Assembly: GCF_963678975.1 (NCBI RefSeq)
Contig: NC_089277.1
Location: 24,130,672-24,194,671, forward strand
Length of the DNA stretch: 64,000 bases
Reading direction: 5' to 3'
Source of the DNA: Dysidea avara
Taxonomy: Eukaryota; Porifera; Demospongiae; Dictyoceratida; Dysideidae
Shown here in pieces: positions 1-64,000 of this stretch. Made by a program: the position numbers and the translations under genes. The notes under the pieces were generated by a model. It made no database searches, was not told the DNA's origin, and saw nothing but the letters and a program-made list of their open reading frames with translations. How positions within the stretch are numbered: the first letter of the stretch is position 1; every line of letters begins with the position of its first letter.

Positions 1-827
1 TACTCATATCAATTTCCCTATACTGCTAGACCTGGCACCATACTGCAGTGAGGCTTGTCAGGTAGGGAAAGAGACAAGTTTGGTAAATGAGCAGTTTTCC
101 ATGGTGTAATTCAAACAGCACACAAAGATAACACATTTAAAACTTCATTAACAGGGTTATATATGAAGGCGGCCACATTATTCAGGCCATGAAGTATGCC
201 TTAGCTGTATTTAAAGAGATGGCTGCTACGTGCAGCTTCATTGTGCATTACGTACCTTAGAAGCTGAAAGTTTGATGGGAAATTTGGCGAATTGAGTAAC
301 ATGTTCTTTGATGAATTTAAATTTGACAGTTCCTTTTGCTTGCAACCTTGGGCCTGTGCTAATTGTGCACTCACTAGATTCTAGAATTTCAGTGATTATG
401 TCATACGCACCTGTGGTCATTCTCAGCATCAATCGATAGTAATTGCTGCGTGAGCGATAGCTTTGAGTATATAGCTGCTGCATCCAAGGCTGAGATTATC
501 ATGAGTATAAATGTAATAGGAGAGTGACTAGAATACTATGCAAATTCCTCTGGCACAAAAAACTGTAGAAAAAATCTAGAAATATCTCTGGGACCATGTT
601 CAGTACTAGTAGTAGTAGCATGTTGTCCAATGTAGATTAGATCTTTGTCAGAATAAGCTATGTACGTAGGTTCATTTGTCTTCCCTTGAATTTTTCCATG
701 TTTTGATCTCCTTTGTCTATTTTGGCAGATTTAAATTTGAAAATTCGCCAAACACCAAATTTAATTCTTTGCTTATGTGTAACAATAGTCAAAACCTGTT
801 TACAACATATTCTATCTCTTCACACAG
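1..827. other. Upstream/intron sequence of the USP gene, no exon recognised
   Basis: No coding exon is supported here. The region directly upstream of 828 ends in a pyrimidine-rich tract and CACAG, so it should be the last intron of the ubiquitin hydrolase gene. A weak inverted similarity joins about 280-340 and 718-770 (shared TTTGGCGAATT and AATTTAAATTTGA words), suggesting an old foldback repeat. An open frame on the - strand at 238-483 lacks any family resemblance I recognise. Confidence 0.4.
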
Positions 828-1052
828 GGAGTCAGGAACTCATCTGGTCAAATTTTGTATGCCTTATATGGTATGGTGGTACACTCTGGTACGATGGATC
901 ATGGACACTATATAGCTTACATTAGAGATGGTAACCATGTTGATAAGACAACCAAGTGGTATTGTGTCAATGATTCACATGTGAGCCCTGTTTCCATAGA
1001 AACAGTGTTGAGTAACCAAGGATATATTTTATTTTATGAATTATTGAATTAA
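828..1052 (+). CDS. Ubiquitin carboxyl-terminal hydrolase, USP16/USP45-like, last exon (partial gene)
   Basis: This is the C-terminal end of a USP (peptidase C19) deubiquitinase, a cysteine protease that removes ubiquitin from proteins; USP16 acts on histone H2A in animals. The exon starts after a CACAG acceptor at 823-827 and is open from its first base, encoding 74 residues and a TAA stop. Residues 10-29 read LYALYGMVVHSGTMDHGHYI, the classic USP box with the catalytic His at exon residue 27. The WYCVNDSHV stretch supplies the Asp/Asn side of the triad, and the protein ends QGYILFYELLN, the usual ending of the USP fold. The Cys box and the remaining domains must lie left of the window. USP16 or USP45 fits best because of the LYxLYGxVxHSG spacing and the short tail after the fold; another USP cannot be excluded. 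Confidence 0.85.
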   Translation, partial: GVRNSSGQILYALYGMVVHSGTMDHGHYIAYIRDGNHVDKTTKWYCVNDSHVSPVSIETVLSNQGYILFYELLN

Positions 1053-1573
1053 CTGCAATTTCTAATTGTTAACAAAAATTTGTATGATGACTAGCATATG
1101 TACTGTACGGTGTTGTGCGATATTATTAACATAATACAGTTGTGTCACAAAACATGGACATGCTCCACTACAGTACATGCACATACTGTATGTTCATATG
1201 TTTGTTGTTTTCCTTAACTATTAAAGAAAAAACCAGGTACTGTATGTGCACTCATCCCGCTTGCAGCCAGTTGTGAATGTACTGTACACATAAGTTGTAC
1301 TGTATGTATGTATGTAGGCAACATCTCCCCAGGGGGGTAGCGCCTCCCCCAACATAACATAATTGAAACATCTGACCACCATAGAGTGGATTATTTTGGA
1401 ATGAAAATTTAAAAAAACACAAAGCAACAAATGTCTCCGACAAATCTGTAAGACCAAAATAGAATGATATTGTTACTTAATAACTTATCAATGAACGTGG
1501 TCTGTGAGTAAGTGAAAATGGGTTGATTTACAATGACACTATAAAACAAGCATACTCTCTTTTTTCCCTTGTT
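1053..1573. other. 3' flank of the USP gene
   Basis: Non-coding. A possible polyadenylation signal ATTAAA lies at 1220-1225, about 170 nt past the stop. A short TGTA/TATG-rich stretch is at about 1300-1320. No other feature is seen. Confidence 0.35.
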
Positions 1574-4500
1574 TTCTACAACTGATGGTCATGAATTTTT
1601 TCCTATGCTTAAACCACCTCTGGATTTTACATTGTCTTCATGTTCAAAGTATGTCTATAAGCCTTGGTCAGTTACCATGCCCTACACATTGTGCTTTTTC
1701 CTCTATTTAATACATATATTTTGTGGGCAACAATTAGATCAACACATGAAAATGTTGCACAGATTACATTGAACGTTGTATTGCATTGAACAGAGACAGG
1801 AATGCGAGTTACTTTTGAGCAATTATAATTACTTAATTACCATTTAACTGCCGCACCTTCAATAGTAGCCACACTTGAGTGGTGTTACAATTGATTTTGA
1901 AAATAATTGCTTCAACATCGTTTTCAACCTTCGAGTGGTCGTAAAATTTGAAGAGTCACCACACCAATTTTATGAACTAAACGCTGTAGTGTTTAACCAA
2001 GTAAACATGGTACTTCAAACCAAAAGTAACTGAAATGTAATTGCTTTTGTTATAACCAACTACAGTTACTGGTTATTATAATATGTAAAGTCTTCCTGCG
2101 TGTGTTGTGGGACTACTGGTACTTCCATTTGGCAGTTGGGTTGCTGTAGCTCAGCTCTGTAGTTCATAAATGGCTAAGCTGGACTCTCACCTATATAGTT
2201 AAGAGCTTTGATGTGCTACTTAGCTTATAAAGCGTTACATAATAATATTACTATTATACTCTGAGTTGAGTAATCAGGGATATGCCTAGGATTTGATTAG
2301 TGGTGACTACAATAGATGGGGATGAATCCAGAATTGTGGGATTAAAAAAAAGTGGCATTTCCAACTTGTGTAAATCAGATGCAAATGTATTGTGGTTAGT
2401 GAGTGTTAGTGGTGGCTATTTTGTTTGAGTGCTGGTTAGTGCCGACCATTGCTGACCACTAGAGGCATTTCCATTAGTATCAACATTTCTTCATTACATA
2501 ATTATTACTTTCTTGTTACTAGTACTGAACAGATTATGGCTTCTTTAAAAGTAACTCTAGCTATATTTACAATTAGTAACATATTATATTGCTTAGAAGC
2601 CCAAATTTGTAATAACCATACTTAGTGGTTACTATAACATCACTTAGTGGTTACTTAACATTACTTTACATGTTATTCCCTCAACACTGGCTACCTTTAT
2701 GACCTTTATTCTGTGGTATGTCTTTGCTGCACTGTTATTGTGGTTTCTGGTTACAATACATATAGTTCACAGCACAGTAAATCTCTATTATAGACACATG
2801 CATGTAGTATTTCTTCAGAGTTGTTACAACCACTGCATGAGGTTCATTACAGACATGAAACCAACTGCAGGTGTCCTGGATGTTTTTGTTTTTAAGATCA
2901 GGGTCCCTTTCCGGCTTAATATATCTACCTATTCCTTGTGTGCTGCATAAGTAGGTACTTCAATAGTGTGCACAATTAGCACAATAATTTATTTATTAAG
3001 GCTTTACAGCACAAGTGCTGAAGGTCTGTCGGACACCTGGTCCTACAGCCTGTTTAAAGTTGTTACATAAAGTATGTTTGAATAGGTGGATATTGTTTTG
3101 TATTTGTAGTATTCCTTGTGTGCTGCATAAGTATATACTTTATTTGTATGCACTAGTAATGATATTGCTTTGTATTCAACTCTATAATTTTGATTTGAAC
3201 TGGCAAGCTCTGTGTTGATAGTTTCTTCCAGTAGATGAATTTATTTTAACAACTTATTATGAGCTAGCTGAAATTTCCAGATATAATTAAGTACAAGCTG
3301 ACAAATATAGCAAACCAAATAATTATTCCATTATGAATATGACATGAGTACCATCACAGCACATTCTTTTGTTTTAAGTGCATGTTCTTTAAAGTGTTAC
3401 ACATCTCCCACAACCATTGTTAGTGACTAAGCACCATCTGTCAAGTCTTTGTGTTACCAATCAGCATTGTCTTTGTATCAACATTACATGGTGCATTGTA
3501 TTGCCAAGTTGGCACCAGTTCTGGCTGCTCAGTATAGTTGGTAGAACTAGCTGGTCGAAGATTAGCACAAAACACATTACAACTAAATTTTTATGTTAAA
3601 AGCCATGCATGCATGCTGCATGACAGCTGTAATCAAAAAATACATATCCTGTATCAAAAAGCACAATAGCTATCTATATCTTGACAGCCTGTTAACGTTT
3701 CAAAATAACATTTTCCCTGACACATATCCAGGTAAAGCACTCAACAAAACTTGTTATGTGTAGTGAAGTATAATGTGACTGCATTCTCTGTGAAAACTAG
3801 TCTTGCAGCATGTCTGCATCTCACCTGAATTATTATTTTTGGAGTTTAAGGGTGCTCTGTACAGTTTACGTAAGGGCTTCCCAAGTCACATGGCAAAACA
3901 GGTTATCTCTTTACGTTGATGGAAATATTATGGTTGTTAATTAGTCTGTGGCTTATTACTGAATTTTTAGCACCTGTGCTTTAGGAAACAGGCATGCCCC
4001 TTGCTATTCTACACCCTTATGTTTACAATAGAACTAGTCTGTCATTTTTCACCCAAAAGGCATGAAAATTTTGGATGAGTTACTGTAGCAATTTTGCTAA
4101 AAAAGCGCTTGTGGTTTTTTGATAGCTACTTCGGGTGACAAATAGCATGGAAGTGAAAAGAAAGATTGGTGGCAGTGTCAAACCGGAAGTTGAGTATCGA
4201 GAAGCTAAAAGACAAATAAAAACGCACAATAGTAATTTGTACTGTTTAATATAGTGTATCATGAAAGTATCAAGGCTCTAGTGTGTAAACTGTAATATTA
4301 GTTCTAGTTTAAAGGGAAGAATTATAACTACATTCTACAGCAAATTAGCACCGGTTTGGACTAAAGTGTGTTCTAGTGTTAGCTTATATCCAGTAAGAAA
4401 GTACAGTATATTTGTCCAAACCATTTGTGAGTTGTGGTAATTTCATGGGAGCCGTACATGAACTGTACAGAGCACCCTTTAACATAATTATTATGTGGAA

Positions 4501-4704
4501 TTCCTTGCAAGTTTGTTGTTTGTGTTTGTATTAATCTAAAAAAGAGACAAAGCCGGAGAGACCCTAACAGCACAAAGAAAGTATCAATCACAACAGTTAC
4601 ATATAAATTCTAAGGCTTCATGGTTAGCGTGTGTGTTCACTCAGTTGGAAAAGTTATTCATGTATAATGCTTGTTAATGGCTAAATTCATGACCATCAGT
4701 TGTT
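1574..4704 (+). repeat. Copy 1 of a ~3.1-kb direct tandem duplication
   Basis: The sequence from about 1579 matches that from 4710 over more than 2 kb with scattered substitutions and small indels (for example around 1600-1800/4740-4930, 2100-2330/5220-5460 and 3350-3600/6420-6690). The unit also includes 4501-4685, which recurs at 7555-7721. Copy 1 begins with CAACTGATGGTCATGAATTT at 1579 and ends with the inverted version AAATTCATGACCATCAGTTG around 4684-4703, so the unit is bounded by 20-bp terminal inverted repeats. This is what a mobile element that duplicated next to itself would show. Copy 1 alone carries the 3847-4482 insertion. No long coding frame survives; the short frames inside do not resemble known proteins. 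Confidence 0.75.
3847..4482. mobile_element. ~636-bp foldback element nested in duplication copy 1
   Basis: Both ends carry the same sequence in opposite orientation: TAAGGGTGCTCTGTACAGTT at the left, and its complement AACTGTACAGAGCACCCTTT at about 4461-4480. The second copy of the surrounding duplication lacks this block, so it inserted after, or was lost from one copy since, the duplication. No transposase frame is visible, so it is a non-autonomous DNA element of unassigned superfamily. Confidence 0.65.
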
Positions 4705-7700
4705 CTCTACAACTGACGGTCATGAATTTATTTCCAACGCTTAAACCACCTCTGGATTTTGCACTGTCTTCATGTTCATTGCATTTAAAGTATTTCTATA
4801 AGCCTTGGTCAGTTACAATGCCCTACACATTGTGCTTTTTCCTCTATTCAGTACATTTATTTTGTGGGCAACAATTAGATCAGTACATGAAAATGTTGCT
4901 CGAATTACATTGAACGTTGCATTGCATTGAACAGAGACAGGAATGCAAGTTACTTCTGGGCAATTACAGTTACATAATTACCGTTTAAATGCCGCACCTT
5001 CAATAATAGCCACACTTGAGTGGTGTTACAATTGATTTTGAAAATAAGTGCTTCAACATCGTTTTCAAGCTTCGGGTGGTCGTAAAATTTGAATAGTCAC
5101 CGCATCAATTTTATGAACTAAATGCTGTAGTGTTTAACCAAGTAAACATGGTACTTCAAACCAAAAGTAACTGAAATGTAATTGCTTTTGTTATAACCAA
5201 CTACAGTTACTGGTTATTATAATATGTAAAGTCTTCCTGCGTGTGTTGTGGGACTACTGGTACTTCCATTTGGCCGTGGGTTGCTTTAGCTCAGCTCTGT
5301 AGTTCATAAATGGCTAAGATGGACTCTCACCCATATAGTTAAGAGCTTTGATGTGCTACTTAGCTTCTAAAGCATTATGTAATAATATTACTATTATACT
5401 CTGAGTTGAGTAATCAGGGATATGCCTAGGATTTGATTAGTGGTGACTACAATAGATGGGGATGAATCCAGAAGTGTGGGATTTAAAAAATGTGGCACTT
5501 CAACCAAATGCAAATGTGTTGTGGTTGGTGAGTGTCAGTGGTGGCTATTTTGTATGAGTGCTGGCTATTGCCGACCACTAGAGGCATTTCCATTAGTATC
5601 AACATGTTTTCATTACATAATATTATTTACTAGTACTGAACAGATTATGGCTTCTTTAAAAGTAACTCTAGCTATATTACAAATCTATGAATAGTAATGG
5701 TTATATTGCTTAGAAGCCCAAATTTGTAATAACCATGTAATATTATTTAACATTACTTAAAGTGACTTTACATGTTATTCCCTCAACACTGGCTACCTTT
5801 ATGACCTTTATTCTGTGGTATGTCTTTGCTGCACTGTTATTGTGGTTTTCTGGTTACAATACATATAGTTCGCAGCACAGTAAAACTCTATTATAGACAC
5901 ATGCATGTAGTATTTCTTCAGAGTTGTTACAATCACTGCATGAGGTTCATTATCGGCATGAAACCAACTGCAGGTGTCCTGTTGTTTTTAAGATCAGGGT
6001 CCCTTTCTTAATATATCTACCTATTCCTTGTGTGCTGTATAAGTAGGTACTTCAATAGTGTGCACAATTAGCACAATAATTTATTTATTAAGGCTTTACA
6101 ACACAAGTGCGGAAGGTCTGTAGGACACCTGGTCCTATACAGCCTGTTTAAAGTTGTTACATAAAGTATGTTTGAATAGGTGGATATTGTTTTGTATTTG
6201 TAGTATTCCTTGTGTGCTGTATAAGTATATACTTTGTTTGTATGCTCGTGTAATGGTATTGTTTTGTATTCAACTCTGTATTTTTGATTTGAACTGGCAA
6301 GTTCTCGTGTGTTGATGGTTTCTTCCAGTAGATGAATTTATTTTAAAAACTTATAATGAGCTAGCTGGAATTTCCACGATACACTTAAGTACAAGCTGAC
6401 AAATATAGCAATCCAAATAATTATCCCATTATGAATATAACATGAGTACCATCACAGCACATTCTTTTGTTTTAAGTGCATGTTCTTTAAAGTGTTACAC
6501 ATCTCCCACAAACCATTGTTAGTGACTAAACACCATCTGTCAAGTCTTTGTGTTACCAATCAGCATTGTCTTTGTGTCAACATTACATGGTGCATTGTAT
6601 TGCCAAGTTGGCACCAGTTCTGGCTGCTCAGTATAGTCAATAGAACTAGCTGGTCAAAGATTGCCACAAAACACATTACAATTAAATGTTATGTAGTGCT
6701 ATTCTTAAAAGCTGTAATCAAAAAATACGTATCCTGTATCAAACATTTTTCACAGACACATACTCAGGTACAGCACTCAACAAAACTTCTCATGTGTACT
6801 GAAGTATAATGTGACTGCATTCTCTATGAATACCAGTATATCCGCATCTTACCTGAATTATTATTTTGGTTAATCAGAAGTCTTCACAATATCCTATAGT
6901 ATACACATTCAAGCTGTTTGGTCAATTTTGTAGGAAGTTAACATGAATGGTTAGTATATAATAGCAAGAGTTAATAATAGAGGAGTGTCTAACACAATGC
7001 AGAGCCTCTACAAATGATTCAGCGTGATTCAAAGGGATTCTCTCAGACGTGTTAACAAGTGCACACTGCCAGAAAAAGGAAATATGATGATTGCACATGG
7101 GAAGAACAAAGAAATGTGATGATTAAAACAATCTTCACACTACAAATCACAGAATTTTACAGAGGAATCCCTTTGAATCACGCTGAATCATTTGTAGAGG
7201 CTCTGTATTGTGTTGGACACTCTCCTCTCTATTATTAACTCTTGATAATAGGCTATAACATATTTTTTGATTGCTTTGGAATTTATTGACTTTGTATTTG
7301 CTTTTTGATCTGTGCGTATCCTTCAAATTGAAATTGTACAGTAATGGTAAATAATAATAGCAATACTGTCAGTATAACAGTGAATATATTTTGGTGAGTT
7401 TGCTTAGTGTTACCCTCCCACCACACCCATACTCTATATGTCCAGAGTGATTGAAAGTCAGTTAAAATCTTTTTTACGTGTATAATGTGAATATACAAAG
7501 CAAAACAAGTGGCTGTTGTTAAACCAAATTAAACAGTTTATGGTTAAACATAATTATTTGTATTAATCTAGAAAAGAGACAAAGCTGGAGAGACCCTAGC
7601 AGCACAAAGAAAGTATCAATCAACACAACAGTTACTATATATATTCTAAGGCTTCATGGTTAGCGTGTGTGTTCACTCAGTTGGAAAAGTTATTCATGTA

Positions 7701-7721
7701 TAATGCTTGTTAATGGCTAAA
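4705..7721 (+). repeat. Copy 2 of the ~3.1-kb direct tandem duplication
   Basis: This copy is directly parallel to copy 1, beginning with CAACTGACGGTCATGAATTT at 4710 and ending at the GCTTGTTAATGGCTAAA stretch at about 7705-7721. Unlike copy 1 it has no inverted terminal repeat at its right end, so its 3' terminus is truncated or diverged. It lacks the 3847-4482 element and instead carries a different foldback at 6959-7252. The two copies thus give a natural empty-site/filled-site comparison for two insertions. Confidence 0.75.
6959..7252. mobile_element. ~290-bp MITE with ~80-bp terminal inverted repeats
   Basis: The left arm (about 6963-7040) includes GCAAGAGTTAATAATAGAGG and ATGATTCAGCGTGATTCAAA. 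The right arm (about 7165-7250) contains their complements, so the whole sequence folds into a long hairpin. It is absent from the homologous place in copy 1 of the flanking duplication. It has no coding capacity. Its subterminal word GAGTGTCTAAC also occurs in the foldback at 54812-55746, suggesting related ends. Confidence 0.75.
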
Positions 7722-8397
7722 GGCCAGCATTATTATAATTTATCAATTAGTACCTAAGAGCTCTAATAATAATAATTTTACTCCTGAAGGATGTCCCATA
7801 CACAAATGATATTGTCATACCATAATTTGCTAAAAAACTTTGTGCAAAAGTTTTTTGATAGAAATATTGTGTAAAACATTATTTTCGTATGATTTACATT
7901 GTGAACGACTGCTCTATTGGAGTATCTTGATCTTTTTCATGCACGTAAGAAATTTCCATATAATTTTTGCATACAAAAAAATATTTTGCAAAAGTAAATT
8001 ATGGTATATAATTGATGGGTCATCAATGTCTTCTTCATCAGTGGCCCTATAGTACTATTCTATATAATATTATAGGCATCTAAAATTTTGTTGGTATTAC
8101 TTAACTACTATATACACCTAAACATGGCATGCAGCCAATCAAAAAGGATGTCAAACTAGTTTGCATGGTTAACTTGAGGTATCCAATAAAGTCATGCATA
8201 TAATATACGAAAATCCAAAAGTTCACTGCATAGCTATACACATCACTGCATCATTACTACCAATTTTATTAATGTACAAATTAACTACTACCATGTACTA
8301 ATTGTGGTGCATGCATAGTTTCTAACATTGGTGTACAGTATAACACGAAGTTTACATTAAAACGTTTTGCTTTGTGTTTGTATAACTTGCAATTGTC
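7722..8397. other. Intergenic, one copy of the dispersed palindromic motif
   Basis: There is no gene. A copy of the dispersed motif (GACTGCTCTATTGGAGTA followed by TTGATC) sits at 7907-7932. The rest is plain AT-rich sequence. Confidence 0.4.
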
Positions 8398-8403
8398 TTT
8401 ATT
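8398..8403 (-). terminator. Putative polyadenylation signal of the methyltransferase gene
   Basis: TTTATT on the + strand reads AATAAA on the - strand, about 110 nt downstream of the methyltransferase stop codon. It is a reasonable polyadenylation signal by sequence and position, not proven. Confidence 0.4.
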
Positions 8404-8512
8404 ACCAAAAGCAATCAAAACCTACGTATGCACACTTAGTCTATAGCTAACTGTGAACTACTGTACAATATATACAGCTCACATTTTTTTCACACATATA
8501 CAGTTCTCCAGT

Positions 8513-9424
8513 TCAGAGTTTAGGTTTCGACAAGTGACAAAGGAAGTGTGGTGGATTGTCTGTGATCACCTTTTCAAGTTTATTGTTTTGGTTTATTTTG
8601 TTGTAGGCAATCCTTCTCTCCTCAGTGCAGTGGCTTTCAATTTGGTCTATATGCAGTCCAGCAGCTTTGATTTGATCGTGAAGGAACTCGTCAGTATAAT
8701 AATAGTCTGGGAATGTCATTATTTGGGTTTTAGCCCATACAGGATGGCCGTTAGGTGGTTGTCTGACTTTGGTCACCCGGTATAAGGAACCATTTTCATC
8801 AAGAGCAAATGTAACTCTTATCACATCATTGAGATCTGCAAATGCTTTGTTGATTTGCTCATTTGTATGTGGCTTTGGAAGAGAGGCTAATGTGGATTGA
8901 ATTCTTGCCTCCAGTGACACCTGGTCTGCATCGGCATTGAAAAATGTGCTTGATTTTGCAGTACTGACTACCACAGCTTTTCCACCAGGAGCTAGCACTC
9001 GATACAGTTCTTTGAAATGCTTGATAAATGCTTCCAATGGGAGGGTACAGGTGACAAAGATGCTCAGTGCTAAATCAAATGTGTTATCACCATATGGCAT
9101 ATTTACTGCATCACCCTCACAAACTTTAACATTATCAAGACCAGCAGTGGTTTGCTTAGACAATTCTACCATTTCTGCACTAATGTCAAATCCATCAACA
9201 CTCCTAGCACCACACTCTGAGGCATACTTCACCCACTTTCCAGTACCACATCCAATATCTAACACTTTCTTACCCTTTGCTTGTGCTGTCAAATACTGCT
9301 CGACCGCTGGGAATAGAAAAGCCACGTACATTGGGTCTTGCTTAAATTTGGCAGCGTACCGCTCGACTTCAACAGAATTGTATTTATCTCTATCATGACT
9401 ACTGCTGCTTCTTTCAGCCATCAT
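8513..9424 (-). CDS. Class I SAM-dependent methyltransferase (UbiE/Methyltransf_11-like), intronless
   Basis: This is a single open frame of 303 aa encoding a Rossmann-fold methyltransferase that uses S-adenosylmethionine. Residues 54-64 (VLDIGCGTGKW) are motif I, the SAM-binding glycine loop. GFDIS at 78-82 carries the acidic residue that normally binds the SAM ribose. EGDAVNMPYGDNTFDLAL at about 103-120 covers motifs II/III, and RVLAPGGKAVV near 142-152 is the usual post-core strand. The C-terminal third (including YYYTDEFLHDQIKAAGLHI) is a cap region that does not tell me the substrate. There is no signal peptide or membrane segment, so it is probably cytosolic. Two Met codons open the frame (MMAER); the first is taken. 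The + strand frame of 153 codons inside it is a shadow. The intronless structure could reflect retrocopying or simply a single-exon gene. The substrate is unknown. Confidence 0.85.
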   Translation of the reverse strand: MMAERSSSSHDRDKYNSVEVERYAAKFKQDPMYVAFLFPAVEQYLTAQAKGKKVLDIGCGTGKWVKYASECGARSVDGFDISAEMVELSKQTTAGLDNVKVCEGDAVNMPYGDNTFDLALSIFVTCTLPLEAFIKHFKELYRVLAPGGKAVVVSTAKSSTFFNADADQVSLEARIQSTLASLPKPHTNEQINKAFADLNDVIRVTFALDENGSLYRVTKVRQPPNGHPVWAKTQIMTFPDYYYTDEFLHDQIKAAGLHIDQIESHCTEERRIAYNKINQNNKLEKVITDNPPHFLCHLSKPKL

Positions 9425-9666
9425 CGATGGAAAGCCAAGTCAATGTGGTATAGCTAGCTAATTATAACTGCTCAGTAGCTATTGCTACGTATAGACTACC
9501 GTTATGAAAGAAACGTTGTTCAGTAAGGAAACCTACGGAGTTAACTATATACGTACACTGGGCTACGAGAATGCATGAGGTCAACAGTCTAATCACGTGC
9601 ATTTTCAATTGTGTGTGGCTTCCGTTTGTGTGCATGTCTGCAAACAAACTTTTTTTTGTTTGAAAT

Positions 9667-10399
9667 CATAGGCGGCGGAAAGGGGGGCTGAAGCCCCCCC
9701 TCAGAATGATATCACACCGAAATTATCTTTCTTGGAGTGGGGCTGAAAACCGTGATAAGGCCACTCCAAATAAATTCTCTGTTTCCCGTCCTGGACTAGG
9801 GCATATTTGCATGTGGACGGGCGGTCCATTTCCATTATTTCATTATAAGATTGGCTAGCTTTTCAAGCCATTATTTGCCTGGCACAGCCAAAAAGGCTGC
9901 ATAAAAGCATGCTTAAGCTTGTTCCTTCCTTTGTAAGTTGCAAAAACAACACAAACGTGAAGTTTGTGCTGACTTGACAGCACTGTTGACACGTGAGCTG
10001 ACACTGTTTCAAGATGGCTTTTACTGAGCCTATCAGTATGCAAGAATAACCGGAAAATAATGGAAGAATACGGAATAATAGAATATTTAGAGCTGGCAGT
10101 AACTAGATGCGGGCGGTGGACGGGAAACAGAGAATTTATTTGGAGTGGCCTAAAGATCGAGATACTCTAATAGAGCAGTCACTCTAATAAAGTAGTCAGT
10201 GTGTAGCGAGCTACGTAAGAATTTTTATGTAGTTTATCAGCTAGAAATGGTAGCTGGTGAGGTGGAAAGCTCTTGTCAGTTGGTTGTGACCTTCCTTTTT
10301 TTTTTTTTTTGGTCTCACTATACCAAACTATAGAAATAAGTCTGGGTCAGCCCAGCCCCCCCCCCCCCCCCCTCATATCAATTACGTCCTCCGCCGCTG
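9667..10399. mobile_element. hAT-like MITE with 8-bp target duplication
   Basis: The element opens CATAGGCGGCGGA and closes TCCGCCGCTG. It is flanked by the perfect 8-bp direct repeat TTTGAAAT at 9659-9666 and 10400-10407, the hallmark of hAT insertions. GC-rich subterminal runs include a long C tract at about 10356-10372. No transposase is encoded. A PIF/Harbinger-like MITE (9759-10150) is nested inside, so this insertion is the older one. Confidence 0.8.
9759..10150. mobile_element. PIF/Harbinger-like MITE, 392 bp, TAA target duplication
   Basis: The terminal inverted repeats begin GGCCACTCCAAATAAATTCT and extend through CTGTTTCCCGTCC (about 37 bp per arm). The element is flanked on both sides by TAA (9756-9758 and 10151-10153), the 3-bp TWA duplication typical of PIF/Harbinger elements. 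It belongs to the same family as 25055-25513 and 61321-62471, with which it shares a subterminal ATGCGGGCGG followed by GGGAAAC or AGAAAC. Confidence 0.8.
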
Positions 10400-10530
10400 T
10401 TTGAAATAGATTAGCTATTTGGACTCCTCTAAAACATTTTTCCCCCATAAATATATCTATTAAATGCTATCCCACTATATAGGGACCTTAAAGCCTGTGA
10501 ATACAGGGAGTCAGAAACATGTAGCTGAAT

Positions 10531-10874
10531 CAGGGCCGCCCAGAGAAATTAAGGGGCCCAGGGCAAAGAGTTAAAGTGGGGCCCTTGACCCAAGTTGTAA
10601 GGTGAAGACCAAAAAAAAAAAAAAAAAAAAAGTCACAACCTGCTGGCAATGACAATAACTACCCATCACCAACCATATCTCCTTATCTATAAGCTTGCTA
10701 TACTGCTCCTCTGAAGAATACTATGACTGCTCTATTAGATCTGACTGCTCTATTAGAGTATATCGATCTTTTAAACAGGTATTCAGGGGGCCCTTCATGG
10801 CGCCTCCTGGGGCCCCTTTCAGGTTGGGGCCCGGGGCAAAATTCCCCAGTTGCCCCCCCCTGTGGGCGGCCCTG
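10531..10874. mobile_element. hAT-like MITE, 344 bp, 8-bp target duplication AGCTGAAT
   Basis: The ends are CAGGGCCGCCCAGAG on the left and TGGGCGGCCCTG on the right, a typical hAT CAGGG terminus. AGCTGAAT is repeated exactly at 10523-10530 and 10875-10882. Inside lie an A tract (about 10611-10631) and two copies of the dispersed GACTGCTCTATTAGAG motif at 10725-10773. There is no coding potential. Confidence 0.85.
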
Positions 10875-11284
10875 AGCTGAATACAAACTGAATAATATAG
10901 ATCTATATAGCTATATATTTCAACTGAAATGATTTAGGGCCAGTGGGCCACCTAGAACAGCTGCACCTATAGCTCGAGCGCAGTATGATTATAGACTCTG
11001 TCGTCAGCCTATTTAGCTGTATATGCTGTCACCATATTGCGCTTGCGCATACCGGCGTGTGATAGCCATCTATAGATGTGTGAAGTATTAAGCATAATGT
11101 ACATAGGCAGAACTTGGTCAGATAATACTCTAATAGGATAGTCACATCTTCCATGCATGCACAGTAGCTGAGTATGAAAACTTTCATCTGCAGAACCATC
11201 CTATTTGGGTACATTTAGCTTGCTATAGCAATATTTTTGCAAATGAGATGCACGCGCGGTCCTTTGTATATTATCATTCTTTAG

Positions 11285-11773
11285 CAGTGTTGGGAGTAAC
11301 GCGTTACGTAACATTATTACTTTTGTGGTAACTAAGTGATATAACGAAACACGCTATAAAAACAGGTAAGTAATATAACTCAAGTTACTTACAAATGTAA
11401 CGCGTTACCTAAGTAATATAGTTACTGTAACGAATCTAATATTACGTAATATTATTACTACAAGTAACGAAGTTACTAATCCCGTTAGTAATCCACTGAG
11501 TAACGCCTAGCCACAACGAAGTAATGAAGCTTATTCACCATGCAGCTTCTTACTTATAACCAAGATTTGCACATTGTCCAACAACGCAATCATGTCACGT
11601 GATAAGGTGGTAGTTTCACACGTGACAGCTTAAGGCTGTGGACACAAAGTAATATAATATATAGTATTATTATAGTTACTTTATTTTATGGGTAATATGT
11701 AACTGTTACTAAATAGTTCAGTTGCAAGTAATATGTAACTAGTTACTTTTAAAAAGTAACTTGCCCAACACTG
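11285..11773. mobile_element. hAT-like MITE, 489 bp, rich in TAACGCGTTAC words
   Basis: The ends are CAGTGTTGGGAGTAACG and AAGTAACTTGCCCAACACTG. The 8-bp duplication TTCTTTAG is exact at 11277-11284 and 11774-11781. The interior is a string of degenerate GTAAC/GTTAC words. A second member in the opposite orientation lies at 39169-39678, inside intron 1 of the second transporter gene. Confidence 0.85.
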
Positions 11774-11952
11774 TTCTTTAGGTATGATGTAACTGAACTA
11801 CTGTCACTAGTCTAATCCCTACCTACAACTCTTGATTCATTATAGAAAGCAAAATTTATTAGCTACTATGATAAAAAATTTTAAATTCTAAAATAGCTAT
11901 AAATCCATTTAGATTCTAAGGGACTACATGTATACTCCCCAGATCCCCTTCT

Positions 11953-12214
11953 ACATATGTGACTGGATTTGCGAAAAGATACCTTTTCCACACATTTTAC
12001 ATACCAGCAAACAAAATGATGTAACACTTGACTCCATAAACTGATTAACTTGCTATTAGTTTCAAAATGCAGCCAGATACGGTAGCTACACTCACGGAAA
12101 AGTTCAGTCAATTATATGAAATGATGAAAAACGTATGAAGCTTCCAAGTTCAAAAAAATGGGTCAAATTTTGTGTGTGAAAAAGGTACCTTTTTGCAAAT
12201 CCGGTCACATATAT
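11953..12214. mobile_element. ~260-bp foldback element, ATATGTGACYGGATTTG ends
   Basis: The left arm ACATATGTGACTGGATTTG and the complement of the right arm (TATATGTGACCGGATTTG) match over about 40 bp, including the AGRTACCTTTTYCACAC continuation. A related but longer element with similar termini is at 29481-30067. It is non-coding. Confidence 0.65.
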
Positions 12215-12779
12215 CTTAGTACTTCCCTCTCTCTTAATTGCCAAACCGTGGAACCCACCCCTAGGGCTATAGGTCATATTTAGGAGGCAGGGACATAGCA
12301 GGGATTTTAAGTTCTTATAGCCCTGCCAGTGCTGGAGAATTTGACATTAAAATTTCACAATTCCCATTCATGCATAATTTGTGTTATGTGGAAGAAAGGA
12401 AACTAAAGCACTATGGAATGATCTTGTGATTTGACAAAAATGACATTTGTATCTTGTTCACCATCTTTGCTGTCTATAAAGATCATAAGATTTGTGAAGA
12501 TTTCAAATTTCATAAGAATCCTAGAAAATAATATTCTGCATGGGCTTGAATAAATTCTTCCAAGGGTAGATGTATTCAAATTCCACCTGCAGTTACAGTG
12601 GAACCTTTATTTAATGGACACTTTGAGCAAGTAATTTTGATGAAAGTTTACTGTTATTATAAAGAGGTTACCCTTTCTCAGAGATAAGAGTGTATTGGTA
12701 TAAAGCTAGGTCTATACATAGGGACCACAAAAGCCGCATTTCCTTTATAAGGAATTTAATGTACACTGTCCTTTACAGG

Positions 12780-13015
12780 GAGGGTCCTTTAAGAGAGGTT
12801 CTCTCTGCTAATTCACCACTTCTATCAGTTTACACAGCTACATTATCCAAGGACTGGATCACTGCAAATATTGTTCCTGTTTTTGAACTTGATCATTTGT
12901 TAAAAATTACCTCCACCAAAATCAGTGATTATCAAGAGGATTGTCTGCTCTAATTATCGTGTCTGCTTTGGAATCATACTATGGAACTCTTGAAAATATT
13001 TATGTGGGTATCATC
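12780..13015 (+). pseudogene. Degraded fragment of a LINE-type reverse transcriptase
   Basis: The frame covering about 12820-12953 reads SVYTATLSKDWITANIVPVF. This resembles the segment just before the NYRPISL motif in many non-LTR retrotransposon reverse transcriptases (W..A.I.P.FK). Past a frameshift the sequence gives NYR at about 12953 and then MELLKIF, matching the expected NYRP...VMEHI order. Frameshifts and stops show it is dead. The family is inferred from motif order alone. The GTGGAACC start at about 12599 resembles the ends of the pogo-like MITE at 49688 but is a separate feature. Confidence 0.45.
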
Positions 13016-13020
13016 AATAG

Positions 13021-14006
13021 CATTTGTATACAGTATAGATGCATGAGTCATGTCATGTCATATTAGCTAGGAAATTATAGGGAGAGCTACAATATACAAT
13101 GTATCAGATTTTGACAAAAACTTAGTGCAAGAGTTAATAATTGTGCAGTGCTTATTACCCCTTAATGCACTGTAGATTTCTAATTATGAATATTTTGTGA
13201 AAAATTGGCCCATAAGTTACAAAATTGACAGTAACTTTGTACTGTATGTTAAATGTTTTCAATAAAAATATAATTTGGTTGACAGTGATCCAGGAGTATA
13301 TGTATTAAAACCTAAAAATGTTTTGCTGAAATCACTATAATCCTTATACATGTAGTATAATAATATAATAACAAAGTTGCATAATGGTTGGGGCTCGGAA
13401 GAGCTTAAATCTACAGTCTTTTAATATAGGGCAATTGCTGGTATATAATGGGAGGGAAACGGCATCAAACACAATGCTATCAGCAGAAGATTATGCACTT
13501 GCTAGGCAGCAAAAATTGCTTAGTTACAGTTTCAAAAATAATCTGGTTAATTGGTTCACACTTTAGTTCACACTTTAGCAAAGGCATCAATCAACATTGT
13601 GCTAGCATAATAGAACAAGATTTTTGTGCAATCTACATGTAAAAAAACTCCATGCAGTGAAACAAAGACTTACTACACAGTGTTACTGCATTTCATATAA
13701 AAGTTTTAATGAACTGAAATCAGTTATTATTTTTCAGTAATTTATAAACTGATTATTTACACTTTGCATGATAAGATCAAATACTCTAATACAGCACGCA
13801 GTCAGGAATACTGATAATACTCTAATAAAACAGTCAGCTCTTGATTATACTTTTGAATGCACAGTTCGAGCATTATATGCTTGATTTTTGAGCAATGCTT
13901 AATAGGCTATTTTCAAAGCACAATTATGGCTCAAGCCTATCAGTGAAATATTTTACAGATTGTGTGACTTGTTCATTAATGTGATAATAGGATAATCTGA
14001 TAATAA
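13021..14006. other. Intergenic, between LINE remnant and transporter gene 1
   Basis: No gene is recognised. Two copies of the dispersed palindromic motif occur at 13775-13838, followed by a GCATTATATGC/GCATAAT-rich tract (about 13865-13920) like that in the hAT-like element at 54099-54546. Confidence 0.4.
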
Positions 14007-14012
14007 TTTATT
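14007..14012 (-). terminator. Putative polyadenylation signal of transporter gene 1
   Basis: TTTATT on the + strand is AATAAA on the gene strand, about 24 nt beyond the gene 1 stop codon. The position is plausible, if close. Confidence 0.35.
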
Positions 14013-14035
14013 ATTCATGAAAATTTGAGAAATGA

Positions 14036-17000
14036 TTAGCTACTGACTCCAATCAAAGATTCCCTTTCACTAGAGTCATTATCATGTATATCATCAGCCA
14101 TCTTGGAAGGACAATACCTCCACTTATAGAATAGTGAGTGTCCATAGTTGTACCAGTAGCCAATACTGAACACTGACTGGTCGGTACCTCCTTCAGGTAC
14201 TGATATAATATTGTATAGGATCAGTCCAAACATGATCACCACAAACCCTCCAATGTAGAATGATGAGAACTGTAGAGGTAAAAAACAAATATAAGCTAGT
14301 GACAAACTGTTTGGCTCTAAATCTGTGAATTGAGTAATGCAACAAGCTTTTGTTCTAATTTGTTTTGTGTTTGCACACATAGTCAATTACAATGTAGAAA
14401 AAATAATGCAAATATTTTATAGTTCCAGTTTGCTATTTAATCAATGTTCTGATGCCCAAAACTTCCTCTGATTTGGACAGCATTTTAATTTACATATGGT
14501 AGACATATATATAATATACAGGGGAAGTGGTCATAGTTTTCACAGCATCCTAAATTGCTGTTACAAAAAACCATGCAGACCCTGCAGAAAAGGGAAGATA
14601 AAAGTTTTAGTGGTCTATAATAATAGTGTATAGTAATCCAGTAGTGTTTTTTACATGGTTTTGCCAATGTACATGTAAACCAGGAAGTCAGGCCTATAGT
14701 CACATACGTGCATGTGCATATTGGGAAGGACTGGGGTGGTTCTGTCTTAAGAATATAGTAATAATTCTCTGCAGAGTTACATGACAGAAGTCACAAGGCA
14801 CTATTAATGTGCTGCAGCAAAAAAAAATACATTGAACGTGACATCTGGTTGTGCACTATATACAAATATAGTACTTCTAACCTTGTCTCCAAATAGATAA
14901 ACTGCAAACATCATACTATACACATTTGTAGTGAGAGTTGAGAGGTTTATAACCATCGATGATGAAAATATTAGGACAAGTGGTTTTACATAATAGTAGC
15001 CAATGTTACAAAGATTGCAGCCCAAAAAGTAGAGAACTATAACACAACGAGAAAATATTGTATATATATAGTCATGCATATGTTTACCAATTCTGTCACA
15101 TTTGTTGCACTGCTTACAGTTACAGGTCACTGTGACTCACTAGCTGGCAGGTCCCATGTCATTTCAACTAAAGTTCTTCGGTCCAAAGTATATCTGTAGT
15201 GAAATCAACATGTGAATTTCTGATATCAAGACATACAGTAGTGTGTTGTGTGTCCAAGAAAACATGGATATAAATTAACATTAAGAAAGAATATGCATTT
15301 TTCATGCATGCATACATAGCTCCATGGTCCCTTGTTGAAAACACATGATTTTTGTATTATTAGCTATTAGCCACCTTCGACACCTCACACTTCTAATTCC
15401 ATGCATCATAATCACTTTTATGCATTTGTGAAATAGGCTTAATTTCTTCATTTTTCCAGGGTCGAAGTACTTTAATAGAACAGTTACCAAGTGGTAAACA
15501 ATGTTGACAAAAAGTTGTCCAAAGTTTGAACCAGGAAGCTCCATACCTAACTCCCAAAACCTTAACCACTGATCACTGTTGTCAGCTGCTCAGCTCACTT
15601 AATTTTTACTTTACACAATCTATATAATTATAATTTCATAGATTTACCAATGGAAAATTTAATTGTATTAGAACTTTCTAGTGGTCCATTAGAAGTTCTC
15701 AAAAACTAATATAATAATATATATGTGAGTGTACTCAAAAAGTAATACATGGTCATCAGACATCATATATACTGTAACAATTGTAATTTCTGTCTGCCAT
15801 ATGTCATCATTAGAAAATTTTGGTACAAACAAGCCCCAAAACCAGTCTATGGATGCATGGGTACAAAAATAGTCAAATAATATAATGTCTGTCCTCCATA
15901 TTCATCATTGTGCCTGTAGCTGCCTGGGTTAACTGTATGTGATTCAAAATTACAGTACTCACAGTTGAATACTTGCAAGTAGTGTTCCACTAAATCCTAA
16001 CATTGCCATGTAATCTATTATACCAATTTCTTCTTTGATCAGGAATTCTTGTCCAACAATACTGATACACTGTGCTAGTGCAGCCATGATGCATAGGAAA
16101 TCCCCTAATATTTCATTGCCTCCTGAAAAAAATAGTTGCATACATGAATATCTGCAAGCTTATGTAAGGAAGTGTTTGGTGTATATGTACTAACTGACAT
16201 GACATTCATGTTGATGGGCTACTATGAATGCATTGGTGGTTGACTGTCTCTTGTATTTCATTTGAGAACATCATCAGTTTCCATGCATATATACAAGCTC
16301 ATGCAATATGTCTCTTCAAGCACTCTCATAATTTTGCACCATGCATAATCCTCATTTTTATTGCTTAATAAACAAATTGTACAAACAAATACACATTGTA
16401 CAATGAATTTATCTATACATTATAATGCCACTTTAAAACTTGGATGCTATGTTAGTATACGTGTTCAACATTATATGTACTCACCAGAATTGCTGCCATC
16501 ACTCTTTGATGACTTCAAATCTTCTAGAATCACTATCACCATTCCAAACGTGCAAACAATCATTGATACATAATGAACTAGTTTGTATCTTGTTCTTATT
16601 AGGAAAGTAGAAAGTAGTACAATCCATACCACACTTGCTCCGTGAATGATGACCTGTTAAGATTTTTTTATTCCATACAGCTACACAGTTGCATATACAT
16701 GCTGTTGTTAAATTTAAACATTTGTTACAGATGTTTCAACTTTGCACGAGCATTGTTAATTTGTGTTGTATACAAAAATGATGCTACTACTATGTATTAA
16801 AAATGTACTATGATATAACATAGTTGCTACAGATGTTCAGTTAACCTCTCTAATCTGACACTTGCACAATCCAGAATGCAGGTCCAATCAAGATGTCATG
16901 TTGTACATAGAAAGCAGCTTCTGTGATATGATACCGACATAAAGTTTAATTCCCTAGGCTTGAAGTCACTCGGGTTTAAATCTCAGTGATCTTACATTAA

Positions 17001-20000
17001 AATAAATGATGACAGTTCTTGAAACATAACAAATTAAAAATTTTAAGCAACAAAGTCTACACTAAAATAGCTGCTATTTAGTAGCAAAGGTTTCATAACA
17101 AGATATCAATGTGAAGTGATGTGATGATCCATGCACTAATCCAACACAATTTATGAAACATTGGAGCTCAAAAAACCTTATTGCTATGCAATTGTGTGCG
17201 CGTATGTGTGCAACGTTCTTTCCAATTAATTCTAATATTCATTTCTCCATGTACGTAGTTGTCATGCAGTGGATTGATAGTCAAAGTTAGAGTGACAGGT
17301 TATTCAACATGTCACTCAATACATAGACCATTCTCTAAACCGCACTTTCTTTGTGAACCCACAGTCAAATTGCTATGCCAATTTAAATCACCTAATGTTT
17401 GTAACCTTACTTTGCTGTAAAACAGTTATAAAGGAGATAACTCCTTTATGGAAAAGACTGGTCATACAACCTTAAATGATGATATTCGGCTTCTCATTCC
17501 CATCTAACACATCATATAATCATACATGACTGGCCATGGGCTTTCAACTGAAAAACAGGCAGGTATACAATATATGGTGCAAACAGATCATAGCTTAGAA
17601 GCTATCAAGTCAAAATTCTGCATTCTATAATTTGTACTCTTCTAAGGGCTGAAAATGCATGGCCATGCGTGATGGCATAAAAACTTACGCGTCAGGGATA
17701 TTTAAAAAAAGTATATATAGAAGGCATCAGGCAAGTTTTATATTATATAGTTATACAATGGCCACGAGTGCTCTGCCTGATATAAATGCACGAGCCTGAG
17801 GGCCGTCAGGCCCGAAGGCAAGTGCGTTTATACTAGAGTTGCACCGATAATCGGTTGAATAATCGGTAACAGCCGATATAAGGTGATTTTGCAAGTATCG
17901 GTATCGGCTACAAAGAGGAAGTTATTTGCCGATAACCTAAACCCACAATCAATCATTAACGACAGTAATAAACATGTGACAGAATTAAAAGAAAGCAGTG
18001 AATGCAGTGGTAAGTGGTAAACATTTATTTGCTGTACTTGTTTATAACTATTTAGGCTTGTTTATGTGTGAATAGTGTGGCTGCAAGGCTATAATAGGCT
18101 GTGTATATTTATCGGCCGCCCACGCAATCAACCAATCACTATTTGGAAAGGGTCTGGAATCCCACCAAAACTCCGTTTGAGAAGCTGACTTAGGTGTTTT
18201 ATAACTACTTGGCTTTCATTTCCATGTAAGGGGTTAGTGGCACACTGGTAGCAAACATTGTAGAATTGGCTGCCCACGCAAGTAATTAAATTATGTTATA
18301 CACGCACATAAACTTTAGATGATTTTTGCTCCTTCTCCCCTGACCTACAGAATAGAAGAATATCGGTAAATATCGGCATATCGGCTACAGGAATGAGTGA
18401 AACATCGGTATCGGTAAAAGTGAAAATATGCATATCGGTGCAACACTAGTTTATACAGGCAGAGCACGAGTGCACGTTGTATAACTGTTATGTACCACTC
18501 ACCTAATAGGTGGGGAGAGTCTCACAAGACAGCTGTAACACTTATAAAGGCCAGGTTTCTAACATCGATTGTGGGTAACCAAGCCGGACGTTGCGATGAC
18601 GTTCCCCCTGCAGTACTGCAGCCACCTGAGATATTGAAAGCTAGTACGCTATGGGTTATATCACTAACCTGCATTCGCTGTTTGACTCTCATCATGTAGT
18701 GCTCAGCATGCCAGCGTGCCATATAGACTAAGCACCAGACTAATCGCCATAGTGATTCTCTCGAGCGAAAAAAAGCAGCTAAATAGAAGGTTTAAGTAAA
18801 CAAAACCTAACTACTAAACGATACTAGTCTAATTCTTACTATTCACACTGGCTAAACTCGAATCTGGTGGCATGACAAAACTGGTTACCACAATCGAACG
18901 TAAAGGGTATTATATTATTTAGAATATATTTGTTTTATTGAGTCATTGTCGAAGTGGACTACAGTTTAATCTGGGCTAAGATGGCACCAGACAAGTATAA
19001 GGTGTATAAGTACATTTATATAAATGTAGACTAGAGTTCAGTGTTGCCACCCGCGTTGGCTTTTTCGATCGTCATTGGCTGCTTGTAAACATTATATGTA
19101 TTGGTGACGTTATGGCCCACAATCGACCTTTACATGTCAGGCTATAAAAGAATTCGAGTGATCTGTGAAGTATCTTTCCACCTATTAGGTGAGGTGTCGT
19201 AGTGGTCTTGGCCACCGGCACTTGTGCTATGCTGCACAAAACCGTAGCCAGTGCAATATCTGTATATTGCACTGCGGTCGGTGCATTATAATGCATAATG
19301 CACTCGTTGTGGTCTACAAAACCGCAACCAGTGCGTTATAAGTTATGATGTACTCGCTGCGGCCTGCAGCAGTGCAATATACAAATTATAGCACTGGCGG
19401 TGCCTTTGAACTGCCCACACAGAGTGGTACATACACATATATACAATCTGGTTTTCAATTTATAATATATATAGCCACAATGTTAATAACAAGAAGAGGC
19501 ATTATGGAGATTTAGGAGATATCTACTGTGCTACAATGATTTTGAGAAAAAGAAGTGGCTACAGCATTAATTGATACTACAATGTGTGGACTATACAGGC
19601 ACTTAAACAGTGTGCTCACCATGTTTATAGTGACTGTGGTGTACCTCAGTCCCAGCACCTGCAAATAAGCTCCTTGCACATCAGCAATCCCTAGTATTAA
19701 AAACTTCCACCAGTTGGCCTTCAGTTTGGCCACAAAGTTTCTTTGCGTTGCCATGCATGGCCCACAAGTTGCTGCAAGTACAAAATATATACCAGCAGCT
19801 AGCGTAGAAGAAATGTCTTGCTCTGTATGATTATCCAGTAGTGTGGCAAACACTCCAAATCCAGTCCAGAGTAAGGCTAACAACTGGCCGGTAATCAGTA
19901 TGTAGAAAAAATGTCTAAATATTGAGCAATAATAGTACATGATTGCGCATGCGACTGATACGTATGTAAGACTGATAGCTACATTATGTATATTAATAAT

Positions 20001-23000
20001 ATGGAGGTAGTGAAAGCAGACTAAATCATGATCAGAAATGCAAGGTGACAGTAAGAGTTCAAAATGGAGTGCAATGTATGCATTTGTCGTATATTACAGC
20101 ATAAAACTCATAAGTATGAAGATCAGCTATAATATCCAAGAAAAAAAAGAGTATTTAGCTGAATAACATTGCATCTCCCTGCATTGAATCTGCTCCTAAA
20201 AACCTGATATTGCAGCTACATCAGTGATTAAGGAACGTTGGACAAAATATTTGAGTTTAAAATACAGAATTCATAGCTAAGGTGTATAATATACTGATAA
20301 ATTGTCTTGTTACAGTACAGTATGAGTGGGACATGGACTTGACTTTTTATTGTCAACTGTAAGTCAAAGGGGCTAAATACATTAGAACAGGTATAGGGAA
20401 AACATGTAGTGCTAGGATTCTTCAGTAGATAAACAGCCCAAAGAAATGATGTAATAACCACCAAGGCAGAGCCAAGGTGATCATTACATCATTCCTGAGG
20501 AGTGTTTATCCAGGCAATTGGAAACAGTGGAAATGGAAAGTGGAAATGGAAAACGGAAATGGTAAAATCGTCATATAAATGTACCCTAGAGTAAAGTTTA
20601 GTGGCCACCTCCTAAAGATCACCTTTCTCATAAAGACCACCTCCATACAATAACCACATTATAATTAGATCTCAAGGCATACTGACCACTTCATGCCCAC
20701 CTTTTATAAAGATCACCTCTTTACAAAGACCACCTCTTCACATTGCAATAATAGCTATCCAAACATCCTATGTCAGACCGCTTTATCAAAACAGCTAAAA
20801 AGACTAGGCTCTTTGTTGATACAGTAGGTTAATATAGTGTACTAGCTACATTTCACTTGCATGGAATATTTTTGTATGACACATTCTGGTACCATAGTAT
20901 TATCTATACTGGTACAAACTAAGCGATGATGGCGCGTATATGACTTGAGTGAAGCGTGGACAAAGAGATGACATTGATGTGAGTCATGAAATACATGTTT
21001 GAAGCTTACCAAATAATTACCATGTCATGATGTCTTTATCAAAGTGACCAAAAAGTGGTCCTTGGCCATTTTTGAGATCTACTTACAATGTGGTCTTTGT
21101 ACAGGGGTGGTCTTTATAAGAAGGTGGTCTTAAGAAGTGGCCACTAAACAAGGGTTTTACTCTAGGGTACATTTATATGACAATATGACCATTTCTGTTT
21201 TCCATTTCCACTTTCCATTTCTGGTTTCCATTTCCACGTTCTACTGAAGAATCCTAGCAATGCATGTCTTAGTAATTTAGACAATGGCCCCTGTAACTGG
21301 AACCTTGCTAGTAACCCACAAGGTTGTACAGATTTCTTATTAGAAAAAAACCTCTGCATACTTTGCAAAGATCAAAGCATTCTCTGAATGCCATTGTCTA
21401 ACTTTATCAGACCACAGCTATATGTTTCTGATCAGGAAAAGAAAAGCAATGTGTGGCACTGCCTCATACAATCTCACATGCACCTGCATGTATCTGACTG
21501 TTTTATTAGACTTTATTGAATGTTCTGTTAGAGTATCTAGATCATTTGTTAACCACTATCCCATGCACTCTATCTTTAGAAGTGGTCCCTCTCCCCTGTG
21601 GGTCTTCAGCCATCTCTCCTACCTTCTCCTATGCTTAGCTATAAACAAGTTAGTTTAATACTTACATACAATTGAGATGATGGGATGATGATATCATAAT
21701 AATAACCAAAACTTTAGGCATGCAATGACACATAGGAATTCAGGTGGAGGATCTGAAACATAAGATCGGCAATAAGTGGCCTACAGTATTCGTATAGAAA
21801 AATATGTAGTGGTGATGGTGTATTTACTACACCAGCGTAGCCTACTACTACATACTAGTAGTGAGAATATGACAATGTCTGACAATCAACCAATTGATGA
21901 TCATCAACCTGATAATGTTCAATGAATCACAAGCAGCAGATGATGGCTACACTCCTAAGTTGACTGATTCTTATCAGGAGAAGATGAAGAGGACTATTCA
22001 GTAGCAATGAAAAGTTGTATCATTATGGTCAGCCAAAAAAACCTTGGAAGGAGAGAGGTATCGGTATCATGAAAATCTTGTAACATACTGTAACTCAACT
22101 GATAAGATACGAGTGCTAATGAAGAGGGATCAGATTTTGAAGATCTGTTGCAAACATTACATAACAGGTGACATGGAACTGACTCCTCTAGCCAACAGTA
22201 ATACCTCATAAACTTGGATGACTTAATTTATTAGACTTCTCTGATGAGAAGACAAAAGTTGAGAAGCTATGTATCAGGTTTAAACTATTAGAAACAGTGC
22301 TCAATCATTTCAGTCTGTATTTACTGAGTGTATTGAAAAGATGAAGAACATTAGTGAGGGTGTGGTCACAGCAAATAAGGAGTCTGATGAATTCAGAAAA
22401 AAGTTTACACTCAAGTGTGGTAGCTGGGAGTATGGTACTTGTCTGAAGAACAAGCCAGTCAATGTGTGGCAGCTATACATGTAATCCCAATGTGGCAACT
22501 TCTATTTAGGTTAGGTAATCCTAAGGCTGCAGCACATGTTGCTGTCAGACCTTCAGTGCTGGTCACTGTAAAGTGCTAATAATAATATAGTAATGTTACT
22601 TCAAGCCAAGGTGTTATGTCTTCGTCTGTAGGCTTCAAGTTACATGGAGGGTTGCCATCTTTCAGCCAAACCATCATAAAACCGTCAGCAGATACTATAA
22701 AATTGATACTGTCAGTCTTGTCATCCTCACATCCTCTACATCCAGGTTGAGGACAAGGTAGTTTGGTATAAAACTTTGGTACTGTTGAGCTAAGGCAATG
22801 TCATCTTGTGATGGCATCAACTCCCCAGTAATAACACAATCTTAACTGTTGTCTGAATGAGCTGTATCTTGGTTGGGCAGGCGTCCTTAAAGCTGTGATG
22901 TTCAGGCCTCCTAGTTTGAATCGTCCTAACTTGAAACCCCTAGCAGTTGGTACAATAGGTGTAGTACTTGTCGTGAAAGCTGTGGCCATCTTAATGTTGG

Positions 23001-24642
23001 GATTGGCTTTCCCACTGGGTGATATTTTTCTCATTAGAAATAAAACAGTCACTACATGCTGCAAGGAAACAGGAGCTAAGTAAGCATATGTACATCATCA
23101 TGCAGGAATATGTGAGGAAATACATCCTAGCCAACTGCAGCAGTTAGCCACTTTGTACACTAAATAAGCTGCCTCAGGAGGACCTGTAACTACTTGTCAA
23201 AGATTACTCATAAATCATATGCAAAATAAGGGCAACAGCACAATACATCAAAAGGTGTGTAAAAGTTTCATAGTTAGCTATTATTAAAAAGAAAAACTTG
23301 GAAGTACTGGTATGCCTCCTTTCAGGTCATCTCTCTATACCTTAGTAGTGAATTATACGTAGATGGAAATGATAGTTATTTCTTTTCTATATGACACTAT
23401 AGGTACTGCTGATTGCATTATCAATAATTTTATGGCTTGCATAGCCATAACAGAATAGCCAACACACCTTACAGTTGCACACTATTCATTTGAGTCAGTA
23501 TATGGAAAATGATGCAGGTGTTACAAGAAATTAAAATAACTTTAAAGGAGATAGCTGGGAGGTTCCTTGACACGTAGCTTGACTGAAGGTGAAGAGAGTG
23601 CAGAGCAACCTCTCTAGCTTGGGATGGCTGCCCCCTTGATTAAATGGGCACTACACATGTGTTTGGCTTTATTATGTAGTTATATGTCCATGTTGCTTAT
23701 TTATTGTAATTTGAGTGGAATGAGGGAAAGTGTACTTTTATTTTCATGCTGTACCTTTGTACACTTCAACACACCAGGTGTGGCTGGTGTGCTGTATTTC
23801 TTTTAACAGTGCTGTATTTACTAAGATGTGTACATTATTTTCCCTTTGATCCCAATACATCTAGCACAGGAAAAGCACTTACTGTGGCTAACAAGTTGAC
23901 CAATTCCAACAAAATCACCCCAGACATTCCTTTGTAACTCAGTAATGCATAGGAAGTAATTCACTCGCCATGTAGGTGTGTTGTATTAATTAAAACAAGT
24001 TGACAAGTTGGCCAATTCCACGAATCCTTTAATTCCTTTTACCAGACCATTGTAATTCAGAAGCCATTCAACATAGCACCATTAATGACATAACAGAGGC
24101 CGTGATGCGTTGCAAGTCAAGTGAGCTCAGAGAATTATATTTATCTATAAAGCTAGCTATATGCTGAGCTTAGTGTCTGAAGACTAACACAATACTTGGC
24201 AGTTGGTTGACAGCTAGCTACTAACACCACTACTTTTTTTGCAGTACACTATTCCGGGATAACGCACTGGAGAGCAGCTGTTACCCTATGCTGTTACTTA
24301 GTACGATATTCAACATCACGTGATCTCGGTTTATCACACTGGGATAATCAGATACAGTGTAAAGCGCCGCCACGTAGCTCTATATACGTTTGTGCAACAT
24401 TTAATAAGCACTGAATAAAATGAAAAGTAAATCTGCAATTATTGTTATGCATTTTCTCGGAGTTAATCGTCGCCGGATAGCTATAGGCTTCATCCTTGCT
24501 AACAGTCTCACCTCGACGTCAGCCATGCGAACCGCCTGCTATTTGACCCCCTTCACAATCGTGCTTTAAAGAGCTAGTAAGTAGCTATAACTACATGCAA
24601 ATCAACATACATAACTTTGTTGTTGATCTTCCTTGTCGCCAT
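14036..24642 (-). CDS. SLC35F1/F2-like solute carrier, paralog 1 (7 exons, 365 aa)
   Basis: This is a multi-pass drug/metabolite-transporter superfamily protein of the SLC35F1/F2 group. Exons (gene order): 24611-24642, 19620-19914, 16485-16653, 15963-16122, 15141-15193, 14882-15036, 14036-14269. Together they give 1098 nt in one frame with GT-AG introns. About ten hydrophobic segments are seen. TM1 (ILITGQLLALLWTGFGVF) matches the GQvLSLL signature of human SLC35F1. ANWWKFLILGIADVQGAYLQ is the family TM3 motif, followed by YTTVT. MAMLGFSGTLLASIQL and VINLSTLTTNVYSMMFAVYL are the later conserved helices. The tail ends SSERESLIGVSS, an acidic di-leucine-type sorting signal. NHT in the TM1-TM2 loop is a glycosylation sequon. 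Human SLC35F2 takes up the drug YM155 and has been reported to move queuine/queuosine; the substrate here is unknown. Exon 1 (MATRKINNKV) is placed by phase and paralogy. Confidence 0.85.
17749..18485. repeat. GC-rich hairpin repeat interrupted by a hAT-like element (intron 2 end of gene 1)
   Basis: The left arm (AGTTATACAATGGCCACGAG, then TGCTCTGCCT) is the complement of the right arm ending ATAACT at 18485. The tip at about 17790-17825 holds GCCTGAGGGCCGTCAGGC, a perfect-looking stem. The element was split by the 17834-18448 insertion. Similar small hairpins with GC-rich tips lie at 44255-44378 and 46392-46521. Confidence 0.6.
17834..18448. mobile_element. hAT-like element, 615 bp, TATCGGTGCAAC ends
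   Basis: The ends TAGAGTTGCACCGATAATCGG and CGATATGCATATTTTCACTT-side complement (…TATCGGTGCAACACTA) are inverted copies. The 8-bp duplication GTTTATAC is exact at 17826-17833 and 18449-18456. The interior has repeated ATCGG(T/C) words and no transposase frame. It is inserted inside another hairpin repeat. Confidence 0.85.
18497..19196. repeat. Foldback repeat with CACCTAATAGGTGG ends
   Basis: CACCTAATAGGTGG at 18500-18513 is matched by its inverted copy at 19179-19192. Similarity continues inward (a CGATTGTGGG word in each arm, about 18567 and 19120). The terminal word is itself palindromic. It directly abuts the hairpin ending at 18485 and lies in intron 2 of gene 1, with no coding content. 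Confidence 0.5.
19238..19411. repeat. Two tandem hairpin-rich units (CAAAACCGYARCCAGTGC)
   Basis: The motif CAAAACCG followed by (T/C)A(G/A)CCAGTGC starts two adjacent units at about 19238 and 19317. Each contains self-complementary words such as AGTGCAATA/TATTGCACT and GCATTATAATGC. It is a secondary-structure-prone, probably transposon-derived repeat in intron 2 of gene 1. Confidence 0.5.
20411..21259. mobile_element. ~850-bp foldback element with >100-bp inverted arms, itself carrying a small insertion
   Basis: GCTAGGATTCTTCAGTAG at 20411-20428 is the exact complement of 21242-21259. Beyond a small interruption the arms continue as repeated GGAAATGG words, then CATATAAATGTACCCTAGAG and AGTGGCCAC on the left, mirrored at about 21120-21240. 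The left arm is split by a smaller inverted repeat at about 20429-20510. The element lies in intron 1 of gene 1. Confidence 0.75.
20429..20510. mobile_element. Miniature ~80-bp foldback nested in the arm of a larger element
   Basis: ATAAACA... at the left and TGTTTAT at the right bracket an inverted pair AAATGATGTAATAA / TTACATCATT. It splits an inverted arm that is continuous on the other side (21225-21245), so it is a later insertion. One of the smallest hairpin elements in the window. Confidence 0.55.
21890..22483 (+). pseudogene. Disabled coding remnant of unknown family (+ strand)
   Basis: The sequence starts ATG TCT GAC and reads MSDNQPIDDHQPDNV before a frameshift, then ESQAADDGYTPKLTDSYQEK in another frame, then a stop. 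Further on (about 22308-22483) the frame reads FQSVFTECIEKMKNISEG and ends VNVWQLYM with a stop. The composition is protein-like but frames change and stops intervene, so it is a broken gene or retrocopy. I do not recognise the family. It lies within intron 1 of transporter gene 1, on the opposite strand. Confidence 0.35.
22585..23064 (-). pseudogene. Disabled coding remnant of unknown family (- strand)
   Basis: The - strand frame 23064-22801 stops at TGA and then continues in the same frame through CPQPGCRGCEDD and INFIVSADGFMMVWLKDG, ending PWLEVTLLYYY and a stop near 22585. A second frame over 22690-22820 reads MPSQDDIALAQQYQSFIPNY, also protein-like. This suggests a frameshifted ancestral coding sequence with a Cys-rich patch. 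No family was recognised. With the + strand remnant just to the left it may form the two halves of one decayed transposon. Confidence 0.35.
23885..24062. repeat. Short diverged tandem duplication (~110-bp period)
   Basis: ACAAGTTGACCAATTCCA at about 23890 recurs as ACAAGTTGGCCAATTCCA at about 23998, each followed by a similar CC.GACATTCCTTTGTAA-type stretch. It lies in intron 1 of gene 1 and no function is evident. Confidence 0.4.
24611..24642 (-). CDS. Coding exon 1 of transporter paralog 1
   Basis: This is a 32-nt exon: ATG, ten codons (MATRKINNKV) and two bases that join the single base opening exon 2 to make Ile. The donor is GTATGT. The counterparts at 42213-42250 and 59365-59402 have the same phase, the same GTATGT donor and similar residues, and the sequence just upstream of the ATG is alignable with that of paralog 2. 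That agreement in three copies is the main support. Confidence 0.75.
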
Positions 24643-24730
24643 TGATCAGTCAATACTTTCAAAATCTATTGATTCAGTAGAACTGTTTTGTAGAGCCCTG
24701 GAACACTCACTGAACTGTAGACAATCAGAG
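24643..24730 (-). promoter_or_regulatory. 5' flank of paralog 1, alignable with that of paralog 2
   Basis: The sequence immediately upstream of the predicted ATG shares words with 42251-42345 upstream of paralog 2, notably the CCCTGGAAC block and its neighbourhood, in the same order and distance. This is expected if the duplications included the promoter or 5' UTR. No TATA box is convincingly placed. Confidence 0.4.
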
Positions 24731-25054
24731 AATGCCTCTCATTACACACGTCGAGACACGTATAGCTAGCTACATGTGCATGGTTTCATAAACACTCTTA
24801 ATATAGCTGCTACGTAGCTACTGTATACCTACAAGGTTTGACAATGATATATAGATAATATTTCAGAGTTTCACTAAAGAGGAATCGAAGCTAGATCTGT
24901 ACACACACAAGTAGCTATGCAGTCCATACCAGCCGGCTATACATAATACAAGTACACGGAAAAATTTGGAGTTTTTAACTAGAGTAGGGACCCAGCACAT
25001 TGATAAAAAGTACTGAAACAAGCTGGAGTAGTGCACGATATTAAATCACAGTAA

Positions 25055-25513
25055 GGCCCCTATTCGGTGATTATTAGTTTCTCATCCAGCCTTTCTAATT
25101 ATTATGATGCGGGCGGGAGGGTAGACTATTACCATTATGCCATTATTTTATAATATTAATACACTGATGTATAGACCTTGTCCAAATTGTCTTTCTTTCT
25201 TACTACAAACATTTCCTTCACCAGCTGATTCTACTTTTCGTGATCGCCAACTGCTTTTCGACAGTCAACTGAAAGCCTGCTTTGATGAAGTCGATAGAGC
25301 ACGATTGCAACTGGCACTGCAGCAATTTGCTAAGGAAAACAACAGTTCTCCTGGTGATATATAGCGCATTGTAGCGTTCATCAACAAAAATTAAAACAGT
25401 TTGGTATCACGTGTTCTTCTGAGCATGCGCAGAGTAAATAATGGCTTACCATGCGGTAGCTTAAGAAGGATGCGGGCGGTGGATGAGAAACTAATAATCA
25501 CCAAATAGGGGCC
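25055..25513. mobile_element. PIF/Harbinger-like MITE, 459 bp, TAA target duplication, with captured exon
   Basis: The ends are GGCCCCTATTCGGTGATTAT and the complement of ATAATCACCAAATAGGGGCC. TAA flanks both sides (25052-25054 and 25514-25516). The arms continue to TTAGTTTCTCATCC and the shared family word GCGGGCGG. Inside lies an exon-like segment (25225-25364). It belongs to the same family as 9759-10150 and 61321-62471. Confidence 0.8.
25225..25364 (+). pseudogene. Probable captured 3' exon inside the MITE
   Basis: A pyrimidine-rich tract and CACCAG acceptor precede an open stretch encoding ADSTFRDRQLLFDSQLKACF then DEVDRARLQLALQQFAKEN and a TAG stop at 25362-25364. The residues look like genuine amphipathic helical protein (charged, Leu-rich heptads) and not repeat translation. 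A terminal exon caught with its acceptor between MITE arms would look like this. It could instead be a remnant of the element's own second protein. I do not recognise the donor gene. Confidence 0.4.
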
Positions 25514-25674
25514 TAACAATAAGAACCCGTATATCAAACCAGCAAAAAGAACATGAACCACCTCAGTACAAACCTTGTCTATGCTCAAGTTTAATACAGG
25601 TGTTTAATTTTCATAGGCTGACTGCTTTTACCACTAAAAGGATTTGCTCGTGTAGGTGCATACGGACAAACATA

Positions 25675-25695
25675 GGTAGGTAGGTAGGTAGATAG

Positions 25696-25747
<52 letters not shown>

Positions 25748-25761
25748 ACACGCACACGCAC

Positions 25762-25799
<38 letters not shown>

Positions 25800-25812
25800 C
25801 ACACACACACAC
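25675..25812. repeat. Microsatellite: (TAGG)n then (CA)n with CG interruptions
   Basis: TAGG units at about 25675-25695 pass into long CA/CACG runs up to about 25812. Cys/Val-only reading frames over it are artefacts. Confidence 0.95.
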
Positions 25813-28606
25813 AGAGCTACTGGTGGCCTTTAGTTATGACGCCACTATTGTGTTGTATTTGTCACTACTGTGACATATTGAGTTGATTTGGGGATCGTGC
25901 CTTCACCACCTAATAGTCTCACCAGGGGGCTGTCACATTGGTGTGTGTACTTGGTTGTATGTGACGCGGTCCTAGTAATAATAATAATAATAATAACATA
26001 CTTCATGATCAGAAATATGTACATCATTAAGTGACCACAGGTAACATATACCATTATGTAACACTTAGACACCTCAGATAAAAGGAATTCCAGAGGATAT
26101 ATGCATTTACCATGTATACCTCTTTACAGGGAAACATCTAAATATACATTGAAATGTATCCCGGGAAAGTGGTTGCACTTCTAAAAGAGCAACCTACTTT
26201 CATCAAAGCAAACATGGTCTTTATGCGGATGAGGTAGTGGTACCGCCCTCTGTTTGTTCTATACAAACTCAGACCAAAATCAATAGTGAGAATAAATTAA
26301 TGATCATGTGATGATTACACAAATTGAAGTGTTTAAAGCACTCAAATGAAGGCGTTTCAGTATCCTCGCTGTTCTACAAGTTGGGAAATGTTACTTAAGG
26401 TGAGAACCAGTACTCCAGTAGTGTTACAGTATGTAAGCATTTAAAATTTTACTGAAGGTAGCAATAGCTATGTACGTAAGACTGGTTTTTATTCAGAAAT
26501 TCATCATTAACTACATATAGCTATTTCATATATATACTATTTAAAAGTACGTTATACTCAGGAACTTAATATGGATACGTATAATTATAAAAATTTATCA
26601 CATGTTATTATACTACGTATGTTATATAAGGTTTTTATGATGATGCTCAGAATTTTGGTATTAGGCCATTATTATTGTATTGCTTGCAAATTACATGATG
26701 TGAGCAGGATTATTAATTATACACTTGGCTGCCTATTTGAGCACATTCTTTATGATTAAGATTCAGGAAACGCTGCCTGCCCACCATTCATTTACATACA
26801 TATAGTCATGAAACTGCAGATACAATAAACACATATATTATTAAATCTAAAGCCATAAAATTAGTTATCTTGGGCTCATTTAAAATGAAATATTTCCACA
26901 CTACCACTTGTACGATTGTTCTATTACTTCTAGTTTTGCATGCTATAAATGACTACTCTATTAGAGTAACTAGATTTTGAAAAGTGCTAGACTGTGCACC
27001 GACACTGCACCCTGTTGATCAAGAATGGAGAGACTCCAACCCTTTAGTTACCGCTTTACATAATAAATACATTTACCTTAACACTTGGTCATTTTGTGCC
27101 TTCCTCTATTTTAATGGTGCATCCACGTGATCTGTAATCAAATAATTAAAATTTGGTGCGACTACCTAAAAATTGATGTCACGGTGATGGGAAACAAGGA
27201 ATAAAATAATGATGGCCTTATAATAGATACACATTTGAATGATCAAAGGAATTTTTATAACTGAATGTCCACTTCAGCCACAATATTTTAGATCAATTAA
27301 ATTAAGTATACTTAGGCCTCAGGGAATTAGCTATGCTTCTAATTTTAATTTATCACTGCTCTATTTCAAAATTCTTCAAAACGACTTACATTATGCTTTT
27401 ATTATTCCCAAAGCATACTCATTACTACAAATAATTTTCTTAACTTTGTCCAACATTAGCAAAACCCTTAGGCAGCAAAAATGCTGTTTTATTAGACAAG
27501 GAACCTAGATATTTAGCTTTCAAGATACTTAGTAGGTATTGCAGAGTGGTAAAGAGTTGTTTCTCTGACTACCTATTAGAGTATACATGCATTGCTGTAT
27601 ATATCTTGATCTTAATATTGCATACATTTTGCCAATAATGTTCAAAAATAGTTTAATTTATTCTTTTAGCCTATCATTCCCAAAATTCTTGAGGAAAAAT
27701 TCCCTGAGGCCGAAAGTATATTGAAGTCAAGGTGCATATAGATAGTTGTTATGATATTAGATGTTTAATGCGTAGAGTTTTATTCTAATGGAACTTTACC
27801 ACACGCTTGCATGATGTCTTGATCATGAGTTACTAGCATAGCTAGCAAACATCTGTATATTATTGCCCAGTGAGGCTGTGCAAAGTTCCAGATCAACACA
27901 AACCAATTAATGGCTAACTAATTCGTTGGTTCCATGTGATAAAGTTGAGCATCATTATAATGTGAGTACAACATCTTATAATCTGTTCCATGTACCTGTA
28001 CTATATTTCTATACTTAACAATTTCTCACAATCTCATTACTATTATATAAAAAGTGTTGTGAAACCTTACTGGATAAACTGATTAACTGGTCAGTTATCA
28101 GTCATTTTTGCATAGCTGAATAACCAATATCTAAGGAATTCACTCAGAAATGTACGTTTTGGGTACTTCTATCATGCTTCAACGTCCTTGACATTGATAA
28201 TATGTGACACTTTTAGTGTATCATATGGATTCCGCTATAGGTATAATCAATCTTGGTGTCTATTCTTTGGCCACTATATACACACACTGTATTACAAAAT
28301 TTTAAGGGTATATAGCTTACATGTTAGGTGCAGTATAAATCATTGCAGGAAGTTTCATTTGATTCAGTTAACTGGATAGCCAACAGTTATGATCTGCTCA
28401 ATTACCAGTTATGATATTCTGTCCAGTTTCACAACTCTAATAATTATATATGCTAGTACTTATGGAATTTTGGGTTCCAATTAGCTCAGCAAAATAAGGT
28501 TGTGTAACATGTTCATTTCTTGGTCTAGTAAAAAGTAATTATAATTTAAAAGCAAATAAAAATATAGTTGCAATTACAATTTCTCACTATACAGAAATTT
28601 TGTGAT
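25813..28606. other. Intergenic between transporter genes 1 and 2
   Basis: No gene is recognised between the 5' end of gene 1 and the 3' end of gene 2. It contains an ATA/ATT run at about 25975-25995 and two copies of the dispersed palindromic motif (26951-26978, with an exact CTCTATTAGAG core, and 27567-27585). Short open frames here show no family resemblance. Confidence 0.4.
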
Positions 28607-31600
28607 TTAGCTACTAATTCCAATCAAAGATTTTCTTTCACTAAAATCATCATTGTGTATATCATCTATTTTATCATGTGTAGGACAACACCTCCACTCA
28701 CAGAATAGTGAGTGTCCATAGTTGTACCAGTAGCTAATACTGAACACTGACTGGTCTGTACCTCCTTCAGGTACTGATATAATATTGTATAGGATCAGTC
28801 CAAACATGATCACCACAAATCCTCCAATGTAGAATACTGAGAACTGTATAGCATGTAGAAGTAAAAGTCACAATACCAGAACAACCTAATATATGACACT
28901 ACATATATTATATGTACTAACCTTGTTTCCAAATAAGAAAATAGCAAACAACAAGCTGTAGACATTTGAGGTGAGAGTAGAGAGATTGATGACCATCGAT
29001 GATGAGAAAATGAGGACAGGTGGTAGCAAAAAGTAGTAGCCAATGTTACAGACATTGTACCCCAAAAAGTAGAGAACTGTAATGAAAGAAAGCTTAGCAG
29101 CCACCTCCTTAATAAGAGCACATTATAGTAACACAATACAAATAGTGTGTACTACATGATGTCATTAACAAAACTGCATATTTATTATTAAAACCATCTT
29201 TTTATTGTCATGATAGATATGTAGCTCTTTTGTAATAACAGATGGATGAGGCTGTTGATGGGAGATGGACTGACCAGTTAGAAAATCTTTAAGAGTGAGT
29301 CATAGCCCCTCAAAGGTGTATATAGCCATTTTAGTTTTATAATGTCTCAATTTCACTTGTAGAGGTAAACTAATTTAACTTTAATATCTCCTTGATAGCT
29401 AAAAACAGTGTTAGTTAGCTAACAGCAGTTTGACCATATATGTGCATGCTAAGCACAAAGCTGGTCTTGGGAGTGTACTGTATATGTGACTAGATCTGGG
29501 AAAACTGGTCTTATTGCCCATGTCAGCAGATTAGATTTTTCACTAAGAATACAAAGCTACACGAATAAACTATATACATGTAATTTCACAATCAAAATCA
29601 GCTAAGGCTTGAGTGGTCTGCTTTTGCTGGCTGCGTTTGCCATAACCAATGGAAATCTGGACATGCAGCATGTAGCCTTTGTGGAGCTCTGCATGGTCAA
29701 CCAGGAAATGGCTGTATGTAGCTGTACAGCTCTGTGGTGTTGAATAATGACCTGTGCTGTAAATTTCCTTTCTTGAGACCTGAATGGCTCATAACTTGGC
29801 CTAATTCATCCCTATATGCCTTCCTGTTCAATTCTTAAATGGCTACCCCTTTTGGAGCTTGCCTGATACAGTGAACCTTGGTTTTACAACTACATATCTA
29901 AAATGGCGAGAAACTTAGCTGTTGGCTACTTGTACAGTGGACGCTCTGGAAGGTAAGGAATTGGTGTAAAATGTGTGAAATTTAGTACACATAGCTTCAA
30001 CCATTGGCAAGCTACAACACACTTAAATAGGCAATAAGACCGGTTTTCCCAGACTGGGTCACATATAGCATTAACTACACGTAATATACTATACTAGTGC
30101 AAGAGAGCCTCTGATAGTTGGAGGCACTGTGTTTGGTATAATACAAAATACACAAGCCATTAAGAGAGGTTCAACCATATAGATTTAAACTGCCCCTTTC
30201 ACTGTCTTCAGACAGGTGAAGTGCATTGACCACATCTGGAAAGTATACTAATCTTTTAGTAGCTTTTCAACTCCACTCCTTGACCAGATCAAGAGGACTT
30301 ACCCCTTAGGCAATTGAGGGTACCCTTAGCCATTTTTGTATACAATACAATGTATGCCAAGTGCCATACCTGTTCGAAGATCCCAATTTATTTCAACTAG
30401 AGATTTGCGATCCAAAAAGTACCTATAACATAATTATGCACATGGCTATACATGCTCGCAGTATTCATTTTAAAAGTTCACTGTTCACTGAATTCATAAT
30501 GCATACATGTATTATCAAGGCACATGGTAGTGTGTTGTGCAGCCAAAAAAGCCAGCGCACCTCACTGTGTAGGCTTTAGTCGATTATGCCAGCACTTTTT
30601 TGGTATGATATGTAGGCAAAAGCATCAAGCATAATGCTGGCATAATACTAGCAGAATAGGGAACATTTCAAGCATAATAACCCTGGTGTTCATTATTTTG
30701 GAGAAACTCATCCGCAAATAATAAAGTTACAACCATTGCAATCTCTATCAATGGTAAAAATGAAAAGTATAACTGTTGTGGTGATTGCTAAAAGTTATAT
30801 TTCCAAGGTAAAGTTACCAGCATTGTTTTATTTAAGTTTGAATTGCACATCTTGTCGAGTGAAAAATAATCCATGATGAAATTTTGTGACTTGTGTAACA
30901 AATCGGAAAAGGAAAAACACAAAAATGAGCATAGTATGCTAATTTCACTGAAAATTCCAAAAAGCATAATGGGTAACAGAGAGTGCAGCTATGTTACAAA
31001 TGATCCTTTAGAGAGGTAAGCTATAAGCAATTCACTCTGTTGAGAGATAAGATATGTTACGCTTCATTACAATTCACCCAGTATATTAAGTCATTCTGTA
31101 GAGTGTTCAGCTACATCAATAGTCACCCAATAGAAAGTTCAGCTACAGTACATGTCACCAAGAGTAACTCTTGATGTTGCCCTGTAGACCATTCAGCAAT
31201 TTACAATTAAGTCACCCTGTAGACAGGCCACCATGTAGATAGTTCAGCTACACTGACACAAGTCACCCTGAGAGAGTTGAGCTACATACAAGTTACCTTG
31301 TAGAAAATTCAGTCACATACAAACAAGTCATCCTGTAGAGAGTTAAACTACAAATAAGTCATCCAGTAGAAATTAACGTTCAGCTATTTAACAAACAACT
31401 CTGTAGTACATTTAGTTACATCAGTAATTATTGCAATGCTTGTATTTAATGTACTATTTCCATGTCAGTCCTGTATATTTGGCACATATGCATAGTCAAA
31501 TGTGTCCGAAATATTTGTAATTGTGTGTTTTGAGCATCTCAGTGCAGTGATTGTTAAGTTTAGTATATAAACTACAAAATTGTACATACATACATCAGTA

Positions 31601-34600
31601 TAAACTATAGTGCTGGGTGATATAGATTTTTCTTATGTCATATGTCATGGCAAAATTTATTCACAATATGAACATAAGATTATGTCACGATATATACCAA
31701 TATTTTAACTTGATGTTTGTTTATTTTTTCAGATGATTTTCTACTACACTGTACACAAAACACAGGAATAAGATCATTAATTAACTAATACATCATTATG
31801 CACTTATACAGCTAGTTAAAATGAGAATTAAATGAAAATAATGTTGATTTGCATGGAAATTTACCATACTTAGTTTTCTGATTCATCTACAACTTAATCT
31901 CCAATACCTTTATCATCTTGATCTATTATGATATTTAGAGATTATCAGTTTACAATCACTACATGTGCAAAGCACATGCAAGCTAGGAGGGACATGCTCC
32001 CCAGGAGATTTTTTTAAAACAGATGCTTTGAATGGCATCTGGAGGCTTTTTTACATATACAGTCTCTTTCCTTTTTAATACCAAAATAGCTTAGACCAAG
32101 CTGTATAATTAGAGTAATGGTTATATATTCTACTGACTGTTCTATTAGAGTATCGCACTGACTGCTTTATTAGAGTATTTTGATCGTTCTACAAATTCAA
32201 GTAGCTGAAAATTGGTGCTGGTTAATCACAGTGGCTCTTTGAACTATTATTCTTCACACTGGCCTACTGCTTCCTACATGTCCCAACCGTTGCATACAGA
32301 TCTAAGTAGATAGCGCCTACAAAATACCCAACAGTATGCCACACTGTTGACGTGGGTGTAGCAGGAGTAATGGCAAAACTGGAGATGCCACCTTACGAGC
32401 TCACATTGTACTGCTTAGATCACGTCGTGATATAACTTCTAGCTATTGTATCATGATATAAAAAATTATGTCATGATACATGTATGTCGTATGTTGGCTA
32501 TATCGCCCAGCACTAAAACTACAAATGTAGTCACTCTTTGAGATGTGTAGTAATGAAAGGCAAGTAAAAAAACCCATCCAAAACTGGCCTTAGGCCAGCT
32601 TAGGGGTTTGCAATTTTTAAAAAAAGTTATATTTTACCGAACAGTAGTTGAGGAAGTACAGTAGTTGATGTGAGTTGGTGCACCAGAGTATAGAAACAAG
32701 GCCAGGGTGAAAAAAGTTGTGAAATAAAAGGTGGCAACAAAGAAAACCCTGTGATGGTAGGGTAATGCCAAAAATTTTGATAATACAACTATTTATGGAA
32801 ATTTTGTGTCAAAGTATAATGAAACTTAGAGGAGGCACTCATCTGAATTGTTATTAAAATTTTTGCCATTAGCCTATCATCACAACCATTTCTTGGCCAC
32901 CACTTTTGATTTCACACCTTTTTTTACCCTGGATTTTTTAGAGGCCTTGCCCTTTTTACAGCTTGGCTGTTATTGTATAAATTAAATTTCCTGCACAGCT
33001 AGCCCAATTGTCTTCTATTAATTGTGACTGTTTTAACAAAAGCCCTCATAGCTATAATACAGTAGTTTACACTTCTAAATTTCTTTTTATTGTCTTAACA
33101 TTATGTACAGTGTCCAAAGAATGGGCTTCAGCAATGGTGAGGAAATTGATTTGTACAGGAAGTATACTGAAAATAAATTACAGACGCTTGTCATAACGTC
33201 TGTATGCATTGATCAACAGATTCAGATTAAAATGTTTAGCATGAATAAAGTCATCCAACGTAATAGTTGTAACCCTGTAGACAAGTGTGCATACGAGTAT
33301 AATGTTTTTAAACGAACAAACAACAACGATCTTGTTTCTGTCTACTGTATCATAAACAAATGCACATGACATGCACACCATTGGGGCTGCAGAAACAAAA
33401 CAAAGATACTGTATTCAAGCTCTCCACGAGAAGGTGAACAAGATGGCGCATAAGTTGACACTTTCCTCCCTGAGCAATAGCTCAATTAAAACTTGAATTT
33501 CTTTCCTTGTAGTATGCATAATTTCATCATTATTTCATTAATACTTATCTATAAAAGTATGCTTGTGCGAACTATGTGGATTATTACTGAGATGGTCACA
33601 ATTATATGACTCAGTGTGAGAGTGCCTAGAATTCTTGGGAGGCTCATATTACAGGGTGAATCCAGGGGGTTTCTACTAAAATTGATTTTATATTGATTGT
33701 AAAGGTACTAAATACTCTAATGGAACAGTCTATTAAAGCTACTTAGTAACTAGAATCGTATCTTAAGAGTGTTTGAGACCTACATTTTTCCTGGGGGCAT
33801 GCTCCCAGACCCTTCAGACTTCTCATACTGTAGCTCCACCTCTTACCTGTTTATCCTGCTCCTGATACCATGCCAGCAGAAACAAGCATACATCAATCAC
33901 AGCCTTTCATACATCAGTAAATCCTAATGCATGTTTAAATGTCAGTGAAATTGTTACCAGATTCAATCTCAAAATCAAAAATTTTCTGAAGAAGCATGCC
34001 CCTGACATGCAACAAAAAATTAGAAATCTGTTGCCAAAATTCCTGGAGCCACTCTTGTATTAAGGCAGGAACTTCAACTGGTGTGAGCTTCAGTGGTGTC
34101 TAACATGCTAAACCCAGTTTTGTAGATTGCAATATATTATATAGAGAACATTTTTGTGTCTTCACACACAGTTTGTCACATGTACTTGACACATTGTACC
34201 ACCATCTTTTAGGCTAGTGGCATTCCATTTCCACTTAACTATCAAATAAACTGTGTGTACTTTTACCTAAAACACACAATTATGCTACTAAAATGGTATG
34301 CAAATAACTGTGTTGCAGCTCAAGACCACTAGAACAAACCAATTGTGTAACAGTACACTCAGAAGCATGTGTCTTACAGATGCTACCACCCATAATAACA
34401 ACAGCTGCAACTGACTTCTCAGCATTGCAGTTTCCTCAACTGAAGCGAACTATTTTAACTGAATACTGACATTTAAATTGCTTGAATAGCATGGGACAGG
34501 CTAGAATGATGCTCTCCAAGCAGAAACTCTATGCAGTCATGTATAAGCACCAACATGCATAATAAATTTCACAAAATAAATAATTCCTCTGAAAATTATG

Positions 34601-37600
34601 AGCGCATGAGCCTTAAAATTAGAGTCTATGGTAGGACAAAACTCAAGTAAAATTTGTGCTTGGGAAATTTACGATGTTTCTTTAAAATGCCGACGAATTA
34701 TGCATGTCTTGGACCTATCACCATGTTAACACACCATAATAGAACAGCCATTAATTGCATTTAGTCCAATAGTCACCAAAGGATAACAGTTCAATTAGAC
34801 CTAGATGTGCGATGTTTATAATTTGAAACTTCTAGCAAAATAAAAGGTGAAAATGAAAGTATTGCTATATAGAAAAATATATATATAATGCAAAATAGAC
34901 TGATCCATAACGTTATTACTTTACTTACAGCTGAATGCTTGCAATCAGTGCTCCACTAAATCCTAACATTGCCATGTAATCTATTATACCGATTTTTCCT
35001 TTAATTAGAAACTCTTCACCCACAAGACTGATACTTATTGCTAGAGCAGCGAGGATGCACAGAACATCTCCAAGTAGATGATTATCCCCTGTCAATCACA
35101 CATGAATGTGTTATTAGAGATCACTACTGAAACAAGGAAGATCACTAAATAAAGTGGAAATTTAATCTCCATTCTGGTTTATTTCATAGATACAGTGAGA
35201 ATTAAATTTGCCTTCAAGTGATGATTTCTGTTTTAGTACTTTTATTGTAATGTTTTTATACCTCTTGGCCACAATTTCAAAGATATGGACCCTTTAAAAA
35301 CCAAACACCAGTGGTAGGCCTTTAAAAATTACGGTGGCATAATTTTGGTATAATTTCGAGTATAATAGGCTAAAGTATCAAGCATTATGCCTAGGCCTGA
35401 GTCAAATATGCTCAAAGTTTGCCCAAAATGCTTTCAGAAATTTTCTCCTACTATACATGCTTCTCAGGTGATCCCTATTCATCTAGGTTAACAGCATTTC
35501 TTACAATTATCTTGGGTCATTTTAATCAGTGAATGCTCTATTAAAGTATTTCACTACATACTGACTGTTCTATTAGAGAGTATCAGTCTAATGAGCTATG
35601 TACAATGCATTTGAGTGCTCTATTGCAGTGTTGAGTTTCCACTGACTGCTCTATTAGGGAGTATCGATCTATTTTCATGGAATTAAGTTCCACAGTTTGA
35701 AATATCCACCCAATATGCTAGCATTATGCTAGCATAGCACTCCAGTCTATTGTGTTTTTATTATGCCGGCATATTTGGTGCTGGCCTAATTATTACGGCA
35801 TAATATAACACATAATTATTGCATTTCATATCAAAAATGTATAATGTTATTATTTTTAGCTGAGTATTCACAATATACAGAAATAAAATTGAAAATTCTA
35901 ACAGAGCAGTCACTTACTCCATGCAGGAAATACTCTAATAAAACAGTCAACTCTTTGAGCATTATCTTGATTTTGAAAGCATAATAATTATTTTGAGCAT
36001 AATAGGCACATTGCTCTAAAGTATAATAGATTATTTTCAAACTAGAATTGGCTCAAGCTTACCAGGGTTTGGTAATAGGGAGGTTCCACTATATACACGG
36101 ATATGTGATACATTTATTGAAGATACCACCTTATTTAAATGGTACAATACAGTACGTATACAAACACAGCTATTAACCTCCACTATTATTATCACTTTTT
36201 GATTTCAAATCTTCAATGATCAAAACTACCATACCCACAGTGCTGATAAGCATTGCAATGTAGTGAACAAGCTTGTATCTTGTTTTCACCAAGAAGACGG
36301 ACAGAATAACAACCCACACGACATTAGCACCATTAACAATAACCTGTAAAGTGCAAATAGAGCGATGGATTATGTTGTTTGTGTGGCACATTATCATATG
36401 TACGCGCACACATAATATTATTACCCTGTACTTGTGTATATACACACATACAGATGTAGTGTATACCTATACACATGTACATACATACAGACGTACACAC
36501 ATCAGGGAGGAATTCTATAAAGAGGTTCTCAGTGGTAGTAGGGTTCAGAAGCAGGGGTTGATACTGACAAGGTTTTTAATTTTATTATGCTTGAAGTTTG
36601 ATGTTTAAAACTTACTATACACAATAGTTTTGGTCTACTCATCCTAACTACTATCATCTAATGCCATCATTTTCTGAGTGGTTTTTGAACTTCTGTGATG
36701 CAGAAATACAATGGTGTCTTGACTAGCATATCAATTTTACCAGAATATTAGAACAGATATACTTAGCTATGTGGTAAGTATGCATTCCGTTCACACTACT
36801 CATCAAACCATGTTCGGACAGTTCGATTAAAACATCAGTGCTTTCCAAATCCTATATAGCTAATCTTGTAAGAAACTTAAAAGCCAATGTGACTTAATTT
36901 AGTGCTAAAACATATCTGAATGAAAAACCTTCTTCCTAGCTATACCGGCTCACTGAATCTACAAAATAAATTGTAGCTGGGCTACTATAGCTAGACTAGT
37001 TATGTAGTTGGATAAATTATCAATGTGTATCGTACTGAATCCTTACTATGGTTAACCAGCATTACAGTAGCTAGCTAGCTAGCTATAGCTCACCATGATT
37101 CTAATCAACTCATTTGTCCTTCATTATACCATCACATCTTCTGTTTGTTTTGCACATAGTCTCGGAAGGTTTACTATTAACTATACTATTGACTAAATGA
37201 TGGGCATTAATTAGAAGTTTAAACTTGGTCTGTGATCCTCAAGTTTTGCTATGAGGAAAAGTGATATTATCAGTTAGCTGATGAGTATTGGTGAGTATAA
37301 TTCGTGTGTTATTCCCTATGGGGTGGTTTAGTTGTAGTTAAGGAAGAATCAGTATAATGCTAGCTAACAGTAGTTGCCCAATGGCGGGACAGCTGTTCTG
37401 AAGTAAGGCAAACCAAAGGGGTTTCTGGAAACCTCGGAAACCCTCCTAAAACTGCTCCTGCACATGCATACACACATACATATGATGCATATATTATACA
37501 TACATAAATACAAACATACATATGTATGTACATACCTACGTACATACATACATGCATATGTCCATTAATGCACACACACACACAAAGCAAAGCCTCTGGA

Positions 37601-40600
37601 AGCCATGTGCAACACAGCTACCTGTATTGCTATCTAGCAAACCAGCACTGGGATGCCTGTGCACCATTCAGCCCTGCAGGTACTTGAGTTTTGTGCAGGA
37701 AAGTCCTCCTGGACAGGACTACTAACCCACAAGAGAACTGTGTAGGTCTCATGGATAGAGGCTGCAGAAGCTGAAATTCCACAATGACCCCAAGCAGGAC
37801 AAGGACAGTTGGGAAATTTCTTTCATAGTTTAACATGAAGTATCCATTGATAGTACAACTGGGTGGGGCTGCTTCCCCAGTTAACACCAGGTCACCAGAT
37901 CCCAACACACCTGCACACACATGCACTCGTACATGTTTAATCATTGTTGGTCCAGACCAATTGATATGTACATACTCATGAGTTGAAGCTGAATAAGAAG
38001 CATCAGGACTTGCGCCATACAACAGGAAATTTTGACGGATGAAAAAGTTGACTAATCTGACGAATCGGTAAAATTCATCAACTTTTCATTCATCGAAATG
38101 TCAATTAGTGCCTCTATTTAGGTTTATAATTTCTTGGTCTTCATCAGCATTTAATTCTGTCATCAAAGCTGATGAAGTGTAGATTTATCAAAGTTTCTAG
38201 CCAACGAATAAACAATGTACATTTGAAACAGTCTGTATAAAAAAGTGCTATGAGATTCAAAACCTTGTTTTCAGCCACCATCACTTTTGGAATTCACATG
38301 AGCAAGACTGCCCTGCTACTACAACCTGTACACACCATATACCTTTATTCTTGATATAGATAGGAAATGCATGACAGCTTGTTATGCAGTATTGTGCTAG
38401 TATGGATGTATAATGCATGCATTTATGTGAATGTTCTTGCTATGGTGAGTTAGGACATTAGGCTTGAGCCAAAATATTATGCCTTGAAATTGGCCTAAAA
38501 GTAGCTTTGTGTTTTTGACAACTGAAAAATCAAACCTGCTGTACTAGAATTACACAAAAAATACTTTTAAAATCAAGATTATACGCTAGACCTAACTTCA
38601 ACCTTTTTGTATCCCAATACATCATGCACCATCATAATCTAATGAAAGATTCCTTACTGTGTTACTTGTAACTGTGGTGTACTTCAATGATAAATTCTGC
38701 AAGTAAACTCCTTGTACATCGGAAACTCCTAATATAATAAATTTCCACCAGTTTGCTTTGATCTTTGCTACAAAGTTTCTCTGCAGAGCCATGTATGGTC
38801 CACAGGTTACAGTGAGTACAAAGTAAACACCAGCAGCCAATGTAGTAGATATGTCCTTCCCTGTGTGGTTGTCTAGTAGAGTAACGAATACTCCAAATCC
38901 AGTCCAAAATAATGACAATATCTGACCAGCCACCAGAACATAAAAGAAGTACCTACATATGTGTAAAAGTTAAAAGATTTAGACTTAATTAATGCAAGTA
39001 TACTCAGTAAATAGTATTAAAGATAAAAATAATACAGTCATCCTATAATATTTTTGTTATTATTATAATCATTTCAAACTTAATATGTATTGTCCATTTA
39101 GCTACCATAAAACTTAAAGCTATCATGATTAAATTTTATGTGTAGCTGATCTTGCTACTGTATGTAGCCGGTGTTGGGGAAATTACTTTTTAAATGTAAC
39201 TAGTTCTATATTACACAATTACTTGCAACAGAACACTATTTAGTTACAGTAACATATTACCCATAAAATAAAGTAGCTATAATAATATATTACTTTGTGT
39301 CCACGGCCTTAAGCTGTTACATGTGCAACTACTACCTTATCACGTGACATGATTGCATTGTTGGACAATGTGCAAATCTTGGTTAAAAGTAAGAAGCTGA
39401 TGAATAAGCTTCATTCAGTAGGCTTCATAACTTCTTTCTGGCTAGGCGTTGCTCAGTGGATCACTAACGAGATTAGTAACTTCGTTACTTGTAGTAATAA
39501 TATTAGACTCGTTACAGTAACTTCATTACTTAGATAACGCGTTACATTTGTAAGTAAAGTAGCTTGAGTTGTATTACCTGTTTTATGGTGTATTTCGTTA
39601 CATTACTTAGTTACCACAAAAGTAATACGTAAGTATTACATAACGTGTTACATAAGTAACGTGTTACCCCCAACACTGATGTAGCTATACGTACATGCAG
39701 TATTTTCTTATGGAAATGATATAAATGCATAACAGAAAATACTGATGATTCCTGTTACAAATGCAGGAAAGCCATCACATGCTACCATGAATCATACCTA
39801 TCAATATTATTTCTCACCAACGAAATTGTTGGGATTTGACATTTTTAAATGGCAGTGGATACTGAACTGAAAGTCGGTTCAGTAATGTACCGGCTATTGA
39901 ACCGACAGTAAAACTTAGACAGAAGGTTGCTGAAACGAAAAAAGCCTGGACTTCCAGTGTGTTAGGCCTGGCTGAACCCAACCTTAACCAGTGGCAGATC
40001 TAGGAATTTTCAGAGGGGGTTTCAGGTTCAGGAAGTTTTCAATAGCTGTGATCCCACTTAGCTATAATCTATGCACTTAGCTATAGTCCAGCTGGAGTTG
40101 TTAACTCAGCCTTATAGCTCAGTGGCCTATAGCTACATAGATATATAGTGAATCATAAAAAATCACTCCAAAACACTGTTTCATAGTTGATCCAGGCCTT
40201 CACAGAAAGCTTTCAAGCAAAAACGACAATCATTTTAGAGGCGCTTAACACGCTTCAACGCCGTAATGCCATTTTAGTGGTTTCAAAGGCAAAAGTATGA
40301 TGTTTGGCCAGTAGAAAAGGTCCCAATGTGATATACCATGCATAGCTGTTGGTGATTTTATAACTCACATGAATCGTAAATAAGTTAGGGGCACGTGCAC
40401 TTTTTCAGAGGCGGTTTCATCTGAAACCATTGTAATCCCCCTGCCACTGTTAACCCTAATGTTAATTTGAGGTTTGCCTGTTAAGCATAATGATATCCTT
40501 CACTGTCTGTATAAGGTAAGTATTTGGTAAGCTCAAGGCGAGCTAGGGTTGGAGTGACTAATGTGTTTGATACTAGAGTAGTTTGTGTTATTCGCAAAAA

Positions 40601-42250
40601 AATAAAAACTTTCACTTTAAAAATCAAATTCTCCACCCATGGGGGCACATCTAGTGGTCAAATCCCCATGTGGCTTGGTTACCAAGAGTCTCCTATAATT
40701 ATGAGCTCTAGTTTATACAATACACTGTTTAGTGTACCTACCCTGTATGTAGTTACGTATAGCAAGTAAAAATGGAAAAAAAAATTGAATGGTCAAATTT
40801 CCCACCTCTTGGCCTATTACGAGCTCTTGGCCTCAGCGCTAAAACACAGAAACTGGTAAACAAGTACCTTGCATGTGTATGTTTAGTTGATATCACAATG
40901 GTATTTTTTTTCTTTTTTGGCATACTATATTTTTAGCTGATATTTGCAGCGAGCCACGAGACTAACATACAGGAGATTGCTTCTCTCATGCATCCCCTTC
41001 ATGTATGTAGGAGCTAAAATACAGTATATACCTCAACAAAAATATCCTTGATATCAATTTCACAGTACAGTTATACATATGCAAGGTACTTGTTTACGAG
41101 TTTCTGTGCTTTAGCATCAATGTATTTCTTGCAGAAGCACAAATCTACTGGTGGGTACTACATAAGAAATGGAAGGCTTCCGAAAATACTGCTAAAAATT
41201 GTAAGGTTCATACTCCCTCTATGCTAAAGATATCAAACCCATTTTTGGTTTTTGGTAATTAATGAATACAGGACACAGCTATATATAAATATTGGATGTT
41301 GTTATCTGGTAGTAAATACGATGTTCGAAAATGGATAGACGGATAATTTTGTTTGAACATTGTATTTATCAGACCAAGCATACTAATAACTGCAGCTCTC
41401 ATGCTATTAATCCTACATACCTGATTATTGGAGGATAATTGCTGCTTAGTGTAGGCTACTTTGTGGTATAATAATCTAAGCTGCTGGATTTCCATGAAGT
41501 GAGTGGCAACTGTGTACATGTTCAAAAATCATATCGCCCGATAATTGATAGTTCACTCTACTTCTTAATGAATATGGAAATAAAGAGGACATATGACACA
41601 TGTAAAAGCAGTGCGCATGTATGGATACCGTACTGTATTTTGACTCATCATTTATGGGCTTGGAAGACTGTTTACTATTACTAGTTATTCTTTGGTGGTA
41701 CCCATTTTGTTTCAGTTTCACTTTGAGGTACCCATTTTGTTTCAGTTTCACTTTGAGGTTGTATTTTCTACAAACTAGTTGGTAGTGGACTGGGCCTAAC
41801 AAATGCACATTGCACGGTCAGTATAGACTTGAAAATCTGCAGCCAATGGCTACATCAAAATTACAATACTTTATAGTCATGATTAGATACTACCAGGGCT
41901 ATGAGAAGCCGGCCGGGGCACCGCTCAGGTGATGTCGGATTGTAGGTACTGTATTATACGCCGTACAGCATCATGTGCAGTGCCAGTAGACCACGTGTAG
42001 CTACGCCTACGGGGTTTATTTAGTGGTATCATAATGGATAGCTTCACTTTAATCATAGATTATACATTATAGGGGACTATGCTTTAATCTACTGCTGGCG
42101 TGGTAGGCCGGTTTCGGCTGTGCTAAATTACTGAAGGGGCGCGTGACTTCGAACAGTGACGAAACAGCCATTCATGGCCAATTAACATACAATGCGCAAA
42201 ATAACAACATACACTACTTGATTGTTGATTATCCTTGTCCTTGTTGACAT
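28607..42250 (-). CDS. SLC35F1/F2-like solute carrier, paralog 2 (7 exons, 367 aa)
   Basis: This is the second tandem copy. Exons in gene order: 42213-42250, 38658-38952, 36178-36343, 34929-35088, 30370-30422, 28922-29076, 28607-28843; total 1104 nt, GT-AG introns, phases identical to paralogs 1 and 3. The protein begins MSTRTRIINNQVV and enters TM1 as YVLVAGQILSLFWTGFG. ANWWKFIILGVSDVQGVYLQ and VINLSTLTSNVYSLLFAIFL are the family motifs. Exon 4 has lost one acidic residue found in the other two copies (FLIKGKIGI against FLIKEEIGI). The NHT sequon between TM1 and TM2 is kept. The tail ends FSERKSLIGISS, again an ExxxLI di-leucine signal. Intron 6 is only 78 bp while intron 4 is 4.5 kb and full of repeats. 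The frame is fully open, so the gene appears functional. Substrate unknown; membrane location probably endosomal/lysosomal or plasma membrane. Confidence 0.85.
29481..30067. mobile_element. ~587-bp foldback element, TATATGTGAC ends
   Basis: TATATGTGACTAGATCTGGG, then AAAACTGGTCTTATTGCC, at the left is mirrored at the right (GGCAATAAGACCGGTTTTCC, then CAGACTGGGTCACATATA). The arms are about 38 bp with few mismatches. The ends resemble those of 11953-12214. It lies in intron 5 of gene 2. Confidence 0.7.
31000..31425. repeat. Degenerate tandem minisatellite, ~34-36-bp units
   Basis: Eight or nine units of the form GTTCAGCTACA, a short spacer, then AAGTCACCCTGTAGAGA follow one another with substitutions and small indels. 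The units are too diverged and closely packed for a CRISPR-like array, and the host is eukaryotic. It lies in intron 4 of gene 2. Confidence 0.75.
31609..32514. mobile_element. hAT-like element, ~906 bp, AGTGCTGGGYGATATAG ends
   Basis: AGTGCTGGGTGATATAG at the left and CTATATCGCCCAGCACT at the right are inverted. The flanking octamers TAAACTAT and AAAACTAC agree at six of eight positions, consistent with an old 8-bp duplication. The inner ends carry ATGTCATGAT/ATCATGA words. Two dispersed palindromic motifs are inside at 32133-32186. No transposase frame remains. Confidence 0.65.
32516..34928. other. Intron 4 of transporter gene 2 (left part), no gene seen
   Basis: No exon or clear element was found here. 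One copy of the dispersed motif (AATACTCTAATGGAACAGTC) is at 33709-33730. CCTGGGGGCATGCTCCCAG at about 33798 is a short palindrome. The + strand open frames at 33008-33369 lack any recognisable domain. Confidence 0.35.
35330..36065. repeat. GCATAAT-rich repeat cluster carrying several palindromic motifs
   Basis: It contains many AGCATAAT/ATTATGCC words (about 35335-35420, 35715-35800, 35955-36030) and at least six copies of the dispersed CTCTATTAGAG-type motif (35530-35588, 35613-35670, 35899-35952). The composition resembles the well-delimited hAT-like element at 54099-54546, so this is likely one or two older members of that family. It lies in intron 3 of gene 2. Confidence 0.5.
36420..36510. 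repeat. TA/CA-rich simple sequence
   Basis: It is composed of alternating TACA/CATA words with no unit conserved over more than a few copies. It lies next to exon 3 of gene 2, in intron 2. Confidence 0.5.
37450..37585. repeat. CATA/TACA and CA simple-sequence block
   Basis: Degenerate ACATACATA units are followed by a (CA) run at about 37570-37582, inside intron 2 of gene 2. Overlapping reading frames rich in Tyr, Val and Cys are artefacts. Confidence 0.7.
39169..39678. mobile_element. hAT-like MITE, ~510 bp, second member of the GTAAC-rich family
   Basis: It starts GGTGTTGGGGAAATTAC and ends CCCCCAACACTG, the reverse orientation of 11285-11773 with which it shares most of its length (for example GTCCACGGCCTTAAGCTGT and ATGATTGCATTGTTGGACAA). 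ATGTAGC is found on both sides (39162-39168 and 39679-39685), a near-complete 8-bp duplication. It lies in intron 1 of gene 2. Confidence 0.8.
39990..40449. mobile_element. ~460-bp insertion with AGTGGCAG/CTGCCACT ends, hAT-like
   Basis: AGTGGCAGATCTAGGAATTT at the left and CCCCCTGCCACTG at the right are short inverted ends. TTAACC occurs on both sides (39984-39989 and 40450-40455). The flanking sequence (GCTGAACCCAACC... and TTAAGCATAATGAT) recurs uninterrupted at 47676-47730, which acts as an empty site. It is non-coding. Confidence 0.65.
40838..41117. mobile_element. ~280-bp foldback element
   Basis: GCTAAAACACAGAAACTGGT, then AAACAAGTACCTTGCATGTG, at about 40839-40880 is mirrored by GCAAGGTACTTGTTTACGAG, then TTTCTGTGCTTTAGC, at about 41080-41115. 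The arms are about 42 bp and the loop has no frame. It lies in intron 1 of gene 2. Confidence 0.7.
41697..41756. repeat. Two perfect tandem copies of a 30-bp unit
   Basis: The unit starts GGTACCCATTTTGTTTCAGT and occurs twice back to back without a mismatch, so the duplication is recent. It lies in intron 1 of gene 2. Confidence 0.9.
42213..42250 (-). CDS. Coding exon 1 of transporter paralog 2
   Basis: A 38-nt exon encoding MSTRTRIINNQV plus two bases of a Val codon completed by exon 2. The donor is GTATGT, as in the other two paralogs. The basic, Asn-rich N-terminus matches paralog 1 (RKINNKV against RIINNQV), which supports homology of the starts. Confidence 0.75.
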
Positions 42251-43707
42251 CATATCAGTGGACCATCATACCATTGAACTGATAAAGACGCGATCGATAC
42301 TGCATGATTTAGCTGAGACCCTGGAACCGCAATGTTAAATCCAAAATTATCGTGAAATCTTTAAATCTTAGTCAGAGGAAGAATTCTTATCATGTAGCTA
42401 TAACCATTATGCAAATAATTATGGTAACTAGCTGCTCCGGATCCATCAGAGCATCCCAATAACTGACTCTTATCTATGTGATTTGTAATGTTTTTCCTTA
42501 CCTGAACATATCAGTTTGTAACTGTGTTTTCAGTAATCCTAATCATAATCATAACCAAGAGCTGTCCATGGCCATATACAGTTCTACATCCTTGCAGAGT
42601 ACCTCCCTAATTAACTCAGCTGTACATTCACTTCTCTAGCTAATTGGAAAGGATGGTACCAAAAAGCTATATAACCGAAGTTTCACACATACAAAACACA
42701 TAACTAACTGACAAGCAAATAATCATACAACAGCACACAAACACACCACACAAATGAAGATGCATGAAAGCACTGACAACGCACATTCAAAACAAAAGTT
42801 ACGGAAGAATAACACAGCAGTGACAAAAAATATAACGTTTTATAGCATGACAAAAAGCATTACAATTTGACGTGTTGAATGGAATTTTGTTCCAGATAAA
42901 CTGATGGTGTAGTTATTGCAAGAATAGCTACCAGAGAGAAATTAATCAGAGAATAATAATAATAAAAAAGGAATGTTGTTGCCTGGTGCAAGAGGACACT
43001 AAAGGAGCAAAATCATTACATTATGAATAAAGCTTTCAGATGGTCTTATTCCTCAAAAGTAATCAGCACATCTCAAAGTTCTAAAGGAGTTTGGCACAAA
43101 ATTCTGCTGAGTAGAACATTGCTATATTGTCTTGTCTTTGTTTTGTGTGAATGTGTGCCTGCAGTGCTGTATAGATGCATTTGATGGTGTATCAATGCTA
43201 ATCACATACATGCACTGAATTAGATATTATAGCTGTAGCTACATACAGTATACCAACTATAGATACACAGCGTATTTCCATTCATTAGTGTAAGCATATG
43301 TTTGTGTGGCAAAAAAATATTAAAATACAAGATTACTGCACAATACAAACTGGCAAAATTGATTTAACTAAAGTGGACAGCAATGATGTAACTATATCAG
43401 TATAGAATACATGATGGACATGTTGGCAGGCATGACTTCTAGTACATATGCTACATGTGATATACACATCAGGTGCATACCAATAATACCAACTTTTGAC
43501 ATGTAGTATGTTTCCTTTACTTCTACATAGGTAAGATGTATAAACATGATGTACCTAACACATGCCGATATCAATATAGTTTTCAGGTCAAATGTACAAC
43601 ATACTGTCATGCCTATAGTATACACAAATGCCTTATTTTACCTCCTATTTACACAGTGATTAAAAATATATTAAAATGTCAAGGCATAACCAAGACACTA
43701 ATAAACA
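42251..43707. other. Intergenic between transporter genes 2 and 3, including gene 2 promoter region
   Basis: About 1.46 kb separates the gene 2 start from the gene 3 stop. The first 95 bp align with the 5' flank of paralog 1 (GAGACCCTGGAACCG against TAGAGCCCTGGAACAC). The remainder is AT-rich and shows no gene or clear element. Confidence 0.4.
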
Positions 43708-46700
43708 TTAGTTATTGACTTTCAATAATGGTGTTTTATCATCGTTAAATGAATAACCAGTTTCTGATTCACTTAAGGTTGGTGGTGGTGGTTCTTGCTC
43801 TGGTGCAGGACAACATCTCCACTCACAGAATAGTGAGTGTCCATAGTTGTACCAGTAGCCAATACTGAACACTGACTGGTCTGTACCTCCTTCAGGTACT
43901 GATATAATATTGTATAGGATCAGTCCAAACATGATCACCACAAATCCTCCAATGTAGAAGGCTGAAAACTGTACAAAAATAACCCAACAAAATCAGTTCT
44001 GATAGCAAATAAAGAACATATAGGTACACATGTACACATTTTGAAGAAAGCTACACACATATACTACATTTACACTCTAATAATTGATTTGACCACCTCA
44101 GATATAAACTGCATACATTTCACTACTTTTCATTACCACACTATTATCTACAGTGTTCAAGAAGTTGGTTACCAAAGCTTAAGCCTACGTTACAGTGAGT
44201 AGTTTTGGAATTAAAGCACAATAGGAAACTCAAAGAAGGGTTTATATAATAGCTAGACATCAAAACACAAGGTACTACAGAATTTAGGGCCCTGTGTTGT
44301 GGTGCACGAGCGAAGCGAGGGTGCTACTACAGGGCCTGAGGGTTTCTAAATTTCATGAAACCCTGTGTTTCGATGTCTAACTACATGTAATTTAAACCAC
44401 AGCTCATCATTGTATCTTCACTGCTGCTTGTTATCTTCACAGCTGCTTGTGACATGAGAAATGTAGCATTCATTGTAGAAACAAGCACTTGTAACTTGTA
44501 ATGGCACTTACTATTCAGTTAAATGCCCATGCCCATGTATGGGTGTTATCCGAAATTATGTCACAGACATAAAATGGCCGCTGTAGTGTGGGGATGTTCA
44601 TAAAATTTGTATGGGCGACTATTAGAAGAAAATTTTTGAACGGCAATATCTCAGCCAAGAAGGAAGATATCAACTGTAACTAGCAGGTATGGCTATATAA
44701 GACATTACAATAATTACGTAAAAGCGATTTTTGGTTGGTTTTCAAAACAACGCTAGATTCCTACTCTTTCATCTAATTTATAACCATACCTGCCGGTTAG
44801 AGCTCGATATCTTCCGTCTTGGCTGAGATATTGTAGTTCAAACAATTTCTCCCCATAGTTGCCCTAACAAATTTTAGCTACAGCGGCCATTTTATGTCTG
44901 TGACGTAATTTCAGATAAAGTTCATTGTCATTGCTACAGGCATGCAATTTCCCAGCGTGTTTTGTATCGCCCCAGAGACAGGGATCTATTGAGATATAAA
45001 CAAGGGATCTACAGGATGTAAGTAGCCAATGAAATTCACCTTGTTGTGGTCCAAACTGAAAATAAACCACAGATGCTCAAGATTCAGGTCATAAACATGG
45101 TGCAGAGTTAAAAGTTGATCCACCAAGGGATAGCTTTAGCCCTGTATACACTCGTGCTTAAGGTTGAAATAAAGAAATCTAGACAATGCATGCTGTTTAC
45201 ACAATAAAAATTATGGATGCTTTGATTGCTTCAGTTATCAGTGAAGACACTCAAACTTTCAATCATTGATAAATCATCAGATTTGCCTTCTTATGGAGTT
45301 TAAAACTATTTTTTGCTTCCATAAACTAAAGGGCACATGTGTTACAGGGGCTTGTTTATGATGTGGTAGAGATTAAGTTTAATATGACTTCGCTGAGCAG
45401 AAATCCATAATTTTGCATATTCTTCTAATTCCATTTTATTTTTCTGTGTTATGAAAATTTTACATAATATTTCCTTTGATGTCTGAGGTTACTAAATCCA
45501 ATAGAAATCTGTGGTGGGGTTACTAAATAACTAGTAACCTGTGGTCTCACTGGTGGTTGTTTACTACATTCATCAAACGATAATCAGCAAGGTCAAAAAC
45601 AAAATGCCCTTACTGTTAGCTTACTTTCTGGACAAGGCAGGCATAATTAGCATTCAGCACAAAGCACCAATGTCTGGCACGGTGCGGAGCTGACAAAATA
45701 AATTTGAAGGATAAATCTCGATGGTAGCACGCACAGTTTGCTTCTTAATAGCTTACTTTCTGGACCATACAAGTGTCACTCTAGCCAGGCATAGCAACTA
45801 CCGTATAGCGGGTTATTTTCGAAACAGAAATTTTCGCAGAATTTCAAAAGATTTTAATTTTGAAGAGTGCACATTTCGAAGTCCGGATGCATTTCAAATA
45901 AACGGAAATTCGTGTCACAAATTATGAAGATGCATGAATGTTTGCCAAAAACTGACTTACTGATGGAATAATCCAAAAAGAGTCTTGGGTGGAGTGAATT
46001 CACTGGCACGATCATGCTCGATCATAGCTATAGTCCTACCATAGATTCTAGAGCAGACGGCATCAATTCCCATTCTGGATCACCTGTTTTCTGGTTATTG
46101 GTACAGTAATGATACAGTTTACCCATTTTCATCAGCAATACTGAGCTAAAACTTGAGGAATACACGAACGAATTGCCGAAAGTCGGACAGTTGCTTTCAC
46201 TTGTGGGAATTTATTTTTGAAAAACAACCGGACTTGGGAATTTATTTTCGAAGAGGAGGGGAAATATCCGAAAATAAAAACCTTTCGAAAATTACCAGCT
46301 ATACGGTACTTGATACTGGCACTATTGTCACATAATGTTTGAATGTCACACCAGTACAGTGGCACTGACATAATCAACTCAACTTAATATCGGTTTCTAC
46401 GCCCCTCATACGATGTGGGTTGGCTACCCACAATTAATCACCTTGGCCTGCGGCCTTGGTAATTAAGTTTGCAGGTAGCCTCGCCCACATCGTCCTCAGG
46501 TCTCTAAATAGCATAGAAACCTTCTCGACCCATTCTAACTAATACATACATTCTTCTGTGTCATCTACATATGAGTGGACAGCCAAAGTTTCAGTCTTTT
46601 ATGAGAATAGTTTTGGAATTACAGTGCTGGACAGTTGGAACAGCAAGATATTTGATTTGTACAGTAACTACACGACCAGTAAATTACAGGCACTTAATTA

Positions 46701-49700
46701 ATCAATCACAATTGACGTAAGTTACAAAGATGGGATTTGGTTTAATCTATTCATAACAAACTGGGTAAATCCATCAAAGTATCATGTTTTCCCTGTATTT
46801 CTCTGTACTAAGAAAAAGGCCTTTCTAACAAAGAAATAACAATAGTGAACTTAATTTCTATTGCACTGTAATTAAACTATTTAGCATCCATAACTCACAT
46901 GCTCTATAGTTGTAACAAAGCTTTTTCTTATTTTCCATGAAAAACAAGCAAATCTGATGGTGTATAGATTTTATTGATTGGAGCCTTGTTTCATTACATA
47001 CTGAAGCAATTAAAAAGTTGTTGTGTTGCACACATACACAGTATGTCTTTATAACAAAACAGAAATACAAAATTCCTACAAAATTTACAGGATTTCTCAA
47101 ACACAGGACAAGCACTACACCCTGATGGATTTCCCAGACTATAAGGTGAACACATTCAGCCTAGTACTGTTATCATACAGCTTGTTCTATTGTGAATTAT
47201 GATTGGTTTGACCTATAAATTGATTGGTTTAAACTTGGAAGTCCACTCCTTTGCTGTACTATACAAGCAACAAACAGAAATTCAAGAAATGTATGAACAG
47301 CTAGCTGGTCACACTTGCAAATTTTATATCTATGCCCTGCCTTCTAGAGAGTCGTAAATCACTATACATATACAGCAGCCTGTATACATATATGCATCTT
47401 TATTTTTTATATCGGGTAGGTGGAGTGTGCATTTTGCAAGAATTAAATAATGGAAGGGGCTATTCATCTGGTTCTGTATGTAATAAAAATACTTAGACAA
47501 AAAGGTTAGTAAAAAAAAAAATCACGGGCTCAAACCTGGATTGCCGGTATGAAAGGCCAGTGGGTACATCTGTGCTACTGCTGCTATAGCTACCCAGCTC
47601 TCTTACTTTTTTCTATTGATTCGATAAGTAATCTGTATATACGTAGTAAGAGGACCGGGTGAAGAAGAAATCAAGGCTGAACCCAACCCTAACCTTAACA
47701 TTAAGTTTGCCGGTTAAGCATAATGATGTCCTTCATTGTTTGATATGAATGTAACTTTTTGGTGAGTTTGGGGTGAGCTAGGGTTGGAGAGAGTGACCCT
47801 AGCTCGCCTTGAACTCACCAAAAACTTACTTTCATACAAACTAGTGTGCTTGATACTAGAGTTATGATCGGTGAGTGCCAGACGAATAGCCTGTATAAGT
47901 CGGCAACCGGAATCAGACAAATGTTAAACAGTAGTACATACATGAATATAAACACTGCCACTACATGCTACCAAGAAACATGCTGACCTTGTCTCCAAAT
48001 AAGAAAACTGCAAATATCAAACTGTACACATTTGCAGTGAGAGTTGAGAGATTAATGACCATCGATGATGAGAATATCAGAACAAGTGGTTTCAAGCAGT
48101 AGTAGCCAGTATTACAGAGATTGACACCCAAAAAGTAGATAACTGTAGTTTAGAAATAAAACTGATATTAATTTATACAATCATATGTAATCACCTCAAG
48201 AAAAATATTAACATGTGACTGGCTGAGCAAAAACTGAAATGAAACAAACTTAACATACGTTGAAATATTTAGTGTCATATTAAGAAAAGATTATGACCGT
48301 AAAAAGCCATATATCAATTTTGTGTAGAAAGGTACAGTATGTGAGTTTTGTGGCTCTGTTTGTCATGTGGGAAGAATACATAATAACTTTCCTAAGTGCC
48401 TTCATCTAGGTGGGTTTCTGTGCCTTCGACTGAAACCCCCTTGTAAATATTAGCTCAGTAGCAGTGTAACTTGCTTAATCGCTGTACTACCAATTTATCA
48501 TAGCAAGCCTCTATGCACCACTGTACTTCACTAGCTTGCATGCAATTGCATTAAGCTAACATTTGCTATGGCTACTAAACTCTCAGCAACACTTTACTTA
48601 CACCTCCCACTGCATTAAAAACTATCAAGATACTCTTAATAGTCTAAGAGCAGTCAAGTAACTACTCTAATAGAGCAATAAAGCTATACGTACTGGGTAA
48701 CATAGTAGATCACATTTGTAAAGGAAATCAAGAAACAATTTGGGAAATTTGCATGCATAAAATGACAGGTTTGTGCTTAGCCAGCTGTTTATTTATGACC
48801 TGCTGAGTGAAAACCTGCACAATTATGTTTCTGAAATTTATTGCATTGAAAATTAATATTAACTATACTACAAAATAACTTTAATGCACATTTTAATTGC
48901 TCTAGTAAACAGTAAAACAAGACTCGAATTGATTAAATTCAGATTTGCCTGAATAAGAATATCTTTGTTGCATTTCTGTACCATGAAGTAAACACGAGTT
49001 AAGTGCATTTTTTTATGTTGCAGCACTATAACTCCATCATCCCATTTATAAGCTTCTTGCTCACTAGCATGGGACAAGTCCCTGTTTTCATAGTTTGTAG
49101 CAATTGTGACTTATGATTGATTAAGTGAGTGCTAGTAATTTACTTTCTATATAGTCAAGGCACAAATTGATTACTTTGCTTTTCCTGCTGTCTATCGCTA
49201 TAACTCCATATAAGGCTAAAGCTTTTAACATCCCATTAGTTTTTCTTCTAGAGAACAAAGAAATTACAGTAAGTCAAAACAGTTTGAGAAAAAGGCAGTT
49301 TTTGCTTAGCGCATCACATTTATTTATACAAATGTCAAAGTGTCATACTTGTTCGTAGGTCCCATGTTATTTCGACTAAAGTTCTTCGATCCAAAATACA
49401 CCTGTGAAAAACAGCCTTTATTAAAAATTTACACAAATTCTATTGTATGAAAATTTCAATGTAATCACCTCACAACACAACATTTGAAGGCAGCAGTTAT
49501 GCATAGCCAGTCAGCCATTAGAATTATTTTAACACTGAGAAGTTATTAACTGCTGTAGAAGCATTCACTTGACACTGACGACACACATAATAACACACAA
49601 CCAATCTTCATGGTAGGAATGTATTACTGTATTTGCAGCCACATAAGATATGTGATCTGAAAATTACTTAAAATGATAAAATATGTACAGTGGAACCTCT

Positions 49701-52700
49701 CTATTACGGACATTTTGGGACTCAGAATTTTTGGCTACTTTTTGCTGTAATATAGAGGTTTTCCTTTCAGAAGTAAAAAATGTATTGACCAGACCTGTTG
49801 GGACCAAACGTTTTGTACTTATTATGGAGGTTTTTCTATTGTGTCCTTAATTCAGAGGGTTTGTTAACAGAGGTCCCACTGTAATTCCACAGTAATGAAC
49901 ACTTCAAATACCTTTCCTCTTTCCCACTGTCTGTGTTAGTAACAAAATAACATTATACTGTTAATTCAGTTTCGCTTTTCTTGTTGTGACAATTTAATAT
50001 TTTAATACACTTGCTGATTGGTATGTTTAGTACGATCGAACATATTAAGTAGTGCACTTTAAAGTGTAGACACAAGCCTATTATGCTTTATTAAAAATTT
50101 ACCTACGTATTATGCTGCTTTGTGCTCATAAATTTTTGATTGGGTCTCCATAGTTTGCTAAATGTTTTTGCATTATCAAAACTTATGATAACTTTTAGCT
50201 AGTGATCAATCTTTTAAAAATATAATATTGTCGCTCATGGGAATTTGTATTCATTAGGCAATGATGTCTAGTAAAATAGTTGCCTGAATACTGTATTGGA
50301 GTATTTAACTTTTCTCATGACATGCACTTTCATAATAACCAGGACACACGATAGTGTGTCATGCAGCCAAGTACAGCTAGTAACAGACAAGTGTGTATTT
50401 TACAGGTACCAAGAAAATGCTGTTTTCACGCATTCATAGCTCAATAGTTCCTAAATGGAAATTAACCAGTTTTGCTGTGGAAAATCTCTCGGGTAGGGCA
50501 TCTCCTATTCCAAATTTGAGTTGAACCCCCTACTGAGATATGTGTCTTCAAAAGTTCATCTTATTTTTTCGTATTTTTCTTCTTAATCCTCTTACATAAT
50601 GTTTCTTTTCACACACTTTAGAAAAATTACAATAACTCGTGTGTGCTTTAGTCAAGACTTCAAATTTGGATGGCAGTAAGGGCATAATGCTGCACATTTA
50701 CAGTCCAATTTTTTACAGAACAACAGAATTATGTGTGATTTTGAAAATTGCAAAAGCGGTTTGTAGCCACGCTTACAGGTAATCTGCTTGATTGAATAAC
50801 TTAAAATTGGTCCGCATATAAAGTTAATATTGTAGTGCAAACCTTTTGTGGTTTGAAAGTACTGAGAGTATTAGCTAAGTTACAGTTAACCCAACCACGA
50901 GTAGGATATCATTGTTATCAACCCAAGGCCGAGACACAACTTTACTTTACTAGCCTCTTTTTATGAAGTAAAATGCTTCAAAGTGTGGGACAGAAAGCAA
51001 TGCCTTGGCCTTGGGTTGATAACAGATATCCTAGAGTGCAGGAGTAGAGTTTAATTGGCTTCTAACTCACAATTTGAAGCACTTGACTTCATAAACAATG
51101 TGACAATTACTAAATTGAGGTGTTGATAACATGTTATGACATGTCTTCTATCCCACACTTTGAAGCATTTTACTTCATGAAGAACTACAATGAGGCTAGT
51201 ACAGTTAAAGTTGTGTATGGTTTCAGTTTTGCTGTACTTGCAGCTATAAATTATGATATGGCTTTATGTTTCCTTTGATCCAACTGAATGTGTACATCAG
51301 CTTCTCTTTCATATTTAAGGACTGTGACCTACTGGGGTTTATCGTCCATTCCAGGGGTTTAACTACCATATCCTCCTACTTTTATACTTTGATGTAGGGC
51401 TTCAGTGGGATAGAAGTAGATATACAACAAAACCAAACATGTGAAAAAAAGGGACTGAGATACTCTAATAAAACAGTCATTGAGAAGTAATGTGCAAAAA
51501 ATGTCAGAAAAAATTCTAACCAAGGACCTCCACACCCATACCCAAGCCCTTTAGTCCTCTGCCACTGCTGTCAGTTGCTCACCTCACTTAATTTCTACCT
51601 TATAAATCAAAGTTCTGGTCTAGTACACTAGAATGATAACTTGTAGTGGAAATTCTAAAACATTCTGTATATGCATTGTATTGAAGTGTTCAGAAAAAGG
51701 CGTGCAGTATTAGAGTATTACAAAAATTATGAATATCAAGTGTATTGTGTGGCCGGTGCGGGTGGGCAACATAATTTTTACAGAACCAGAAAGCACCGTT
51801 TTCTTGTACCCGTAGCTCCATAGTACTTGAACGGTAATTAACCATTTCTGCTTTGGAAGCTTCCTCATCTCCCATTCCTAATTTGAGTCGAATCTGCCTA
51901 GCCATCATTGGGAAATATGTGCCTTCAAAATTCATCTTGTTTCAGTTCTTCGTAAATACACATAGCCACGCAGTCTTTGACGGTTCTTGCAGTAAAGGGG
52001 GGAAAAGTTAAAAAGAAATCATTTTAAGCACAGTAGGGATATAACACGTCTTATTATTAAACTGTATTTTAGTATTGTTCACTACCCCTATGCACTTGTT
52101 TCAGTACTTTTTATCAATGTACTGTCGTCCCTACTCTAGTTGAAAATTCCAAATTTTTTCGTGTACTTGTTTGTTAACTTTTTTTGTAAATAATTTTATT
52201 ATAGCTGGTGACCCCACGCATACCGCATCTGAAAAGGCACCACATGCCCCAGCTATATCAATTATTGCGTGAAAAGTGAAGTTACCATTACACTTCGTTG
52301 TCAGCTATGTTCAACCCGTTACACAGCATTTTAATCAAGAACTTGTTGAAAGCATTTCGGGTCGATCTGAAAGCTTGTTTGGGTTTAGTTTTACCTCACC
52401 AATACTGCCTCATCGTTGTAAGGAAAAATTGAGGCTGATGTTAGGGTGATATTATTTTGTGGGCCACGCCTACTCCTTTGTGGTCCCTACTATACAGTTA
52501 CTATCGTACTGTATGATAAGCCCTACTCTACCTTTTACACATTCGTTAGCTATAACTTTGTTAACAATGAAGTTACCAAATAAGCTATGCTTTCTTTGTA
52601 CTTGTCATAGGTTAGCTATACAGTACACATTGATCATTGTAGTGGGAATATGGTGGAACACAAGAAGTAATTGTTGCACATAAGGACGATGCTGCTGGAG

Positions 52701-53357
52701 TGACTGACAACTGACAAGGAATTGTGACAAAACATAATATGCAGGGTTTCTATGAGATTATGCACTTAATACATTATTATTCATGCATTGAATTAGAAGT
52801 TTTGTATATGCATTTTACACTTAATAGTGTTAACAGCTTTAGATAGTTATTTGCAATCATGTATGTATATGGTTTTGCTGACTTGTGTAGACAATAGTAA
52901 GCACATGCAAGGATACATAAAGAAGTGTTAATACTGTAATAGCGAAGAATGTTTTAGTCGCAAAGAAATGCGTTTAGAAATGCAAGCAGTTAAACCTAGC
53001 TGCTAAACAACAAACACACTAATACTATTATACTAAACAAGATGTCTTACGCCTGTATCTTGTCGACGACGTACGATAGATCCTGTATAAACCAAACGTC
53101 AAATCACAAACGTATTCTAAAAGTTTGGTGTGATAACACGTGTATTCACAATGATTATGGAAGCCCTATTGATATGGAAGCCCTACTGCTGAGCAATGGC
53201 CACGATAAAGAAGGATCAAAGGAAAATCAGTAAGCAATAGTACATACATTATATTTAAAATACTAAAAGTTTCATCTCCATGAAATTCGAAGCATTTCCG
53301 CCAAAGAAGTAAGACTGTAGCTGTAGCCAATTTTCCGCTACGCTTGACTGAACGCAT

Positions 53358-53448
<91 letters not shown>

Positions 53449-56400
53449 TGAGGCAGTAGAAAATTTGCGAATATATATATATTTTTTAAAATTTCGTAGC
53501 ACCTAATCGAAAATGCTTCTGGTCATTCTGAAGGCATGTTTGGGCTTGGTTATACCTGACCAATACCGTCAAGTGGCCGTGAAGGGTTTGCAAAGATGAT
53601 TTTGGCTTGATTTATCTTCGTAGACCACGCCCACATCTTTGTCGTCCCTACCATGTAGTACTATCGTACTGTATGATAATTGGCTTGTGCCTTATATTCA
53701 CACAATTTGCATGTATAAAAGGTGTCTCATCCAGTCGTGACAATAATAATGTTTGTATGATAGTGTTTGTGTGTGAAGAAGGGGAGGAAAATTATTTGAA
53801 ATGATGAAAGTTCTATATCTATCACAATATTACTTACAGTTGAATACTGGAAGCCAGTGCTCCACTAAATCCTAACATTGCCATAAAGTCTATTATACTG
53901 ATTTCTTCTTTGATTAAAAACTCTTCACCGACAATACTGATACACTGTGCTAGTGCAGCGATGACACATAGTATATCTCCCCATAGATCATTGCTTCCTA
54001 AAAAAGAATATATAGACATCCAGTGGCTCTGTATGTGTGCATATGGGTATGTACCACTACAAATGCAACAATACTCGCAAGCAAAATGGGAGCCACGCTA
54101 GGCACGAGGCTATTATGCTCCAAATATTGAGCATTATGCTTTTGAGCAGTGCTCAAAAAATCACCTATTATGCTTTTGAGAATTGCCCATTATTCCCAAA
54201 ATTATGCCACCATAATTGGCTAATAATGCCAGTTCATTGCTGTATCAGGCCATTTTCATTGATGTTTAAGCTTCAAATAGTCTTTAATTCTTTAGCTGGT
54301 TGCTGTATTAGAGTATTTCATTTCAATGTGACTGCTTTATTAGAGTAAATAATCTTCAGTGACTGTTCTGTTAGAGTTTCTGACTGCTCTATTAGAGTAT
54401 CTCGATCTTTTTTAACAGAATTGTGCAATCTGCAGATATTCCTACTGTTAAAGCTTTATAATCACCTCAAAATGCTAGCATAATTCCTGATTCTCACACA
54501 TACCTATTATGCCCGAAATTATGCCGGCATAATCGCCGCATCCCTAAGCCACGCCCTTTAATTAGCGAGTCTGTTAATCGCTTGCACTCTCACGAGACGG
54601 CATTGCATATGAGTGGTACCGTATGTGTGTATATGCATGTACATGTATGACTGTATGTACTGTACAGGTAGCACCACTCACAAAAGATACAGTACTTATT
54701 ATTGTACGTCAATAAATTATATGTACATCTGTATACATAAATTACACATGCAGGCATGCATCAATCAAGCAATCAATCTTCATTTAGCAGCAAGAGTTCA
54801 AAATACTAAGTAGTAAGGGAAAGTGTCTAACTAGGACACAATCAGCAAATCACTGTGTAAACTAGAGCATCCATACTTCAGTAGAGCAACAACTTTACTT
54901 TATACCTATGAACAGTTAACCAGTGATAAAACTGGGTGACTACTGCTGACCTGGATGACCCGCTGACCTGGATGACCCGCTGACCTGGATTGCAATCCAT
55001 GTCAGACTCGGATTTGACTTGAATGTGTGATCTACATGCACCCAGAGCTATGTTTTGGGCTCTTGAATAGCATGTTAAGTACACGGGTAACAATATGGAA
55101 ACTACACAAGTAAGTATTATAATTAAACTATCAGTTTGTGGGTTGGGTTCCATGTAGATTTAGATAATTTTTTTTTATTCTGAGGTTACCAGCACCCCTT
55201 GGCATCACCCCAACGCTACCATGTCTTGCTCTCTTCCCTGTATGTGGGTGTGGCACTTCCCCACACCACACTGACAAATTAGTGTGATGCTGACACATTA
55301 CCAGTATTAAAATAGGTGTGGCTTAAGTAATGGAGGCTTGCCTACTACTGTAGCATACAAAAATAATCGATTAGTGGGTGTGGCCCCACATAAGCCTGCA
55401 GACAGCAATGGACATGGATTTGTGCATAACTGAAATACCACTGATAAATTAGCATGGCTGGTTGTATGCCTAAGCCAGTAATACTGATAAGTGGGCATGG
55501 CTCATGAAAGAAGCCAGGCTGCAGCAGAACTAGGTCATGAGTCATGATGCATCAATACACTTCAAACCTGGGTGACCCAGACAAAACAGTGATCTGACTG
55601 ATCTGACCTGGTTTCAACGTCTCAACACTTACCAACACTTCTCTATCGCCAGAAAAAGTGTTAATTTCATCAAAGGTCAATGTCTACTCAACAATATGCA
55701 GTGATTTTGTACAGGCTGCATTAGCAGTTAGACACTCTCCCTCACCATTTCATAAACTATTAATGGTAGTGTATTTGATGGTAAAGGAAGCCTCCAGTAC
55801 AGGAAGATGAATACAGGAAAGTTGAGCTACATTCCTGTCAAAACCTCACAAAAACAGCTCAGTGATTTGTACATTTACACGATTCAACAACTTTGTGACT
55901 TTCCCAACTTTGTTGAAAATTCTATATACTATATGACAGGAAAATTTGACGGAAGGAAAAAAACTGATGAATCCACATTTCATAATCAGCTTTGACGATT
56001 AAATGTTGATGACAATCAAGAGTTCATAGAGATCTAAACATGTACCGTTAATATGGACATAGAGTTAAAAGTTGACAAATTTTATACTGATTTGTCAAAT
56101 TCACCAACAAAATTTTCTTTTGTCAAAATCTCCTTTCGTTCAGTAAAAGCTGTTATACTTGAGCTAGTGCTAAAGAAAAATATCATACTCAAAAAGTTGT
56201 CTTGAAACAGAATACAGCATTCGGCTTGGTATATTTGTCCACGGTTCACTCCTTTTCACACCATACATACTTATCGAATATGACTCATAGCAATGTACAT
56301 GTAAATGCACCTCCTTATCATAATTATTTTACCTGAACTACTTTTATCTTTGTCCTTTGATGATTTAAAATCTTCATAAATTACTACTGCCATACCAAGT

Positions 56401-59400
56401 GTGCAGATAACCATTGCTAAATAATGGACTAGTCTATATCTGGTTTTGGTTAAGAAAACAGAAAGAAGAACTATCCATATCACACTTGCACCGTGAATGA
56501 TAACCTGTTATGAACATGATGGTGAGACATACATTAATACGATACCGCTTAAATGTAACGTCGTCTCACGAGAGTGCAAGCAATTAAAAAACAAGCCAAT
56601 TAAAGGGCGTGGTACCCATTTCGCTCGCAAGTATTCATCCTGGGATGAATACTCAGAAGTAAAACTTTTAATTAGCTCATTTGTAATAGCACAAAGTGAC
56701 GTTACATTTGAGCGGAACCGTATGAGACCAGATCTCCACATTTTGTACAAAAGAAGTAAAATACACATTAATATTTATATTATTAATAGACTATTGATAT
56801 TGTACAACTAATTTTTATCGTTCACACTGCTCACAACACCCACACACCAACCCCGTACCTCCTGCTGCTGGATGGAAAAAGCTGAAGTGCATGTCCAAAT
56901 TTCAGGTCACTTGTGCATTTGTGGTACGTGGCAATGGGTGTGTATAACTTTAAACTTATATGCTTCATACTAGGGCTGAGCGATACTGCCATTTTAGTAT
57001 CACGATCGATACTAAAGCCACTATTCACGATACTGAATAGTTCACGATACTTACAAATAAGTCAATCATAGCTGGTGCCACATAGCTTACTGCTTAGCAT
57101 TCCTGCAGGAAGTCCTTATAGGTGATAGCAAACTAGCCACTATCATCCTTGTTTACAGTAACAGTTATTGTAACACATGCTTTGAGGTTGTTATGGTGTT
57201 CACACCTCTCTACAGGGGAAACCAGATGGGTGGTCTTTATCATTTACAAGGATTCTTAGCCAACTACTGCATAACAAATGGATTTTTAATGACAGTAATG
57301 TACAGGTATGGTATCACGATAGTTAATAACAAAATATCGCGATATCGATACTTTCAAAATATCGCGATATATCGCTAAAACGGTCATACCACAATTTCTA
57401 TGAGTCTGTAATGCACCTATATAATCAAGCTATGTACATATTAAGTAATCTCTTTATTTGCTTGATTAAATAAATAATGCATTGAGTTATGACACAAATA
57501 TGTACACTTACATGAATGTTGGACCATCAACGACACTCACATACATATACTAACCACATGTTCATACAAACTGTGGCATGTATAAAACCCTCTACAGGAA
57601 ACCTACTACAAATTACAATGGTACTTGCAGTAACTACGGGAAATGATGAGGTTTGATTAGGTACAGTAGAAAGTTTAAAGTTCACAATATAATCAAATAA
57701 AAACCTTGTCATGGTTTGAATAATTAAACTTTAAAAATTAATTTCCAGCTAAACATTGCAATTTAACAGAGCAATGTGGTTATCTTTTACCCATGACCCA
57801 GAATACAGTAACTCATCACTCAGTTCCTTACCATGTTACTAGTAACTGTAGTATACTTCAGTCCCAATATCTGCAAATAAGCTCCTTGTACATCAGCAAT
57901 TCCCAATATTACAAACTTCCACCAGTTAGCTTTGAGCTTTGTCACAAAGTTTTTTTGCAGAGCCATATATGGTCCACAAGTTGCACTGAGCACAAAGTAA
58001 ACACCAGCAGTTTGTGTAGAGGAAATCTGTTCCCCTATGTGGTTATCTAGTAGAGTGGTTAGAACTCCAAATCCAGTAAAAAGTAGGGACAACAGCTGGC
58101 CAGTTACCAGTATATAGAAAAAATAGCTAGAGAAATGAAGCACACACTACAGCTCCAAAAAAGTTACATAACAATGCACTATATAACAAGGAAACTACAA
58201 GGAAATACAAGACATAAGACAGAAGTTGAAAATTTTGTATGTAATGTTTGTTGTATCCTGTTTTGTGATAAGAGCTGTAGGACTTATCCACAAGTTGACA
58301 CAAGTGAATCAGTTCATCTGGGTAATACTACCCAAGAATAAATTATCTCTAAAACTCAACTAAATCACTCACAGAGCTGTATAAGCTCCGTCAAGTGTTC
58401 AATATCACAGTGGTAAGATTCAGAGGCTAGGGAACACTTCCCTACCTCCATCAGATATAGATATTGCTTTAACAAAACAGTCACCGCATTGCAGTATTGT
58501 AGGATGCATTCATGTAAAATACTATTTTAGTGAGTATAGCTACCTACTAGTGTTGACTATACAAGCTTTCACAATAAACAGTAACTGTTATTTGTATACA
58601 CCATACCGTAGCAATACATCAAACAGGTCAATTAAATATTTTCAGGATGTCTAGAGAAAATGGTGATTGAAAGTTGAGCATCTTTATTATATCCCCCTAA
58701 TTTTAAGTTTTTGAGGTCCACTGGTCACCCGGGTTTCGTTGTGATATTGTAGTCCAGAAAGATTGATTGTGGAAGGTTTTGCGGCATTGCCACATGGTAA
58801 AGCATTGACATGTGGTAACATCTGTGATTGTATCTGTTTGGCTAAAAAGCTTTGTAACTCACTAACGGTGATTTATGAAACTTTCTTGAAGATTTCAGCC
58901 TATAGACCTATACAGAATAGCCTGAAGCTATTTTGCTATGCAGGTGTTTAATTTCTGAATAGTTACTGAAGCCTTCCAATTTACATTTGAGTCACAGCTT
59001 CGTAAAAAAATAAAATATATCTCACTAGTAATCAAGTTTAGTATACCTAACACATGGCACCCATCACAATGATAGCAATACAGTACATGTGGCAACTTAG
59101 TAGCTCATCAATAGACAATATCAGCAGGTCTCTTTCATCTGTTCATGAATATTATCATTTCTATGGATCGACATTGTATTCTCACGCGATTCTTCATGTT
59201 GATACTGTCTTAGCATCGCATTATTTTGTTTGGTACATTCACTGCCCCAGGTGTAGACTCGCTTGCTTGCCGGCGAGTGACCTTCCCATACCCAACTTTT
59301 AGCTACTCCCTTCGACGATACCTAAATACTTTCACGCGTTACAAACATGCCAAGACTAACATACACACAGTGGTTCTTGATTTTCCATGCTCCTGTTGCC

Positions 59401-59402
59401 AT
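43708..59402 (-). CDS. SLC35F1/F2-like solute carrier, paralog 3 (7 exons, 377 aa)
   Basis: This is the third tandem copy. Exons in gene order: 59365-59402, 57832-58126, 56333-56504, 53838-53997, 49349-49401, 47988-48142, 43708-43968; total 1134 nt, all GT-AG, same phases. It starts MATGAWKIKNHCV and enters TM1 as YILVTGQLLSLLFTGFGVL. ANWWKFVILGIADVQGAYLQ and VINLSTLTANVYSLIFAVFL are present. Exon 3 is longer by two or one codons than in paralogs 2 and 1, with a Ser/Lys/Asp-rich loop (SSKDKDKSSSG). The TM1-TM2 loop reads LLDNHIGEQ, so the NHT glycosylation sequon of the other copies is lost. The tail is different and longer, with CPAPEQEPPPPTLSESETGY and a final DDKTPLLKVNN, a DxxxLL di-leucine signal. 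No stop or frameshift is seen. The substrate is unknown. Confidence 0.85.
44255..44378. repeat. ~124-bp GC-tipped hairpin repeat
   Basis: AGACATCAAAACACAAGGT at the left is complementary to ACCCTGTGTTTCGATGTCT at the right. The middle contains GCACGAGCGAAGCGAGGGTGC, with AGCGAAGCGAG as a short stem-loop. It resembles in architecture 17749-18485 and 46392-46521. It lies in intron 6 of gene 3. Confidence 0.65.
44549..44916. mobile_element. ~368-bp foldback element with ~150-bp arms
   Basis: CCGAAATTATGTCACAGACA, then TAAAATGGCCGCTGTAG, at 44550-44587 is mirrored by CTACAGCGGCCATTTTATGT, then CTGTGACGTAATTTCAG, at about 44878-44914. The inner parts (AATATCTCAGCCAAGA..., TACCTGC) are also inverted. 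It lies in intron 6 of gene 3. Confidence 0.8.
45799..46308. mobile_element. ~510-bp MITE with TACCGTATAGC ends
   Basis: TACCGTATAGCGGGTTATTT, then TCGAAA, is mirrored by TTTCGAAAATTACCAGCTAT, then ACGGTA. The inner arms carry repeated GAAATT/TTTTCG words. The short reading frames over the arms (RIAGYFR/RIAGNFR) are translations of the inverted repeat, not genes. It lies in intron 6 of gene 3. Confidence 0.75.
46392..46521. repeat. ~130-bp GC-tipped hairpin repeat
   Basis: GGTTTCTACGCCCCTCATAC at the left pairs with the right end (…TAGCATAGAAACC). GATGTGGGTTGGCTACC pairs with GGTAGCCTCGCCCACATC. The tip has CCTTGGCCTGCGGCCTTGG. It is similar in design to 44255-44378. It lies in intron 6 of gene 3. 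Confidence 0.7.
47674..47860. repeat. Dispersed repeat, empty-site copy of 39970-40570, with internal hairpin
   Basis: GCTGAACCCAACCCTAACCT, then GCCGGTTAAGCATAATGATG, matches 39971-39989 plus 40450-40500 without the 460-bp insertion there. A hairpin follows: TTTTTGGTGAGTT...GAGCTAGGGTTGG against CCCTAGCTCGCCTTGAACTC (about 47755-47830). Confidence 0.6.
49688..49881. mobile_element. Tc1/mariner-pogo-like MITE, 194 bp, TA flanks
   Basis: It starts CAGTGGAACCTCTCTATTAC and ends AGAGGTCCCACTG, with TA on each side (49686-49687 and 49882-49883). The CAGTGGAACCTC terminus is well known from pogo/Tigger-type elements. The interior is AT-rich, about unit length, with no frame. It lies in intron 4 of gene 3. 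Confidence 0.75.
50395..50605. repeat. Dispersed repeat, copy A (pair with 51775-51960)
   Basis: The order of words CATAGCTCAATAGTTCCTAA, AATTAACCAGTTTTGCT, CATCTCCTATTCCAAATTTG, GAGATATGTGTCTTCAAAA and TTCATCTT recurs at 51810-51945 with substitutions. The upstream GTGTGTCATGCAGCCAA also occurs near 30533. It is probably an ancient non-LTR or SINE-like copy. It lies in intron 4 of gene 3. Confidence 0.5.
50905..51225. mobile_element. ~320-bp compound foldback
   Basis: GGATATCATTGTTATCAACC, then CAAGGCC, pairs with GGCCTTGGGTTGATAACAGA, then TATCC, at about 51006-51031. TGAAGTAAAATGCTTCAAAG pairs with CTTTGAAGCATTTTACTTCA (51156-51177). AACTTTACTTTACTAGCCTC pairs with GAGGCTAGTACAGTTAAAGT (51191-51211). 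Two hairpins therefore interlock, suggesting a nested insertion or partial duplication of an arm. Confidence 0.6.
51775..51960. repeat. Dispersed repeat, copy B (pair with 50395-50605)
   Basis: It shows the same word order as copy A: GTAGCTCCATAGTACTTGAA, AATTAACCATTTCTGCTT, CATCTCCCATTCCTAATTTG and GGAAATATGTGCCTTCAAAA. A partial third copy may start at about 15308 (CATAGCTCCATGGTCCC). Confidence 0.5.
52345..52555. repeat. Dispersed repeat, copy A (pair with 53510-53700)
   Basis: AAGCTTGTTTGGGTTTAGTT, TTACCTCACCAATACTGCC, GGGCCACGCC..., TTTGTGGTCCCTACTA and CTATCGTACTGTATGATAA appear in the same order at 53543-53680. It is non-coding in both places, in intron 4 of gene 3. Confidence 0.55.
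53359..53448. repeat. (GGCA)n tetranucleotide microsatellite
   Basis: About 22 uninterrupted AGGC/GGCA units. The perfect array implies ongoing length variation. It lies in intron 4 of gene 3, about 400 bp from the exon 4 splice donor. Confidence 0.95.
53510..53700. repeat. Dispersed repeat, copy B (pair with 52345-52555)
   Basis: The words GGCATGTTTGGGCTTGGTTA, TACCTGACCAATACCGTC, ACCACGCCCACATCTTTGTC and CTATCGTACTGTATGATAAT parallel copy A. It lies immediately downstream of the (GGCA)n array. Confidence 0.55.
54099..54546. mobile_element. hAT-like MITE, 448 bp, carrying four palindromic motifs
   Basis: The ends TAGGCACGAGGCTATTATGC and the complement of GCCGGCATAATCGCCGCATC, then CCTA, are inverted with mismatches. 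The 8-bp duplication AGCCACGC is exact at 54091-54098 and 54547-54554. The interior has many GCATAAT words and, in the centre (54300-54411), four copies of the dispersed CTCTATTAGAG-type motif, one exact. It lies in intron 3 of gene 3. Confidence 0.8.
54812..55746. mobile_element. ~935-bp foldback element, GGGARAGTGTCTAACT ends
   Basis: GTAAGGGAAAGTGTCTAACT at the left and the complement of AGTTAGACACTCTCCCTCAC at the right match. The ends resemble those of the 6959-7252 MITE. It includes 2.6 copies of a 17-bp tandem unit (TGACCTGGATGACCCGC, 54947-54990) and a GTGGGTGTGGC/CCCACACCAC inverted pair near 55245-55270. It lies in intron 3 of gene 3. Confidence 0.55.
55935..56140. repeat. Short foldback with AAATTTGACGGA/TTTTGTCAAAAT arms
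   Basis: GGAAAATTTGACGGAAGG at about 55938 faces TTTTGTCAAAATCTCCTTTC at about 56122, with a further AGTTGACAAATTTTA/TGTCAAATTCACC inverted pair between. A related word set (TTTTGACGGATGAAAAAGTT) lies at about 38031. It is an old repeat with low complexity. Confidence 0.4.
56972..57381. mobile_element. Remnant of a hAT-like element (AGGGCTGAGCGATA end)
   Basis: The left end TAGGGCTGAGCGATACTGCC matches a common hAT terminus type (compare AGTGCTGGGYGATATAG at 31609). The interior is built of ATCACGAT/TATCGCGATA words that mirror each other. The right end stops near ATATATCGCTAAAACGGTC without the expected terminal CAGCCCTA, so about 18 bp are missing or diverged. It lies in intron 2 of gene 3. 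Confidence 0.55.
59365..59402 (-). CDS. Coding exon 1 of transporter paralog 3
   Basis: A 38-nt exon encoding MATGAWKIKNHC plus two bases of a Val codon completed by exon 2. The donor is GTATGT. Length and phase equal exon 1 of paralog 2, and the residues KIKNHC align with KINNKV of paralog 1. The frame runs on as open sequence, so the splice is inferred. Confidence 0.7.
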
Positions 59403-60419
59403 TGACTTGATCCAGGCCGAGATCCAGGCTCAAGATGAAATAAGGCGTGGCCAACAATAGAGGTCACAACACGTGGTTGCACCAAACCGCAAACTAGTAA
59501 GTCTTCATCAGCCACCCTATCAGCGCACAACTTTGTTTTGTCCTCCATTTATCAAATAGCTAAGCCTTTTAGCTACTTTTAGTTCCAGTTTTGATGCTGA
59601 CAGTTTACTTTTCAGTGTTAAAAACAGCATGCATCGTTATAGTAGACTTTGTAGACAAGGCAAACTTCATTTTACTAGCTAACATTGGGATGTCCATGAG
59701 ATAATGCATCAGTAAAAGGCTTTGGCTACAGTGATACAGACTGTTAGTGAACAGCCTACTATCGCATCTACGTATAATGGGGGCAACCCTCAATGCACTG
59801 GGCGAAAAGTTCCATGTCCGCTTGTAGGTAATGAGTATAAAATGTGCATGAAATTTGTCATTTCAGCCACATTTCATACTTAGAACATTAGTAGATTTCA
59901 GTAAATTTCATACAGAGGATAGAGAAAGATTTACTGCACCTAGAATGGTGCTGGAAATGAGGCAGTGAAGAAAGGTACATTTTAACACTGTGAAATGCAT
60001 ACAGGATGTAAAAAATCCTGTAGCTGAATTCAACATTTTCTATATTGTGCATCTGCTTTATACTGCGCTAGTAATATAGCTAGCAATGTCTCGCTCCTGT
60101 GTTGTATTTACTACCCACAATACGTATTTCATTAATGAGTAAAAAAGCACATCATTTGTACAGCAACTATAATTTTCAGTTCACAAATTGAAGTTCTTGA
60201 CACCTTCAGGATTCTTTTTTTCTGAGGGATGTTACATCACTAAAATTAATGTGGATTTGCTCTTTTACTTCTGTCCGCTGAGTGCAGCTTTCTTCTCATA
60301 ATCTGTTTCATCACTAGTTACATATAGTTCTTATAGGTAGCATCTGTAAAAATGTTGTTACAATAAAAATATTGCTATGGCAATTTTTTTCTGTGACAAA
60401 CCTTGAATTAATGTATACT
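59403..60419. other. 5' flank of transporter gene 3
   Basis: This should contain the promoter of gene 3. Only the few bases around the ATG are alignable with the other paralogs. No other gene or clear element is visible. Confidence 0.35.
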
Positions 60420-60641
60420 ATTCCTTGTACAGTGTCATTCATAGCTTTCAGAAGATCCAGCCATGATCACAGGTTTCTCCACTGCCTAACTTCAATAGAC
60501 CACAAAATACTCATTTCCAAGAACTATAGCAGAACTTACTATGTGATTTCATCTACAGTACTACCACAAGACATCAGCAGTCCAAGTTTTGAAAGCATCA
60601 GCAACTACTTTGTAACTTCCTTTGACAACTTTACGTAGCTA
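60420..60641 (+). pseudogene. Possible LINE reverse-transcriptase C-terminal remnant
   Basis: The open frame includes RSSHDHRFLHCLTSIDHKIL and VLPQDISSPSFESISNYFVT. The spacing of an R.HxHRF block, a later LPQDI and a final SF...F stretch is like the C-terminal tail of many non-LTR retrotransposon ORFs (R...RF...D...WNSLPxxI...SF). The central WNS word is not intact. It is a short decayed fragment if correct. Confidence 0.3.
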
Positions 60642-61320
60642 GGTGATGTTGATGGCAGATCCCACTACCATGCAATGATAGATAACAGATTAATAATGAA
60701 TTAGCCACATCTTCTTACCTCACAATTGCTACAAATGCAGCTCTATGTCTTTCTGCAAAGTTCCCTATGTCAGGGTAGCTTGCACTTGCAGTCATCTATA
60801 AAGTATACTTAACCAATTCACTGTGAGGTAGTTGAATCCCCCAGTTGTCTCTCGATCCAGGGGGTATTATCCTATACTACTCCTTTTGCCAGCAAGCAAT
60901 ATGCGATTTTGTAGCTGCCAAATGCGTGTAGCACTGTAGCTAGCTACTGTAGCAAAGGTATACAATTGTGGCGTCGCTAGAAACTGGTGGAAAAGGATGG
61001 AAGAGGCGATATCTACGAACGATCATAAATGCTGTGACAGTCTTTATAGCTATACCTGTAGGTAAGTCTGCCATGGAGCACAAGCACTGTTCTAGTTCTG
61101 GATGACAACAAGCTGCACCATTGCTAGAGCCTCGTTATTAACTGCGACTAGGACAATCGGAAGAAACATGCAGCGAAGGTGATTGTGTGCAATCTGTGCA
61201 TGCATGCATGCTGTTGGTATAATATATACGAGCATGATAGAGCAGTGACCTCATCCATGCGCAGCCATATAGCTAGTGCGGTGGATGCACTGTGGCTAAT
61301 TAGATTGTCCACACTGATTA

Positions 61321-62471
61321 GGCCACACCAAGTCAAACCTTAGTTTCTGGTCACCCGCCCGCATGGTAAACCTGAAACCCTAGTTTATGAGGACTATTAT
61401 TAATATTACAGGTGCTTAAGTGCACGTGACCCAGCAAGACACTTATTTTTTACTGCAAAAGATCGATATACTCTAATAGAGCATTCAGGGATTCCAATAG
61501 AGCAGTCACACTACTCTTAATTCTAATATTAGGTATATATTAGGTATATATGCCACACTAATAAAATGTTTCTAACTATAGCTAGTTTTGTCCTTGATTA
61601 TATAGCTGTTCAGATTATAACTGTTACTAATGCTTCTGTAACCAAAGTAATTTCAGTAGCATTAACTACTAGTCCATGCAGATGGGCCATAGCTTTAACT
61701 TTATAATTCAAATGTAGTCCTCTAATGATTAGTCTAATTCCTTATCACTGAACACTACAGGGGTATGGAAAGCCGGCAACATTCGGTGAGCTTAAACTTA
61801 AACTTTTCCATAACTAAAATTAGATTGGCAAGTAGAAACCCTTATAGTTTAAACATTCCCAGATGATCACTAAAAAACAGTAGTCTGGAGCACTCAATGA
61901 CTCAAAACTTTGACAGTTACTTTTCTCAAGGTTACTGAATAGAAGACTGGAAACACATAGCTAGTGGGCTAAGACTTTACATTTGAATGAAGAATTTCTG
62001 ATGTGAAAATAGAAGTTAAATTTCATTGTGTATCATGATCATTTGAACAACTTAGCTATAAGTCATAGCAAGCTTCTTTATTATGGACTCTTGGTCATAG
62101 TAATACTTTCCTGACATAGCTAATGAGACATTTATTTCACTTGGAAAGCATAAGTAGCTACATGAGCAAAACATTTCCTATAGTATATTCTAAATAAATA
62201 AATAAATATATACTTAAATGCTATACATCAGTGTATAGCTAGCCATGATCCATCAACAACTTTCCTAGTGCATTTTTTGCCGAAGCACAACTACTTATGT
62301 TGTTGGTTAAGTATAAAATCAACATGAATTTGCTAAATTGAGCAAATAATAATACCATACAGTATATTGTCACAGTAGAGTCTATAGTCCTGAAGTCCTG
62401 ATCATCCGCCCGCCCGCATCCATTTGTAGGCTTGGGAGTGACCAGAAACTAAGGTATGACTTGGAGTGGCC
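61321..62471. mobile_element. PIF/Harbinger-like element, 1151 bp, TTA target duplication
   Basis: It starts GGCCACACCAAGTCAAACCT and ends with the complement (AGGTATGACTTGGAGTGGCC). TTA is repeated at 61318-61320 and 62472-62474. The arms include TTAGTTTCTGGTCAC and CCCGCCCGCAT (the family GCGGGCGG word). It is the longest family member here but still lacks a transposase frame. A pair of dispersed palindromic motifs is at 61460-61510. Confidence 0.8.
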
Positions 62472-62552
62472 TTAGTAAACATATTCATGTACTTGAATGC
62501 ATTCCTGTCAACTTCTTAGTCAGCCTTAGCCTACACTAACAGAGCAAAGCCC

Positions 62553-62553
<1 letters not shown>

Positions 62554-62583
<30 letters not shown>
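62554..62583. repeat. (CA)n microsatellite
   Basis: About 14 CA units in a clean run. Confidence 0.95.
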
Positions 62584-62586
<3 letters not shown>

Positions 62587-62854
62587 ACAATACCTTCAGC
62601 TACCACTTGCTTACCTGACTGCATCTGTGTGCTAGCTACTCATGTAGGCCGGTGCTAAGAGTCATTGTAAGCATAATTCTTCGAGGGCAGGACTAGTATT
62701 ATACGTAACACACAGAAAGGTGTACCATACAGTATCTCATGTGAATGTGTGGGCATGGCAGCCCAATTAAGTATCACTTGTACCTTCACCCACTGCATAT
62801 GTTATATCAGAGCTATGGATGGTCTGCCAGTTGTCACCAGATTGCCACTTAACA

Positions 62855-63245
<391 letters not shown>

Positions 63246-63734
63246 GACTAACAGCTGTTCCTTCAAGCCACTAAAATGAATATAACTATTAACACTAATG
63301 AAATAATGTGTTGTGGTGGATTCCCATGCAGTATGCAAATTCGTAGAATTTTTTTGCACTACACATCACTGCCTGCTTCGAAGAGCTTTTGCTCAATATG
63401 CTTCACACATCACTGTGGCAATTATTGTGAACACTTGGCACTTTTAAGTTAGTTTTAATATATAAAAAGCTAGCTACCACCATTAGCAGGACACATGTGC
63501 ATACTGCATTCCATCTTAAGAGCCTCTGTGATTGAAACTTACTTTGCTACATGCTTACTGCATGTTCCTGACATGTAGATTTGTGTTGTAGTGCACACAA
63601 TAGTTGCTAACAGGTGACTAGAAATTCATTTACAACAGAACAAAGTAATGTTATAGTTTAATATGTATTCAACCACTGAAAAGCATTTAAAAGTAGGGCT
63701 ACCAAAAAAGTCACCATTTAAGAAATGTCCCTAT

Positions 63735-64000
63735 TTAACAACTGGGTAAACAGGAGCAATGTGAGTAAACTTTCTTGCTCAAGGAAGCAACAACAGCAAC
63801 TGAGTATCAACCCTGGCTGAAACCTTACAATTACCAAACTTTGACTGTGCCTACTAAAATTCATGCATTTGATAGTGACAGACTGTTAGCAGCTATAATA
63901 ATAACAGAAGTTTTTTTGTGATTCAAAATGTCTATAGGCCATGCTTACATGAATGAATAGCAAAGTATATAAGTCCCTTCCAAGCATTGGCGACACAAAG
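63735..64000. repeat. Right copy of the diverged direct duplication, running off the window
   Basis: It parallels 62855-63245 without the microsatellite and continues to the last base of the window (AGTCCCTTCCAAGCATTGGC against AGTCCTTTCAAACTATTGGC). Confidence 0.7.

Follow-up and report, generated by a model that had tools for sequence, protein, structure and literature searches.

Why does one short motif recur inside transposable elements with unrelated ends? The question is raised by a 64,000-nt stretch of the Dysidea avara genome (herein the window; GCF_963678975.1, NC_089277.1, 24,130,672-24,194,671 of the forward strand), for which an earlier note proposed about 25 dispersed copies on both strands. 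Scanning both strands for GACTGCTCTATTAGAGTA with at most three mismatches gives 27 matches, whereas 100 dinucleotide shuffles average 0.06 and never exceed 1, so that estimate is borne out and even exceeded. All six exact CTCTATTAGAG cores it named are present (10165, 10748, 26956, 48665, 54387, and 61471). Its positions are correct to within ~10 bp; the exception is 48648-48685, where a single clear unit (48663) is accompanied by a rearranged one.

A directional unit dispersed through the genome

The motif is also commoner than composition predicts when the whole 550.8-Mb genome is counted: exact CTCTATTAGAG cores number 46,958, compared with 336 for a reversed-letter control, and the unit with its tail is found 29,971 times, compared with 0. 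Density is ~300 copies per Mb. With simple words dropped, the motif is the most widely dispersed 14-mer, occurring at 11 of 20 10-kb loci spaced evenly. Viral contigs as well as bacterial and archaeal genomes were searched for the exact letters without a match, an Rfam search likewise gave none, and a tRNA gene search found no gene. The letters of GACTGCTCTATTAGAGTA do not occur in the literature searched; shorter pieces do so in eight papers, which were judged unrelated.

The unit is directional and ~20 bp long (TGACTGYTCTATTAGAGTAT), has a sharp 5′ border at TGACTG, and forms head-to-tail arrays of one to four copies. A TCTCGATCT tail is commoner on an array's final copy (35/57) than on earlier copies (11/36); the GATC previously described as a flank is indeed present, but as part of this tail. 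The pairs and quartets reported before are real, with spacings inside the window's arrays of 17-50 bp. Spacings peak at 17, 21, and 32; we make no claim of helical phasing, because identical spacings recur among related copies. A hand count in the window hinted at position-5 subtypes distinguishing terminal from inner copies, which a larger count did not sustain (Fisher p 0.40).

The palindrome on which the motif was said to be centred is not maintained. Among 435 mirrored pairs in 87 copies, 88 are changed on one side and five on both, and only two of these 93 changed pairs are complementary double changes. Since compensated changes are so rare, we regard the palindrome as incidental and reject a hairpin or palindrome as the conserved feature.

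Arrays and their carrier elements

Three of the enclosing elements named earlier are supported by target site duplications (TSDs). The hAT element at 10531-10874 has an exact 8-bp TSD (AGCTGAAT) and encloses array C (10725..10772, +), whose two units carry a 9-bp deletion relative to other family copies and whose tail lies 102 bp from the right end. The hAT element at 54099-54546 (TAGGCACGAGGC) is flanked at both ends by AGCCACGC and holds the four units and tail of array Q (54298..54411, +); its relatives L049, L054, and L055 have exact 8-bp TSDs. The PIF-like element at 61321-62471 (TSD TTA, 28/30 matches between its terminal inverted repeats, TIRs) contains the two units of array R (61457..61507, −), with 136 bp separating the tail from the element's left end. 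The fourth, at 31609/31610, is weaker, with 13/14 TIR matches and only TA flanks; its array I (32135..32189, +; two units 25 bp apart) has flanks that align instead with those of L052/L056, which belong to another hAT type whose ends are CAGGGCCGGAG.

Further carriers can be assigned with varying clarity. Array H (26951..26980, +; one unit) lies in a PIF-like element (GGCCATTATTATTG) at 26664-27217 (TSD TTA, 21/30 TIR matches). Array B (10152..10197, −; two units at 17-bp spacing plus a tail) lies in a hAT-like element of CAGCGGCGGAGGA type, whose ends were placed by eye at ~9672-10399; a PIF MITE (9759-10150, TSD TAA) is inserted at the array's tail. Array A (7907..7936, +), one unit with a TCTTGATCTTTT tail, may be enclosed by a small TIR element at 7820-8004 (11/14 TIR matches, TA flanks). 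The TATGC hAT type accounts for the old repeat common to arrays E (13770..13835, −) and L (35882..35948, −), each of two units, and the flanks of array D (11126..11143, −; one degenerate unit) group with it. Arrays F (15456..15485, −), at the end of its repeat, and O (51447..51478, −) each have one unit in a common repeat that appears by eye to be SINE-like and tRNA-like. The four units of array K (35531..35673, +) have flanks found also at L019, L025, L035, and L039, and array M (48620..48680, −; one clear unit plus the rearranged second) lies in a repeat seen in L044. Array H2 (27567..27615, +) is one weak unit with two core mismatches, its tail apparently shifted away, by eye, through an insertion. 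Arrays G (21496..21547, +; two units) and J (33700..33730, −; one unit) have flanks without a match elsewhere in the DNA compared.

Across the arrays compared, carriers differ in both ends and TSDs, comprising hAT types (exact 8 bp), PIF-like (TTA), and pogo-like (TA) elements, together with a Helitron-like minisatellite element. Clustering the 96 arrays by their flanks gives 46 groups, an upper bound on the number of parents because weak kinship is missed. The earlier conclusion that one transposon family does not explain the distribution is thus upheld, and a single alignable parent repeat is ruled out; so is a subterminal repeat bound by hAT transposase, as the motif also occurs in PIF-like, pogo-like, and Helitron-like carriers. 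In part of the arrays the motif lies inside transposons of defined families, as in a HIM-17-type MITE array; for 36 of the 96, the flanks resemble those of no other array in the DNA compared.

Random places provide a baseline. Flanks recur on both sides of 35/71 arrays and 73/200 random places, and on neither side of 20/71 and 70/200, modest differences in each case. An automatic TIR and TSD finder gives matches at 16/71 arrays and also at 66/400 random places, and so alone is no proof of carriage; our claim of carriage relies on the exact 8-bp TSDs together with families seen in repeated copies. Six of nine hAT and three of five PIF structures found automatically have no unit. An apparently array-less pogo copy at L003 proved to be the other half of an array-bearing element split by an insertion.

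In the first cases in the window the tail faced whichever element end was closer. We do not claim this as a rule, since of 12 arrays whose ends are assigned just 8 conform (tail-near: A, C, H, Q, R, L001+, L006, and L025+; tail-far: L001-, L025-, L016, and L023). This count leaves out six doubtful finder matches with TA/TTA flanks, array B (ends by eye), and the later L049, L054, L055, and L056, all tail-near.

Inheritance and divergence of the array

Copies of one hAT and one PIF family were drawn from the best 40 matches by flanking DNA alone, and the array is present in 20/20 copies of each; it is therefore inherited in both families. No empty site was seen in otherwise identical copies (0/20 hAT, 0/20 PIF; young copies of these two families). 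One, two, or three units occur between the same flanks, and L060, of the hAT family, has one unit missing, so that arrays gain and lose whole units internally. The preferred recombination junction suggested earlier is seen solely as this turnover of units inside arrays.

In the Helitron-like family, comparison of two subgroups shows that the array diverges least among 148 windows of 32 columns (5%, against a median of 29.7%). The unit is more alike than its flanks in 8/8 families and in 24/28 nonindependent pairs (0.944 versus 0.876), although in both comparisons the copies were picked by motif score, which favours high unit identity. The tail, which lies outside that selection, beats the flanks in 6/8 families, yet across the 28 pairs it does not (0.845).

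Candidate explanations and known systems

The sequence patterns favour a shared protein-binding site as the nature of the motif. Our leading interpretation, which we hold tentatively and a little short of an even call, is that the array binds a host factor and is kept by several unrelated, nonautonomous transposon families. The motif would be a long directional DNA-binding site of ~20 bp, optionally extended by GATCT in the last copy, and its short tandem arrays a built-in part of families with different mobility machineries. Each array would recruit one host factor that aids the transposon, most simply as a germ-line enhancer or promoter, and array-bearing families would then be retained and amplified. 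Given the length and specificity of the motif, the bound protein would probably be of multifinger zinc-finger, THAP, or similar type rather than a small-domain transcription factor.

Elements of hAT, PIF-like, pogo-like, and Helitron-like type use different transposition enzymes, and a single tag in such families suggests that different transposons may rely on one host DNA-binding protein. It is doubtful, if conceivable, that this protein is a general licensing factor, for which each of the four groups acquired and kept the array; only elements recruiting it would then be expressed or mobilised in the germ line. Machinery sharing among transposons is usually confined to one superfamily; if our interpretation is true, one 20-bp array across unrelated superfamilies reflects a common host dependency, opens a way to the DNA-binding protein concerned, and accounts for how a genome comes to be seeded with ready-made regulatory sites in the tens of thousands. 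The host needs of nonautonomous elements would become a directly testable question.

The array might instead be a mobile one-unit micro-element of 30-60 bp that enters transposons and unique DNA and is then carried along. The sharp TGACTG border, the unrelated carrier ends, and the 36 flank singletons would suit it, as would the exact copy at L007, beside which, in the best 40 of 638 candidates, nothing except L007 itself matches past base 125 of a 221-base query. The hopping postulated earlier does not hold up well, however: direct repeats of at least 5 bp surround 18/70 arrays against 17.1 expected, which bears on elements that duplicate their target; all 40 flank-fetched young copies in the two families have the array; and copy number shifts by whole units within it. 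We consider the micro-element quite improbable and disfavour it. Somewhat less unlikely is neutral sharing, in which an old, functionless tandem repeat was captured or exchanged through nesting and recombination and a few young, active families supply many copies. Helitrons can capture DNA, and two carrier families are indeed young and numerous (the best 40 of 568 PIF candidates, counting the one in the window, are 100% identical across 130 bp; the best 40 of 1,623 hAT candidates are 98-100% identical). Such sharing fits poorly with the array being the slowest window in the Helitron-like family and with a shared part that is repeatedly the same 18-19 bp between nonalignable flanks; independent capture of one 20-bp sequence by several classes would require some cause. 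A host regulatory or architectural site (for example, a loop anchor or silencing site), used by a host protein to the benefit of the host and not the transposon, has precedents in the placozoan motif at loop anchors, which lies in Mutator TIRs (PMC12221973), and nematode HIM-17 sites in MITEs (PMC9757741). It seems scarcely probable here, as slow divergence is observed within a carrier family and not at particular loci, and ~300 copies per Mb contrasts with the 3,065-4,261 loops per genome described for placozoan and ctenophore (PMC12221973).

Among unrelated repeats elsewhere, the CENP-B box is common to alpha satellite and Tigger and is bound by a domesticated transposase. It is similar in length to the sponge unit and likewise carried by unrelated repeats, but differs in sequence, is centromeric, and is not known to form short arrays in many MITE families. 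The placozoan motif is likewise transposon-borne in an early-branching animal and there tied to genome regulation, lying in one superfamily; the ctenophore loop motif is GC-rich, and the sponge studied has diffuse contacts without loops, as described in the parts of PMC12221973 drawn on here, which do not mention tandem arrays and support comparison by description, not by letters.

The best reading of these likenesses is that the sponge array resembles nematode HIM-17 motifs in MITEs, over more superfamilies. As described in the sections of PMC9757741 used here, Caenorhabditis m1m2 motif pairs in CERP2/CELE2 MITEs are bound by HIM-17, a THAP protein, function in germline promoters, and are conserved above neighbouring sequence at co-opted promoters. 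They too are short motifs, tandem (there also divergent), present inside MITEs in thousands of copies, and comprise two motifs in two related MITE families (PMC9757741). In contrast, the sponge array has one ~20-bp unit, several superfamilies plus a Helitron-like carrier, and far more copies.

Abundance and anatomy of the unit

Recurrence of the motif in the window, described in the earlier note, is borne out: at ≤3 mismatches GACTGCTCTATTAGAGTA occurs 27 times, where 0.06 copies would be expected, and the six exact cores located there are all present. The genome-wide count proposed in that note (550,814,596 bases, 108 contigs; the window is C6:24130672-24194671) found CTCTATTAGAG as an exact core 23,544 + 23,414 times, compared with 175 + 161 times for a control with the letters in reverse order; TGACTGCTCTATTAGAGTATCTCGATCTTTT at ≤3 mismatches has 14,996 + 14,975 copies against 0 + 0. 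Twenty evenly placed 10-kb loci (L009-L028, 200 kb) hold 61 motif copies at ≤3 mismatches, or 305 per Mb, and no copy of the reversed control; scaled from this density, the genome would carry roughly 168,000 copies. With simple words dropped, the most widely dispersed 14-mer comes from the motif (11 of the 20 loci). At ≤3 mismatches, 18-mers typical of carrier flanks have few copies, and those of a 31-bp minisatellite outnumber the motif.

The unit runs from a T at −1 to about +17; its 5' edge is sharp, and two positions accept C/T. Units are arrayed head to tail in groups of one to four, spaced 13-50 bp apart across the window and sampled loci (17-50 bp in the window alone). A CGATCT-, CAATCT- or TGATCT-like tail follows 35/57 last copies vs 11/36 earlier copies (Fisher p 0.005). 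The palindrome was considered as a kept feature and rejected: 435 mirrored pairs in 87 copies contain 88 one-sided changes and 5 two-sided ones, 2 of these complementary.

Carrier elements

Flank comparison splits 96 arrays from the window and sampled loci into 46 clusters, in agreement with the earlier claim that no single transposon family accounts for the motif. The clusters comprise 20, 13, 9, 5 and 3 arrays, five of 2 and 36 singles; because array I (32135..32189) and some pogo-like “singles” were later tied to others, 46 is an upper bound on the number of parents. Of the 48 loci used, 28 (L001-L008, L029-L048) were picked at exact cores.

Carriers with assigned ends and target duplications include three hAT types. 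The carrier TAGGGACC/TAGGCA...TATTATGC has exact 8-bp TSDs in L001, L025, L023, L049, L054, L055 and window 54099-54546; CAGGGCCGCCCAGAG lies at window 10531-10874 (TSD AGCTGAAT) and in L006 (TSD CCTTCTGG). For CAGGGCCGGAG, L056 has an 8-bp repeat one base off the element end, and such a repeat was looked for at the ends in L052 and not found. PIF-like carriers occupy window 61321-62471 and 26664-27217, both with TTA, and a pogo-like 231-bp MITE occupies L016 (481-711, TA), with relatives in L019 and in L003, where it is split by an insertion. A further carrier, which may be Helitron-like to judge from its minisatellite and hairpin-like end, runs from a 31-bp minisatellite through the array to ~800 bp with a common end. 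The minisatellite (TGATTTGTTTGTAGCTGAACTCTCTACAGG and variants), which can extend for kilobases within this repeat, is found in L010, L014, L018, L020, L022, L024 and L025, and also in L015 and L023; it is the most numerous among about 2,500 sampled 18-mers. Window 15458-15620 and 51450-51608 share a repeat in which A and B boxes of tRNA type were recognized by eye and which ends at the motif; it is a possible SINE carrier. A 392-bp PIF MITE without an array of its own (GGCCACTCCAAATAAATT, TSD TAA; 9759-10150) is inserted at the tail of array B (10152..10197).

An automatic TIR and TSD finder gave matches at 16/71 arrays vs 66/400 random places; its weaker matches therefore mean little, and weight is placed on exact 8-bp TSDs and many-copy families. 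Among 174 structures from a stricter finder, many of them overlapping, the unit is present in 3/9 hAT, 2/5 PIF-type and 11/160 TA. Flanks recur on both sides at 35/71 arrays vs 73/200 random places and on neither side at 20/71 vs 70/200, a modest difference in a small sample.

Inheritance within families

The arrays could be inherited with their carriers, or the unit could itself be a micro-element that inserts into other transposons. A genome-wide search with 190 bp from a hAT flank, free of the motif, yielded 1,623 first-look candidates, the best 40 of which (window copy included) are 98-100% identical. On the array side, 20 of 20 other copies carry the array, with two units in 19 (including L074, where a breakpoint cuts into the second) and one in L060; in the window copy, the first unit has lost 9 bp. 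For the PIF-like family of window 61321-62471, 130 bp of flank gave 568 candidates genome-wide; the best 40, the window copy among them, have 100% identity across these 130 bp and so indicate a very recent burst; all 20 other copies examined carry the array. In these two families the array is thus inherited rather than hopping among the copies checked, which are the youngest of each; older copies without it may exist. In the Helitron-like family, shared flanks enclose one unit (L020), two or three (L046). Direct repeats flanking arrays show no excess (70 arrays). The micro-element reading would regain weight if many exact copies sat in truly unique DNA. Flank singletons number 36 in a small sample; at one exact single copy, L007, the distal flank is repetitive, and no match but itself, among 40 scored out of 638 candidates, passes base 125 of the 221-base query into the nearest 96 bases.

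Unit and flanks were also compared for divergence. In a comparison of two subgroups among seven Helitron-like copies, all taken at evenly placed loci, unit and tail are the least diverged of 148 windows (5% vs a median of 29.7%). In families whose copies were picked by motif score, the unit is more alike than the flanks in 8/8 and the tail in 6/8. Over 28 homologous pairs, which are non-independent, come from copies picked by motif score and have flank identity inflated by free-end alignment, the unit is 0.944 alike and the flanks 0.876 (24/28 in that direction); the tail, at 0.845, shows no such effect. Flank-only searches of the window and sampled loci returned matches with a near-intact unit or without one, and few intermediates. 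The unit is present in 9/14 Helitron-like matches, and of the other five, two are second matches within elements that bear an array, while L015, L022 and L023 make up the rest; for arrays B and C (10725..10772) it is present in 6/6 hAT relatives, part of whose loci were core-chosen.

A putative binding-site array

Judged from sequence, the unit behaves as a putative array of binding sites that transposons of different superfamilies inherit. Being long and directional and recurring without its flanks, such a site would fit a multi-finger or THAP-type host protein as candidate binder. The closest printed case found is the HIM-17 m1m2 motif system, carried by two related Caenorhabditis MITEs (PMC9757741); another is that of placozoan loop anchors, which lie in Mutator TIRs (PMC12221973). 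The sponge unit differs from them in carrier breadth and copy number. A paper search by sequence for GACTGCTCTATTAGAGTA gave no match.

The window also contains a 2.3-kb direct duplication (1569-3839 and 4700-6867, 87.8% identity) and, on the minus strand, a 308-aa open frame with a methyltransferase domain (8513-9439) and an open frame similar to SLC35F solute carriers (19512-20093).
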